Assembly: GCA_949152475.1 (NCBI GenBank)
Contig: OX424564.1
Span: 7,316,001 to 7,380,000, forward strand
Direction: 5' to 3'
Source: Terebella lapidaria
Lineage: Eukaryota > Annelida > Polychaeta > Terebellida > Terebellidae
DNA length: 64,000 nucleotides
Part shown: one piece after another, positions 1 through 64,000 of the stretch
Layout: every line of letters starts with the position of its first letter
Numbering within the stretch: position 1 is the first letter of the stretch
Program-made: the position numbers and the translations under genes
Notes under the pieces: generated by a model
Database searches by the model: none
Told to the model about the DNA's origin: nothing
The model's input: the letters and a program-made list of their open reading frames with translations, nothing else

Positions 1-881
1 ATTAAAAATATATGAGGTGATATTTCACAACAGTTTCTCTTTATAATGACTAAGTGAGGTGAACGCTCGCTGATTGGCTGAAAGGTTTGCGGCAGGTGAC
101 CTAGCGAACCGGCGTAAAACGTTACATTATTGAAAAAGCTAGTAGTATAGACTGTCCTATATACTAGATAATATATCGCGATACATACCAGTATGTTGTA
201 AGCAGATCTAGTAAGTAGTATGGCGAATGTAGTATATGACAAATTTCATCAGTAGCGTTCTGTCGCTCGAGTGCAGTTTAAGACTAGTATATTTAGTTGA
301 CGATATGAACACCGATACCGTTTTAGGGGCCGGTCATTATTTATCAGGTGGGGGGGTTGGGTAAAAACTGGGGGGGTCACACTTTCATTTTCAACATTAT
401 TGGGGGGGTCATACTTTTATTTTCAATGGAACTGGGGGGGGGGGGGGGGGGTCGGAGTTCGAATTTTAGTTAATTTTCAGAAAATTTGTACATGTATATT
501 GAAATAGTGAATTAGGTGAAAACAATCCACTCAACCTGGACTGATGGTTCACTGGAGTATACAGCATGTAGAATTCATCCGTTTGTCACATTATCAGTGA
601 AACTATAGTTTCGCCGAAATTCGATCCTAGAAAGGACCACCCAGGAACACCCAAAATCAGGAGATGTCGTGAATCGACAACCGCTCATCACCCACAGACT
701 GAAACATTGTCACCACGGATCAACTATGGACCTTAGTAGAACACAGCAGCACTGCAGCTGAATACGGTGCAAGGTCGGGATGATTAACATGCAGGGCACT
801 GTCAAAGACTAACAATGGATCACCCAGCCCATACCATGCTGACCAACATCTCATAACATCCAATGACCCCGAACCTGCATG
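1..881. repeat. Direct repeat, copy 1 of ~881 bp
   Basis: This segment matches 2079-2962 almost base for base. I see three substitutions, plus a G-run of 18 versus 21. It contains the left 556 bp of the Harbinger-like element that is complete at 2404-3758. Here the element is cut short, and at about 881 it joins DNA carrying the tail of an IRG GTPase gene. The junction holds a 16-bp motif (GACCCCGAACCTGCAT) twice in tandem. The near identity points to a recent duplication; the left edge may lie outside the window. Confidence 0.9.
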
Positions 882-907
882 ACCCCGAACCTGCATCTGA
901 TCCCGGA

Positions 908-1081
908 CTGGAAAACGACATTTCTGATATGTTAGAATCTGTCCTTGACGAGTGTCAGTCCCTGGCTGTTCGAGTGTTAGAGGAAAGAATCAAATTGTCC
1001 AACTACAACAACATGACAAAAATAGAGCCATGTGTTGCTGGCGCCATCAAACGCCTGACATCCAGGGATAACCAAGAATGA
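908..1081 (+). pseudogene. C-terminal fragment of an IRG-family GTPase gene
   Basis: About 57 codons ending at a stop at 1079-1081 are close to the end of the IRG protein encoded at 28102-30051. Shared blocks include DISDMLESVLD, SLAVRVLEER and KIEPCVAGAIKRLT. No P-loop, G3 or other GTPase motif lies upstream: the DNA before it belongs to the left part of a Harbinger-like element. It is therefore a detached tail, either the last piece of a deleted paralogue or a fragment moved by duplication. Downstream DNA also matches the 3' flank of the 28-kb gene, so genomic DNA rather than a processed transcript was copied. Confidence 0.8.
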
Positions 1082-2078
1082 AACAGTGCTTGTATAATAC
1101 CCACTATGCATTGTAACTTCACCGAGCTATCCACATGATAATATAGCTGAATTCATGTTACCATAAATTGAATTGATCGAGCAGCGAATGAAGACCGAAC
1201 CCTATTTATATACATGTAGAACGCTTTGTTGTCTCAAAAGAGACTATTTAGACGAAGTCCGAAAGGACTGAGTATGTATATTATTACTTGTATTAGAATC
1301 GTCAAATAGATGTTATTCACACATGGTGAAATATGAGTATGATTTCGATTCAAAATACGAAAATCAATCACGAGTATAAATCGTAATCTTCTCAATTGAG
1401 TATGTTTATGTGTATTATCAACAATATTGTGAAAATAGTTATTGCCTGCGGAAAAATACAAATATTCCACAGACGAAATTCAGCCTTATGATAACTTTCA
1501 TGTATGGGCTGCTTATATGAATGTGATGATTTTTATATGATGTGTTATCCGTCAAGTTGTATTTTTTTTGATATTATGTATATGTAATAAACATAATAGA
1601 AAACAAATGAATTGGTCTGTTTTTTCGACGTTTGAAAGCAATATTCGATTGACAGTCCGTTGCAAAATATCAGTTTCTTACCTAGCATGTATCACTCTGT
1701 CATAGCGTCCCCATTGCCACACTCCTGTCAGGTCCGAAAGTTCTGCTTAATACACCGTGACTGCCATGAAAACTGTCAATGGACACGGATCATATATATG
1801 TAAAGTTCGCGACCCCACGATAAAGAGGTCACTCTCTCTGGAACACCAGGTTTCACTCCTTCATGGCCCTATAGGGGGTTTCACGACGTTCCATATAGTT
1901 TTGCCTGACACTGGACTTGGATGAAGGAGCTTGGATGAAGGGACTCAGTTTGGTTCCCTCGCAATGCATTGTAATTGGGTATTTGCTTCCTCAGCAGAAT
2001 GATAACCTGCCTTGCAAACCTGGTCATTCCCAGCAGTGTATTCGTCCAGACCAATATACACTCGTCCAGAAATCTGGC
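1082..2078. other. IRG 3' flank, then unassigned DNA
   Basis: From about 1090 to 1760 this is a diverged copy of 31960-32690, the DNA further downstream of the intact IRG gene. Both contain GATCGAGCA and the same AT-rich tract ending near a TTTGATATTAT motif. At the intact locus the two parts are separated by about 1.9 kb of inserted repeats. From about 1760 to 2078 I recognise nothing; the segment ends at the join to the second copy of the 881-bp repeat. Confidence 0.6.
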
Positions 2079-2962
2079 ATTAAAAATATATGAGGTGATA
2101 TTTCACAACAGTTTCTCTTTATAATGACTAAGTGAGGTGAACGCTCGCTGATTGGCTGAAAGGTTTGCGGCAGGTGACCTAGCGAACCGGCGTCAAACGT
2201 TACATTATTGAAAAAGCTAGTAGTATAGACTGTCCTATATACTAGATAATATATCGCGATACATACCAGTATGTTGTAAGCAGATCTAGTATGTAGTATG
2301 GCGAATGTAGTATATGACAAATTTCATCAGTAGCGTTCTGTCGCTCGAGTGCAGTTTAAGACTAGTATATTTAGTTGACGATATGAACACCGATACCGTT
2401 TTAGGGGCCGGTCATTATTTATCAGGTGGGGGGGTTGGGTAAAAACTGGGGGGGTCACACTTTCATTTTCAACATTATTGGGGGGGTCATACTTTTATTT
2501 TCAATGGAACTGGGGGGGGGGGGGGGGGGGGGTCGGAGTTCGAATTTTAGTTAATTTTCAGAAAATTTGTACATGTATATTGAAATAGTGAATTAGGTGA
2601 AAACAATCCACTCAACCTGGACTGATGGTTCACTGGAGTATACAGCATGTAGAATTCATCCGTTTGTCACATTATCAGTGAAACTATAGTTTCGCCGAAA
2701 TTCGATCCTAGAAAGGACCACCCAGGAACACCCAAAATCAGGAGATGTCGTGAATCGACAACCGCTCATCACCCACAGACTGAAACATTGTCACCACGGA
2801 TCAACTATGTACCTTAGTAGAACACAGCAGCACTGCAGCTGAATACGGTGCAAGGTCGGGATGATTAACATGCAGGGCACTGTCAAAGACTAACAATGGA
2901 TCACCCAGCCCATACCATGCTGACCAACATCTCATAACATCCAATGACCCCGAACCTGCATG
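2079..2962. repeat. Direct repeat, copy 2 of ~884 bp
   Basis: This is the second copy of 1-881. Here the Harbinger-like element continues past 2962 to a proper right end, so this copy looks like the parental arrangement. The two copies lie 2,078 bp apart, which suits a tandem duplication or an unequal exchange with one breakpoint inside the element. Confidence 0.9.
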
Positions 2963-3758
2963 TCAAAATCACAGACCGAATTTCCACTCAATACATTGCC
3001 AACACAGGAACCTCGGCCACTGAGGATAATCCTCGATGAGCTCAGCACTGTCCTGGACCGCCATGAACAAAATATGACCTTTCCATCAAGGATTGCAAAA
3101 TAGTCCTGGATCGTCCCGGATGATGCCATAGGGAATCTGATTTACCTGACTTCCTTGGTGGCCAGGATATTGCTAGACAATCGCAGATCATCACGGAACA
3201 TTATGAACCCATCATGGAGCCAACACATAATTGATTCAAGGCCGGCTGATTCATCAATGATATATGTGGAAGATTTATAATTTTTCTGAGTTCACTCTGG
3301 GGTCCAGTTAGTCCGTATATTTAAAGGAAGAAGATTCATGTTTTTTTTTCATTCCTCCAACAAATTTCCAGTCAGTGAATGAACTGAATAACCTTCAACC
3401 CAGGTCTCGAGTGTTTGAAGGGGGCTTGGAAACGCGGAGTTTGGAGTGAAAAAGAGATTTAAGTATTCTGGGGAACATGATCCTAGACATAGATGTCTTG
3501 GGGGGTGTTTTGTTTCTTACCCCCAAAAACAGTGTAGAAACAGCATCTAAGTATCACACTGGCTCCTTATAATTGTTACCATTGTGTATTATAACCTTGT
3601 ATATATGTACATGGGGATTGGGGGGGTCACACTTTTATTTTTGATCTTGGTGGGGGGGTCATACATTGTTTTTCGATATCGGTGGGGGGTCAAACTTTGA
3701 AAACTCAGTTCTCGGAAAATCCATCCAACCCCCCACCCGATAAATAATGACCGGCCCC
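2404..3758. mobile_element. Harbinger-like non-autonomous DNA transposon
   Basis: The ends are inverted repeats of about 33 bp beginning GGGGCCGGTCATTATTTATC at 2404 and matched in reverse complement ending at 3758. A TTA trinucleotide lies directly outside both ends (2401-2403 and 3759-3761). A TWA target duplication with GGG-type ends is typical of PIF/Harbinger. Inside are G-rich tracts near both ends and no transposase-like reading frame, so it would need an enzyme supplied elsewhere. Confidence 0.75.
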
Positions 3759-4334
3759 TTATAAATGGATGAACGAATGATCTTACTAGAAGATGTATTG
3801 ATAACTACAATAGGCCTATCAGAAAGCCGAAATTATCATAATCAAATTCATTTATTTTAACAACCACAAACAAATATGAACACACTATATCAGTTCCCTA
3901 AAAAATGAAAAAAATAAAAATAAAGAAAGAAAACAAATGGTGCTACTATTTTTGTGATCCCACCAGATAGATAACCTTAATTTCAAGTCGTATTGATAAC
4001 AGCCCCGTTGGTGAGACGGGTTCAGATCTAAATCACAATACACTAGGCTTTTCGCCCTTTGCAGATTAAAAATGTGACACTATTTTTTTGCAGAGACTTG
4101 CAGAAAGGCTATAAAAGCATGAGAGGGAATGTAGAAGTGTTTCTTTTGTACAATTTACACTTTCTGGAGCATACAATATACTGATGACTTTATTTGAGAA
4201 ATCATCTAACAATTTATCCTGAGAGCAGATTTAGATTTAGCAGATGTTTATTGATTTGATTAGGAACAACGTGCACTAGTGAACGCTGTATAATTATTTA
4301 AAACTGTATAATAATAAAAACACCAAAGAACAAG
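3759..4334. other. Upstream DNA of the PTGR3-like gene
   Basis: AT-rich sequence with no coding pattern that I recognise. It must hold the promoter and 5' UTR of the gene starting at 4335, and perhaps an untranslated upstream exon, but no core promoter motif stands out. Confidence 0.4.
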
Positions 4335-7300
4335 ATGTATTCCCGAGTTATACCGAGTATGATGAGAAAATGGACGGTGAAGAACGTGGTCAACAACTTC
4401 CGTGAGGCCTGCGCTTTGGAGACGGTTCCTGTGCCAACTAAACTCGGTCCACAAGACATACTCGTCAAAAACAGGTAACATTGGATAGCTAGTCATGATG
4501 ATAGACTATTGACACATGAAGTATTGTTAAATTATTCTTATCGCTTGTCTGGCAGTCGTGTTCCAATTTCATTAAGTGTTTGGTCGGGTTTTCTTTCTAC
4601 CCAGAAATTGGTTTTCTATATATATTTTTTTTCTAGGTTTTCTATTGTCCTTTCCAAATTCTTAATAGTTGCACTTGGTCATTTCTGGCAAACCAATCTG
4701 GATGCAAACAGTTCCATATTGTGAGATGTTCAATAGCTATTTTCTTATTGTCTTTTTCAAATAATGATCATGATTGTATTGACTTTCTCCAAAAAAAAAA
4801 CTTGCAGAAAAAAAACTTGATCATTATTCCACGTGTTGATTTATGTATTGCCCAGGTTTCTGGGTATCAATGCCTCAGACATTAACCTGCCGGCCGGGAG
4901 ATATGACCCCACCACCAGGCCTGTCGAGGTTGGCTTTGAGGTGCGTTTAAACTGAGACACAGAATCGCGCTTTATTACAGTCTTTATAGTCACATGGACT
5001 ACATGACGTAATAGGGCTACATGAGCTTCTCTATTATATTTAATTATAAATAATACAAGAATCTATATAAAATGGTAAAAGTCTAAAAAACAAACTGAAA
5101 TTGTAGCATCACACGATATCTTGTGATGTGCAATAATTCTGAACAAGATAAACTCCAAACATTTATTGTTATACTAGTATCCGGTATTGCTTATACACTA
5201 TAACCTTGGTCCGGTTTGGTTAGAGTGTTGCTGAGGTGGTGAAGATTGGAGACGGGTGTAAGCGGCTGACCCCGGGCCAAGCTGTCGGTAACACAACCGT
5301 GGGCACCTTCTCAGAGTACCAGGTACAGTAACCACCATTATTTTTGCATTAAGACTTTCAATTTTGAATATTTATTCATTCTAGTAATTTAGGCCTAGCA
5401 CAAAATGTAATTCGCCTGTCTGGACACTGAAAAGGCCATTCACAAAACTACAACACACCATGATTTAATTTATCATCACCACAATGAATTCAATTGATCC
5501 ACAAATCCAATGATATGTTGTTGTCCCGATGCAGGTGATACCAGAAGAATCTGCTGTGGTATTTCCTGATGTGAAGGGGGAATATATACCTCTACTGATG
5601 ACTGGGCCAGGGGTCGCAATCGCCCTCGACAAGGTAGGTGGCGCCCTATGTCCACTAGATTAGTAACACCACAAACATTGGAGGGGTGCAGTGCGTGGGC
5701 TTGACTATAGGTAAATCTATTCTATTTTTTGACATTTTCATTTTTGGCGCTCGACAGGTTGGCAATGTGAAAGCATCGGATGTTGTCATGGTAACAGGTA
5801 GGTTTCACTTTTTAAAATTCATCTTTAGTTTGTATGTACTTATATCACTGTATCGTTCATTCTAACAGAATACTATCTTTCACATCAGCTGCTGCCGGGG
5901 GTGCTGGACAAATCGCCGTGAGTGAAAATTCGTATGATAAAAAGAAAACAATTCAACTTTTGAATCGCTGAAACATTCCATGACTATCAATGGTTGGGAA
6001 AAAAACACTCACACCAGTCATAGTCAAATGTTGAGTACATAATATTTGAAAAAGTTATTCGAGTGTTGAAAAAATTATCCACGAAGACCGACAATGAACG
6101 CTGCTCGATATCGTCTCTCTCTTATCAACTCTCTGCGTGTTTATTTTTTGTGGCGTACAGGTGCAATACGCCAAGAGTCGTGGCTGTCACGTGATCGGCA
6201 CGTGTTCATCTGACGAAAAGATAGAATTTCTCAAGGTCAGATTAGTTTGAGGTATCACATACACACGTACAAACACCGAATCAAGATATAAGATGCAGTT
6301 ATTGAGATATATGAAGATTAGTCTAAGTTTGAATTCTTTGTTGATGTGTCTCAGAGCCTGGGTTGTGACCGACCAATCAACTACAAGACAGAAAACGTTC
6401 ACGAGGTGTTAAGAGCCGAGTATCCGGTGAGGAATGTCTTATCAAGAATAACAAACAAGGGAATTAGCTTTTTCATTTAATTGATTTATTTCACATTAAG
6501 CATTAATCTGCATGACAACCAAAAACCAAGGTATCCTGTTTCAGACTGGTGTCAATGTCATATTTGAAAACGTGGGCGGAGAGCTATTGAGGACCGGATT
6601 CGCTAAGTATGAATTTTCTAAATGTCTTCTTTTCAGCACGCTTTCCTGTTCTTTTCGATATATCCGGATATATGGATATTTCATTTCATTATGATCTTCA
6701 CATATTAAAACCCTCTCTACAAGAACTAGATACCCTTAAGGTACGATTCCATACTCTTCATTATGACATTTGGTTCACAGTTTGGCCTTCAAGGGAATCA
6801 TTATTTTATTCGGTGTCACATCAGCTTATGAAGATCCTGGCGCCAACATGAAGGCAAACCCTGTCATGGTAAATAGTTGTCTGATGTGTTGCCTTATTAT
6901 TCCTAGCCCTGAGTGAAAAAATTTACCAACATATTCTACAGAACAACTCATTTTAGAATAGTACACATAATGACATTCCTATGACAGATCGACCTGATCC
7001 TGAGATGTGGCAGGATGGAAGGGTTCATGTTCCACAGCCGTCTGGATCTGTATCCAGAGTACACACAGAAGCTTACTGATCTGATCGACCAGGGAAAGTT
7101 CAAATTGCACACGGACCTAGGCAAGAATGACCCCAGAGGTCTCTTCAAGGGACTGGATGACATCCCCAGAGCTATAGACGTGAGTCGCTCAAGTTATATC
7201 AGTCAAAATCCAAAATGGGGAAGCAAGCTAAAGAAAATCCTAGAATGTTGTTTCATTTCTGAAATAATAGTAGCTTGTTTGTTATCGAAGGAATAAGAGT

Positions 7301-7433
7301 TGTGGCCTTCCCGTTGTCTAATAGTACCTGTTCTATATTCTCTATAGGACCATTCACGTTGGTTGTCTTACTTTTGCAGTATTTATACAGCGGAAAGAAT
7401 GTTGGCAAAGTCATCGTCGAGTTACCAGAATGA
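4335..7433 (+). CDS. ptgr3: Prostaglandin reductase 3 / ZADH2-like oxidoreductase, 12 exons
   Basis: A zinc-independent medium-chain NADPH oxidoreductase. In vertebrates PTGR3 (ZADH2) reduces the double bond of 15-keto-prostaglandins. Exons read by eye: 4335-4474, 4856-4940, 5224-5322, 5535-5633, 5758-5797, 5889-5917, 6161-6235, 6355-6426, 6545-6606, 6781-6868, 6988-7179, 7380-7433. All introns are GT/AG and the phases join to a 344-aa protein; human PTGR3 is about 377 aa. Recognisable blocks in order are NASDINLPAGRYDP, the cofactor loop AAAGGAGQ near residue 155, GCHVIGTCSSDEK near 172, GCDRPINYKT, NVGGE, and the C-terminal GKVIVELPE. The start ATG precedes NFREACALE, where the family fold begins, so an extra N-terminal exon cannot be excluded. 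Exon 6 is only 29 nt. No lesion is visible, so the gene looks functional. Confidence 0.92.
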
Positions 7434-7610
7434 GCGTATATATGCAACTCGAAAAAAGATACAATGCACGCATGAATGTCCAATTTCAAGGCGGTGTTTG
7501 TTTAGTCCATTTTCTAATCGCTGTTTGTTTAGTAACAAATCTTGTTCGAGAAATAAAACAGGGTGATAACATATTTCGCTTGATTTGTCTTTACCACATC
7601 GCAACTCAAG

Positions 7611-7858
7611 CAGGTGTAAATGGAATATATGTCCCATGTATTTTAGGTCCCCAGGACATTCCTAGGGGGAATAGTTTGCCTGGACATGAGTGCCCGGGAA
7701 ATATGTCCCTGGACACATTTTCCTTGGGAACTAGGTCCCAGGACATGTTTTTCCAGGGATATAGGTCCGTCGGACATATATTAAAATATTGTCCCATTTC
7801 CTTTGAATATTTGTCTGTGGGACCTATTTTACGGAGGACGTAAATTTCTTTTACACCG
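7611..7858. mobile_element. Short palindromic MITE, ~250 bp
   Basis: Inverted ends of about 40 bp (GGTGTAAATGGAATATATGT on the left; the right end is its imperfect reverse complement around 7815-7858) flank a core built from repeated self-complementary modules such as GGTCCCAGGACAT and ATGTCCCTGGACA. Open frames through it on both strands follow from the symmetry and do not look like genes. It lies just beyond the last exon of the PTGR3-like gene. I see no clear target duplication. Confidence 0.55.
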
Positions 7859-8129
7859 GCAATATCAATGTGAAATATGCAGTGAAAGTTTTTGCCATTC
7901 TTCACATCGTTATAAATATTACAAATGTGTAAATAACGATCATTCCCAATCTGCTTCTGTTGTGCAAAAGCTGCGAGTTCGTTGTACCTGAGGGCAGCCA
8001 TCTTGGATTCATATGTCAAAGTGATGCACAATCATCAAACTGATGTCATAATTGGAATCCTAGGGCAGAATCACCTTGGAAAATCTACTTTCTTATTACA
8101 TCGGTGGTGCTTTTCAAAACCTAATTCAA

Positions 8130-8600
8130 CTGGATAGTGCTGATGGTCATCTTGGATTTTGTGGTATAACAGAAATCTGAGAGTTTCGAGAGGGATCAGG
8201 GCCTAAGTTGAATTATATTTAAATGTAAAACATCTTGTTGGAAACACGGTTCAAATTCCACCGTATCGATAACAAAACGTAGCCCCATGCTACGTGAATT
8301 GGTCTTGATCAGCAATAAAACCATGTTATGCAAAACGAAGTTTGACGGTTCGAAGCGAAAGGCGATGAAGGCCCGGGTTTGAAACGAAAGGGTGACATAT
8401 AGCTAACGCAACTGCCCTAACGGATTCCTAGGATGGAGAGAATCACTGCTTTGGCTGAGTGAATAGACATGTTAACTTGTGTTCCAACGACATGAAACAC
8501 GGGCAAATTTACTTGAATAAGTTCGTGGAGGTTTGTGACTTTGTTACATCCATAAACTACCTCAAGCTGTCCGCCAAGGAGGTAATACATGGAAATAGGC
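8130..8600. repeat. Dispersed repeat unit, uninterrupted copy (holds the empty TAA site)
   Basis: About 470 bp here match 10240-10563 followed by 16768-16860 and about 17500-17560, in the same order and strand. Shared blocks include CATCTTGTTGGAAACA, CGTAGCCCCA and ATTCACTGCTTTGGCTGA. This copy reads straight through CCCTAACGG at about 8415-8423. In the second copy the 6.2-kb TAGT element sits at that point and TAA is doubled. The unit's own nature is unknown. The downstream part includes an ATG-led frame of about 30 codons ending at a GTAATA donor-like site (8491-8580), too short to call. Confidence 0.75.
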
Positions 8601-8645
8601 TATACCCTGTCGGAAACATTTCACACCACTAGTGTGTCACCAGTG

Positions 8646-9525
8646 AGGCCAAATAAAAAATATTATGGTTCTGGTTATTGGGGTCCGCGAAAAAGTGATG
8701 AGGTGACGCGTTTTTCTTGTGTTTTTATATTCTCTAAAATTGGCTGCTGGTGAATGATCCGGTTAAATATTGCCCATTTGGACAACCATTTCCCCCTCAA
8801 ATTGGCTGCTGATGACTGACACGGTCGATTCTGGCCCATTTTGCCAGCCATACACCACAGTCTGCAATGTTAAGGCCACACAACACCAATGATATTGCGT
8901 CATATCCGTTACAGTCAGAGAATTCCCTATTTTGAAAACGGGAAATGCCCATGATCCCCCGCAGAATGGTGGGGGATATTTTGCTATGGCTGGTTGTTGA
9001 CCCGAGCTGGTTGGCATTGCACACGAACAGTTTCAAGACCACAGCACGCACAGAACGGCTCGGACGACGAACGATATATATTGGTTGTCAGGCATGAAAA
9101 TCAGTCGTTTTAAGGGGGTACCCTCAGAATTCGAGCTGTAGCAAAAAATCCAATTCATCAACATATATTTTCCTATTATAGTGAGATGAGGAAATGAATT
9201 GGCTAGCTTTGTATATAAGCTGCTAAGGATCATCTTGTTCTGGGACGGAGCTATGGAGACTTGAATTTGGGTTTTTTTATCATTGTTTTGTATGGCCGAA
9301 GGAATTAGTGAAATCTGTCCTCAAAGACAACCCAGACCATTTTACCCGATCATTATATGCGAAAAATCGGTGTACGGGTGTCAATTCACTAAAAAAAGAA
9401 AAGAAATTCAGCTCTCAAAAAGTGATGCACGCGGGTTTTTTTTCTCACTTTTTAAAGAAAAAAGTGGCGTGGGGTTAAAACTTACGAGCGCGCCTAACCA
9501 GAACCATAATACTTTTTTTGGCCTA
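8646..9525. mobile_element. TIR element with AGGCCAAA ends, ~880 bp
   Basis: The left end AGGCCAAATAAAAAATATTA at about 8646 continues to ATGGTTCTGGTTA. It is matched by the reverse complement TAACCAGAACCATAATACTT...GGCCT ending about 9525, giving ends of about 33 bp with one or two mismatches. No transposase frame is present, so it is non-autonomous. Part of its interior (GTCAGAGAATTCCCTATTTTG region) recurs near 24220-24270. No target duplication could be read with certainty. Confidence 0.6.
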
Positions 9526-10050
9526 ATGTTGTGAATTGATATCATTGAAAAAATGCTGACCAAGTTGATTTGTATGAATACATAAGAAACACACACGTTA
9601 ATGAACTCAAATTTCTACTGCATAAATGCCGGTAATCAGCTATATTGACTATATTGATCAGCTATATTGACTCGTATACTGTGATATCAATTTCGTTTGG
9701 TTTAATGACGTACATATATGTAAGAACCACAAGTTTGAAACACAAGGTTGTCAGAAACACAAGCTTGTACATTCGTAGAGCTATGCTCCTGATCGACGAC
9801 ATAACTCATAGAGTTATGTCACAAACTCACCATGCAATGCAACAAAGTAGCAAATATTTAGCGAGAGAAACAATCACCACGGTCATTCGTGCCACTGACC
9901 TCAAATGTTGCTCATTATGTAAAAAATAGAGAGCAACTCGAAAAATGTTATGAATAAGAATAGATATACGCATGGACAAGATCTTCCCCAGTGGTGCTGC
10001 AGCCAGCATGGGCGATAGACAGATATTGAGGAAGAGTCTAATTCCGGCAG
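9526..10050. other. Unassigned DNA
   Basis: AT-rich sequence; I recognise no gene or repeat. A tandem echo of CAGCTATATTGACT occurs near 9636-9672. Confidence 0.3.
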
Positions 10051-10245
10051 TTATGATACGAGTTTACGTACAGCCAAGAATTCGAGTTTCTCCAGTTCTC
10101 GTTCGAAAGGTGCGCAGGTGATATGTTCACCGAGCCTGGTTGACACCAGGATGGTCTGGTTCAGGGACACCCCCATGCCAGGTCCATGAACGATAGGAAA
10201 GGAAGTGTGTGACATAGCCCTGTCATGCATGCATTCCCAAAACCG
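10051..10245 (-). other. Possible coding exon, unidentified
   Basis: On the minus strand about 60 codons read without interruption to a TAA at 10051-10053, with a protein-like composition: SFPIVHGPGMGVSLNQ, then ILVSTRLGEHITC and FERELEKLEFLAVRKLVS. The charged, helix-like end looks like a genuine protein C terminus rather than noise. I cannot place it in a family, no upstream exon was found, and the 5' side runs into the dispersed repeat. It could be the last exon of a gene broken by the repeat or transposon insertions here, or chance. Confidence 0.25.
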
Positions 10246-10563
10246 GAATGGAATGGATTTTGCTGGTGTTCGTCTCGGATTCTACGATACAAAAGAAATC
10301 TAGGGGTTTTAGAGGGACCTGGGCTATAGTTTTATCATGTTTAAATGTAAATACATCTTGTTGGAAACATGGTTCAAATTTTTTCGTATCGATAATAAAA
10401 CGTAGCCCCACGCTAGGTGAATTGGCCTTGATTAGCAATAAAACCATGTTGAGTTACAACTAAGTTATTCACTGTAAAACGAAGCCCCACGGTTCGAATC
10501 GAGAAGCGACGAATTCCCGGATTTGAAACAAAGCGTGACGTGTAGCTGTCGCAAACGCCCTAA
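10246..10563. repeat. Dispersed repeat unit, left half of the split copy
   Basis: Homologous to 8130-8420. It ends at CCCTAA, with TAA at 10561-10563 being the left target duplication of the 6.2-kb element. The right half resumes at 16768 with TAACGGATTTCTAGG. Confidence 0.75.
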
Positions 10564-11065
10564 TAGTGGGGTGCCCAGAACCCCAGTCATTTCAAATTCA
10601 TGTAAAAGTTTGATTTTCAATACATTCTTGAAGATTAGTGCCTATAGAACAATTTTGGTCAGAGCGGCAATCTGGCAAACCAAATTTCGGCTGTTTGGGG
10701 TCCCTGGGGGCATCCCTACCCCCAACAGCCAAGGCAAAACATTAAAATTACACTAAATGTCAACTACATTATAGTAATTGAATATTTAATGGATGTTTTG
10801 AGTGTCTGGGTAATGTAAAAAGTTTATATAGAGCTGTTATGTGTGTTAACAAGTGAAATAAATGTCGGACTGACGATTTTTATGCAAATTAGTGCCGCCA
10901 TTACCGAAAAATCCAATTTCGGCTATATCTCGGTCAATATTGCAGATAGCTGAAATTTTAAGGCTTCTAGGCCCAGGTTTTGAGGGTCAAGGATCCAAAT
11001 GAAACCAATATGGAAGAGATTGAATGTGTTTGTACCTCAGAAACATGCAAATTAGTGCTGCCATT
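10564..11065. repeat. Left terminal inverted repeat, ~500 bp
   Basis: Pairs with 16257-16767 in reverse complement. Within the arm a block containing ATGCAAATTAGTGC and GCCATTACCGAAAAATCCA occurs twice (about 10884 and 11045), and the right arm has the same doubled structure. Arms of this length are unusual for simple cut-and-paste elements. Confidence 0.85.
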
Positions 11066-11275
11066 ACCGAAAAATCCATTTTCTATAAGAGTACAGTACT
11101 AACATACAAACAGAAAACAGGTATTATTTAAATGTTTTTTGTCAACAAACAACACCTCAATACATGTTGAATGGTGGAAAGAAACAACGTTTAAACGTTA
11201 ATTGTCAGAAATTTTATCTTAATTCTGTCATTCTACAATGTTTATTATACTACAATGTATGCCTTCATGGGACTT

Positions 11276-14260
11276 TCACTTGTCACATTTGCATTTACAC
11301 AGGCGTGTACATTTGAGGTTTGCTTTCGTACATTTACATGATGTACACACATGTAGACAGCTACATTTGATATCCAGATGGAAAACGTCCTTGACCACAG
11401 GCAGTGTGGTCCAAACTGGTTGGAGTTTGCCATCCGTCTTTGTCCAGCCGTGGTCTGCCGGGTTCATGTCAGCAATCATAGCCTGGTGAGCTGAAGTCCA
11501 GATGCTTGCTTGGAACACGCTTCTTTTGAGATGCTGGTCCAAGGCGTCTTTGGTTGGAGGTATTCTCTGGACGTCTCTTGTCTTCTGCGCGAAAACCTTC
11601 ATTCGGACCTGATCTACATCGGAATCCTCGGTTGACTCATTTGAGTACAGCTTACAAACAAACTGACTCGCCACTTGTTTCAGCTTTGGTGATGTTTGGA
11701 ATGGAGTATCAGTGACACTCGCGAAATTCTCCATGAGGGATGGAACATCATTCATCAGCTTGCAGCAGTAACGCTTCCCCTTAAATTTGAATGAAGATGT
11801 GCTGTCTGATCCAGTGAACGCATGGAAGAGGGCCATCGCTTTGCAGGTTGTCGTTCCTAGAGTTGCAACAGTGCTGTTCAGAGAGATCATTTTGGAGGTT
11901 GTGCCCACTTTGAATGAAATCCAAAGTTCTGCAGATGGATTCACTGCCAGGATATGGTGGAAATTACTCAGAATTTTTACGACAACATCTGTATCCCCAG
12001 TGTGAATCATCCCATGCGACGATACCTGCAGGGCATGAAGGACATGCACAACGACACGGGTGTCTGCCTCCTCGTGGTTGCATGTTCCCATTGGAGCACT
12101 GGACCCAACATTCAGGACCTGATCACCAGAAGTGATGTAGACATTCTTCCCCTCTGGAAATACTGCCTTGGCAAGTTTGCTGGACAGGAACGTGAAGAGC
12201 TCGGTCTTGTTGTCAGAATTTGCCAAAAACCTTTGCCAGTTTCCAGGAACTTTGGCATTGCCGGACACACGTTGTCGTGTTCCTGTCCCTCTTTTGTCTC
12301 TTGTGGCTCCCTTGATAGACAATGTACGGTACTGGTCCCAGACGATATCTACTCTTGTCGCTCTTTTCAAGTCATGAAGAACTCTTGGATAGAATACCTT
12401 TTCGAAGTAGTCATTGAAGGTCTTGCCTTGGACAGCTGTGCCAGGAAGTGAGTGTATCAGTACTCCACCATCAATAACGATGAACTCATACACATCTGGT
12501 GGTTGGAGTTCCTCGTCAGCTGAAAGGGTCGCACTCTCATTGAGTTCCATGATGTAGGTCAACAGACCTGACTTTGTACAAGCATTGAGAGTTCCGTTTG
12601 ACGATAACGCTGGAGGATATGTGGAAGATTCGTGCCGGAAAAATTCCGCCAAATTTCCGTCTCTACTATCCAGAACAACAAATGCTTGTCCATACAGTTC
12701 TGCATGGTCTTTGAAATGCTGCATTTTCAGCTTTACCGCCGTCTTCGGTGTCTTCTTCTCATGGAACAATAATAGATTGTTTCGTTTGATTGGTGTTGTC
12801 AGTAGTCTCTCTTTTGTTTCAAAGACAGTTTTCCTGAAGGAGTTGTACTGTTCTATTCCTGTAGACTCAAATGCACGGACAGATGCGGCAGCAGACTCAG
12901 AGATACACACCTTGTTGTCCAGTGTCACAAGGTCATCACTTCTCTCCTCGAAAGGATTTCCCTTGTCTAACAAGACATCGATGAGGTCCTTGACATGACA
13001 CCGAAATCTGTTCTGGAGGGCAAGGCCTTCTTCGTGATGGGGTAGCTGTTCGACTTCATCTTCCTCTTCGTAGGTTGGGCCTGTAAATTCACTGATTACA
13101 CGGCTAAGTTCAGGACCAGTCACAACCCAGTGTTCTAGCATGGTAGGGTGCTCCGTGAGGCCGATGATGCCTCCAGCTCCTTTCACCCTTTTGTTGGCCT
13201 GCTCATGGGCTTGGTCAATTGGTATTGATGAGAAACGGCGATTGCTTCGTGTAATTGTCCAGTTTCCATTTTCGAACTCTTCTTTGATGCTATCTGGCAG
13301 AACTTGCATGTCTCTGATGAGGACTGAAACCCAGCGTGCATAATTTTGGTGATCCAGTGCAAAGAACAATGGCACAAGCTTCTGTAGAGCAGCGATCATC
13401 AGTTCAAATTTCCGTTCTCGATGTGATCGGATGAAGAGAAATATGTCTTGCTCGTACTTGCGTACCAGTAGCCAGAACTCTATTGTTGGGTACTCCTTGG
13501 AAGCTCTCTGGATCCAGTCATCAATTTCCATTGTGGTCCCACTGTCTGTGTAAGCTCGCTTCAGAAGGCTATCGAGTACTACAAGAGTAACTTGATGAGC
13601 ATACCGTGTTCGCATTGGATCATATGCTTTGAGAAATGATGTTGCTCCGGCTTCTGTCTTGGCTAATCCAGCATCTTTGAGGACTTCAGGCCACCCAGAT
13701 CCGCGCAGGAGATCACCAATGGTGTTCCAAAGAGCCATTTCAATATGAAGTCCTCCAAGAATGACCACAAACTTGTCTTCTCCGAACACTTCGGGAAAGG
13801 TCCACTGCATCTTTTTGGCTATATCATACAGGGGTTGATCAACTGCCAGCAGGGGGATTTGTTGTGGATTCAGATATTCAGTGGTTTTTTTCACTAAGTC
13901 CATTCCATGTCGAATCATCTCAGGTGTAGCTGCTTTTTCATGGAAGAGAGGTAATAGGGCTTCAATGCAGTTTTCTGGGTGTCCTACAACATCACCTCTG
14001 GCAGCATGGAATGAAGACCACATGACAGGGACCTTTTCTGTCTCACATTCGACATCTAAGGCATCATGCACTGCTGCCATCCATGCCTGTTCATGCTCCT
14101 TTTCCCCCTCATATACACTCTTTGGTGATGGCTGTACCTCTTTGATTGGAGGCTGTGTGACCATATTCCGTCCTACGGGTGGAACGAATGTGTATGAACT
14201 GGGAAGAAGGGGTCCACTGCTCGTTGTGTCTGCTCGTCTCCTCCGTGAATCAATTTGCAA
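11276..14260 (-). CDS. Transposon protein: XPG/FEN1-like nuclease motifs with C-terminal CXC domain (994 aa)
   Basis: A long uninterrupted frame, read in the minus direction. Near residue 600 is VIDGGVLIHSLPG, followed by EEADTR at about 730-735, HTGDTDVVV at about 753-761 and HAFTGSD at about 813-819. The spacing and order match the EAEA / D-x-D / GCD acidic motifs of the XPG-I/FEN1 nuclease fold. Residues about 895-915 (RIPPTKDALDQHLKR) are another block I know from this family. The last ~30 residues form a tesmin/TSO1-like CXC cluster (KCSCLHVCTSCKCT...CKCKC). I recall many unnamed multi-copy proteins with this set in cnidarians, molluscs and fish. The true product probably starts upstream: family sequence continues in the same frame into 14285-14671 across one stop codon. 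Position inside a TIR element suggests a transposase or accessory nuclease. Confidence 0.8.
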   Translation of the reverse strand: MQIDSRRRRADTTSSGPLLPSSYTFVPPVGRNMVTQPPIKEVQPSPKSVYEGEKEHEQAWMAAVHDALDVECETEKVPVMWSSFHAARGDVVGHPENCIEALLPLFHEKAATPEMIRHGMDLVKKTTEYLNPQQIPLLAVDQPLYDIAKKMQWTFPEVFGEDKFVVILGGLHIEMALWNTIGDLLRGSGWPEVLKDAGLAKTEAGATSFLKAYDPMRTRYAHQVTLVVLDSLLKRAYTDSGTTMEIDDWIQRASKEYPTIEFWLLVRKYEQDIFLFIRSHRERKFELMIAALQKLVPLFFALDHQNYARWVSVLIRDMQVLPDSIKEEFENGNWTITRSNRRFSSIPIDQAHEQANKRVKGAGGIIGLTEHPTMLEHWVVTGPELSRVISEFTGPTYEEEDEVEQLPHHEEGLALQNRFRCHVKDLIDVLLDKGNPFEERSDDLVTLDNKVCISESAAASVRAFESTGIEQYNSFRKTVFETKERLLTTPIKRNNLLLFHEKKTPKTAVKLKMQHFKDHAELYGQAFVVLDSRDGNLAEFFRHESSTYPPALSSNGTLNACTKSGLLTYIMELNESATLSADEELQPPDVYEFIVIDGGVLIHSLPGTAVQGKTFNDYFEKVFYPRVLHDLKRATRVDIVWDQYRTLSIKGATRDKRGTGTRQRVSGNAKVPGNWQRFLANSDNKTELFTFLSSKLAKAVFPEGKNVYITSGDQVLNVGSSAPMGTCNHEEADTRVVVHVLHALQVSSHGMIHTGDTDVVVKILSNFHHILAVNPSAELWISFKVGTTSKMISLNSTVATLGTTTCKAMALFHAFTGSDSTSSFKFKGKRYCCKLMNDVPSLMENFASVTDTPFQTSPKLKQVASQFVCKLYSNESTEDSDVDQVRMKVFAQKTRDVQRIPPTKDALDQHLKRSVFQASIWTSAHQAMIADMNPADHGWTKTDGKLQPVWTTLPVVKDVFHLDIKCSCLHVCTSCKCTKANLKCTRLCKCKCDK

Positions 14261-14284
14261 AGGTTGTCTGGTCGATCCAGGATT

Positions 14285-15764
14285 CTATGATGTGGGGAAC
14301 TGAAATATTGAAATGCCTGTACCATGGAAAGATGTGGTCGCAGTACGGGATGTAGGATTGTGGTCCAGGTTGTCTAGAGCTGCAACAGTAAAGACGTGCT
14401 GACGCAAAGTTGACGGACATACAATGTCAGAGTTTTCTTTTACTTGGTCAGAGATAGCCTGTGCAAGTCTGACTTCAATGGTGAGGACTTTTTTGTAGGA
14501 CACACTGAGAGAATACTCATGTAGTAATTCAACTAACTTCTTGCTTCGTGTTTCAGAGTGGAATTTCAGCCCCAAGAATACTGCAAGTGGTGGTTCACAA
14601 CTCGTACTCGTCGAAAGTGATGTCATATTCAACATTGCTATCTGACTGACGGTGGACCTTTCTAGAATCATTTTGTGCTGGTGATGATTTGGGACCTGCT
14701 AGGAGTTGTCGAAAGAAATACTTCATACGTTGTGGTATGGATAATTCTTCACATCCAATGGGGAATGAACCCTTGAAGCTGAAGCCCTTTTCATGTTTTG
14801 AAACAGCTTTACGGAGGATAGATGCTGCCATCAACAATGTGTGGGATTCTGGGGTTTGGCATGCTTCTGATATGATCTTTCTGGCTGTACTCGAGCAAAT
14901 GATGAAAACTCGGTCTCGTACACCTTTCTCCTCTGTCATATCTGGGTTAGTGGGTGAGTATTTTTTCCTTCAGATGAGTGCGATTCACTGTCTTCTGGAT
15001 TCCATGTTGTTCCAATCTATCTGTCATCATATCGGTCAAATCTTGCATGGCAAAAACTTTACGGCCCCCATCAACTTCCTCTTTTATGAATTGGAGAAGT
15101 TCATTTTGAGCTGTCACCTCAAGGTCTGCGCTGGCATTTTCTGGTTGAACTTTTGAATCATACCTTCGGTTGAAGGTTATGTAACATTTGCGATGGTATT
15201 TAGCTTCAATGGCGACTAGATCGCCTTCTGCAAGACGTGCCACAATGTGATCGTCACCAAGAACCACTGCTTTATCATGAATGGTTTTTGTGAGAGTTTC
15301 TGGAACGAATGGTCCGCAGTACTCGTTTCATTCCCACAGAAGAGACACACGTCACGATTATGATCTTCGCCATCGATGCCACGCGGCTGCCGCTTGAGTC
15401 TTTTTGCTGAAGGACCTAATCCTTGAGAGTAACGTTTCTTTGCACGTTCAAGAGCTGACGCCCTATAAAGGTGACGGCAAGATTTGTGCCAACATGCACG
15501 GTTTTTACACATAGAGTGCTCATCAGGTAGCTCAACATCTGGATGAGGGGCAGCATCAGCATGTCTGAATGCATCCGCCAGGCGCAGGATCTCTGGATAT
15601 GCCTCGTCTCTGCGAGCAGACACTGGATTTTCAAGAGGACAAGTAAGGTCTTCTTCGGTGTGTGTCTGGCACAAAATGCATTTTTCCCAGTTTGGTTCTG
15701 CCATACTAGACATCTGTAAAGATAGCCAGATAAAAGCTAGGTCATGGGAACCCTGGGATGACAA
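14285..15764 (-). pseudogene. N-terminal part of the same transposon protein, spread over several frames
   Basis: Minus-strand stretches carry the front of the family. First comes a cysteine/histidine pattern (WEKCILCQ... CWHKSCRHLYRASALERAKKR, then CLFCGN) near 15330-15700. Next is VARLAEGDLVAIEAKYHRKC near 15150-15250, a metal-binding-type pattern. Then follow a helical region near 14600-14940 and the hallmark LDNLDHNPTSRTATTSFHGT near 14330. These lie in three different frames, and an in-frame TAG separates the last stretch from the 994-aa ORF. Either this copy has about three frame changes and a stop, or short introns remove some of them. I saw no convincing intron for the TAG. The zinc-type motifs probably bind the element ends or form a complex; that is inference. 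Confidence 0.7.
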
Positions 15765-16256
15765 GGAAAAATGCCAATAGAAAGGTCAGGCCAACTAACC
15801 ATCATGGAACATTGTTCGCTAATTAAATTGATAGACGCAATCTAGTAAATATGCCTACATGTCTTACTGTTTTGCATCAAATAGTTTCTTACCTCATTTT
15901 CTTACTTGTTGACTTGTGGCAAGTTATTGGAGTGGCCTGGATAGCATATATTGTCTGTTGCAATTTAATGGCACAAAACACAGATAACTGTGACTTTGTG
16001 AAATACAAAAAAAAAAACGCAATAAAATAAACCAGTAACCATGGAAACAAAAAAAACGCAATAAAACAAACCAGTAACCATGGAAAAATGTGGTAAGACA
16101 GTATAGCCATGGCAATCATGTACATGTTGTGGGAACAAGCCTATATTGGTATCAAGCCTATTGGCTATATAAGCCTATCAACCCTATTGGTAAAGCAATT
16201 ATATGGGCATACATGTACATGTATTGTAGCCTATATTATTACGATTTACTAGATGA

Positions 16257-16767
16257 TGGCGGCACCAATTTGCATATTCATATGGTACAAACACATGCAA
16301 TCTCTTCTTAAATGGTTTTATTTGGATCCTAGACCCTCAAAACCTGGGCCTGGAAGCCTTAAAATTTCAGCTATCTGCAACATTGACTGAGATATAGCCG
16401 GAATTGGATTTTTCGGTAATGGCGGCATTACTTTGCATAAATATCGTCAGTCTGACATTTATTTCACTTGTTAACACACATAACAGCTCTATATACACTT
16501 TCTACATTACCCAGACACTCAAAACATCCATTAAATATCCAATTACTATAATGTAGTTGACATTTTTTGTAATTTTAATGTTTTGCCTTGCCTGTTGGGG
16601 GTAGGGATGCCCCCAGGGACCCCGAACAGCCGAAATTTGGTTTGCCAGATTGCCACTCGGACCAAAATTGTTCTATAGGCACTAATCTTCAAGGAAGTAG
16701 TGAAAATCAAACTTTTACATGAATTTGAAATGACTGGGAAAATTAACCCATATGCGGCACCCCACTA
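16257..16767. repeat. Right terminal inverted repeat, ~510 bp
   Basis: Reverse complement of 10564-11065. It includes GGGGTAGGGATGCCCCCAGG and ends GGCACCCCACTA before the TAA duplication at 16768-16770. The arms differ by scattered substitutions and one short insertion near the outer end. Confidence 0.85.
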
Positions 16768-17560
16768 TAACGGATTTCTAGGTTGAATAGATTCACTGCT
16801 TTGGCTGAATGATTAGACATGTTAACGTGTATTCCAACAACATTAAACGCGGGAAACGCATCAATGGACCTTTTCACAGAGCCCTTCCTGGGACTATGAA
16901 TAATCGGTAATCTCCGTCTTTCAATGCACCAATCACTGGCTGGTCGTTGGTATCGCGAGATCAACTAAAACCACTGCGCGATTTTCCTGTCCAGTGGTTA
17001 CAGAAATGGCGGGAGTAATTGTCAGTCAAATGGACAAAAAGGCGCTGTAGTATATAGAATTGTGCATCTAAATGTGCATCGCACCGATTTCACAAAGATG
17101 AATCAACAAGAAACGAATGACTTGTTTTTCGAGCACTGTGGCATGTGTATGACTTCAGAAGATAAACCTCTCGCAAACCGAAACTCTGGGTTTTCCGAGA
17201 AAATAAGATTGTCCCCAAACCGAAAGTCTGGGTTTTTCCCCGGATAACAAACGGCCCAGCCGCGACAAAATAGTCAGACACAAGAAAATTATGAAAAAAA
17301 TTCCCTATCTGAAGCGTTTCTCTGCAAAAATGGCGGAAACTGCCTATTTGAAATGTTTTTGGTGATTGTAATCGCGTATTTAGAAAATTCGCGTCCGTTA
17401 GGAAAGCCGTTGGGATACGAATCTGTGGCCAGCACCTGATTGGCTGGATTATTGGTCGTTCGGCTATCATCGGAAACCTGTGCTGTGAAAAGGTCCATTA
17501 CAGATACTTGAATGAGTTCGGGGAGGTTTGTGAATTTATCACATCTATAACTAATAGTTA
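16768..17560. repeat. Dispersed repeat unit, right half, itself split by a MITE
   Basis: TAACGGATTTCTAGG onwards continues the unit seen intact at 8418-8600. Homology stops near 16860, where another inverted-repeat element begins, and resumes near 17500 with ACTTGAATGAGTTCGGGGAGGTTTGTG. This copy has therefore received two separate insertions. Confidence 0.7.
16863..17499. mobile_element. Non-autonomous TIR element, AATGGACCTTTTCACAG ends
   Basis: AATGGACCTTTTCACAG at 16863 is mirrored by CTGTGAAAAGGTCCATT ending at 17499, an exact 17-bp inverted repeat. No transposase frame is present. The corresponding place in the 8.1-8.6 kb copy has no such sequence, which supports an insertion, although flank divergence hides the exact target duplication. 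Confidence 0.65.
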
Positions 17561-18712
17561 TATAGATTTTATGTCGAAATCCTGATTTTATGCCATTGGA
17601 CACATTCAAATTTGTGGGCAAAAAATGTGGTTCAAAATTGCCTCACTACTATTTTTTTTCGGGGGAGGGGGGGGGGGGGGGGGGCGGGGGGTCAAAAATG
17701 GAATGCAACGAGATATGAAGCATATACATGGAGTCCCTTCTTATTACCAATGAGAGCGGTTTCAGAATGAACAATGTTAAGAGCAAGATGCTTATTTCAT
17801 TATCTTCTGGCAGTTGTTTATAAGGACTTGGCATTGTTCGCTCGGATACTTTATACTTGGGTATTAGTTTCATGTTTATTGCTCTTAGTGATTCTATGTC
17901 ATTGTCAGGTGGCAGTTTTTGTATATTTTCTTTATTTTGATTTTTTGTATATGTGCATGCACCTAGTTCTGTAGTTGAATGGGGAATTATCTATGGATAG
18001 TTGGATTTCAGCAGCGATGAATTCAGATCTATTTTGATCATTCAACATCAAAGTTTTAAGACAAGCACATATTTCTTAATACAACTAACAGTACAGTAGT
18101 TCGTATTTCATGTACTTCATTAGGCTAATTCAAATATACGATAAGGCATATATAAATCAAAGTCTAGAAGACAGCCTTGTTCTAAGAGTGTGGTTTTGAA
18201 ATGAACCACACCATAAGATATCACCCCGAGGGTGGGAGGGCCCCCCCTCCCACCCTCGGCGTGATATCTGTCCATGTTTTATGAACATTACTAAGACAGC
18301 AGTCCATGTTTTATGAACATTACTAAGACGATCAAGTATCAACAAAAACAATAACACTTGCAACATGAACATATACCATACCAGCAGATTGTTTTAGTTT
18401 TATATATCCCGACTTCATCCATCGCAGTAGTCCGCCTATATACGTATGAGCATTTTCGAGAGAGTTGAAGATGTATTTTTTTTGCCAAACTAGGCGAGCA
18501 ATCTAACTACCGAATACCAGATCAAATGAAATAAATATTACGTTTACTCTCAACGTGTTCTTTTTAAAACAAAATAATCGATCCCTTGTTGCTGAGATCA
18601 AGTCTGTTTAGAGGACACAATATTGACTTTTACTTTAAATATATGAACAACCATTCAAATATGTTCTATTCAATAAGATACTTTCATAAAAATGAGGCCA
18701 AGGGTCAAAGAT
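17561..18712. other. Unassigned DNA with a G-run
   Basis: No gene is recognised. A run of about 18 G lies near 17668-17685. Near 17838-17870 a short stretch (TTGTTCGCTCGGATACTTTA) resembles the 3' terminal region of the reverse-transcriptase element at 27.66 and 49.6 kb. Near 18280-18330 a 30-bp phrase beginning CATGTTTTATGAACATTACT is doubled. Confidence 0.35.
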
Positions 18713-20274
18713 AGGTTACTGGACAATAAATGTTTAATAATTTAGATGCTAGCCAGGTCACTGGTTAAATTCAAGATCAAGAGAATATTCAGCATATATA
18801 ATGTTAAGCATATATCATGTCCACAGTTGATTGCTAAGCTGTAATTTCAACAAACAGAGAGATATTAGCAGTTTTGTACTGTGGCCTTGAAAATGAAGGC
18901 AAAGGTCAAAATAGAGGTCATCATAATATATTTGACGTATAGCATTTCAAAGGAAACTTGAAAATAAGGTCATTGGTCAGGTCGAGGGCACGAGTATATT
19001 CAGCATATATAGAGTTTGACCACAATTGATTCCTAAGCTGTAAAGTTGATAATAAGTGAGATATTAGCCACTTGTGATCTGACCTTGAAAATGAGGTCAA
19101 AAATCAAGTTCAAGGTCATGAGAATATTCAGCATATATCATTTCCTGTTCGCAGTTGATTCTAAGCTGTGAAGTCGATAATAAGCGAGATTAGCCATTTT
19201 GTTCTCTGACATGGAAAATGAGGTTAAAGGTCGGATTCAAGTTTACCAAAGTATTCATCATATATCATTCCCTATTTGTTCACTATCGAACCATGAGCTG
19301 TAAAGTCGATAATAAGCGAGATATTAGCCATTTTGTGCTTTGACCTTAAAAATAAATTCAAGGTCAAATTCAAGGTCATCAACATATTCAGTGTTCATCA
19401 TTTTCTATATGTCCACAATTGGTTCTCAAGCCATAAAGTCAATAGAGGAGCCAGATATTAGGCATTTTGTCCTTTGACCTTGAAAATGAGGTCAAATGTC
19501 GAAATCAAGGTCATGGCAATATTTAGCATATATCATGTTCACAATTGATTCCTAAGCTGTAAAATCGATAATAAAGGAGATATTAGTCATTTGTCCTGTG
19601 CCCTTGAAATTTAGGTCAAAGGTCGAATTGGAGGTCATGGGAATAATCTGTATATATAATTTCCTATATGTTCATAATTGATTCCTAAGCTGTAAAGTCG
19701 ATAATAAGCCTGATATGAGCCATTTTGTGCTCTGACCTTGAAACTGAGGTCAGAGATCAAATTCAAGGTCACGAGAATATTCAGCATATATCATTTCCGT
19801 TATGTCCACAATTGATTCCTAAACTCTAATCTCAATATTAAGTGAGATATTAGACATAATGTGTCCCATTATAAAGCATAGGAGAATTTAACATGGGAAG
19901 GTCCCATTTGGGCCGAGTGTGGGCCAAAATGGCACACTTCGAGCAGTTCAAGCACAACGAAATTTATACACATCACAGGAGTACATATGAGGAGTGTTAT
20001 GTATCAAAAAGAAAAAGTCACTGAACAGATTTTGAGAAAATGGTCGCCAAAGTCTAAAATCAGGCATTTTTCGTCGAAAACGGCCGCCATTTTGAAAAAA
20101 TGCGAAAATAAAAAAACTAAAAAATGCTTCTTTCTTGAATTATTTTCGAGCATTTTTGTGCACAATTTCAGAAAATTTCGCCCTTAAACAAAAAGATAAA
20201 AATGTCGACGACGACGGACCACGACGGACGCAACGCCATGCCCATAGGTTATCGAACCAAATGTCCGGTAACCT
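18713..20274 (+). mobile_element. AGGTTAC element, copy A, with half-site array
   Basis: It starts AGGTTACTGGACAAT and ends GTCCGGTAACCT, short inverted ends shared with copies at 30776-31578 and 47974-49244. The left 1.1 kb is a tandem array of roughly 130-170-bp units. Each carries TGACCTTGAAAATGAGGTCA-like and TCAAGGTCA-like motifs plus AATATTCAGCATATATCATT. The right 0.4 kb is unique, including AAACGGCCGCCATTTTGAAA and a CGACGACG tract before the end. No coding capacity, so non-autonomous. This copy's motifs are more decayed than those at 48 kb. Confidence 0.7.
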
Positions 20275-21659
20275 AAAAAAGTTTACTGGTCTCGAGAAAA
20301 TTAGTTGGTATCCTGAATTCGCGCATTCGTTAATGTTCATGATTGTGAGGGAAGAAAATATTGTGATTTTGAAAATAGAATAAATCAGAATGAATGCACA
20401 CTGACAGGTGGGAGAAAAAATTATAAATAGAAGGTGTTTCTGTCACAGAGAAGAGACAATAAAATATGTGGGACAAAATTCGGTGGCCTTCTTTCGATAT
20501 ACCATTGAAAACCTATGTTTCCAAAAGCACGAATGGATACCGAGAAACAGGCAAATTCCAATTCCAAGGCCGACTGCATGGACATAGTTTACAAGTTCAG
20601 TACTGATGGTCAAATCCAAGGGATACCATCAGTATCATAGTCAGAGCTATGAGAATATCACAGACACCCAGCTAGCTGAGTGTGAAATCAGGTGCTTTGG
20701 AAGGGTGAGCATCTCTTGCCCTGCATGCGACACCCGCTGTGATGTCCACCATGGTAAACCGGGAAGCAAACATGCAGAAAACTACAAGGATGGAATGATA
20801 TCTTCCATCATATGTGTGACAGGCTTGGCGTAAGCTGCAACATATGGCATTGGAACTTCAAGCAAAATTCATATTACAACATATAGGGCCATTCGTGCAT
20901 CACACAGACAGAACTAGATATGCAATAGACGTTTGTGTGTATGGGGCATGGACAGAAAAAGCCCTAATCGCCAGGTGGTAGCACTGTTTCAGTGGTAATA
21001 TGACGTCAAAACGTTATTTATTATGGCGATACCGTGGTATTACTCAAAACGTATGGAATTTTCGCGCCAAATATCACCTGCATTCTTCACAACAGACCAT
21101 AACTCTTAGTGATTTGGCGCCAAAATCATCACTATTACAATGCTGCCACCTATCGAATGAGCTTTGTACAAGCCCCATTATGTTAGTTTGCAACGCAGTC
21201 ACCTAGACAACTTTACAGCAGAGAAAAGTGAGTCGGATGTGACTACGAACTCACGCAAATTGAAAGTTTGAACACTTTTGAAATGACATTAATTCACAAC
21301 ATTGCTATTGACAAACTAGTAGTATAAAATTCTTCAGATTTCATGTATTCATCACTTTCGTGATGAATTCTTTTCGTGGAGTCTCATCTAGTCTAGTCTA
21401 TGGGTGTAATAAAGACACAAATCCCACCAGATACATCACCTATCTGTATTTCTGGAACTGCACATGTATAGTATCACCAGGACAGGCTTGTATTTGTACG
21501 ACTCACCACTTATATACACATATCAACGTGTGCCTCAGTATATTATAATGAAACAACTGCTGCATGTTTTCACAAATTTGGTGACTCACAACCTACTATT
21601 CGTGAACGTTCATTATATGGATATGAGGCTTGGATGAGCGCATGCAATATCAAAGAAGA
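20275..21659. other. Mostly unassigned DNA; one small ORF
   Basis: At 20606-20833 (+) a 75-codon frame has a cysteine/histidine-rich stretch (CEIRCFGRVSISCPACDTRC, then H and KHAENY) that could be a zinc-binding remnant of a mobile-element protein. It is too short to assign and has no visible exon partners. The rest shows no gene or repeat I recognise. Confidence 0.3.
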
Positions 21660-22012
21660 GAGGACACAACAGATCACAACAGCATCACAACAGATAACAG
21701 ATCACAACAGCATCAAAACAGAAAACAGATCACAACAGAATCAAAACAGATAACAGATCATAACATCAAAACAGATAACAGATCACTACAGCATCAAAAC
21801 AGATAACAGATCACAATAGCATCACAACAGATAACAGATCACAACAGCATCAAAACATATAACAGATCACAACAGCATCAAAACAGATAACATCAAAACA
21901 GATCACAACAGCCTCACAACAGATAACAGATCACAACAGCATCACAACAGATAACAAATCACAACAGCATCAAAACAGATAACAGATCACAACAGCATCA
22001 AAAGAGATAAAT
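21660..22012. repeat. Minisatellite, ~27-28-bp unit
   Basis: About 12 imperfect units of the phrase CACAACAGCATCAAAACAGA followed by TAACAGAT. Units vary by single changes and by short deletions. Adjacent copies touch with no unique spacers, so it is a tandem array and not a CRISPR. Confidence 0.9.
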
Positions 22013-22024
22013 ATATCTGCTCCA

Positions 22025-22285
22025 TGGGGTTTGTTTCGGATTTCTAAATTATTTTCATAGGTTGTTGGGCAGTTGTACACTGATTCCATCAGGTGAGAAG
22101 TAACACACTGTCTGCTCCTGATGACGCCAGCGTGTCTTTGGATGAACTATTCGGTCGACTCTCTTCTATGTCTATGGTTTCTATTGCAAAATGTTGTATT
22201 TTACGTTTGTTATTGGCATCATCAAAATATGACTGTATTGGTGATAATAGAATGATACTTACATCCAGACAATTGTGTCATAACA
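22025..22285 (-). repeat. Dispersed repeat family R, inverted copy
   Basis: Reverse complement of the ~320-bp unit found twice at 55998-56690, with a diverged copy near 28400-28690. Shared phrases include CATAGGTTGTTGGGCAGTTG and TTTCTATTGCAAAATGTTGT. Part of the unit is replaced here by CTCTCTTCTATGTCTATGG, a 19-mer that also forms one arm of the palindrome at 23031-23067. Confidence 0.65.
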
Positions 22286-22371
22286 CGCCATAAAAGGTGT
22301 TATTATATGTCTTATCAGTTTGTCCCCATCTTATTAAATGTAAATTGACGAGTGCAATAAATATCCATATA

Positions 22372-23107
22372 GGGCTGGAAAGTCTTGTTAAGCACGCACC
22401 CGTAAATGACGTTTTGATGACGTCATACAGTCCTTTTAGGGATGAACGATGCCACGTGGTCAATTTTGCTAAATTTATGTGATTTCTTCCACAGCACACA
22501 AACTTATTATTCTACACATTCCTCTAATTCTTTCTTTTACTCATTGGAATGGTTCCGAATTATTCATTGGCAATATTGAAAGAAATGCAAGCGAAAAATT
22601 TCCCAGGTAGTGTTTCAGCGGTCGTTTTTCATCCATTGATGTGTTTATAATTGGGTTATTTATATGCTGTTTGAACCAAAATGGTTATTATAATATGTGT
22701 CGTACCATCGATGGTCCCTCAAATCACGGAAGAGGCTTATACTGGAAACATATACCTAAAGCAACATGACTATGCGGCCGTGATCATCGCGGCAATACCC
22801 CAAAACATACAATATTTAGGCCATTCAAGGAACAGGACCTATCAATGAACGACTTCAATTTATCATTTTAATAGCAGAAGAGAGACGTCAATAACTGTAT
22901 GTGAGATTCTGATTATTTTCCGATAATCTATATTGATATTATGCGAAACCGAACATGTAGAATTTTCGAAAGTTGACAGAAAACTTGGCGGGAAAGTTGT
23001 TTGTCCCCAAAATGACGAAATCACGTAAAATCATAGACATAGAAGAGAGTCTCTCTTCTATGTCTATGGTAAAATAACGTGACGTTTTAAATCTCGCTTT
23101 CCAGCCC
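22372..23107. mobile_element. TA-flanked TIR element, GGGCTGGAAAG ends
   Basis: GGGCTGGAAAG at 22372 and CTTTCCAGCCC ending 23107 are inverted, with TA outside both ends (22370-22371, 23108-23109). No transposase is present. A second, more diverged copy lies at about 52416-52991 in the opposite orientation; it shares the ACCACGTGGCA region and the end GCGAGATTT...AACGTCACGTTATTT. A TA duplication fits Tc1/mariner or ISL2EU-type mobilisation; the class is not decided. Confidence 0.65.
23031..23067. repeat. Near-perfect 37-bp palindrome
   Basis: CATAGACATAGAAGAGAG is followed at once by its reverse complement TCTCTCTTCTATGTCTATG, an 18-bp stem with essentially no loop. It lies inside the TA-flanked element, and one arm is shared with 22159-22178. 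Confidence 0.8.
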
Positions 23108-24199
23108 TATTGCATTGTTTTTGCACTGGCCAGAAATCGTTGCTCTGACGTCACAATGAGTCTTTGTCTTTTTTTTGTGCTGAAAAACGTTATATATACC
23201 TATAATAAACCAAATACTACATTGTACTGGAATCTATTGTGCAAATGGGCATTCCGCAGAGCACTCGTAAACTCGTGCTCCGTGAAAGGACCTGTGCGAA
23301 AAAATCCCAGTACAATGCAGTATTTAGTTCATGTTATACCATGTATACTGATGTATACTTAGCTCCTCTATCACGCAAATTCATCATGAACCAATACGCA
23401 AATTGATTGCAGCTGACTTGACAACATTTCGACCAATCAGCATGTAGCTGACTGTAGTCGTATTGGCTGAGTGCAGTTTCACTTTTCGTGGCATTTCGGG
23501 AATTCAGGCCAAATAACAGTGCCATCTTTTTTTACAAGTGCAATAAAGGGAGCTATAAACATCTTTTTTTTTCACAAGTGCAATAAAGGGAGTTACGATT
23601 TTCATATCGTGTCCTCCGAAAAGAAATCATTATCTATAGCCGGAAACACACTTTTTTGTCTAAACATAACAGGTAGGTATAAAAATATGTATTTGCATTT
23701 TCGACAGACTCGTATTTTTTTTTTATCTATAGTGGGCACGCCTGGTGAAAAAACTTTAACTGCTGTGAATGATAACTGTACATAGGCCTACTACTACGAA
23801 GGACAAAGTCCAGCTCTTTAAAACGAAACAATCGGTTTGTCTCGTCTATGTTTCAATGTTGATACTTAATCGTCATAGCAATCTTGATTGATAGTGAACT
23901 TTTCTTCTTTGATGTGACTGAATTGAAACCCGCTCTTATCCAACCTAAGTAGGTTATATCGAACACATTACATATATTTGGACCAGTTCGACGTAGAAAG
24001 TAATAGAACAGGATAATTAATGTACATGTGTGCGGCCACGGGGACAAATAAGACTTGAGGCTGAGTTAACACAAACACATTTAAGGATGAGTGAACACGA
24101 AACCGTTGCTTGAATAAAGGATCATAAAAATGAATGCTATTCCAACTATAGCCTAAAAAAAAGCTCGAAATCATGAACTCATATTTTGGCATGACAACA

Positions 24200-24300
24200 C
24201 CAATCGTAATACGTCACATTCATTATAGTCAGAGAATTCCCTATTTTGAGAACCGGGGATGCCCTTGAGCCCCTGCGAAATGTGTGTATTCCTTGCTCAA
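24200..24300. repeat. Fragment related to the 8.6-9.5 kb element
   Basis: GTCAGAGAATTCCCTATTTTG and the following ~50 bp match the interior of the element at 8646-9525 (near 8915-8965). Only a fragment remains; neither end was found here. Confidence 0.5.
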
Positions 24301-24984
24301 TATTGTCAAATTAGTTGTCTTGTAATCGGTAGCAATCAGTCTATGCAATGGCACACTTCTCGCCAACACTTCTGGCAACATGGGGCCAAAATTACTGGCA
24401 ACATGGGGCCTAACAGATGCAGTACGGCTGACGCCACACAATACGGTTTGTGCATGTTAACAATACACGTACTCTGGTGAATGCTGCTGTGAAATTTGAG
24501 AATGCACTTGTATTATGTATTGTGTGTCTGAGCCGGTGATTGTGAATTTGCCGAATAGATTTGAATTGATTGCCATGAAATATTCACTAATAATGCATGA
24601 TATTGTTTGAGGATAAAACTGTGTACATATACAAGTAATAAATGACTTAAAAAGATGAATATGAATTTGACTCAAATATGAATTGGTATATCACATGATC
24701 AATACAAATAATTTACACTTGAAAGAATCTCCATGTTCATGGTAGCCTGATCTCTAAAATATTGACTGTTATATTGTCTAAGATTGAACAGTGTCTCCAA
24801 AAGTACTCTGAAACCATCTATTCTAGAAGTGGTATAAACCAAATGTGGATATTAAAAATTCCAAATTTTTATTGGAATATCTACATGCTCACACACTTTC
24901 AAAAGTAACGTCTATCAAAACATTTGATTTCTGAACTTTGTACACAACTATACCTCATTCTGAACTGAAGTCTCAGCCTAAAAA

Positions 24985-25880
24985 ACTAATCAATAATTAA
25001 TTTTTCTCTAAAAAGGGACAACGTCGGTACCCCTATATTGTAGTTAAATATAATACCGCTTATTTTGTTAAAGACGACTCTGATGCCCCATACAAATATA
25101 CTGAAATAGATGTGGTAAATATGGTTAATTTTCTGATTGATAATATGTTTGTGGAATTTGGTGGTCGAATATTTCAACAAACTATTGGTATTCACATGGG
25201 TACAAACTGTGCACGATTATTGGCAGACCTGTTTTTATACTCATATGAATCAGATTTTATCCAACATTTACAACGAGGAGGTTCTAAGAAACTAACATGT
25301 AATTTTAATTTCACTTTCCGATACATAGATGATGTATTGTCGCTAAATAATCCCAAGTTTGGTGATTATTTGGATGTCATATATCCTAAGGAACTTGAAA
25401 TCGAGGATACTACAGACTGCGCTAATTTTTCCAACTATCTAGACCTGAGGTTAGAGATTGATAATGATTCTAACCTGTCAACTAGATTATATGACAAACG
25501 TGATGATTTCAATTTTTCCATAGTCAATTTCCCTTTTCTAAGCAGCAACATTCCTATGTCACCGGCATATGGTGTGTTTGTTTCTCAACTTATACGCTAT
25601 TCCAGAGCTAGTTGCAAATATGAAGACTTTGTCTATCGAAGTGCCCAGCTAAATTGCCAGTCTCTAAATTGCTGCGACAAGGATATGTTATACCAAGACT
25701 CATAGCTGCGTTTAAGAAATTCTATGGACGTCATCATGATCTGGTTGATAAATACACCAATCCATGTCTGCCATGCAACTAGATCTATTTTCATGTTAAT
25801 TTTGGGGAATTCATGACGGGTGCCACTAATGGGGTAGGAAATGTTCACTCTTTCCGGAACACCTGATTTCACCTCCTAAT
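24985..25880 (+). mobile_element. Reverse-transcriptase element (non-LTR or Penelope-like), 5'-truncated
   Basis: From about 25008 the plus strand reads KKGQRRYPYIVVKYN, then FQQTIGIHMGTNCARLLADL (RT domain 4-like), FRYIDDVLSLNN (the catalytic YIDD box) and LYDKRDDFNFSIVNFP. The C-terminal block AAFKKFYGRHHDLVDKY follows in another frame, ending LPCN near 25780. I know this RT type as a multi-copy family in many animals but am not certain of its order; there is no integrase or LTR. The 3' untranslated part continues to 25880, is split by the foldback element, and resumes at 27542-27703. A second, 5'-truncated 3' end lies at about 49553-49840 on the other strand, which fits target-primed insertion. 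Confidence 0.75.
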
Positions 25881-27541
25881 TACGGTGGCTCATTACCGCC
25901 AATTACGTTCGTGTATTTCTCACCCCATTTATAATTACCACCTCATAATATTCACCGCGTTTATAATTTCCACCCCGTTTATAATTATCACCTCACAATT
26001 TTCACCCTGTTTATAATTTACACCTCGTTCATAATTATCACCTCAGAATTACCACCGCGTTTATATTTTCCACCCCGTTTATAATTATCACCTCACAATT
26101 CTCACCCCGTTTATAATTTACACCCCGTTCATAATTATCACCTCAGAATTACCACCGCGTTTATATTTTCCACCCCGTTTACAATTATCACCTCACAATT
26201 TTCACCCCGTTTATAATTTACACCCCGTTCATAATTATCACCTCAGAATTATCACCGCGTTTATAATTTCCACCCCGTTTATAATTATCACCTCACAATT
26301 TTCACCCCATTCATAATTTCCACCCTGTCTATAATTAACACCTCAGAATTATCACCGAGTTTATAATTATGAATTGATCACAATTATTACTAGGTACAGA
26401 ATTTCAATTGGTGCATTGAGTCTTACTATGAACACTCTTGGTATTCTGTGTACCGTATTGACGCGCATATAAGGACATGTCCTCATATATGAGCACTTTA
26501 TTTTATCCGGACATAAAAACATGTCCTTATATGAGAACTTTCTTTAGAAACTGCCTGTAAAACATCTGACCCACATATGAGGACATTTTGCATGTCGATG
26601 ATCATAAGTTGTGAAAAATGACGCAACTAGAACACATGTAGCACGTACCACTACGTATACCATGTTCAGCATATTAATCTCGAATATTCTTGTGGTCTTG
26701 AAATTAAATTGTATTCATGTTGAATGTATGTGTTATTGACCTACAGCGAATTGTGGGTCAGTCAAAGGGAAAAAATTTATTGCGCCAATAATTTAATTAG
26801 GCCCCAATTCTTCAGTTTATAGTAGTGCATATAGTGTCCTTATATATGAATAAACGGGGTGCTTTATGTCTGGATAAAAGGCCGTCTCCTTATAAGTGAA
26901 CATGTTTTGAATTTTCGATATATTGTGATAATGGACAAATCCACATATAAGGACCTGTCCTTATATGCGCTCCAATTCGGTAGCTGTAGAGGCATTTCCA
27001 CAAGCATCTTGTTGCCCTAGGGCTGCAGATGTTCATGAAGTGAGGTGATAATTATAAACGGGGTGGAAATTATAAACGCGGTGATAATTATGAGGTGATA
27101 ATTGTAGACGGGGTGGAAATTATAAACGGGGTGAAAATTGTGAGGTGATAATTATAGATGGGGTGGATATTATAAACTCGGTGAATATTGTGAGGTGATA
27201 ATTATAAATGGGGTGGATATTTTGAACTCGGTGAATATTGTGAGGTGATAATTATAGATGGGGTGGAAATTATGAACGCGGTGAAAATTATGAGGTGATA
27301 ATTATGGATGGGGTGGATATTTTAAACCCGGTGAATATTGTGAGGTGATAATTATAGACGGGGTGGAAATTATGAATGCGGTGATAATTCTGAGGTGATA
27401 ATTATAGATGGGGTGGATATTTTAAACTCGGTGATTATTGTGAGGTGATAATTATAGACGGGGTGGAAATTATAAACGCGGTGATAATTATAGACGGGGT
27501 GAGAAATGTAGGAATATAATTGGCGGAAAGGAGCCACCGTA
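25881..27541. mobile_element. Foldback-type element, CCTAAT duplication
   Basis: Exact ends TACGGTGGCTC and GAGCCACCGTA, with CCTAAT directly outside each (25875-25880 and 27542-27547). The left arm is a tandem array with a period of exactly 100 bp (CACCGCG at 25953, 26053, 26153, 26253 and, as CACCGAG, 26353). Each unit is made of six 14- or 18-bp CACC...TATAATT subunits. The right arm is the inverted equivalent with a ~50-bp period (GGGGTGGAAATTATAAACG type). The empty site is visible in the related 3' UTR on the minus strand near 49700 (CACCTCCTAATGGCC). No protein is encoded. Confidence 0.85.
26450..26988. mobile_element. TIR element nested in the foldback core
   Basis: TACCGTATTGACGCGCATAT with following AAGGACATGTCC, and the mirrored GGACCTGTCCTTATATGCGC...CGGTA, form inverted ends of about 33 bp around an AT-rich core of about 470 bp. 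Shorter ATGTCCTTATATGAG-like echoes lie just inside. It replaces the centre of the foldback element, so either it jumped in or the foldback captured it. Confidence 0.6.
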
Positions 27542-27703
27542 CCTAATGGCCATTTTTGGGTGTTCATGAGTTTCCCTGTCATTTTTGTTTTCTCTCACTT
27601 CGTATGCCTGATATGACTTTCTGTCCCCGGACTATGAGATTGGATAACGGACCCTGTTTTGTTCGCTCGGAATACTTAATACTGGGTATTGATTCCACGT
27701 CTA
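27542..27703 (+). repeat. 3' terminal part of the RT element
   Basis: Matches the minus strand of about 49553-49715, including TTCATGAGTTTCCCTGTCAT and GACTATGAGATTGGATAACG. It ends near TTCCACGTCTATT, where the two copies stop matching, which marks the 3' end of the retroelement. Confidence 0.7.
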
Positions 27704-28101
27704 TTCAGATATGATCAAAATATTTGAATTTGCTCGATTTTACTTAGTAGAGGAAAAAACTTATTGTGAGCACGGAAAGAAACGAGGAATTAGCATAACT
27801 CGGCCTTATCATGTTTGACTTGCTGTTGAAGCGATAGTTTTTGAAGTGATAGGGCATATAATTTAAACCACGTCCCTGGGTGAACAGAACTTCAGATAGG
27901 CTGCAGTGATTCGACATTGCACAAACGGACACAGATACGTGAGATCGTTTTCTGAGTAAGTAGCTTCATGGATTTGAACAATTTGGTCAAAATTCAATCT
28001 GAAATAAACGCATGGGATCACCTTTTATGTAATAATGCAATATACGGGGTAATCTCATTTGGATAGGAGTTAACCGTCGGCTAACTACTGACCGTCACAT
28101 C

Positions 28102-30051
28102 ATGGCTAAGAACTCATCCGATTCATCCACATCAACTGTACAGATGAGGGATCATTCAGGCGGAGGTCAAGGTAACATATTTTTGTTCCACGATAAGTTG
28201 CTTATTACCTCAACATCTCAATACTTTTCTCACGAATGTATCACCAATACATCAATATTCATTGATGTCAATAGAGATTTGTCCATTCTGCAATCACAGT
28301 CAATACTACATCAGTGCACAATATATTTCCCCATGTAAACTGTGTACAATATGATTATTGTTTGTGTATCTCGTTGATACGAGTGAAAATCTGAAATGGG
28401 TAAAAATGAAGCCCAACCAAGCAATCATATCCAGAGCCAAACTAGCGTCAGCAGGGGTGGGCAGTTGCTGATATAGGGTTGTTTCTACTGTGAATGGAAT
28501 TTGTATCTAACTGCCAAACAACCGATTGCTGTTTTTGAAACCCTAAAACAAATCCCGCGAAATAAATGTATGACAGAAAACCTGATCACAAGCCAAAAGG
28601 CCTTGGGCTGGTGGTTTTCTCAGTGACAGATTTCACGTTAACCAGCAGTGACATCCGCTGAATGGTACAAATGTAGTCATTGACTTATGTGCAATAGAAA
28701 TTGACATATATATCTATGCATGCATGTTTTTGGGGAAACGTAACGCTCGCTCTTCGTTACTTCAGAAAAGACAATCGAAGTCCTGGACAAAGAGAGTGAC
28801 ACACCTGAAGCAATACAGAAGAAATTGACTGACCGCCTCAGTGAGATCCGATGTACGACCTACTTGACTGTGGAGAACATGTGTAACATCATAGACGAGA
28901 GTCTGATGAACTTCATGGCATCTGATGTGAACATCGCAGTGTGCGGCCGCAGTGGAGCGGGCAAGTCCAGTCTGATCAACACCATTCTTAACCTGCGACC
29001 TAGGGCGGAAGGTGCAGCACCCGTTGGTATAACAGAGTGTACAGATAAACTTGCAGGGTATAAACACCCAGATTTACCAAGGGTAGTTGTCTGGGACCTC
29101 CCTGGGGTGGGAACGAAGCGATTCCCGAGAGCAACCTACCTAGATAAGATAGGGTTTTCCAGTTTTGATGCATTCATTATTGTGTGTAGCAGTCGTATTT
29201 TTGAGGAAGATACATGGTTGGCTAACGAAGCTCAAAGAGTTAACAAGCCATTTTATTTTGTAAGATCTAAGCTAGACCAAGAAGTGTATAATCCACAAAA
29301 TTCGGATATGAGTGAAGAAGTCGCTATCAAACAAATACGAAAAGACGCTGAAAAAAACTTAGCCGAAGCTGGAATTCAGCATCGGAAGATATACTTAGTG
29401 GGTGGGGCAATATATTTGCAGTCTGAGTGGGACTTTCCGGTGTTGATGCAAGAACTTGCGGAAAACACACCAAAGAAAAACGCTACAGCCATGATGATGG
29501 CTATGGTTTCTTGTTCGAAAGAAATCATAACCAAGAAAAGAGAAGAATTCCAGAAACGCATTGCAGGGATTGCACACAAAGCAATAGAGTCAGTTGACGA
29601 TTTCGGAAAGATAGTCGAAAACGAAATGTCGTTATATATCCAGCGATTTGGGATTGGCGATGATAATCTCAGAGTGTGGAAGGTTGAGGTCAGCAAACTG
29701 GAACCAAAATTCCAGGAAATCAAATCTGGAATTTCAGAAATTGTAGATCATGATCGAGCAGTACAATCCACAGGGGGGCAGTTTATGCAGAGAATGTCCT
29801 GCATGAACCTTTTTCAGGAGAGGAATTGGGCGAAGAAAACCGCCAGACAAAACTCTGATTCTAAACTGGAAAATGAGGAGCTCTTCAAAGACATTTCTGA
29901 CATGTTAGAATCCGTTCTTGATGTGTGTGAATCCTTGGCTGTACGTGTGTTAGAAGAAAGGACCAAATCGTCCAACTTCAACAAAATGGCAAAAATTGAG
30001 CCGTGTGTTGCTGGAGCCATCAAAAGACTGACAACCGGAGAAACACAATAA
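28102..30051 (+). CDS. IRG-family (immunity-related / interferon-inducible-like) GTPase, 2 exons
   Basis: Exon 1 28102-28171 (ATG, MAKNSSDSSTST) and exon 2 28766-30051 join through a GT/AG intron to a 451-aa protein. G1 P-loop GRSGAGKSS lies at about 84-92, G2-like GITECT about 20 residues later, G3 DLPGVG at about 134-139, and a G4-like SKLD at about 191-194. The C-terminal half is helical (REEFQKRIAGIAHK, DISDMLESVLD, LAVRVLEER). In vertebrates IRG proteins bind membranes of intracellular pathogen vacuoles; many invertebrates have related GTPases of unknown role. P-loop lysine and serine are present, so GTP binding is likely. No transmembrane segment is seen. The frame is complete and undamaged. 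The intron carries a diverged copy of dispersed repeat R. Confidence 0.88.
28400..28690 (+). repeat. Dispersed repeat family R, diverged copy in the IRG intron
   Basis: AAGCCCAACCAA, TGTTTCTACTGT, CCTGATCACAAGCC and ACCAGCAGTGACA occur in the same order as in 56050-56360. Identity is lower than between the other copies, so it is older or belongs to another subfamily. Confidence 0.55.
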
Positions 30052-30059
30052 AGAAATTG

Positions 30060-31870
30060 AACTAAGCTCGGCGTGTGGGCTCAATTGGGCATAATTTAAC
30101 ATTAGCAAGGTACCATTCTGACCATATCAATTGAAAACAAACTACAGTATCCCGATGGGAACCGGCTCCAAGGTTTGGTTAGTCTGTGAGGATGAATTTC
30201 CGATAAAGGTTTTCTGGACGATAACTCGGAAATTGCTTGTGCTACTCTTCTGAAACATAGTCAAATAGTTTGATATAGTCTCGGAGAGAAACCCTGTTGA
30301 TTATGGGGGTCAATTCGTCAATCCGTTTTTTTTTTACCTTGAGGCTCACTGCATATCTCGGAAACGGTGCATCGATGATGAGCTCAATGGACTTTATTTT
30401 CGAACTCGCCACCCTAGACTAACATGTCTTAGGGGCATGTTAGGTGAACTTGGCCCTGGGCCAAATTTCACCAAATTTAAAAAAAAGTCACCAATTTTAA
30501 TTTTTAGCCTTATCTCCAAAATGGTGCGTCGTAGAGCGAAATGGACGTTACATTCGGACTCGTCATCCTGGACAAACATGTTTTAGGGGTATAATTGGGA
30601 GAACTTGGCCCAGGGCCAAATTTTTATCTTATATTTTATCTTTTATCGGAAACAGAGCCTTGTAGAGCTAAACGGACATTATTTTCAGACTCATCACGCT
30701 AAACAAGCATGTCTCAGGACTGTTTGGGTGAACTTGGCATTGGTACAAATTTTCTTTTGCTGAGTCAACATTTTTAGGTTACATTTTTATGTTACCCATT
30801 GGCATGGCATTACGTTCGTGGTCCGTCGAGCCATTCGTCCGTCTGTCGTCTGTTCACATTTTTATCTTTAAAATTTGCGGTCGAATATTCCTGAAAAATA
30901 CCCGGTTTCCCGATTCTCACATTTTTTTTTTTCAAAATTGCAGCAATTTTCGACGAAAAATGCCTGATTTTGGACTTTGGCTCCAATTTCTTAAACTCTG
31001 TTCAGTAACTTTTTTGTTGATACAAAAGCTCCCCATATGTACTCCTATGACGTGTATAAGTTCCGTTGCGCTTGAATTGCTCGAAGTGGACCTTTTTGGC
31101 CCAAACGGGACTTTCCCATGCAAAATTCTCCTATGCTTTATAATGGGACACATTATTGTTCTCATCTCACTTAATATTGAGATTAGAAATCAATTGTGGA
31201 CATATAGGAAATGATATAAGCTCAATATTCTCGTGACCTTAATTTGATCTTTGACCTCATTTTCAAGGTCAGGGCACAAAATTGCTAATATCACGCCCAA
31301 TATCGAATTTACAGCATAGAAATCTATTGTGATCATATATGAAATGATATATGCCGAATATTCTGATGACCTTGAATTTGACCTCATTCTCAAGGTCAGA
31401 GCACAAAATGGCTAATATCATGCTGATCGTCGATTTTACAGCTCAGAAAATCAATTGTGGACACATAGGAAATGATATATGCTGAATATTCTTGTGACCT
31501 TGAATTTGACCTTTGACCTCGTTTTGAAGGTCAACGAAATGGCTGATATCTAAGATATAAAACATTGTCCGGTAACCTTCCTAGCCCTTGGGCTTATTTT
31601 TCATGTAAGTCGATAAACAGCGCATTATCAGAGCCACTAACGAACTAACGTTACGTCGCACTAGACTAAACGACTCGTCGCACTAGACAAACATGTCTCA
31701 AGGAATAAGGTGGGAGGACTTGGCTCTGGGCCAATTTTTTTTATGCTGAGTCAGCATTCTCTATATCAGTCGATATCTCAGTATCGGTGCCTCATTGAAT
31801 AGAATGGTCGTTATGTTTGGACTCGTCACCCTTGATTAATATATAAACATTCCCTGAGCCATTTGCCAAT
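30060..31870. repeat. Tandem ~120-bp array interrupted by an AGGTTAC element
   Basis: Units resembling 'ATCTC-GAAAC-GGTGC...GGACTCGTCACCCT...AACATGTCT...GAACTTGGCCCTGGGCCAAATTT' recur at about 30350, 30505, 30640 and 31690-31860. The array is split by the AGGTTAC element at 30776-31578. The whole block separates the IRG stop codon from 3' flanking DNA that is adjacent in the 908-1760 fragment, so it is probably an insertion after the paralogues split. Confidence 0.6.
30776..31578 (-). mobile_element. AGGTTAC element, copy B (inverted)
   Basis: AGGTTACATTTTTATGTTAC at 30776 and GTCCGGTAACCT ending 31578 are the ends. Read on the minus strand it has the same order as copies A and C: half-site units first, then the CATTATAAAGCATAGGAGAA part and the unique end. 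Only about three tandem units remain, fewer than in A or C. Confidence 0.7.
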
Positions 31871-31959
31871 CTCAGTGAAGTTGACTCTGGAACAGACTTA
31901 AAATGTCCCAAGGCATCTTTAGGCCTTGACGTCTAGTTATAATCGTCATATAAAACGTT

Positions 31960-32690
31960 GGTAACATACTGAATGAAACACAGATAGTTTGTATACCCCC
32001 GGTAATACCCATTACACATGCATTTTAATTTCACCATGCTATCTACATGGTAATAAAGATGAGTTGATTGTCACCGTTCATAAATAAATGTTAATTGATC
32101 GAGCATCCAATGAAATATAGGCCCATTTGTATGCACGCAGGACGCTTTTGTATATTTAGGCACAATGGACACTACTCTTCTCGGGGGTGTATGTATATTA
32201 TTATTTGTATTGGAGATAAATATCATTCATACATGTCGAAATATGAATATGATATTGATTATTAATTACGAATACCTATGACGAGTACACATTGTGATCT
32301 CCCGAATTGAGTACATTTGAATTTTTTATCAATGTTGTGAAAAAAACTATTTACTGCACACGTGAAAATACAAATATTCCCCTGACGAACTTCAGACAGG
32401 TCGATAACTTGAATGTATGGCCTGCTTATATGAATGTGATGAATTTTATACAAATCATTATCAGTCAAGTTGTATTTATTTGATATTATTCGTATGTGTG
32501 TGTAATAAATTCAACATAATAAAAACAATAGAAAACAATAGTTTGGCCTGTTTTTTTTAGGCAATATTCATTTCACAATCACGAGCAAAATATTAGTTCC
32601 TAAGCCAATAGCCACCACGCTGTCATAATGTCACAAGTGCCAACCCTCCTTTGAGATCAGATATTTCTGCTTGATCAGCACATCATGGCG
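31960..32690. other. Diverged copy of the IRG 3' flank
   Basis: Matches 1090-1760 along its length, for example TTGATCGAGCA and GTCAAGTTGTATTT. It marks where the sequence downstream of the intact IRG gene resumes after the repeat block. No gene is seen in it. Confidence 0.6.
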
Positions 32691-32756
32691 GATATTAAAT
32701 AATGTTCGTTGTCCAAAAGTGATTAACCTCTACACATTGTGCACCATGCTGATATA

Positions 32757-33235
32757 AGCTTCCAGACAAACGAGCAAACATTGAAGACTATAAGCTACCA
32801 GACAAACGAGCAAACATTGAAGACTATAAGCTACCAGACAAACGAGCAAACATTGAAGACTATAAGCTACCAGACAAACGAGCAAACATTGAAGACTATA
32901 AACTACCAGACAAACGAGCAAACATTGAAGACTATAAGCTAACAGACAAACAAGCAAACATTGAAGACTATAAGCTATCAGACAAACGAGCAAACATTGA
33001 AGACTATAAGCTAACAGACAAATGAGCAAACATTGAAGACTATAAGCTACCAGACAAACGAGCAAACATTGAAGACTATAAGTTATCTGACAAACGAGCA
33101 AACATTGAAGACTATAAGCTACCAGACAAACGAGCAAACATTGAAGACTATAAGCTAACAGACAAAGGAGCAAACATTGAAGACTATAAGCTACCAGACA
33201 AACATTGAAGACTATAAGCTACCAGATAAAGGAGC
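32757..33235. repeat. Minisatellite, 36-bp unit
   Basis: About 13 units of AGACTATAAGCTACCAGACA followed by AACGAGCAAACATTGA, mostly exactly 36 bp, with a shortened unit near 33190. A 147-codon minus-strand frame across it arises only because 36 is a multiple of three. Confidence 0.92.
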
Positions 33236-33289
33236 AAACTTTGATAAGTGTTGTATCACACATGCAATAAACTCTAACGCCCGGTCTAT

Positions 33290-36200
33290 ACATTGTATGT
33301 CTTTACATCAGCTCAAATTGTTCACTGGAGCGTTACACTCCTGCCTATATATATGTCCACTGGTCATTCATTAAACTCTCTTTCTGTATGCTCACTGACC
33401 ATGCGTCTTGTCGTTATTACACACTGCACGACATAACAAATGTGGCGACGAGGATGTCGAACTTACAGCAAATACAACCATTTCTGCCAGAGCCAGGCGA
33501 ACTTACAGTGCCTTGGAAGCAATGGAAATCAAGTTTTGAAAATTATTTGTTAGCGACGGGCGGTACAGATTATGCAGCTGAAAGAAAGAAGGCGCTCTTG
33601 CTTCATTGTCTCGGTATTGAGGGCCAGAGAATTTTAGCGACGTTGCCGGAACGTGACTCGCCGCCGGTGGATGCAACTGCCTACGACAACGCACTGCACG
33701 TGCTAGAGCAACATTTTCTGCCGCAAGTGAATGTTGCTGCAGAACGCTACCGGTTCCGACAAAGGGCACAGAACTCTGGTGAGTCCATCGACCAGTATGT
33801 GACAGCGTTGCGTTACCTCAGTGCTAATTGTGATTTCGGCGACAAACTGGACGAAATGATTCGAGACCAAATCATTGAGAAGACATCAATTTCCCGTGTA
33901 CGTGAGCGTCTGTTGATGGAGACAGGTCTCACCTTAACCAAGACTCTTGACATTGCTAAGCGTATTGAAGAGGCGCTAAAAGAATCCAGAGCTATCTGTA
34001 ACGCTCAGTCTTCCTCCAATGCCCCGACGGTGAACCGTGTCTCATCTTACCACGACAAGTCTAACCCGCACGCTAGACGTGGTGCTGCAAGTGCAGGTTT
34101 CAAGAGTTCCAGGGGTGCACGCAGGGGTCAGTGTTACCGCTGTGGTTCTAGTGACCACTACGCCGACGACGCATCCTGTGAGGCACGCGACAAGCGCTGT
34201 GGGAAGTGTTCCAGACGTGGACATTTTGCTCGAGTTTGCTGCAGTCGCGGTAATGGTTCCAACGCGAGGGGTGGACGACGGGACGTTCACCACGTGACTA
34301 CTTCGCGCGATACTGCCGACGTCGTAACTGATGACGACTACTGTCTCGACGTGTTCATGACCGGGTCCACGCAGGCGAGAACCAAGCCTGTGTACGTCAC
34401 CATTCAAGTCAACGGCGTGGATCTCAGGGTGATGGTCGACACCGGGTCGGGCGCTACGCTTCTCTCGCAGACAGTTTTCAACCGGCACTTCCTCCCTGAG
34501 GCGCTGAGTCTTCCGCCGTCTGACGTTAAGCTGTCGTCTTACACGGAGCATCCCATCGACGTGATCGGGTGTTTGAAGTGCAATGTTGCGTATAATGAGC
34601 GATCTACTGTTGCAAATATGTATGTTGTGAAAGGTGCTACGTGTATTCTAGGTAGAGATCTGGTAAACGCGCTCAAAATGCAAATTGACGGAACTACGAT
34701 GTCGTGTAATACAGTGGAGAATGATTGTAATGTGATCGAGCAGAATGATATAAATGTACCAGATATTGCTAAGCCGTATGTGAATCTGTTCGTTGAAGAC
34801 CCTGAATTGTCGTGTATCAATAGGGGTGGGGGATAACTAAAAAATGAAACAATATCAAGCAAAACCCCCTTCTAAATGATGGTATGGTATAACTACAATA
34901 CTTCAATGCCACTTACCTGCTGATTCTTGGTTGTTAATCCACATGTACATGCATGGTAAAAATTTTGGTGATTTGGCCATTTTCACGGGTTTACAGCAAA
35001 GCATCTAATATTTATTTGTTTGGTGTGTTCACTGAAAATATGTCACGTTTTTTACCTGGTTTGTTCCAATGCTTAGCACGTGATGTGTGTCTCAATCCTG
35101 TTCATTAGTTCTCGACTCCACTATCTGAAAATGGCTCAGCCTCAGCCTCAGTCGCAAGAACGGTCAAAAGGTCCGAGTGTCAGAAAATTATAAATGACAC
35201 TGTTTATACCTACCGATGTAAACTTCCAAATGGAACACTTCCAACAGAGAAGAGCAATATGTGTTGTATGGTGTACTTGTCGAGAACTGATATGGCAGGT
35301 AAAACTCGTACTCTTCAAGTGTGATACCAAACACCAAACAATCCGCAAGACTAAACTCAAAATCCATCAATGAAACCAAGGTTGTACACTGACATTTCTG
35401 CATTATGTAGACAATTGGAGAGACACATATTTAGAAACCTAGTATATTTGCATATTGTGCACATGTGCCCTCTACAGTGATTTCAAGGGACTCTACCAAT
35501 GAAGAAAAATAGATAAAGTGAAAATGTCAGCATACAACTAGTGAATGAAAAGATATCTTTTTGACATATCGACAACTATCAACAAAGCGAGGAGAGACTC
35601 GAAGAACAATATTGGGTGAAAATGACAGTATGAATATGCCTTCCTGAAATACCAGAAAGAAGCGAAAATTGGTTATTGTACTTCAATTGTGGACAAGAAA
35701 TGGGGGAAAACAACCCAGAGGAGGTAGAGAGACTAGCTCTTTTATGAGAAAATGAAGAAAGAGCACGAAACTTCTCAGCAAATAGACGGAATATCTTCTG
35801 AAGTGGTGGAGGGCGACAGTACTAGCGAAGATGAGTACAACAGACAATCAGTGTGACACACGGCCGTCAAGCTGATATGAATCACCTATGTGAGAGAAGA
35901 ATTATCAGATACGATGTCAGAGGAGTTCCGTCACATACGGATAAGCATCAAGTGAGTTGAACCTAAATTCTACAACAAAATTCTACAAACTTATCGGCTC
36001 AAACCATCGCTCAAAGAAGTATGCTGTTTCTGTTGTTATATGATGACTGAACGGCAGGTGGTACGAATCAACTATGAGGTCAAGATTATGTGGCGATTTT
36101 GCCCAAAGATCGCGGCAGGTGATTCTTTCAAATACGCTTGTTTCTGGCCTTTGTTTTTGACGCTTCTCTTCGAAGCACGCGCTGCTTAGCAACGCCCTCC

Positions 36201-39200
36201 AACCCTCTCGCCCAGTATGCTGAAACAATGGTCTTACGTCACTTCCCTCGTTTCTCGTGCTTAGGGACTATAAATATTCTGGAGCCGTTTTGTTCAGTGA
36301 AGTTGTCTCGGAGCTGAACAAGGCGAGAGAATGACGGAGGGCTCGGCCATGAGCACTAAGTCCGCTCTATGGCTAAGGCCCTCGTGGGCCCCTGGGGACA
36401 ATTTCAATAGGGGTCCAGGTGGGACAGATCTTGATGACTCGGGGGCTCACGCCCTCTGATTCACCGGTCTCCCACCTGGGATGGTGCGACACAGGTTCTG
36501 GCGGTCCGTTGGGCTGTCCGGGGTTCCATCCCCTGCAGCGGACCACGGCGAGCTGGCCTTACAGTTAATACCACGGTGATGATCCTGTATCTGAGTGGTG
36601 TCCGCATGTCTGGGCTCGCTGGGCGGGCTGCTACCTGGTTAACGTTCTGGTGATAAAGTAGGCACTGCACCCGCAGTGACCCTCGGTGAGCGGACTATCC
36701 ACGAGGATCCGAGGATAGTGGGCGTGCGTCCGCCGTGACCCGTGGTGAGAGGACTATCCTCGAGGATCCCGGATAGTGGACGACGTTAAGAACTTTACAA
36801 TGATGACTAGTTGAGGTGGATTTTGTTGTACTCAAAGGGTATAAGATGCTCTCCGAAACAACATATATCCAAAGGAGAAAGGAACTCGACTGTACCTCGA
36901 AGTATGATATGCTCGCGTTAGTTGCTTTTCTCTGGCCAAGTCTGGTGATATATTCAGACACAAGCATGCTTATAAAAACCTGTGTTTCAAGGAATACAGC
37001 ATTAACCTGAAAATATACTTCGGGAAGGTGGCAACAAATGCTTCTTGCTGCGCTGGACATTTGGTTCCATAGTGTAAAGGACTTGCATTACAGTGCAATT
37101 GCATACCTATTCTCCATAACTTACCTGTAAACAATGAAATACATTGTTATATATTATGGAAAATGCATTCTGGCTATCATACACAATAGAAGCATGATGA
37201 ACAATGAATGTTGATTGATAAATAATGACATAAAACTACTTGTACCGAATACAGTATTTTGGCATTTTCATGCATTTTGCTCGATTTCGGTACTCACCAT
37301 CACACCACATGTACATGGGGGTTACCTTGCTAATAAAACAAAATGCTTTCGGAATATGTTTTATGGTATTATGGACCATCTTTTTGAAGGGGGTTTTCGA
37401 TTTTGTTAGATTATCCCCCACCCCTAGTATCAAAGGTTTTGCTCACCGGGTTAAGGTGAATGAAAATGTGCTTCCCATGCAGCAAAAGTTACGTAGATTG
37501 CCGTTTTCAGTTCGGGACCAAGTTTCAGCCGAGTTACAAAGGCTAGAAAGTATGGGAGTCATTGAGCGTATCGACTCTTCCGAATGGGTATCGCCTGTGG
37601 TTGTGTCATGGAAAAAGTCAGGGAAACTCAAATTGTGTGTAGATTTACGCCAAGCAAGCAGAGCAGTTATTCCTGATCGGTTTCCTTTGCCCAATATCAA
37701 TGAGTTGTTGAGTGAGCTAAGGAATTCTAGTGTATTTTCTCAGTTAGATTTGGCGTCAGCTTACCATCAGTTGGCTTTACATCAGGATTCTAGGTACCTG
37801 ACTGCGTTTATCACACACGAGGGACTATACCAGTATAAACGTGTATGTTTCGGACTTTCTTCAGCGCCTAGCGCATTTCAGAAGGTTATGAGTTCGATTT
37901 GTTCTGGTTTGAAAGGAGTTCAGTGTTATCTTGACGACGTTGTTATAAGTGGTAGGTCTCAGGCCGAACATGACAGGAATCTGAAGGCGGTGGTAACTAG
38001 GTTTCAGGCCCATGGAGTCAAATTGAATCACGACAAGTGTAAATTTAGCCAGTCGACCCTTCATGTACTAGGTCATACTATCAGTGATCATGGTATCGGG
38101 GCTGATGAGAAGCTCCAGGCAATTGTCGATGCATCGGTTCCGAAAGATGAGAAGGCGTTGAAGTCTCTCTTAGGCCTTGCTGGGTATTTCTCCAAGTATA
38201 TTCGTAATTATGCCGACCTTGTAGAGCCCCTCAGAGCGTTGATACGGAAAGGTTCTACATTTCAATGGTCCGGTGAGGCTCAGGCGAGTTTTGAACGGTT
38301 GAAACAGGCCCTAAAAAATGCTCCTACATTAGCTATGTTTGATCCGGATTGTGAGCTAATGGTTACTTGTGATGCATCTGCGTACGGCTTGGGCGCCGTT
38401 TTGAGTCAGTGTAAGAATGGTAAGGAAGAAATTGTTGTTTGTGCTTCACGCACGTTGTCCGACGCTGAAACTCGCTATTCTGTCGGTGAGAAAGAAGCAC
38501 TCGCTTGTGTATGGGCGTGTGAAAAGTGGAACACTTATCTCTGGGGTCGCAAGTTTGTATTGCGTACTGACCGGGAAAAACTAACGAAAAACAGTTGATG
38601 CGCATATCTCGATGGGCCGCACGATTGATGAAGTATGATTATGTGGCACAGTACAAACGTGGTGAAGAAAATGTTGTAGCCGATTGTTTGTCTAGGTTGC
38701 CAACTGAAGCGGATAGCATCGACTATGATGAAGATGATGAAGTTATATGTAGTATTGTTGTAAACTCTATGAATGCCAGTGTTTCGCGTGATGTATTGTT
38801 CCAAGCGATCCGGAACGATGATGTTCTTTGTCGGATCAAAATTGCTGTACAAAATGGGTGGTGTAATGTTAAAATCGATGAGGATATGAGGCCATACTTT
38901 TTGGTGAGAGATGCTTTGTGCGTTTGTGATGATGTAATCATGAAGGGTGACAAAATTGTGGTTCCGAGAGAACTCGCATCTAAGTTTGTACATTTAGCAC
39001 ACGAGTCGCACCAAGGCATGACTCGCACTAAGCAGCGATTACGAGAGTTGTATTGGTGGCCCAAAATGGATGTCAAAGTCGAAAATGTTGTTCGGTCTTG
39101 CAATGTATGTCAGAGGAATGACAAAACTGGTAGAACGCATTTTGCTCCACTAAAACCTATACAGTTCCCGGATAGGCCATGGAGTAAACTAGCTATTGAC

Positions 39201-39734
39201 ATCATTGGTCCGTTTGAGAGGGCACCACTAAGTTGTAAATACGCTGTAACACTAGTAGACTACTATAGCAAGTGGCCTGAGGTTGGATTTATGTCCACCA
39301 TAACCTCGTTGTCTGTAATCACATTTCTCAGGCGTGTATTTTGTCGTGAAGGGTTACCTGATGAAATTGTCACCGACAATGGCCTGCAGTTCAATCCAGA
39401 GAGTTCGAGGAGTACCTCAGTGACCGCTGTATAAAACACACTTGCTCTACAGTATACTATCCACAGTCTAATGGTGCCGTAGAAAGGTTCAATCGTGTAA
39501 TTAAAAACACTGTACAAAATGCACTATTCACAGATAAGCCATGGAAACGTTATGTGGAATCATTTCTCGGTATTTATCGAGCAACTCCCCATGCGGTGAA
39601 TCGCCGTCATTACTTCTACATGGTAGAAAGATGAAAACTAAATTGAGTGTGTCATGTGGTGGAGCGGTGTCTGTCAATGATAAGGTCGATTAGAAGGTCA
39701 AACGGAGAGTAGACGACAAGCAGACGAAGTATAA
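33290..39734 (+). mobile_element. Gypsy-family LTR retrotransposon, broken fossil
   Basis: A Ty3/Gypsy element. A 5' LTR-like end is followed near 33440 by a TGGCGACGAGG primer-site-like motif. Then come a gag-like region with two CCHC-type zinc knuckles (33450-34300), an aspartic protease region (VDTGSGATLL, near 34440), and after an insertion a reverse transcriptase (YLDDVVISG), RNase H (VTCDASAYGLGAVLS) and integrase with an HHCC-type zinc region and catalytic core (37440-39430). A matching 3' LTR was not found; the end is probably lost or lies beyond the next insertion at 39735. It is broken: one large insertion in its body, another element at its 3' side, and about two or three coding interruptions. 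Protein parts are well preserved, so the age looks moderate. Confidence 0.85.
34821..37426. mobile_element. hAT-like non-autonomous element inside the Gypsy fossil
   Basis: TAGGGGTGGGGGATAA at 34821 is mirrored by TTATCCCCCACCCCTA ending 37426, with GTATCAA outside both ends (34814-34820, 37427-37433). Ends of the TAGGGGTG type and a 7-8-bp duplication suggest hAT. The 2.6-kb interior has no recognised transposase. It includes a GC-rich block of about 500 bp (36290-36790), ending in two tandem ~55-bp units that contain self-complementary GGACTATCC / GGATAGT stretches. Confidence 0.75.
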
Positions 39735-40301
39735 TAGTCCAGCAGAACTGCAGAAAAGCATGTTTTGGCGTCATTATGAACTTTTTTTGCTGATTCATCA
39801 TCTCTGAGCATTCCTGAGTCAGAATCAGCCGGGTGCCACCTTGGCACCCTTGGGGAATTTTTTTCAGAGCCGAAAAACAAAATGGCTGCCACTGAATACC
39901 GCTAAATTCACTTCTTTGACAATATCTCCGCTTCTAAGCCACTTAGAAGCACAAACTTGGTGTCTACTACTAGGTTTTCATGGTCAAGGAATCCATTTAT
40001 AATAATGCCAAACTTGTATATATAACAGCTCATCAGATTTCCGAGATTAACCACCCAGATATTTGAAAAATCTGGTTTTGGTCAAGTTTTTAAATGCTCA
40101 TGCAATTGCCACTCAGTACAACATTTATTGCTGTCCACTACTATGTATTCAGGCTCAATAAATCAATGACAATAAATGTGACAATATGATTTCACTATTG
40201 AATTAGGTGTTACATGTGGCAATATTACGAGTCATTGGCAATTCTTCGTAACTTGAACCGACATCATCATCATCTTCCTGAACAGGTTCCTCCTTGGTAT
40301 G

Positions 40302-40700
40302 TTAATTGCAACAATCTGGTCCAGAATAACAGGCACAGAACTTTGAACAAGACATCTGTGGCACTACACAGCCACATCTCGCAGTGGAGCATGGCCGGCT
40401 GGTGGAGCATCCACATTCGACTGTTTGTAGAATGGCGACAGGTACAGTGTATACACCAGTTGGAAGCGGGGTTGGACGTATGTTGTGCCGTATCTGTATT
40501 CCGACCATATCGGGTCGGGTCAAAGTGTGAAGGATCTGATTGCAGCGGATTTATACATAAGAATTGTAATTGGGTACGATGTAGATGCTGAACAAAGTCA
40601 TCTTTTGATAGGGGCAATACCTTCAGTTTCGAGGCTAATGTGTTCTTCACAGGATGGTGGTGAACAAACATATCATCTCTTAGTTTGAAACCATGATACG
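40302..40700 (-). pseudogene. CXC-domain tail of the XPG/CXC transposon protein
   Basis: The minus strand near 40560-40640 reads KVLPLSKDDFVQHLHRTQLQ, equivalent to IPPTKDALDQHLKR in the 994-aa ORF. Downstream, in another frame, is a cysteine cluster CGCSTSRPCSTARCGC followed by MSCSKFCACYS (about 40302-40400), which fits a tesmin/TSO1-like CXC motif. The body of the protein (nuclease motifs) was not found here. The shared end of the protein and the shared terminus rules tie this element to the one at 10.6-16.8 kb. Confidence 0.7.
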
Positions 40701-40924
40701 CAGCAAAAGAAGCAGTCGTTTCTGGCATCATGTTTGTTTCATACGCAGCAAAAGATGCTTCTGGTTGACCAAGTGAGATTAGGTGATTTCCCCTATTGGG
40801 GGTCTTCAATGCTGTGGCCTTTCCAAAGCCAAACAGATACTGTAGTACACACTGTTTATACACTCACCTCCCCATTGAGACATGTACACATGGCATATAT
40901 TTTGCTATGCTTTGGTGTGTTTGA

Positions 40925-42250
40925 GCAGTTTGACGAATGCTGGAGGAAAGCTAATGTGGTCCCAGTGTGGATGTGATAAAGAAATAGCGGCACTACCGTG
41001 ATTTGCAAAGTGATGGAACATATTCTGGTGAGCAACATGATCACGATGATGGACCATTTTGACGAACACAATATCCTAGTCGACTGCCAACACAGATTCC
41101 GAGCTAAACGTCCATATGAATCCCAACTCATCACGACCTGACTTCCCCAAACAGATTCAAACAAGTACATATGGCCACACTAGACTTCAGCAAGACACAT
41201 TATCGGGTCCTACACTCCAGACTAAAAAGCAGAACTGGACTATTATGGAATCAGAAACAAACATCTTCTATGGATTGGTTCATTTAAGGATCAGAGAATC
41301 CAAAAGATCCACGTGGATGGAAATCTGGCCTCGGAATGTCTAGTACCTGCTGTTTCTACTCTTCATAGATGACATCACGATGAATTTAACATCAACCACC
41401 AGGCTGCGTGCATATATTTGTTTGATCTTTCATGAAATCTCGTCAACTGAGAATCACATTCTGCTTCATAATGACATTGACAGACTGGTAGCCTGAAATC
41501 ACAAAAGGAAAATGGATTTCAATACTGAAAACTGTTACATTGTAGGAATTTCACTGGCCACAAAACCTACTGCTACCTACATGTATCAATATTCCATAGG
41601 ACACAGGACAGTACAGGATGATAACCCATAAACGACGGCGACTCGGGCACTATGCTTCCCTTGTAGAAACCATATTCGATGTGACAAGTCATCCAAGCCA
41701 AAGGGGAAATTTCGCTCTCATCTGACCTCATTTAATATTGCTGTGTGGTCCGGTGCCCACATCAGGCCAAGCTATAAAACCAGTTTGGAAAGGTTCAGTG
41801 ATCTGCGGCCAGATTTCTAGCAAACGAACCCTATGACAATCGTCATTCAGACAGCATTACAGCTATTCCTAATGACCTCGGATGGATATCACTCATGGAG
41901 TGGAGAAGGAAAATGACGCTGACCCGTTTCTATAAGATGACCAATGGATTGACCATCATCCTTCTGAGCTGTCTCAGACAAGGACCAGGCGACCAAACGA
42001 TCAGCGGTTCGCACAATATCAAACAACTGTCCACATGTACCAGTCATTTATTCCGGCACAACACCTGATCGAAATGGCCTTCCCCAGAGTGTGATCAGCT
42101 CGCCCTCCTTGGTCGTCTTCAAGACATGACTGGTGGCTATTCGACTGAAGTAGATGAACGGCTTCAATCGAGCCTTGTTGTAGGTTACTCTGTGAACCAC
42201 TTTTCGCAGGAATAGTATCGTGTATAGACTGAGCTGATGTTTTTTTATAA
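40925..42250 (+). mobile_element. LINE reverse-transcriptase fragment (CR1/Jockey-like), decayed
   Basis: Plus-strand traces in changing frames read ECWRKANVVPVW, ICKVMEHILVSNMIT, NILVDCQHRFRAKRPYESQL, YYGIRNKHLLWIGSF, IHVDGNLASEC, and near the end NGLPQSVISSPSLVVFKT. These are the ordered blocks of LINE RT and its C terminus. Many stops and shifts are present, so it is old. No endonuclease part remains. It sits inside the 39735-43401 transposon and may be an insertion there. Confidence 0.7.
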
Positions 42251-42569
42251 CATTTTTTAACGTCTGGCAAGATTTTGTCATTTGCTTTGTGTTGGTCTGT
42301 ATCAATCAAAGATTACGTAAACCTCACAGCACCCCAAACGGTATATTATGCTGGCCATACTGTGCAATTTTGTATCTTCATATCTGTTTGTGAATGCCTC
42401 ACCATTGAAGTCACATATGGGAGGACATCGCCTCAACTAACTTGGTTAACTAGGAACAGAGGAAACAATGACTGCCTTTATTGGGAAATGTTATTGTTCC
42501 AAACGGAGACGTGATAAATGTATGTTTACCGACATTTGTACAGAAGATGAAGATGGCAAACTCGAAGAT

Positions 42570-42860
42570 CACATCAGCTGCAAAACTGAAGGTATTGCCC
42601 CATCACAAAATGCCTTTGCTCAGCATGTACACCATGCTCGACTGCAATTTTCGTGGAAATCCGCTGCTCAACAACAGATGTGCTGTTAGCTGCAAAACTG
42701 AAGGTATTGCCCCATCACAAGATGCCTTTGCTCAGCATGTACACCATGCTCGAATGCAATTTTCGTGGAAATCCGCTGCTCAACAACAGATCTGCTGTTC
42801 AAAGTTCCGTGGCTGTATTTTAAGCCAAGATTGTTGCAACGAATATACAAAGAAGAACCT
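42570..42860 (+). repeat. Tandem ~112-bp duplication coding for a CXC-family block
   Basis: Two nearly identical units begin AGCTGCAAAACTGAAGGTAT (about 42578 and 42690) and read KTEGIAPSQDAFAQHVHHAR. This corresponds to the LPLSKDDFVQHLHR block on the opposite strand near 40600. So the C-terminal part of the transposon protein exists in both orientations within one element, close to each inverted arm. Confidence 0.6.
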
Positions 42861-43404
42861 GTTCAGGAAGGCGATAATGATGACTAATCAAGTTATGATC
42901 TGTAATTGACCCACAATGTTGTCACATGTAACAGTTGATGAGCTAAAATCATACAGCTTTTGTTGGGTCAGTACTATAGATTCACTAACCCAGTAGTGAA
43001 CACCAAGATTGTTGATTAAAGTGGAAAATGCTTATGACTCGAACAGAACCAAATTTTTTAAAGAATCGGGTTCGTCAATCTCGAAAACCGGATAAGCTGT
43101 TATATATACAAGTTTGGCAGTATTATATTTGGATTCCTTGACCATGAAAACCTAGTAGTAGACACCAAGTTTGTGCTTCTAAGTGGCCTAGAAGCGGAGA
43201 TATTGTCGAAGAAGTAAATTTAGCAGTATTCAGTGGCAGCCATTTTGTTTTTCGACTCTGAAAAAAATTCCCCAAGGGTGCCAAGGTGGCACCCGGCTGA
43301 TTCTGACTCAGGAATGCTCCGAGATGATGAATCAACAAAAAAAGTTCATAATGACGCCAAAACATGCTTCACAAGAAAATAGTCATTTGGCAACTGGACT
43401 ATAA

Positions 43405-44365
43405 AGACCATACTTGCATTTTATGCCCTCTTCTGGAAAATCGTTTGTGCGTAGCGAAGTCAGTATTGGGCACAAATTTTAGTCGCCTTACTGGTCAGCA
43501 CCGACCATGACCTATGGATATTGATGAATTTCAGTCATGCATGATTTAATTGTGAAAGTTGGAATATCTTTATATGGCAAGGTGGGTCTATATTCAGAAA
43601 GACACAAAGTCACAAACAATTTGTACCATTCGATAATGTTCCTTATTGTTGGGGGCTGGTCCCAGTTCAAGAAAACGTTTCTTCAAGGTAATCCGCTCCA
43701 TACAGTGAGGTAATGAGAGGTCAAAATTTGAAAATCATTTATTGGGTACACGCTGGGAAAGGCGATCTCCAGAATCTGAGGTTGAACGCTGGAATTGGGG
43801 GTTGAACGTCCGAATCTGAGGAAATGGCGCAAAGGAAGCAAAACATTGTGAGTAGCTCCTATGATTATGGGTGAATATAGTATTTCATAACGATGTTTTG
43901 CATCAAAGAATGTGTCCATAGAGCATGCGAACACCAATGACTTTCAGGAATAAACAAGATTGGTGTGAGAATGCACATATCATGCAGTATAATGGGACAC
44001 GAAATAGCGGGTCAATATCTGTATGCAACCGAAGTGCGAAGTTGCAGCCAAATTCGACATTTCGGAGGGATTTGTGGCAAAATGCACGTGTTTCACCAAC
44101 AGAAATAGTTACCAATTAACCTATTACTACAACAGAGACATCAGTATGTACACACCATCTGATAAAACACGATTTATGAGCATATTTCGATTTGACAGCT
44201 GCAACTCCATGTGTATTGAGGACGGTAACTCCATGAATTCCAAATAAAACATAGGCCCAAGGGACCTGTAGCTTACCGGCTAGCCAATAGGTGATCGGAC
44301 TGATCGTCTGGTAACTTCAAGGTTACAAGTATATTCAGCATATATCATTTCCTATATGTCTACAA
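43405..44365. other. Unassigned DNA; small AGGTTAC fragment
   Basis: No gene is recognised. At about 44310-44375 GGTAACTTCAAGGTTACAAG and ATTCAGCATATATCATTTCC match the array unit of the AGGTTAC element, a fragment without the other end. Near 43780-43820 a phrase around GTTGAACG and CGAATCTGAGG is doubled. Confidence 0.4.
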
Positions 44366-44797
44366 TTGATTCTAGGATCCCTGCCAAATAATAATAGATC
44401 AGTCGAAATACAATTCATGAGGAGGTTTCAGCGCGATAGGTTCACACAATCAATTCCTGAACCTGAACAGTTCCAGGAATATTTCGGGTGCATCATTTCC
44501 CACTTGAGAGGTTTGAAAACCGTGGAGTCAACGACTGTTTCGAATGACGTAATCCTGCGGTCGGTGGAACTCTCCAAACCGTCGACCACTATTGAAAATC
44601 AACCATGGTCAAACATTGATTGCTATCAAATGAAACAGGTCTCAATTGGATATTTGAATCACACCCAGCTGTCACACCTGAAATCCATGTACGACAAGCT
44701 GTATCCAGATCTCGCACCAGATTCTGTCGTCTATTCGAAAATGCAAAGCTATCGCCGTTGGAACCACTGTCGTCGCCATAAGAAAATCGAGAACTGA
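44366..44797 (+). CDS. Unidentified ORF, mobile-element-type
   Basis: 143 codons with protein-like composition: NNNRSVEIQFMRRFQRDRF near the start, SKPSTTIENQPWSNIDCYQM in the middle, and LSHLKSMYDKLYPDLAPDSV near the end. I recall similar multi-copy unnamed proteins in corals and other invertebrates that look like mobile-element products, but cannot name the family. It is followed at once by another ORF on the same strand. Confidence 0.45.
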   Translation: MILGSLPNNNRSVEIQFMRRFQRDRFTQSIPEPEQFQEYFGCIISHLRGLKTVESTTVSNDVILRSVELSKPSTTIENQPWSNIDCYQMKQVSIGYLNHTQLSHLKSMYDKLYPDLAPDSVVYSKMQSYRRWNHCRRHKKIEN

Positions 44798-44807
44798 AGC
44801 ATCATCG

Positions 44808-45131
44808 ATGGTCGTGGCTAACTGGAATGTTCCCGGTGGACAGATCGTTGAAAAGGAAGACATGGATATTCTTCCTGGTATCGTGGTGGCACTATTTTCC
44901 CACAATATGTTTCTGCGTCACACTGTACGGTCTCATGTAACTGCCAATGTTAAATGGTGCAAACCCGTGTGTAGGTACAGGAACTATTTTACGGTTCCAA
45001 TACAAGTGTGCAAAGATGGCATATTCGACATTGATGGGCCTGCTTCATTCATTCCTGTTCGAAGGATCCTATGTACGGTAAGTGTGCTCATGTGTCATGC
45101 AGTGTTGGTGAACAAAGGGTACGTGCCGTAG
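44808..45131 (+). CDS. Unidentified ORF, partner of the preceding one
   Basis: 107 codons including MVVANWNVPGGQIV, ILPGIVVALFSHNMFLRHTV, VTANVKWCKPVCRYRNYF and SFIPVRRIL. The pattern 'PGxVxxF...H...VxW...SFIPVxRI' resembles a small beta-rich domain in repeated unnamed invertebrate proteins that I associate with mobile elements. There is no catalytic motif I can name. Confidence 0.45.
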   Translation: MVVANWNVPGGQIVEKEDMDILPGIVVALFSHNMFLRHTVRSHVTANVKWCKPVCRYRNYFTVPIQVCKDGIFDIDGPASFIPVRRILCTVSVLMCHAVLVNKGYVP

Positions 45132-46880
45132 TTCCTTTAGCAAACCAACTGATTGCTTAAACTTTGATGGTATTGAAATCTTGCTAAAACCGGAATTAGA
45201 ATTTGTGGTGTTCGTGTATTATACACATTCAGAAAGGACTGCTTGTTCTAGGCAACTCTTTGAAGAAAAAAATCCCAGTCGTCTGATAAAACATCTCGTT
45301 TTCGACACAATTAGAGACAGATATCATTCGAAAATAACTCGTTGAATTTCAAATTTGAATATACATGTAGTTAAAAAAATGGTTTACCAGACTTGCAGAA
45401 ATTACATGTTCGTCACAAACTCTATTCATTTAAAGCTTTAATCTTAACATCAAATTGTCAACGCACAAGTCCCAGTGTGTTGTTCGAAATATCAAAATCA
45501 ACCATTCGTTTTCATCTGCAACTTGCATGTCTTCGTGAATACATTATGATATTCAGCTGAACAGTGTACATCACATATCATAATGTTTTTGTCATGTTGT
45601 CGGTCATAGCGTTGAATGTCACTTTTATCACATTTGGTATTTGAACATATTAAATACGGAATTAGAATTATTTCAACACTTGTTAAACAGTTGTTGTAAT
45701 GATCAATCTACTAGGTTAATAATGAATAACAAAAGGTAATATATTATACTTGGAATAATGAACACGTATTAAAATCACCCACAATAATTAGCTTTGGGCT
45801 TTGGAATATTCACTGACAAACATTTCACAGTGGAACTGAGTATACGTCTGATCAAAAATATATGTAAGACATACTTGTTTGGACATATATTTTTGTTATT
45901 AATCGAATTGATCTGAATAAACTCAATTTTCGAAATACGTGAAATTATCTCAAAGCCATGACATACTTAATAAATTTTGATCAGGGAAAATAATGACATG
46001 TTTATACATGTACTTATACTTATTGCACTCATCCTGGATTGTACACGTAATTATAAGAGTTACCAATTTGTGTAATACGATTACAGACCGAGAATACGAT
46101 AAATAAACCTTAAAAATATGATATGTCAGTATATATTATACTATTGTTATAATTATAATTATTGATATATTATTGATCAGTGTTTATGAGCATGTTGTAC
46201 ATGGAATCAGCACTATAATATACGGTAAAATAAATAAATAAATAAATAAATAAAAATATTGGTGTAGTTTACTTGACATTATATTTAAACACCTCCCAGT
46301 TTAATGAATTATTATACCCAGTAAACTACGCTTAAACATACAGAATACCCTCGGGGCATTTACTTTTCATTATTCAGAAGTAAACGTGAATGAGGTTTAA
46401 ATAAGCGATCAATTTATTTATATAAAAAATATAGAAGACAGAGATTTCTGTACATTATGTTAGCACAAAACACCGCGAATATGATAAATAAACCTGAACC
46501 ATATCAGTCTAGTTTACTTGACATTATATTAAAACACATCCCAGTTTAAGGAATTATTATACTCAGTAAACTACGCTAAAACATACAGAGCCCCCCCCCC
46601 CCCCCCGACACATTTACTTTTCAGTATTCAGAAGTAAACTTGATTAAGTTGAAATAAGTGTTGAAATCAGTTCATTCAATTATACTTCAAGTAATCTATG
46701 AGACCGAAAATCTCGCATATTATTGTGATTAAACTGCCTGTATATTTCCATCATGGAATAACATGATGTATAATTTTTCATTAAATTCGACTTTTCGCGC
46801 AGTGATAGATTTTACTTTTTCATGAGGCACAACAGTACAAACAGTATTTCCAAGCAATTCCAGTTCCAGTTTAATAAAGC
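45132..46880. other. AT-rich DNA with one local duplication
   Basis: No coding pattern. A ~150-bp block (TAGTTTACTTGACATTATAT ... AAACTACGC ... TTTACTTTTCA) occurs at about 46264 and again at about 46510; the second copy has a run of about 15 C. Short AATAAATAAATA repeats lie near 46230. Confidence 0.6.
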
Positions 46881-47330
46881 TGCAGGCCTAACTTGCAATG
46901 CAGTACTTCACGAGTGAGTCAAACGACAATTTCATTGTAAACTTCCGATTTCTATTTGAAACATTGTGAAAGTAATCAATCTGCGCCAATGACAAACTTC
47001 AATCCAAAATAGCATCTCGGGAATTGAAGTAACTGGGCGGAGTTCCATCATGTCACTAGTAATGGAAGTATTGTTGCAAGTTTGTACCAGGAGATACAAT
47101 TCTGTGTATTTTAGCCAAATAATGCAATGATCTTCTCAAAAGAATACCCCACGCAAATAGAAGGCGAATTCACGAAAAAAAGTCGAATCAAGAAATTCCA
47201 TGGTGGAATTAACAGTGTGTGTGTCACTTTTTTCACTTTTCGAATGGAAGTATGGAACTTCGCAGGGAATTGCCGTCTGACTCCCAGAGAAAGCGTGTGA
47301 CGATATGAATTACGGGCAATATCGCCGGTG
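46880..47330. mobile_element. Diverged inverted-repeat element related to 53549-54125
   Basis: GTACTTCACGAGTGAGTCAA near 46900 and GCCGTCTGACTCCCAGAGAA near 47270 are mirrored and resemble the arms of the 53.5-54.1 kb element (ACTTCACCTCGGG / TGACTCCCAGGTGAAGT). The core is also similar (ATCTCGGGAAT). The exact ends are blurred by divergence. Confidence 0.4.
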
Positions 47331-47559
47331 TACAAGACTTGGCATCTCCACTTAGCCTCTGAACTGATGCGATGGGGATGAGTTGATGTCTATCCATCAA
47401 AAATGCCGAAAGAACCGAGGTACAAGGAAAGCTGTCCAATACAAGAATATTGTGCGAGGTCACCGTATCCGGCAGTGGAGAAAATTTCTGAGCAGCTCCT
47501 CCAACAAAATAAGCATGATAAAAGTCCTTCTCGAGGAATAGAAACTACCGAAGTACCAA

Positions 47560-47950
47560 GAAAGGCTTCGTGATAAGAAATTGTGTCACATGTAGAGAGG
47601 CATACTACCAGATGACATCAGAGAGTTACACAGAAGAGAAAAAGATGTGGTGTATACAAGAGGAGGCTGAATCACGCCTCATGTTTCATGTCTCACATCC
47701 TGGAAATGCTGGTGGGAACGCCGTCATCATGATACTAGTAGCAGAATATTCCATGATCATCAATGTTGGATTTCACGGGAGCACCCCATGTCTTTCCGAA
47801 ACTTTGATAAAAAACAAGGACAAGATTCGTGGATATCAGCAAGCTTGGCTGAGCCATCGGAGATGATATGTGCAAAGGTATGCTCGGCTTTCACGCATTT
47901 ACCGGCGTGGTCGTGGAAAACTGAAGGTCTTAAAGCTCATGAAAAAGAAA
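47560..47950 (+). pseudogene. Remnant of the XPG/CXC transposon protein, third locus
   Basis: The plus strand reads EEAESRLMFHVSHPG at about 47665, equivalent to EEADTR of the family, then VIMILVAEYSMIINVGFHG in place of the DTD strand. In another frame, IGDDMCKGMLGFHAFTG at about 47845 matches the HAFTGSD block, followed by GRGKLKVLKLMKK. One D of the D-x-D motif is gone and the frame changes, so it is a dead fragment. It looks closer to a different branch than the 11.3-14.3 kb ORF. No long inverted arms were found around it. Confidence 0.6.
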
Positions 47951-47973
47951 AAAAATAGCCCAAGGGCTAGGAT

Positions 47974-49244
47974 AGGTTACCGGACAATATATTATAATAT
48001 ATAATAGCTTTTACATATAATAGCTATTTTATATTGTGGCCTTGAAAATAAGGTCAAGGTGAAATTTAAAGTCATGAGAGTGTTCAACATATTTGATTTC
48101 TTATACGTTCACAATTGCTTACTAAGCTGTAAATTAGGTACTAAGAGAGATATTAGTCATTACGTCCTGTGACATTGAAAATGAAATCAAAAGTCAAACT
48201 GAAAGTCATCAGAATATTCAGCATATATCATTTGTTGTATGTGAACAACAGAATCCTCAGCTGTAAATTTGATAATAAAGAAGATATTTGCCAAGTTGTC
48301 CTGTGATACCTTGAAAATGAGGTCAAAGGTCAAATTCAAGGTCGTAACAATATTCAGCATATATCATTTCCTATATTTCCACAATTGATTCCTAATCTGT
48401 AAAGCTGATAATAAGCGAAATATTAGCCATTCTGTACTCTGACCTTGAAAATGAGGTCAAAGGTCAAATTCAAGGTCATGACAATATTCAGCATATGTCA
48501 TTTCCTATCTGTCAACAATTAACTCTCAAGTTGTCAATTCGATAATAAGCGAGATATTAGCCATCTTGATCTTTGGCCTTGAAAATGAGGTCAAAGGTCA
48601 AATTCAAGGTCATCAGAATATTCGGCATATATCATTTCCTATATGTCTACAATTGATTTCTAAGCTGTAAAGTCAATAATAAGCGAGATTTGTTCTCTGA
48701 CCTTGAAACTGAGGTCAGAGGTCAAATTCAAGGTCACGAGAATATTCAGTATATATCATTTCCTATATGTCCACAATTGATTCCTAGTCTCTAATCTCAA
48801 TATTAAGTGAGATATTAGGCATAATGTGTCCCATTATAAAGCATAGGAGAATTTAACATGGGAAAGTCCCATTCAGGCCGAGTTTGGACCGAAATGGCCC
48901 ACTTCGAGCGATTCAAGCGCAACGAAATTTATAGACATCATAGTACTCTATAATATGAGGAGTGTTATGTATCAAAAAGAAAAAATGTTACTGAACAGAT
49001 TTTGAGAAAATGGCCGCCAAAGTCCAAAATCAGGTATTTTTCGTCGAAAACGGCCGCCATTTTGAAAAAAATGCGGAAATCAAAAACTAAAAAATACCTC
49101 CTTCTTGAATAATTTTTAAGTATTTTTGTGCAAAATTTCAGAAAATATCGCCCGTAAACAAAAAAGATAGACGACGACGATTGACGACGAACGACGGACG
49201 CAACGCCACGCCAATAGGTTATCGGACCATAGGTCCAGTAACCT
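47974..49244 (+). mobile_element. AGGTTAC element, copy C, best-preserved half-site array
   Basis: Starts AGGTTACCGGACAAT and ends GGTCCAGTAACCT. About six units of ~133 bp (48040-48770) each hold TGACCTTGAAAATGAGGTCA, then AGGTCAAAGGTCA, then TCAAGGTCA, then ATTCAGCATATATCATTTCC. The AGGTCA-A-AGGTCA spacing is a perfect DR1 nuclear receptor response element, and TCAAGGTCA is the extended monomer site used by SF-1/ERR-type receptors. The right end is the same unique ~430 bp as in copies A and B. Confidence 0.75.
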
Positions 49245-49552
49245 AAAAAGGCCACATACCAGAACATGTTCCGCCAACTAGTCCAATCAATGACAGTCTC
49301 AGCTGAACTTTTTGGAGCACTCAGGGAATTTCCATCATGTCGCATGTATTTCTCAACAGATCACACCTCCGATGTGAATGAGCTACCGTATTAGTTGTTC
49401 TCCATGAAGCGTGGAGACATTCCAGCTTCCTCCATGTAGCGACTGTATCTACACGAATGTCCAACGAGCCAATTTCCAAGCCGGAATGTGTAGATGTATC
49501 TTGCAGAGTCAGTTAAACACACCACGCCCAGTTGGACATGGGTGGGTTAATA

Positions 49553-49840
49553 GACGTAGAACCAATACCCAATATTAAGTATTCCGAGAGAACAAAACCG
49601 GGTCCGTTATCCAATCTCATAGTCCGGGGACAGAGTCATATCAGGCATACGAAGTGAGAGAAAACTAAAATGACAGGGAAACTCATGAACCCCCCAAAAT
49701 GGCCATTAGGAGGTGAAATCAATTGTTTCAGAAAGAGTGAGCATTTGCTGTCATGAATTCCCGTCATGAAATTTCCGTCATGGATTTACCAAATTTAACA
49801 TGAAAATAGATCTAGTTGCATGGCAGTCATATGTGTACTT
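49553..49840 (-). repeat. 3' end copy of the RT element, with the empty foldback site
   Basis: On the minus strand this runs from CCATGCAACTAGATCTATTT (equal to 25770) through ATTTCACCTCCTAATGGCC to TCTACGTCTATT. It matches 25770-25880 joined to 27542-27703, with no foldback element. It is a 5'-truncated retroelement copy and shows the pre-insertion target of the foldback. Confidence 0.75.
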
Positions 49841-51821
49841 GAAGCTAAACGCTTTCTCTAGAATGATAGCTATTCAAAATACTAGTAGTTCAAAATAATT
49901 TTGTTCTTGTCATAATAGGCCTCCAATGAAGCAGCCCTCAACACAATTTCAACTCTCTTTCCAGTCATGTCGGGCATGTGTGTGTATGGGTATGAGGTCC
50001 TGAAGAGCCCCGATCAATACTCATGAATAATAATGACATCCAAAAAGCAGTCTCATTGGTTCAAGTATATTTCCCATAAGTCTGCACAGTATTTTCGTAT
50101 GTTAATTTTGTTTTCACTTGGGAAGACATTGTAAAGCCATTAAAGCGAAGATTTATGACGGCCCCCTCCACCCCACTAGTCGATTTATATGACATAGAAC
50201 TAGCCACGCTGTGTGAAGTTTAGCTGTGCATGTTTATAGAATGAAGTTGAACAGGCTATACACAGGGCCTGTTCTGAAGAAGGAGTTTGCCTGGGTATGG
50301 AAGAACTATAAAAGTTACCAATTGATGGAAGTGCATAGATGTATGATATATGGACAAATACCAGTCCGTATCCCCAAACATCCATAGGGTAGAATTTTTT
50401 TCTGAGTAAAAAGCAGTATATGTACATGGCTTGTGGAAGTGAAAATATGCAGCTCTCATATGTATTTGAATATTTTTTTTACATGGATATCAAATTTGGC
50501 TGGTAAACGAGGGCATGTCCTTCATTTTCTGGACGCGGCCCTACATAAAAAAAAAATGATTCCGTGAATATTATTGTAGTGTTTGCACAATGCACATGAG
50601 CTGTGGAATTCCTCCAACCTCCTGTAATAAATCACTTGAGTATAAAGCTGAGAGTATTCGCGTGATCTGACTACTGCCACTGCTAATGACTCTGGATCTT
50701 CCCATAACCAGGTCAAGTTCAGGTCATGGGGGTGGGGGCGGTATCTAATCTGACTAACGCAAATTATATGCTCACTGGCATTTATCTACATGTACCTTGT
50801 TCAAGGCATGGTATAGATTTTCTTTTCTTCCATCCTTCCAAGGCATCCCCCACCGTGTTTGAGAATGCCTTCAAGGATTTTTTCACTACTGGTCAGAAAT
50901 TATAATAGTATAAAACCATTGTTTTTAATCGGTCCCAGTGTCTGTATGTCAGCCCGAATTAGCTTATGTATGGTCTTATGTACATGTATGGTCTTATGTA
51001 TTTCTGATGTGTACAAGAGTCATCAGGGAATATGTAACATATTTAATGTCTCGCAGATTTATGCCATACTTCAATATTTTGGAAACCACAGAGTTTTGCA
51101 TATGTGGGAGGTACTGGTAGCAGCGATGTTCACCATCCAGATTTCAGGTGGCTGCACTGTTCGCCATGCTCTGTGTGATCCACATTGGGGAATGTATCAC
51201 CTTAGCTGCCATCAGTCTATCAGACAGCCTAGTCAAATAGAGATATCCCTCTGCATCTAAGTAACACATTCAAACCTTCAACATCGCTGGTCTCAATACC
51301 ACCCGCTGTAATTACTCCTTTGAGTGGAGTGTGGGCCATAAAAAAATTTCAGCAATGAAACCTTTCCAGTGAGGGGGGGGGGGGGGCTTCCCTCTTGTTT
51401 CTCCTTCCACGTGTCTGGAGCACGTGGACTGACGCAGACCAGCAGCAGGCACATGGAGTGATGTTGATTCAATTTGCATAAGGGGAGGGCTCTGGAACTC
51501 AGCCAAGTTTCACGACCATACGACACATGGGGAAATAGGCTGAAAATTGGCTGACTAGGGTGCTAATTAACACCATATTGTGGCCAAGTAGGGACATAAT
51601 CGGCCTTAACAAATGCTACCATCCTGTAGAGGAGATGTACTTGTTCAAGGTGGACCAAAAATGATTCTACATTTGTGATTCTGACATAGTGTTTTACAGT
51701 TCTCAAAACAGCAGAAAACCGTGTTTTTCACTTGCATGTTTCTCTCTCTTATGGGTTTCTGGTAAAACACATCCTTTACACAGCAGTTTAGAGACTAACT
51801 GGGTCCTCATGTTTGCAACTA
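49841..51821. other. Unassigned DNA
   Basis: No gene, RNA gene or repeat family is recognised. A phrase TATGTACATGTATGGTCTTA near 50965-51000 is locally doubled, and a run of about 13 G lies near 51375. Confidence 0.35.
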
Positions 51822-52271
51822 CCGTAATGGCCCGAAATACCGCCCCGGCGCTTAATAGTGCTTTACATGTTTCAGCCCCGGCGCTAATACGAGATATTAT
51901 GCTGATATAAATGTAATGTAATGTTGGGTCTTGGGGAATGGATATCATTAAGTTAGTCAGTACAATTATATATACATGCAGCTGCTCAATTGCATCACCT
52001 AATTGGTTAGCAGGTGTTCTATTGTCATAATCAAAATCTCATATCGGTAAGTAAGTGTCAGTTGTGTTGTTTCACACATGTGTAATCAATTGCAATCACC
52101 GTGGGACTCTTTGTGTGCTACGTGCACCGGTACATAGACTTACACCCGGCGGTTATTTGAACCGGCGCTAATTCGAGACCGGCGCTTATTAATGCTTTTA
52201 AAGACTTATACCCGGCGCTTAAACGAGGCCGGCGGGTAAACGAGAACCGGCGGTATTTCGGGCCATTACGG
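51822..52271. mobile_element. TA-flanked MITE, CCGTAATGGCCCGAAATACC ends
   Basis: CCGTAATGGCCCGAAATACC at 51822 and its exact reverse complement ending 52271, with TA outside both ends (51820-51821, 52272-52273). Length 450 bp. Next to each end are CCGGCGCTTAATA-like modules in inverted arrangement. Non-coding. TA duplication suggests Tc1/mariner-type mobilisation. Confidence 0.8.
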
Positions 52272-52415
52272 TAGCTCTGGAATAGCGTATAAGTTGAGGA
52301 ACAAACACACCATATGCTGGTGACACTGGAATTTCGATGCTTAGAAAAGCAAAAGGGTGCTAGATGACGAAGGAAATCTAGCCATCGAATGGATGACGCT
52401 GTACTCCAGCTGATA

Positions 52416-52991
52416 GGGTATGTAAGCGAGATTTGAAACGTCACGTTATTTTGCGTTATTTCGTAATTTTGGGACCATTCGAATTTCCCGCCAAATTTTC
52501 GGCCTAATCATGTAATTTGGATACACGCGGTTTTACACTATATAAAAGCAATTTATCGGGAATACACAAGAAACCCACTCCACAAATTTCAACAGATACT
52601 AGTTGACATGAGCTGGTCTATTTAGAGTTTCATCGAATATTTCCTGCTCAATACAGAGCGTGAATATGCTGTGTTTGTATATGTTAGACACATTATCTTT
52701 TATAGAGAAAATGTGATATTAATTGTGACACTATGTAAATAAGAGGCAATTTGAGTCATTCAAATCATATCTATCGTGCTATATTCAACACGAATAAGTA
52801 ACGGAGAGCCATTTTATGGAACATGAAAAAGGTTTATTATTCTATGCCAAATCAACTTTTTCTGCGGTGCTTCTGAGCCCACGGAAATCCGGCAAAAATG
52901 ACCACGTGGCACTGTTTGGACCCGGAAGTAGTAGATTACGTACCCATTTACGTTATTTGACGACATTAGACGAACGAGACTTACAGAGCCC
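52416..52991. mobile_element. Second copy of the TA-flanked GGGCTGGAAAG element
   Basis: The left end GGGTATGTAAGCGAGATTTG matches the reverse complement of the right end of the 22372-23107 element. The interior shares AACGTCACGTTATTT, CCCGCCAAATTTT and CCACGTGGCA. The ends have drifted, so this copy is older. Confidence 0.5.
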
Positions 52992-53548
52992 ATTCCTTGC
53001 AAATGTACACGTGTGTGCAAACTACCGACCTGCTATTGCCTGACGAACGGCCTGACATGCATACTACAGAAGCGATGAATCAGATGACAGATAAATACGA
53101 ACAATCAGAGACTGGCATTCAGAGTGTTAAATTGATCAATACTAATCAAATTAATACAAATTACATGTATCGTCAAGGTAACATAGCCTACATACATACA
53201 ACCAGGTAAGATCGTTGTGTCGAATTATGTTCCACACGCAATGTAGCAGATAGAGATTATTGTTGACAATAGTAATAAATATGATATCAAATGTATATTT
53301 TCTGTCTGTTTTGACAATATTAGCTATACATAAGCACTACAAATGATCACATAACAGCATCACATACTTTGTGCTGTTAAATTAGGTAATTTTAAAATAA
53401 TGTTTGGAGGCATATTATGTTGCCACTTCAGATGATACCAATATGTCAAAATTCTGACCGTGTCCCAAGGACTAATACGTTTAAACCCGCCAAACAATCT
53501 GCAAAAGCGTATGTAATGAGGTTACGAATCTATAGATGAGTAGCCTAT

Positions 53549-54125
53549 ACTCTGATTTTGTTGACACTTGTTTTCACCGGTTTTTGAAGATATCTTTGCG
53601 ATGCTAACTGGTATCGTTCTATAACTTGGCATACTTCACCTCGGGAACAAACGGCAAATTTCTACCAATTTTCAGACTTCTAGAGCAATTATTTAAGAAG
53701 TTGGCAATCTACTCCAATGTTAAATTTCAGCCCGAAACGTGATCTCGGGAATCTGAGCTTATTCGAAGATTTGGTCCAGTTTACATCCGTTTACATCCAT
53801 CAAGATTCGAAGTATCTGTTATAATTTAGACCAGAAGACACATTGGGGTGTATTCTACACAAACATGTTGATCTTGAAAGATTGCACCACTACAAAACGA
53901 GCAAATGCACATAATTGTGTGCGGACCCAGGAATCAAATGACAGCGTTAAATTTAACATTGGGGTAGATTGCCATCATTTTCAATTTTCATGATAGAAGT
54001 CTGGAATTCAGTAAATAGTTGCCGTTTGACTCCCAGGTGAAGTATGCCAAGTTATAGAACTATAGCTTTCAGCATCGCAAAAAAACTGTGTACTGGTAAA
54101 CGAGTTAAAAAAAATCAGAGTATAT
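53549..54125. mobile_element. Inverted-repeat element, ~575 bp, ~130-bp arms
   Basis: ACTCTGATTTT at the left and AAATCAGAGT at the right begin arms that pair through GCGATGCT and TTCTATAACTTGGCATACTT to CAAACGGCAA. The core contains the mirrored phrase GGCAATCTACTCCAATGTTAAATTT / AACATTGGGGTAGATTGCC. It lies just downstream of the stop codon of the collagen/EGF gene and slightly overlaps its likely 3' UTR. Non-coding. Confidence 0.65.
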
Positions 54126-54137
54126 TTGGCATCTATA

Positions 54138-57100
54138 TCAAACATCATACACGGATACTGAGTCAACTGATGACAAATCAGACAAGTTGTCCTCTTCTTG
54201 TGCTCCACGACTGTCCAGTGTACTCCAGACCTCAGTAGGATTGTGAGCTACATTGAAATTTGCATCGACTCCACGCATCCTGTACGTTCTATGAGGTTTC
54301 CCTTGGAAATTCTCAATAACGTAACTATGCTGGCAACTACGTCTCCGAGCCATTAGTTTTGCACGCATAGAACGTTTCATTGTTATCACTATGGCGACAA
54401 ATATAACAACAAACACGACATTGCTGGATACCACGACAACGATGACCGTGGTGAGGTTGACTCCCGAGGATCCAGAAGAATGTGTCAAATCTGGATCAGC
54501 AACGTTTGCAAGATGAATGACAGAACCATCAGCTGAAACACGAATAGTTTTTTACGATATAGATCTGAAGCTATGTGAAAACAAAATAAGTAGAAAAAAG
54601 GTGAACAGACTAGCCGAATAAAAAGACGTGAATAGTCTATGAGAAAGAAAATCAAGATGGTGGCTGTGTCTTTGAAGGCAGACTTACCAATACAGGATCG
54701 CATGTCTCGACCGAGCGTGAAGCCAGGATCACAGGAACACTCGAAACCTGGCTGCAAATTGGTACACGTGTGACTACATCCGCCATTAGGTATCGATCCT
54801 TCCATACACTCGTCCAGATCTGGAAATGTCATGGGATTAGTGGAAAAAACATAAACATGATAATTGTGAGCCAAAGAAGCCAACTCGATAGTCTCGAAAC
54901 TTGAGGGACACAAATAGATCTATTTGTACTAGTAGAGTCTACCCGATTGTGATTACACTCACAAAACGCATCGGCTGTGTCCTATAATGTACATACTGAT
55001 TGCTGAGGACATTCTTTGGTATTTTTGTTGATAACATAGCACACGTTATCCAGACACAAATTTATTGTGAAAATCGACGAAATGTGTAATATCACCATCA
55101 CCTCAGTAGTCTTTAGGCTTGTAAGTGGGTAAAACGTACTTGTCATACACCTATTTCACTGGCTTTGTTTCTATTCTTCAGTGTCTAATTTGTGTTCGAG
55201 GTGGAGTGTGGGGAATGTATCAGTTGAGTTGACAGATCGAGATGGCAGTCCAAGTTGTCCCGTCACATATTCCTATGCCAATATGTGTGTCAGTCTGTGT
55301 GTGAGTGGGGTCCTCAAGATTCGCTCGATCACTACAGTAACAGTAACAATAGTTTCTCCAAACTCCTTTTTGATGTGCTACCAAAATAACCAAATCACCT
55401 CCGAAAGAAACCTTGTGTTTTGACGTCAAGTCCTCCAAACAAACGGAAGTGATCGCACGGAGATTGTAGCATTCCACAGAAAAAATTAGTTCCCTAGCTT
55501 TGTTTCTGTTTTGGTGCACTGTCTACTGTTGAACCAGATTCCGAAGTACTAGTGAAAATAATCAATACAACACGAAACGACGAATGATCATCTCAAACTC
55601 TGAACTCGATATGTATGAATCATCCTATGTATGAATCATCCTATGACTATTCAAACCACAAGATTTTAATGATGAAAATAAAAACCTAGATTAAAACACT
55701 TTTGGAAGAGAAACAAAGCCCGTGGAAACATTTTAATCAGAAGACAAACTGGCAATTCGAACTGATTTTGTACTACCGGTAATACCGGTAGAGGTGCACG
55801 GAAGACCATTGTGATATGATACTAGTATCCACATTTATAACTCTGCTAAAGCTAAACGTACCCAAGTATTATACGCTGCGCCTTCCTCTATAGTCAATAA
55901 GGATTAAAAAGGTGACAGATGGATTAAATGGCATTCATTTAGTCGACGAGTAGTATCAAGGCGCAGCGTATGATATCTGGGCCGCTAATCGAATTAGTGC
56001 AATGTAAGTATCAATCTATTACCACCAAAACTGCCAAATTTCGATGATTCCAATAACAAACGTAAAACACAAAATTTTGAAATAGAAACAAAGCCCAACC
56101 AAATACTTTATCAAAAGACACACTGGCGTAATCATGGGCAGACAGTATGGTCAATGTAGTTGTTTCTACTGTACACCTGATGGAATTAGTATACAACTGC
56201 ACAACAACCTATGAAAATAATTTAGAAATCCGAAACTAACCCCATGGAATAGATATATGACAAGTACATAAGAACCTAATCACAAGCCCAAAGGCTACTG
56301 AGTTGATGGTATCCTCGGGGACAGATTTACCGTCCACCAGCAGTGACACGGACTCAGTGGTATGAATGTAAGTATCAATCTATTACCACCAGTAGGCCTA
56401 CAGCCAAATTTTGGTGATTCCGATAACAAACGTGAAACACAACATTTTGCAATAGAAACAAAGCCCAACAAAATACTTTATCAAAAGACACACTGGCGTC
56501 ATCAGGGGCAGACAGTATGGTTAATGTAGTTGTTTCTACTGTACACCTGATGGAATTAGTATACAACTGCCCAACAACCTATGAAAATAATTCAGAAATC
56601 CGAAACTAACCCCATGGAATAGATATATGACAAGTACATAAGTACCTGATCACAAGCCCAGAGGCTTGTGAATCCTCAGTGATTCAGGCCAACTTTCAGA
56701 GCTTACCCACGCATTCCGTGCCGTTGAGTGGTGTTGATGATCCATCTGGGTTCCTACACCTGCACTGGTATCCCGCCTCCAGTGTCTGAGTACACAACAC
56801 CCTTTCCGCTGGACAATGATAACCATGCAATCAGCCAGGGACAGTTGCGAATACATTCCATGTGTATGAACATATCTTTCGATGATTCAAATCTCCAATC
56901 AAACATGAATAGCTATGATCATGTTTGCTGGTGGAATGCAACCAATTCTTACTTTTAGGATTATGCCAGTGTTTTACTCAATTCACCTGTACACGATACA
57001 CGTTCCAATGGAATGAGCTGGTAACCGGGGTGACACATACAACAGAATCCATGACAGCCGTTGTCGACACAGATCTGGGAACAACCGCCATTGGCGACCT

Positions 57101-60100
57101 CGCATTCATCGATACACATGCCTCGAAAACAAAGATGATAACCCACGTGTACAATTTGAGTAATTGAGAATGTGCCTGGGAAACATCTTATCACTGGCTA
57201 CTCACCTGGCGGTCCGCGTTCTCCTGTGGCGCCCATGTCACCTTTGCTTCCATTGTGTCCAGGAATACCATCCCCTCCTTTGGGACCAATATCTCCTTTG
57301 GTTCCGTTAAAACCTGTCATTCCACGATCACCTTTCGGTCCAACCGATCCGGGAATACCATTTCTTCCTGAATTTCCAGTTGACCCAATCGGCCCTGCAA
57401 TACAAGCATAAACAAATAGAGACCCATAGCTATAGACGCTTATATATACAAAATTACTTTCTCAAGGAATTCACACTCGATTTTGTTTGCAATTCTTATC
57501 AATCCTGAATGAATGTATCATTCAATTCTTGCCTGACAGGCCTGTAGCAGATGAAGAATTTTGCGTTTTTGGTAAACAAAATTTTCATTCATACCTGTAA
57601 GAAAAGATAAGATCCGTACCTGTAGCACCAATGTCTCCCTTTCCACCTGGAATACCATGTGAGCCTGTTTCTCCTGGCAAGCCATTTGGACCTCTTCTGC
57701 CTGTTGATCCAACTGGACCTATTTGACCTGTAGCACCAGCTGGTCCCGTGGCCCCAGTCTCCCCGATGAATCCATTGTCACCTTTTGGACCTCTGTCACC
57801 AGTTGGGCCTGTTCCTCCTGTAACTCCAGGCTGACCAGTTGCGCCAGTTGGTCCTCTCTGACCTGCTATTCCTTGTTCACCTGTTGGTCCTGTAACTCCT
57901 GTTGCTCCTGCATCACCTGGTTTTCCAGAGAGCCCCGTTGCACCATTTGGCCCTCTCTCACCTCTGTTTCCTTTGCTGCCTGTATGACCAGTCGCACCTG
58001 TAGGACCATCTTTACCAGTAACTCCTGTGCGGCCCGTGGCCCCAGAGAGTCCTGTGGCACCAGATGCTCCAGTTTGTCCCGTTCCACCAGTTGCACCTGT
58101 TAATCCCAGTCTACCCGTTGCTCCGGTTTCTCCAGCTAAGCCAGTAGCGCCATTTTCACCTTTTTCGCCAGTTGACCCTTTTTCGCCTATGGGTCCAGCT
58201 CGCCCCGTAGCTCCTGTTAATCCATCTGGGCCTGTACCACCCATTGCCCCAGTTGCACCTGCACGGCCAAAAGGACCGGTTGCACCAGTTATTCCTCTTT
58301 CACCTCTGTCTCCTTTGCTTCCTTTTGGACCAGTTTCTCCAGTTGAACCAACATCACCTGTTTGGCCACTCGGCCCTGTGGCACCCGTACTGCCTGGAAC
58401 CCCACTTTCACCAGTTGCTCCTATGCTGCCTGTGCTGCCTGTGACACCTGTTATTCCTCTCTCGCCAGTTGCTCCAATTGGCCCTGTAATGCCTGTTGCT
58501 CCAGATCGTCCTCTGTCACCAGTTGCTCCAACTGTCCCTGTATTGCCTGTCGCTCCAGATGGTCCGCTTTCCCCAGTTCCTCCAACTGGACCTGTACTTC
58601 CTGTTGACCCAGATGAACCTCTTTCCCCAGTTGCTCCAGTTGGCCCTATACTGCCTGTTGCTCCAGCCAGCCCTGTACTCCCCGTTCCTCCAGTTGGCCC
58701 AGTACTGCCTGTTGCTCCAGCCAGCCCTGTACTCCCCGTTCCTCCAGTTGGCCCAGTACTGCCTGTTGCTCCAGCCAGCCCTGTACTCCCCGTTCCTCCA
58801 GTTGGCCCAGTACTGCCTGTTGCTCCAGTTGGCCCTGTACTGCCTGTGGCTCCAGTGGGTCCTGTACTGCCTGTTGCTCCAACTGGCCCTATACTGCCTG
58901 TTGCTCCCGTAGGCCCAGTACTGCCTGTTGCTCCAGTTGGCCCTGTACGGCCTGTTGCTCCAATTGGCCCTGTACTTCCTCTTGCTCCAGATTGCCCAGT
59001 ACTGCCTGTTGCTCCCATGGGTCCTGTACTTCCCGTTGCTCCAGGTGACCCTATACTACCTGTTGCTCCAGTTGGCCCAGTGAGTCCTGTACTTCCTGTT
59101 GCTCCAGTTGGACCAGTACTGCCTGTTGCTCCAATGGGTCCCGTGCTTCCTGTTGCTCCAGTTGGCCCAGTAGTGCCTGTTGCTCCAATGGGTCCCGTGC
59201 TTCCTGTTGCTCCAGTTGGCCCTGTACTTCCTGTTGCTCCAACTGGTCCAGTACTTCCTCTTGTTCCAGTTGGCCCAGTACTGCCTGTTGCTCCAGTGGG
59301 TCCTGTGCTTCCTGTTGCTCCAGTTGGCCCTATACTGCCTGTTGCTCCAGTTTGCCCAGTACTGCCTGTTGCTCCCATGGGTCCTGTGCTTCCTGTTGCT
59401 CCAGTTGACCCTGTATTACCTGTTGCTCCAAGTGGCCCTGTACTGCCTGTTGCTCCAGTTGGTCCTGTACTTCCTGTTGCTCCTACTGGTCCAGTACTGC
59501 CTGTTGCTCCAGTTGGCCCAGTACTGCCTGTTGCTCCAGTGGGCCCTGTACTGCCTGTTGCTCCAGTTGGCCCAGTACTGCCTGTTGCTCCAGTACGTCC
59601 TGTACTGCCTGTTACTCCAGTTGGTCCAGTACTACCTGTTGCTCCAGTTGGCCCAGTACTGCCTGTTGCTCCAGTTGGCCCAGTACTGCCTGTTGTTCCC
59701 ATGGGTCCTGTGCTCCCTGTTGCTCCAGTTGGCCCTGTACTGCCTATTGTTCCAGTTGACCCAGTACTGCCTGTTGCTCCAGTTGGTCCTGTACTGCCTG
59801 TTGCTCCCATGGGTCCTGTGCTTCCTGTTGTTCCAGTTGGCCCAGTACTGCCTGTAGCTCCGGTGGGTCCTGTGCTCCCTGTTGCTCCAGTTGGTCCAGT
59901 ACTGCCTGTTGCTCCAGTTGGCCCAGTACTGCCTGTTGCTCCAGTTGGCCCTGTACTGCCCGTTGCTCCAACTGGGCCTGTACTGCCTGTTGCTCCAACT
60001 GGGCCTGTACTACCTGTTGATCCAATGGTTCCTGTACTACCTGTTGCTCCAACTGGTCCTGTACCGCCTGTTGCTCCAACTGGCCCTGTACTGCCTGTTG

Positions 60101-63100
60101 CTCCAGTTGGCCCTGTACTGCCTGTTGCTCCAGTTGGCCCTGTACTGCCTGTTGCTCCAATGGGTCCCGTGATTCCTGTTGCTCCAATTGGTCCAGTACT
60201 GCCCGTTGCTCCAGTTGGCCCAGTATTTCCTGTTGCTCCAGTTGGCCCTGTACTACCTGTTGTTCCAGTTGGCCCTGTACTTCCTGTTGCTCCAGTTGGC
60301 CCTGTACTACCTGTTGTTCCAATTGGCCCTGTACTGCCCATTGCTCCAACTGGTCCTGTACTTCCTTTTGCTCCAGTTGGCCCTGTACCTCCTGTTGCTC
60401 CAGTTGGCCCTGTACTGCCTGTTGCTCCAACTGGTCCTGTACTTCCTGTTGTTCCAGTTGGCCCTGTATTTCCTGTTGCTCCAGTTGGCCCTGTACTTCC
60501 TATAGCTCCAGTTGGCCCTGTACTTCCTATAGCTCCAGTTGGCCCTGTGTTTCCTGTTGCTCCGTTTGGCCCTGTACTGCCCGTTGCTCCACCTGGTCCA
60601 GTACTGCCCGTTGCTCCAACTGGCCCTGTACTTCCTGTTGCTCCAGTTGGCCCTGTGCTTCCTGTTGCTCCAGTTGGCCCTGTACTACCTGTTGCTCCAG
60701 TTGGCCCTGTACTACCTGTTGCTCCAATTGTCCCTGTACTACCTGTTGTTCCAATAGGCCCTGTACTTCCTGTTGCTCCAGTTGGCCCTGTACTACCTGT
60801 TGTTCCAATAGGCCCTGTACTTCCTGTTGCTCCAGTTGGCCCGGTACTGCCTGTTGCTCCAGTTGGCCCTGTACTACCTGTTGTTCCAATAGGCCCTGTA
60901 CTTCCTGTTGCTCCAGTTGGCCCTGTGCTTCCTGTTGCTCCAGTTGGCCCTGTACTACCTGTTGCCCCAGTTGGCCCTGTACTGCCTGTTGCTCCAGTTG
61001 GCCCTATAATTCCTGTTGCTCCAGTTGGCCCTGTGCTTCCTGTTGCTCCAGTTGGCCCTGTACTACCTGTTGCTCCAGTTGGCCCTGTACTACCTGTTGC
61101 TCCAGTTGGCCCTGTACTTCCTGTTGCTCCAGTTGGCCCTGTGCTACCTGTTGCTCCAGTTGGCCCTGTACTACCTGTTGCTCCAACTGGCCCTGTACTG
61201 CCTGTTGTTCCAATAGACCCTGTACTGCCCGTTGCTCCAACTGGTCCTGTACTTCCTGTTGCTCCAGTTGGCCCTGTACTGCCATTTACTCCAGTTGGCC
61301 CTGTACTGCCTGTTGCTCCATGTTGCCCAGTACTGCCTGTTGCTCCAATTGGCCCTGTACTGCCTGTTGCTCCAGTTGGCCCTGTGCTTCCTATTGCTCC
61401 AGTTAGCCCTGTACTGCCTGCTGCTCCAGTTGGCCCTGTACTTCCTGTTGCTCCAACTGGCCCAGTAATGCCTGTTGCTCCAGTTCGCCCAGTACTGCCT
61501 GTTCCTCCACGTGGCCCTGTGCTTCCTGTTGCTCCAATTGGCCCAGTACTGCCTGTTGCTCCACGTGGCCCTGTACTGCCTATTCCTCCACGTGGCCCTG
61601 TGCTCCCTGTTGCTCCAATTGGCCCAGTACTGCCTGTTCCTCCACGTGGCCCTGTGCTTCCTGTTGCTCCAGTTGGCCCTGTACTGCCTGTTCTTCCACG
61701 TGGCCCTGTGCTTCCTGTTGCTCCAATTGGCCCAGTGCTGCCTGTTCCTCCACGTGGCCCTGTGCTTCCTGTTGCTCCAGTTGGCCCTGTACTGCCTGTT
61801 CCGCCACGTGGCCCTGTGCTTCCTGTTGCTCCAATTGGCCCTGTACTGCCTGTTGCTCCAGTTGGCCCAGAACTGCCTGTAGCTCCAGTTGGGCCTGTAC
61901 TGCCTGTTGGTCCAGTAGCCCATGTACTGCCTGTTGCTCCAGTTGGCCCAGTAATGCCTGTTGCTCCAACTGGCCCTGTACTGCCTGTTGCTCCAGTTGG
62001 CCCTGTACTGCCTGTTCCTCCACGTGGCCCTGTGCTTCCTGTTCCTCCATGTGGTCCTGTGCTTCCTGTTGCTCCAATTGGCCCAGTACTGCCTGTTGCT
62101 CCACGTGGCCCTGTACTGCCTATTCCTCCACGTGGCCCTGTGCTTCCTGTTACTCCAATTGGCCCTGTACTGCCTGTTCCCCCACGTGGCCCTGTGCTTC
62201 CTGTTGCTCCAATTGGCCCAGTACTGCCTGTTCCTCCACGTGGCCCTGTGCTTCCTGTTGCTCCAATTGGCCCAGTACTGCCTGTTCCTCCACGTGGCCC
62301 TGTGCTTCCTGTTGCTCCAGTTGGCCCTGTACTGCCTGTTATTCCACGTGGCCCTGTGCTTCCTGTTGCTCCAATAGGCCCAGTGCTACCTGCTCCTCCA
62401 CGTGGCCCTGTGCTTCCTGTTGCTCCCGTTGGCCCTGTATTGCCTGTTCCTCCAGATGGCCCTGTGCTTCCTGTTGCTCCAATTGGCCCTGTCCTGCCTG
62501 TTGCTCCAGTTGGCCCAGTACTGCCTGTAGCTCCAGTTGGGCCTGTAGTGCCTGTTGCTCCAGTTGGCCCTGTACTTCCTGTTGCTCCAACTGGCCCAGT
62601 AATGCCTGTTGCTCCAGTTGGCCCAGTACTGCCTGTTCCTCCACGTGGCCCTGTGCTTCCTGTTGCTCCAATTGGCCCAGTACTGCCTGATCCTCCACGT
62701 GGCCCTGTACTGCCTGTCGCTCCAGTTGGCCCTGTACTGCCTGTTGCTCCAGTTGGCCCAGTACTGCCTGTTGCTCCAGTTGGCCCAGTACTGCCTGTAG
62801 CTCCAGTTGGGCCTGTAGTGCCTGTTGCTCCAGTTGGCCCTGTACTTCCTGTTGCTCCAACTGGCCCAGCAATGCCTGTTGCTCCAGTTGGCCCAGTACT
62901 GCCTGTTCCTCCACGTGGCCCTGTGCTTCCTGTTGCTCCAATTGGCCCAGTACTGCCTGATCCTCCACGTGGCCCTGTACTGCCTGTCGCTCCAGTTGGC
63001 CCTGTACTGCCTGTTGCTCCAGTTGGCCCAGTACTGCCTGTAGCTCCAGTTGGGCCTGTAGTGCCTGTTGCTCCAGTTGGCCCTGTACTTCCTGTTGCTC

Positions 63101-64000
63101 CAACTGGCCCAGTAATGCCTGTTGCTCCAGTTGGCCCCGTATTGCCTGTCACTCCAGTTGGCCCTGCACTGCCTGTTCCTCCACGTGGCCCTGTGCTTCC
63201 TCTTGCTCCAATTGGCCCTGTACTGCCTGTTGCTCCAGTTGGCCCAGTACTGCCTGTAGCACCAGTTGGGCCTGTACTGCCTGTTGCTCCAGTTGCCCCT
63301 GTAGTGCCTGTTGCTCCAGTTGGCCCAGTAATGCCTGTTGCTCCAGTTGGCCCAGTACTGCCTGATCCTCCACGTGGCCCTGTACTGCCTGTCGCTCCAG
63401 TTGGCCCTGTACTGCCTGTTGCTCCAGTTGGCCCAGTACTGCCTATTGCTCCAGTCGGCCCAGTACTGCCTGTAGCTCCAGTTGGGCCTGTAGTGCCTGT
63501 TGCTCCAGTTGGCCCTGTACTTCCTGTTGCTCCAACTGGCCCAGTAATGCCTGTTGCTCCAGTTGGCCCAGTACTGCCTGTTCCTCCACGTGGCCCTGTG
63601 CTTCCTGTTGCTCCAATTGGCCCAGTACTGCCTGATCCTCCACGTGGCCCTGTACTGCCTGTCGCTCCAGTTGGCCCTGTACTGCCTGTTGCTCCAGTTG
63701 GCCCAGTACTGCCTGTAGCTCCAGTTGGGCCTGTAGTGCCTGTTGCTCCAGTTGGCCCTGTACTTCCTGTTGCTCCAACTGGCCCAGTAATGCCTGTTGC
63801 TCCAGTTGGCCCAGTACTGCCTGTCGCTCCAGTTGGCCCTGCACTGCCTGTTCTTCCAAGTGGCCCTGTGCTTCCTGTTGCTCCAGTTGGCCCTGTACTG
63901 CCTGTTCCTCCACGTGGCCCTGTGCTTCCTCTTGCTCCAATTGGCCCTGTACTGCCTGTTGCTCCAGTTGGCCCAGTACTGCCTGTAGCACCAGTTGGGC
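54138..64000 (-). CDS. Transmembrane collagen/EGF protein, 5' end outside the window
   Basis: Six minus-strand exons: >64000-57620 (Gly-X-Y repeat, more than 2,120 aa), 57394-57206 (63-aa second collagen stretch with GDRG and GIPG triplets), 57121-56987 ([23 protein letters not shown]), 56808-56707 (EGF-like half, [13 protein letters not shown]), 54819-54688 (calcium-binding [23 protein letters not shown]) and 54532-54138 (stalk, membrane segment [20 protein letters not shown], basic stop-transfer [13 protein letters not shown], ~70-aa tail ending [13 protein letters not shown]). All junctions are GT/AG phase 1, so glycine and aspartate codons are rebuilt correctly across them. The collagen part would therefore be extracellular. 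The main repeat is mainly GPT-GAT-GST, unlike fibrillar GPP collagen. I know no named orthologue; an adhesion or scavenger-type surface protein is inference. The signal peptide is not in view. Confidence 0.85.
55998..56690 (+). repeat. Dispersed repeat family R, two tandem copies in an intron
   Basis: Two ~320-bp units begin TAAGTATCAATCTATTACCA at about 56005 and 56369. Both include AATAGAAACAAAGCCCAAC, GACACACTGGCGT and CCCATGGAATAGATATATGA. They lie in the intron between the 54819-54688 and 56808-56707 exons. Similar units are at 22025-22285 (inverted) and 28400-28690. No coding frame; probably a MITE or SINE-like family. Confidence 0.75.
57620..64000 (-). repeat. 27-bp coding tandem array (collagen exon)
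   Basis: More than 6.3 kb built from ~27-bp units coding mostly GPTGATGST, so each unit is three collagen triplets. From about 61.5 kb upward PRG/PTG variants form larger repeats: the phrase GCCTGTTCCTCCACGTGG recurs at 62631, 62901 and about 63576, spacings of 270 and about 675 bp (10 and 25 units). The 57.6-58.4 kb end is more diverse (GDRG, GEKG, GKPG) and looks older. A single exon this long and homogeneous is expected to vary in length by slippage or unequal exchange. Confidence 0.9.

What the first reader, a model, noticed from the sequence alone, without database searches (positions are those of the whole stretch)
10564..43401. Two TAGT-ended, TAA-flanked transposons with huge inverted arms share a CXC-type protein
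The elements at 10564-16767 and 39735-43401 have unrelated arm sequences, yet both begin TAGT, end ACTA, have TAA outside each end and inverted arms of ~505 and ~370 bp, and both carry the KDAL/DDF...QH plus CXC protein end. This links a large unnamed invertebrate protein family to a DNA transposon. From memory, Academ (3-4-bp duplication, XPG-like nuclease) is the nearest named group; KDZ elements also carry CXC-type modules.
Basis: partly seen in the sequence, partly recalled or inferred. Interest (0 to 1): 0.8.

Follow-up and report, generated by a model that had tools for sequence, protein, structure and literature searches.

The report
Academ-type DNA transposons with constant ends
Two jumping-DNA elements in this genome belong to one group of transposons that most likely cuts and pastes itself with a combined transposase-nuclease protein, and although their flanking arms look different, the outermost letters are the same and most relatives share a hidden signal inside the arms.

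Summary
A (10564-16767) and B (39735-43401) are TAGT...ACTA elements with long inverted arms and 3-bp target duplications. The host genome (761 Mb, unnamed) shows what they are. A is a broken copy of an autonomous element; three sister copies keep a 1506-aa open frame: Cys/His region, candidate DDE core, FEN/EXO1/XPG-like nuclease, Cys-rich (CXC) tail. B is a non-autonomous relative carrying frame-shifted tail remnants.
Of 21 copies with both ends read, 20 have matching 3-bp duplications, in many different triplets, so TAA is not a fixed target. Three A-group insertions and one B copy have related empty sites with a single triplet. TAGT/ACTA also stands at the breakpoints of families whose proteins are only 30-39% identical to A's. 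The arms are not wholly unrelated: a 32-base subterminal box was found in 7 of 11 ends.
Nuclease plus 3-bp duplication fits AcademX, the nuclease lineage of Academ. KDZ and CACTA fail on duplication length or termini. The core weakly matches Pfam DUF6589, which elsewhere in this genome sits beside a helicase, as in AcademH. No named Academ sequence was available to align, so membership rests on architecture. Verdict: new member of a known kind, with a useful end code.

The parts
10564..16767 (-). Element A: 6204-bp TIR transposon, broken copy of an autonomous family (protein on minus strand)
10561..10563 (.). 3-bp target-site duplication of A, left (TAA)
16768..16770 (.). 3-bp target-site duplication of A, right (TAA)
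10564..11138 (+). left inverted arm of A, begins TAGTGGGGTGCC
   Evidence: 561 aligned bases with the right arm, 90.6% identical
16192..16767 (-). right inverted arm of A, ends GGCACCCCACTA
10963..10994 (+). subterminal box 3 of A, candidate protein-binding site
   Evidence: A not used to build the matrix, 0 of 1000 shuffles reach its score
15216..15764 (-). N-terminal Cys/His part of A's protein in its own frame (frame broken between this and the 994-aa ORF)
   Evidence: 16 stops when 14261-15764 is read in this frame; same residues open in L047
11276..14260 (-). 994-aa ORF: candidate DDE core (second D and E), nuclease, CXC tail
13838..13840 (-). candidate catalytic Asp of DQPLY (residue 141; D626 of L047), invariant in alignment A1
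   Evidence: catalytic role inferred
13202..13204 (-). candidate catalytic Glu of HEQxNK (residue 353; E838 of L047), invariant in alignment A1
   Evidence: catalytic role inferred
11759..12478 (-). FEN/EXO1/XPG-like nuclease region, VIDGG to GKRY
11279..11371 (-). Cys-rich CXC tail
39735..43401 (.). Element B: 3667-bp non-autonomous relative, ends TAGTCCAG...CTGGACTA
39732..39734 (.). 3-bp target-site duplication of B, left (TAA)
43402..43404 (.). 3-bp target-site duplication of B, right (TAA)
39756..40485 (+). left inverted arm of B, includes tail remnants
   Evidence: 692 aligned bases with the right arm, 83.2%
42645..43369 (-). right inverted arm of B, with similar tail remnants in mirror orientation
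39878..39891 (+). box 1 of B (CAAAATGGCTGCCA), 144 nt from the end
   Evidence: leave-one-out: 0 of 1000 shuffles
39960..39991 (+). box 3 of B (GTGTCTACTACTAGGTTTTCATGGTCAAGGAA)
   Evidence: leave-one-out: 0 of 1000 shuffles
40320..40475 (-). CXC tail remnant of B, in a different frame from the 197-aa ORF
   Evidence: hmmsearch E=4.3e-4; best shuffled decoy 0.25
40270..40863 (-). 197-aa ORF with the DDF..QH motif; decayed, most listed copies have stops

Best explanation
A is a decayed copy of an autonomous cut-and-paste DNA transposon of the Academ type, nuclease lineage (AcademX). B is a non-autonomous relative that looks built from two opposed 3' ends. SHOWN: the ends are TAGT/ACTA; each insertion duplicates 3 bp of varied sequence; related empty sites carry one copy of the triplet; three sister copies keep a 1506-aa open frame; candidate D, D, E residues of a DDE core and the acidic residues of a FEN/EXO1-type nuclease are conserved across families; one subterminal box is shared by 7 of 11 ends examined. 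INFERRED: the Cys/His region and/or the CXC tail bind subterminal sites in both arms and pair the ends; the DDE core cuts next to TAGT and joins the ends to the target with a 3-bp stagger; the built-in flap/structure-specific nuclease trims or opens the other strand during excision or repair, in place of host FEN1/EXO1. B is moved in trans by a related protein.
For: 3-bp duplications in 20 of 21 copies with both ends read: A family 4 of 5, second family 2 of 2, third family 4 of 4, B 10 of 10. Empty sites for 3 of 10 insertions queried (33 places at 99%, 8 at 99%, 7 at 82% identity); one place of each was aligned and has a single triplet and no gap at the junction. One B copy sits inside another B end, whose uninterrupted form has one AAA. 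TAGT/ACTA at, or within 3 bases of, copy-to-copy breakpoints in L017/18/19/37, L022/L029 and L024/L033, and within 7 bases in the ~30%-identity C11:39.70M family. 1506-aa open frames in three A-family copies (one read in full). Invariant D448, D451, D626, E838 in 10 aligned ORFs. Nuclease positions kept in 30 of 30 loci, several being near-identical or overlapping copies (second E and D of HEEAD, both D of DxD, D of TG[SC]D); first E of HEEAD 29 of 30; D of VIDGG 24 of 24 and of VWD 22 of 24 with a residue. hhalign to four archaeal FEN1 plus EXO1: P=0.0017, all 60 column-shuffled controls lower. DUF6589 matches the core in some members and elsewhere lies beside a DEAD helicase, as in AcademH. 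AcademX: nuclease and 3-4 bp duplications (PMC10045372, passage).
Against: No named Academ transposase was aligned: none is held, and the AcademH paper is not in the library. The nuclease match is weak: P=0.06 with FEN1 alone, the significant local match covers mainly the TG[SC]D-GK part, and there is no PDB or Pfam XPG hit. DUF6589 is weak in A itself (E=0.0028), and the A-group profile against the strong DUF6589 ORF is not significant (hhalign P=0.48; hmmsearch no better than shuffles). The single-sequence fold failed (pLDDT 33.6). One A-family copy (C13:6.9M) has a decayed right end and no matching triplet. The L065 helicase/DUF6589 pair has no clear duplication. L030 has no second copy to confirm its end. 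Box 3 is missing or weak in 4 of 11 ends.
Confidence: 0.85

Rival explanations
1. A distinct superfamily outside Academ that converged on nuclease plus 3-bp duplication, defined by TAGT ends.
For: Direct similarity to the strong DUF6589 (AcademH-like) ORF is not significant. No named Academ sequence was compared. No paper held has both 'Academ' and 'TAGT' as whole words.
Against: Two long-ORF members exceed Pfam's DUF6589 cut-off (30.1 and 29.3 vs 27 bits); L036 matches profile positions 137-401 at E=3.7e-4. Nuclease and duplication length fit AcademX.
Confidence: 0.12
2. An unrelated MITE or fold-back element captured a host-derived ORF.
For: B-like elements are abundant, and none of B's listed ORF relatives is long.
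Against: In all five A-family copies the ORF sits between the arms; six ORF families, A's included, have TAGT/ACTA ends by duplication or breakpoint; B itself holds a remnant of the family tail.
Confidence: 0.02
3. EnSpm/CACTA element (3-bp duplications, CACTA letters at one end).
For: 3-bp duplications; the last letters of A are CACTA.
Against: The orientation is reversed (5'-TAGT...ACTA-3', fixed by the duplications and empty sites); that group mostly has 5'-CA..TG-3' termini (PMC12730594, passage); no CACTA-type Pfam match.
Confidence: 0.01
4. KDZ (Kyakuja-Dileera-Zisupton) element.
Against: KDZ duplications are 7-8 bp (PMC12730594, passages), here 3 bp; no KDZ or CxC Pfam model matched.
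Confidence: 0.01

Closest known systems
AcademX (nuclease lineage of the Academ superfamily)
   Same: nuclease with a candidate DDE core, 3-bp duplication within the stated 3-4 bp, terminal inverted repeats; a curated bivalve set of 100 Academ averages 5565 bp (PMC10294476, passages) against 6.2 kb here
   Different: no reference sequence aligned here; TAGT ends and shared subterminal boxes were not met in the passages read, and no held paper has both 'Academ' and 'TAGT'
AcademH / DUF6589
   Same: the core domain has weak DUF6589 similarity; in this genome the strongest DUF6589 ORF sits beside a DEAD helicase
   Different: no helicase match in A; 3-bp instead of 9-10 bp duplications
FEN1/EXO1/XPG nucleases
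   Same: order of the acidic motifs and the GxGK turn
   Different: fused to a candidate transposase; not found by Pfam or PDB sequence search
KDZ transposons
   Same: Cys-rich module (recalled)
   Different: 7-8 bp duplications

Membership tests
AcademX | 3-4 bp target-site duplication (PMC10045372 passage) | tested here: met
   20 of 21 copies, 3 bp; empty sites
AcademX | encodes a nuclease (XPG-like: recalled) | tested here: met
   motif conservation and profile match P=0.0017 to FEN1+EXO1; weak or absent in other searches
AcademX | DDD/E transposase | tested here: inconclusive
   invariant D448/D451, D626, E838; no confident fold
AcademX | terminal inverted repeats | tested here: met
AcademX | sequence similarity to a named Academ transposase | not testable with these tools
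   no Repbase sequence held; AcademH paper not held
AcademH | helicase | tested here: not met
   no helicase model matched the ORFs scanned
AcademH | 9-10 bp duplication | tested here: not met
   3 bp
KDZ | 7-8 bp duplication | tested here: not met
   3 bp
EnSpm/CACTA | 5'-CA..TG-3' termini | tested here: not met
   TAGT..ACTA at the duplication boundary

The most novel reading that the evidence does not exclude
TAGT/ACTA plus subterminal boxes (CAARATGGCYGCC near position 124-146 in six families, then a GTGTCTATACCTATGTTTTNATGGTCAAGGAA-like box, which A also has) is the ancestral end-recognition code of a whole nuclease-transposase lineage. It would unite families whose proteins are only 30-39% identical and whose arms look unrelated, and would let non-autonomous relatives be assigned without coding sequence. 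DUF6589, a Pfam domain of unknown function, would be the transposase core shared by the helicase and nuclease branches.
Probability: 0.4. Interest if true: 0.55.

Novelty: new member of a known kind. Interest (0 to 1): 0.4.

Why it matters
It ties a protein group that Pfam does not cover, apart from weak DUF6589 matches, to mobile DNA, so such proteins need not be taken for host genes. It gives a simple end rule (TAGT, any 3-bp duplication, subterminal boxes) for finding and classifying autonomous and non-autonomous copies. A transposase fused to its own flap-type nuclease also raises a testable question: does the element carry its own strand-processing or repair enzyme?

Tried and rejected
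KDZ, CACTA, AcademH and MITE capture were considered and rejected (see rivals). TAA as a fixed target was rejected by the triplet list. Relatives in viral contigs and genome contigs: none found by the patterns used. PDB profile search: no relevant hit. The first AlphaFold job, single sequence, had pLDDT 33.6 and was not used for a fold search; the second job was not used. DUF6589-ORF comparison: not significant. B's autonomous parent: among the rows listed for its 197-aa ORF (158 matches, list cut) no frame exceeds 280 aa; L021 shares B's end letters and 42 nt at 83% and is only candidate kin. Paper searches: DUF6589, 0 papers; Academ with TAGT, 0.

Rows dropped or not resolved: of four second-family copies, both ends were read in two; C1:52.49M gave no exact TAGTGGGG/CCCCACTA in the end pieces fetched, and C2:39.36M had one end read. 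L003 (C11:7.65M) shows one arm only and is not counted. The ten B copies are taken from the best-scoring of at least 40. The ends of L021, L025, L030 and L032 are motif matches, not breakpoints. Seven of ten joined-flank queries showed no junction-spanning place in the listed rows, and the list was cut. Box 3 was absent in f3, L030 and L070 and weak in L022 (15 of 1000 shuffles). Box 1 passed in 6 of 11 ends, all six being ends it was picked from; none of the five others passed, A included; L021 has it reversed, about 150 nt from the end.
Full report
Observation. A (10564-16767, 6204 bp) begins TAGTGGGGTGCC and ends GGCACCCCACTA; B (39735-43401, 3667 bp) begins TAGTCCAG and ends CTGGACTA; each has TAA directly outside both ends. 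The arms are longer than reported: 561 aligned bases at 90.6% for A and 692 at 83.2% for B.

Copies. The 994-aa ORF has 52 matches, a lower bound. Four other copies at 93-99% protein identity form A's family; three keep a 1506-aa open frame, one of them read in full as L047. The window copy is broken: its N-terminal part lies in another frame, and 14261-15764 read in that frame holds 16 stops.

Target duplications. A family: TAA, TGT, ATA, ATC, and one copy with a decayed right end and no match. Second family (66-68% protein identity): GTC, TAT. Third family (35-39%): CAG, TAT, AAG, TAC. B: TAA, TTT, AAA, AAA, AAA, TAA, TCA, CAA, TTC, TGT. In all, 20 of 21. The duplication is three bases of free sequence with a lean to A/T. 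The flanks of ten insertions, joined with one triplet, were searched against the genome: 33 places match one junction at 99%, 8 match a second at 99%, and 7 match a third at 82%, all across the junction. One place of each was aligned: single triplet, no gap at the junction, gaps elsewhere in two. One B copy (C11:36.87M) sits inside another B end; the window's own B end shows that stretch uninterrupted with one AAA. These are related empty sites and show insertion with a 3-bp duplication.

Ends of the wider group. Where two or more copies exist, similarity stops at, or within 3 bases of, TAGT/ACTA: L017/18/19/37 (TAGTAGAGC), L022/L029 (TAGTGCAGC), L024/L033 (TAGTGGGGC). A member only ~30% identical (C11:39.70M) ends in ...GTACTA at L070 position 1191; two other copies stop matching 2 and 7 bases beyond it, and most listed copies of a flanking repeat begin at the next base. 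L021, L025, L030 and L032 carry the motif near the ORF but were not confirmed by breakpoints. Most of the 52 ORF matches were not checked for ends.

The protein. Ten aligned ORFs share an N-terminal Cys/His region, DNxD (D448, D451), DQPLY (D626) and HEQxNK (E838), these acidic residues being invariant, then a nuclease-like region and a Cys-rich tail. The three sites stand in the order expected of a DDE core; that they are catalytic is inference. In the nuclease region the acidic positions are kept in nearly all of 30 loci, some of which are near-identical or overlapping copies. Profile comparison with archaeal FEN1 plus EXO1 gives P=0.0017, above all 60 column-shuffled controls, mainly through the TG[SC]D-GK part; with FEN1 alone it gave P=0.06. 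PDB and Pfam sequence searches did not find it.

Link to Academ. The Pfam family that most members match is DUF6589 (5 of 10 at E up to 0.1; PilJ 2, TSX 1 and DUF1400 1, all weak). It is weak in A (E=0.0028), better in L025 and L036 (1.4e-4, 3.7e-4), and above the curated cut-off in two long-ORF members. The strongest DUF6589 ORF in the genome (1.9e-44) lies next to a DEAD-helicase ORF (1.5e-19), the AcademH combination. A direct comparison between that ORF and the A-group profile was not significant. PMC10045372 (passage seen) states that AcademH makes 9-10 bp and AcademX 3-4 bp duplications, related to helicase and nuclease respectively. The elements here, nuclease and 3 bp, fit AcademX. No named Academ sequence was at hand, so this is membership by architecture.

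Element B. Its two arms each have 40 listed places at 96-100% identity, a capped list, and its ORF remnant 158 matches, most listed rows with stops and none in a frame over 280 aa. Similar tail remnants lie in both arms in mirror orientation, so B looks like two 3' ends joined head to head. Its CXC tail is recovered in a shifted frame.

Shared arm signals. Local alignment shows common boxes in arms of different families. In leave-one-out scoring, box 3 (32 bases) passes 0 of 1000 shuffles in 7 of 11 ends: the six it was picked from and A, which was not used to build it; f3, L022, L030 and L070 do not pass. Box 1 (CAARATGGCYGCCR) passes in the six ends it was picked from, at positions 124-146, and in none of the other five, A included. 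It resembles a YY1-type site (recalled, not tested). Because the boxes were picked from these same ends, leave-one-out reduces but does not remove selection.

Verdict. An AcademX-type transposon and its non-autonomous kin: a new member of a known kind. The new part is the constant end, the shared box, and the in-genome tie of an unmodelled protein group to them.

Noticed in passing
window 57585-63152 (-): 1855-aa open frame of collagen repeats ([13 protein letters not shown]...), Pfam Collagen E=1.9e-237.
   Followed up: partly
window 28825-30051 (+): 408-aa ORF like an interferon-inducible GTPase (IIGP), E=6.4e-56.
   Followed up: partly
window 33388-39434 (+): Pieces of an LTR-type retroelement (weak gag/protease-like, RT/RNase H, integrase) in separate frames, just left of element B.
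   Followed up: partly
window 25112-25705 (+): 197-aa ORF with a reverse-transcriptase-like RYIDDV motif, no Pfam match. The A-family copy at C1:4.53M is inserted in a related sequence (RYINDVLSLNNPK...).
   Followed up: partly
L065 (C17:25858500-25866500): DUF6589 ORF beside an opposite-strand DEAD helicase, with a 31-nt inverted pair 812-842/7591-7621: AcademH-like, duplication not clear.
   Followed up: partly
G000 C7, C14, C15, C9, C4, C12, C1, C16, C2, C247: Further opposite-strand pairs, about 2.6-9.5 kb apart, share 72-85% identity with the inner part of A's arm (query 281-513): perhaps more families of this group.
   Followed up: no
C11:36874602-36878526: A B-like element nested in the end of another B-like element.
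   Followed up: partly
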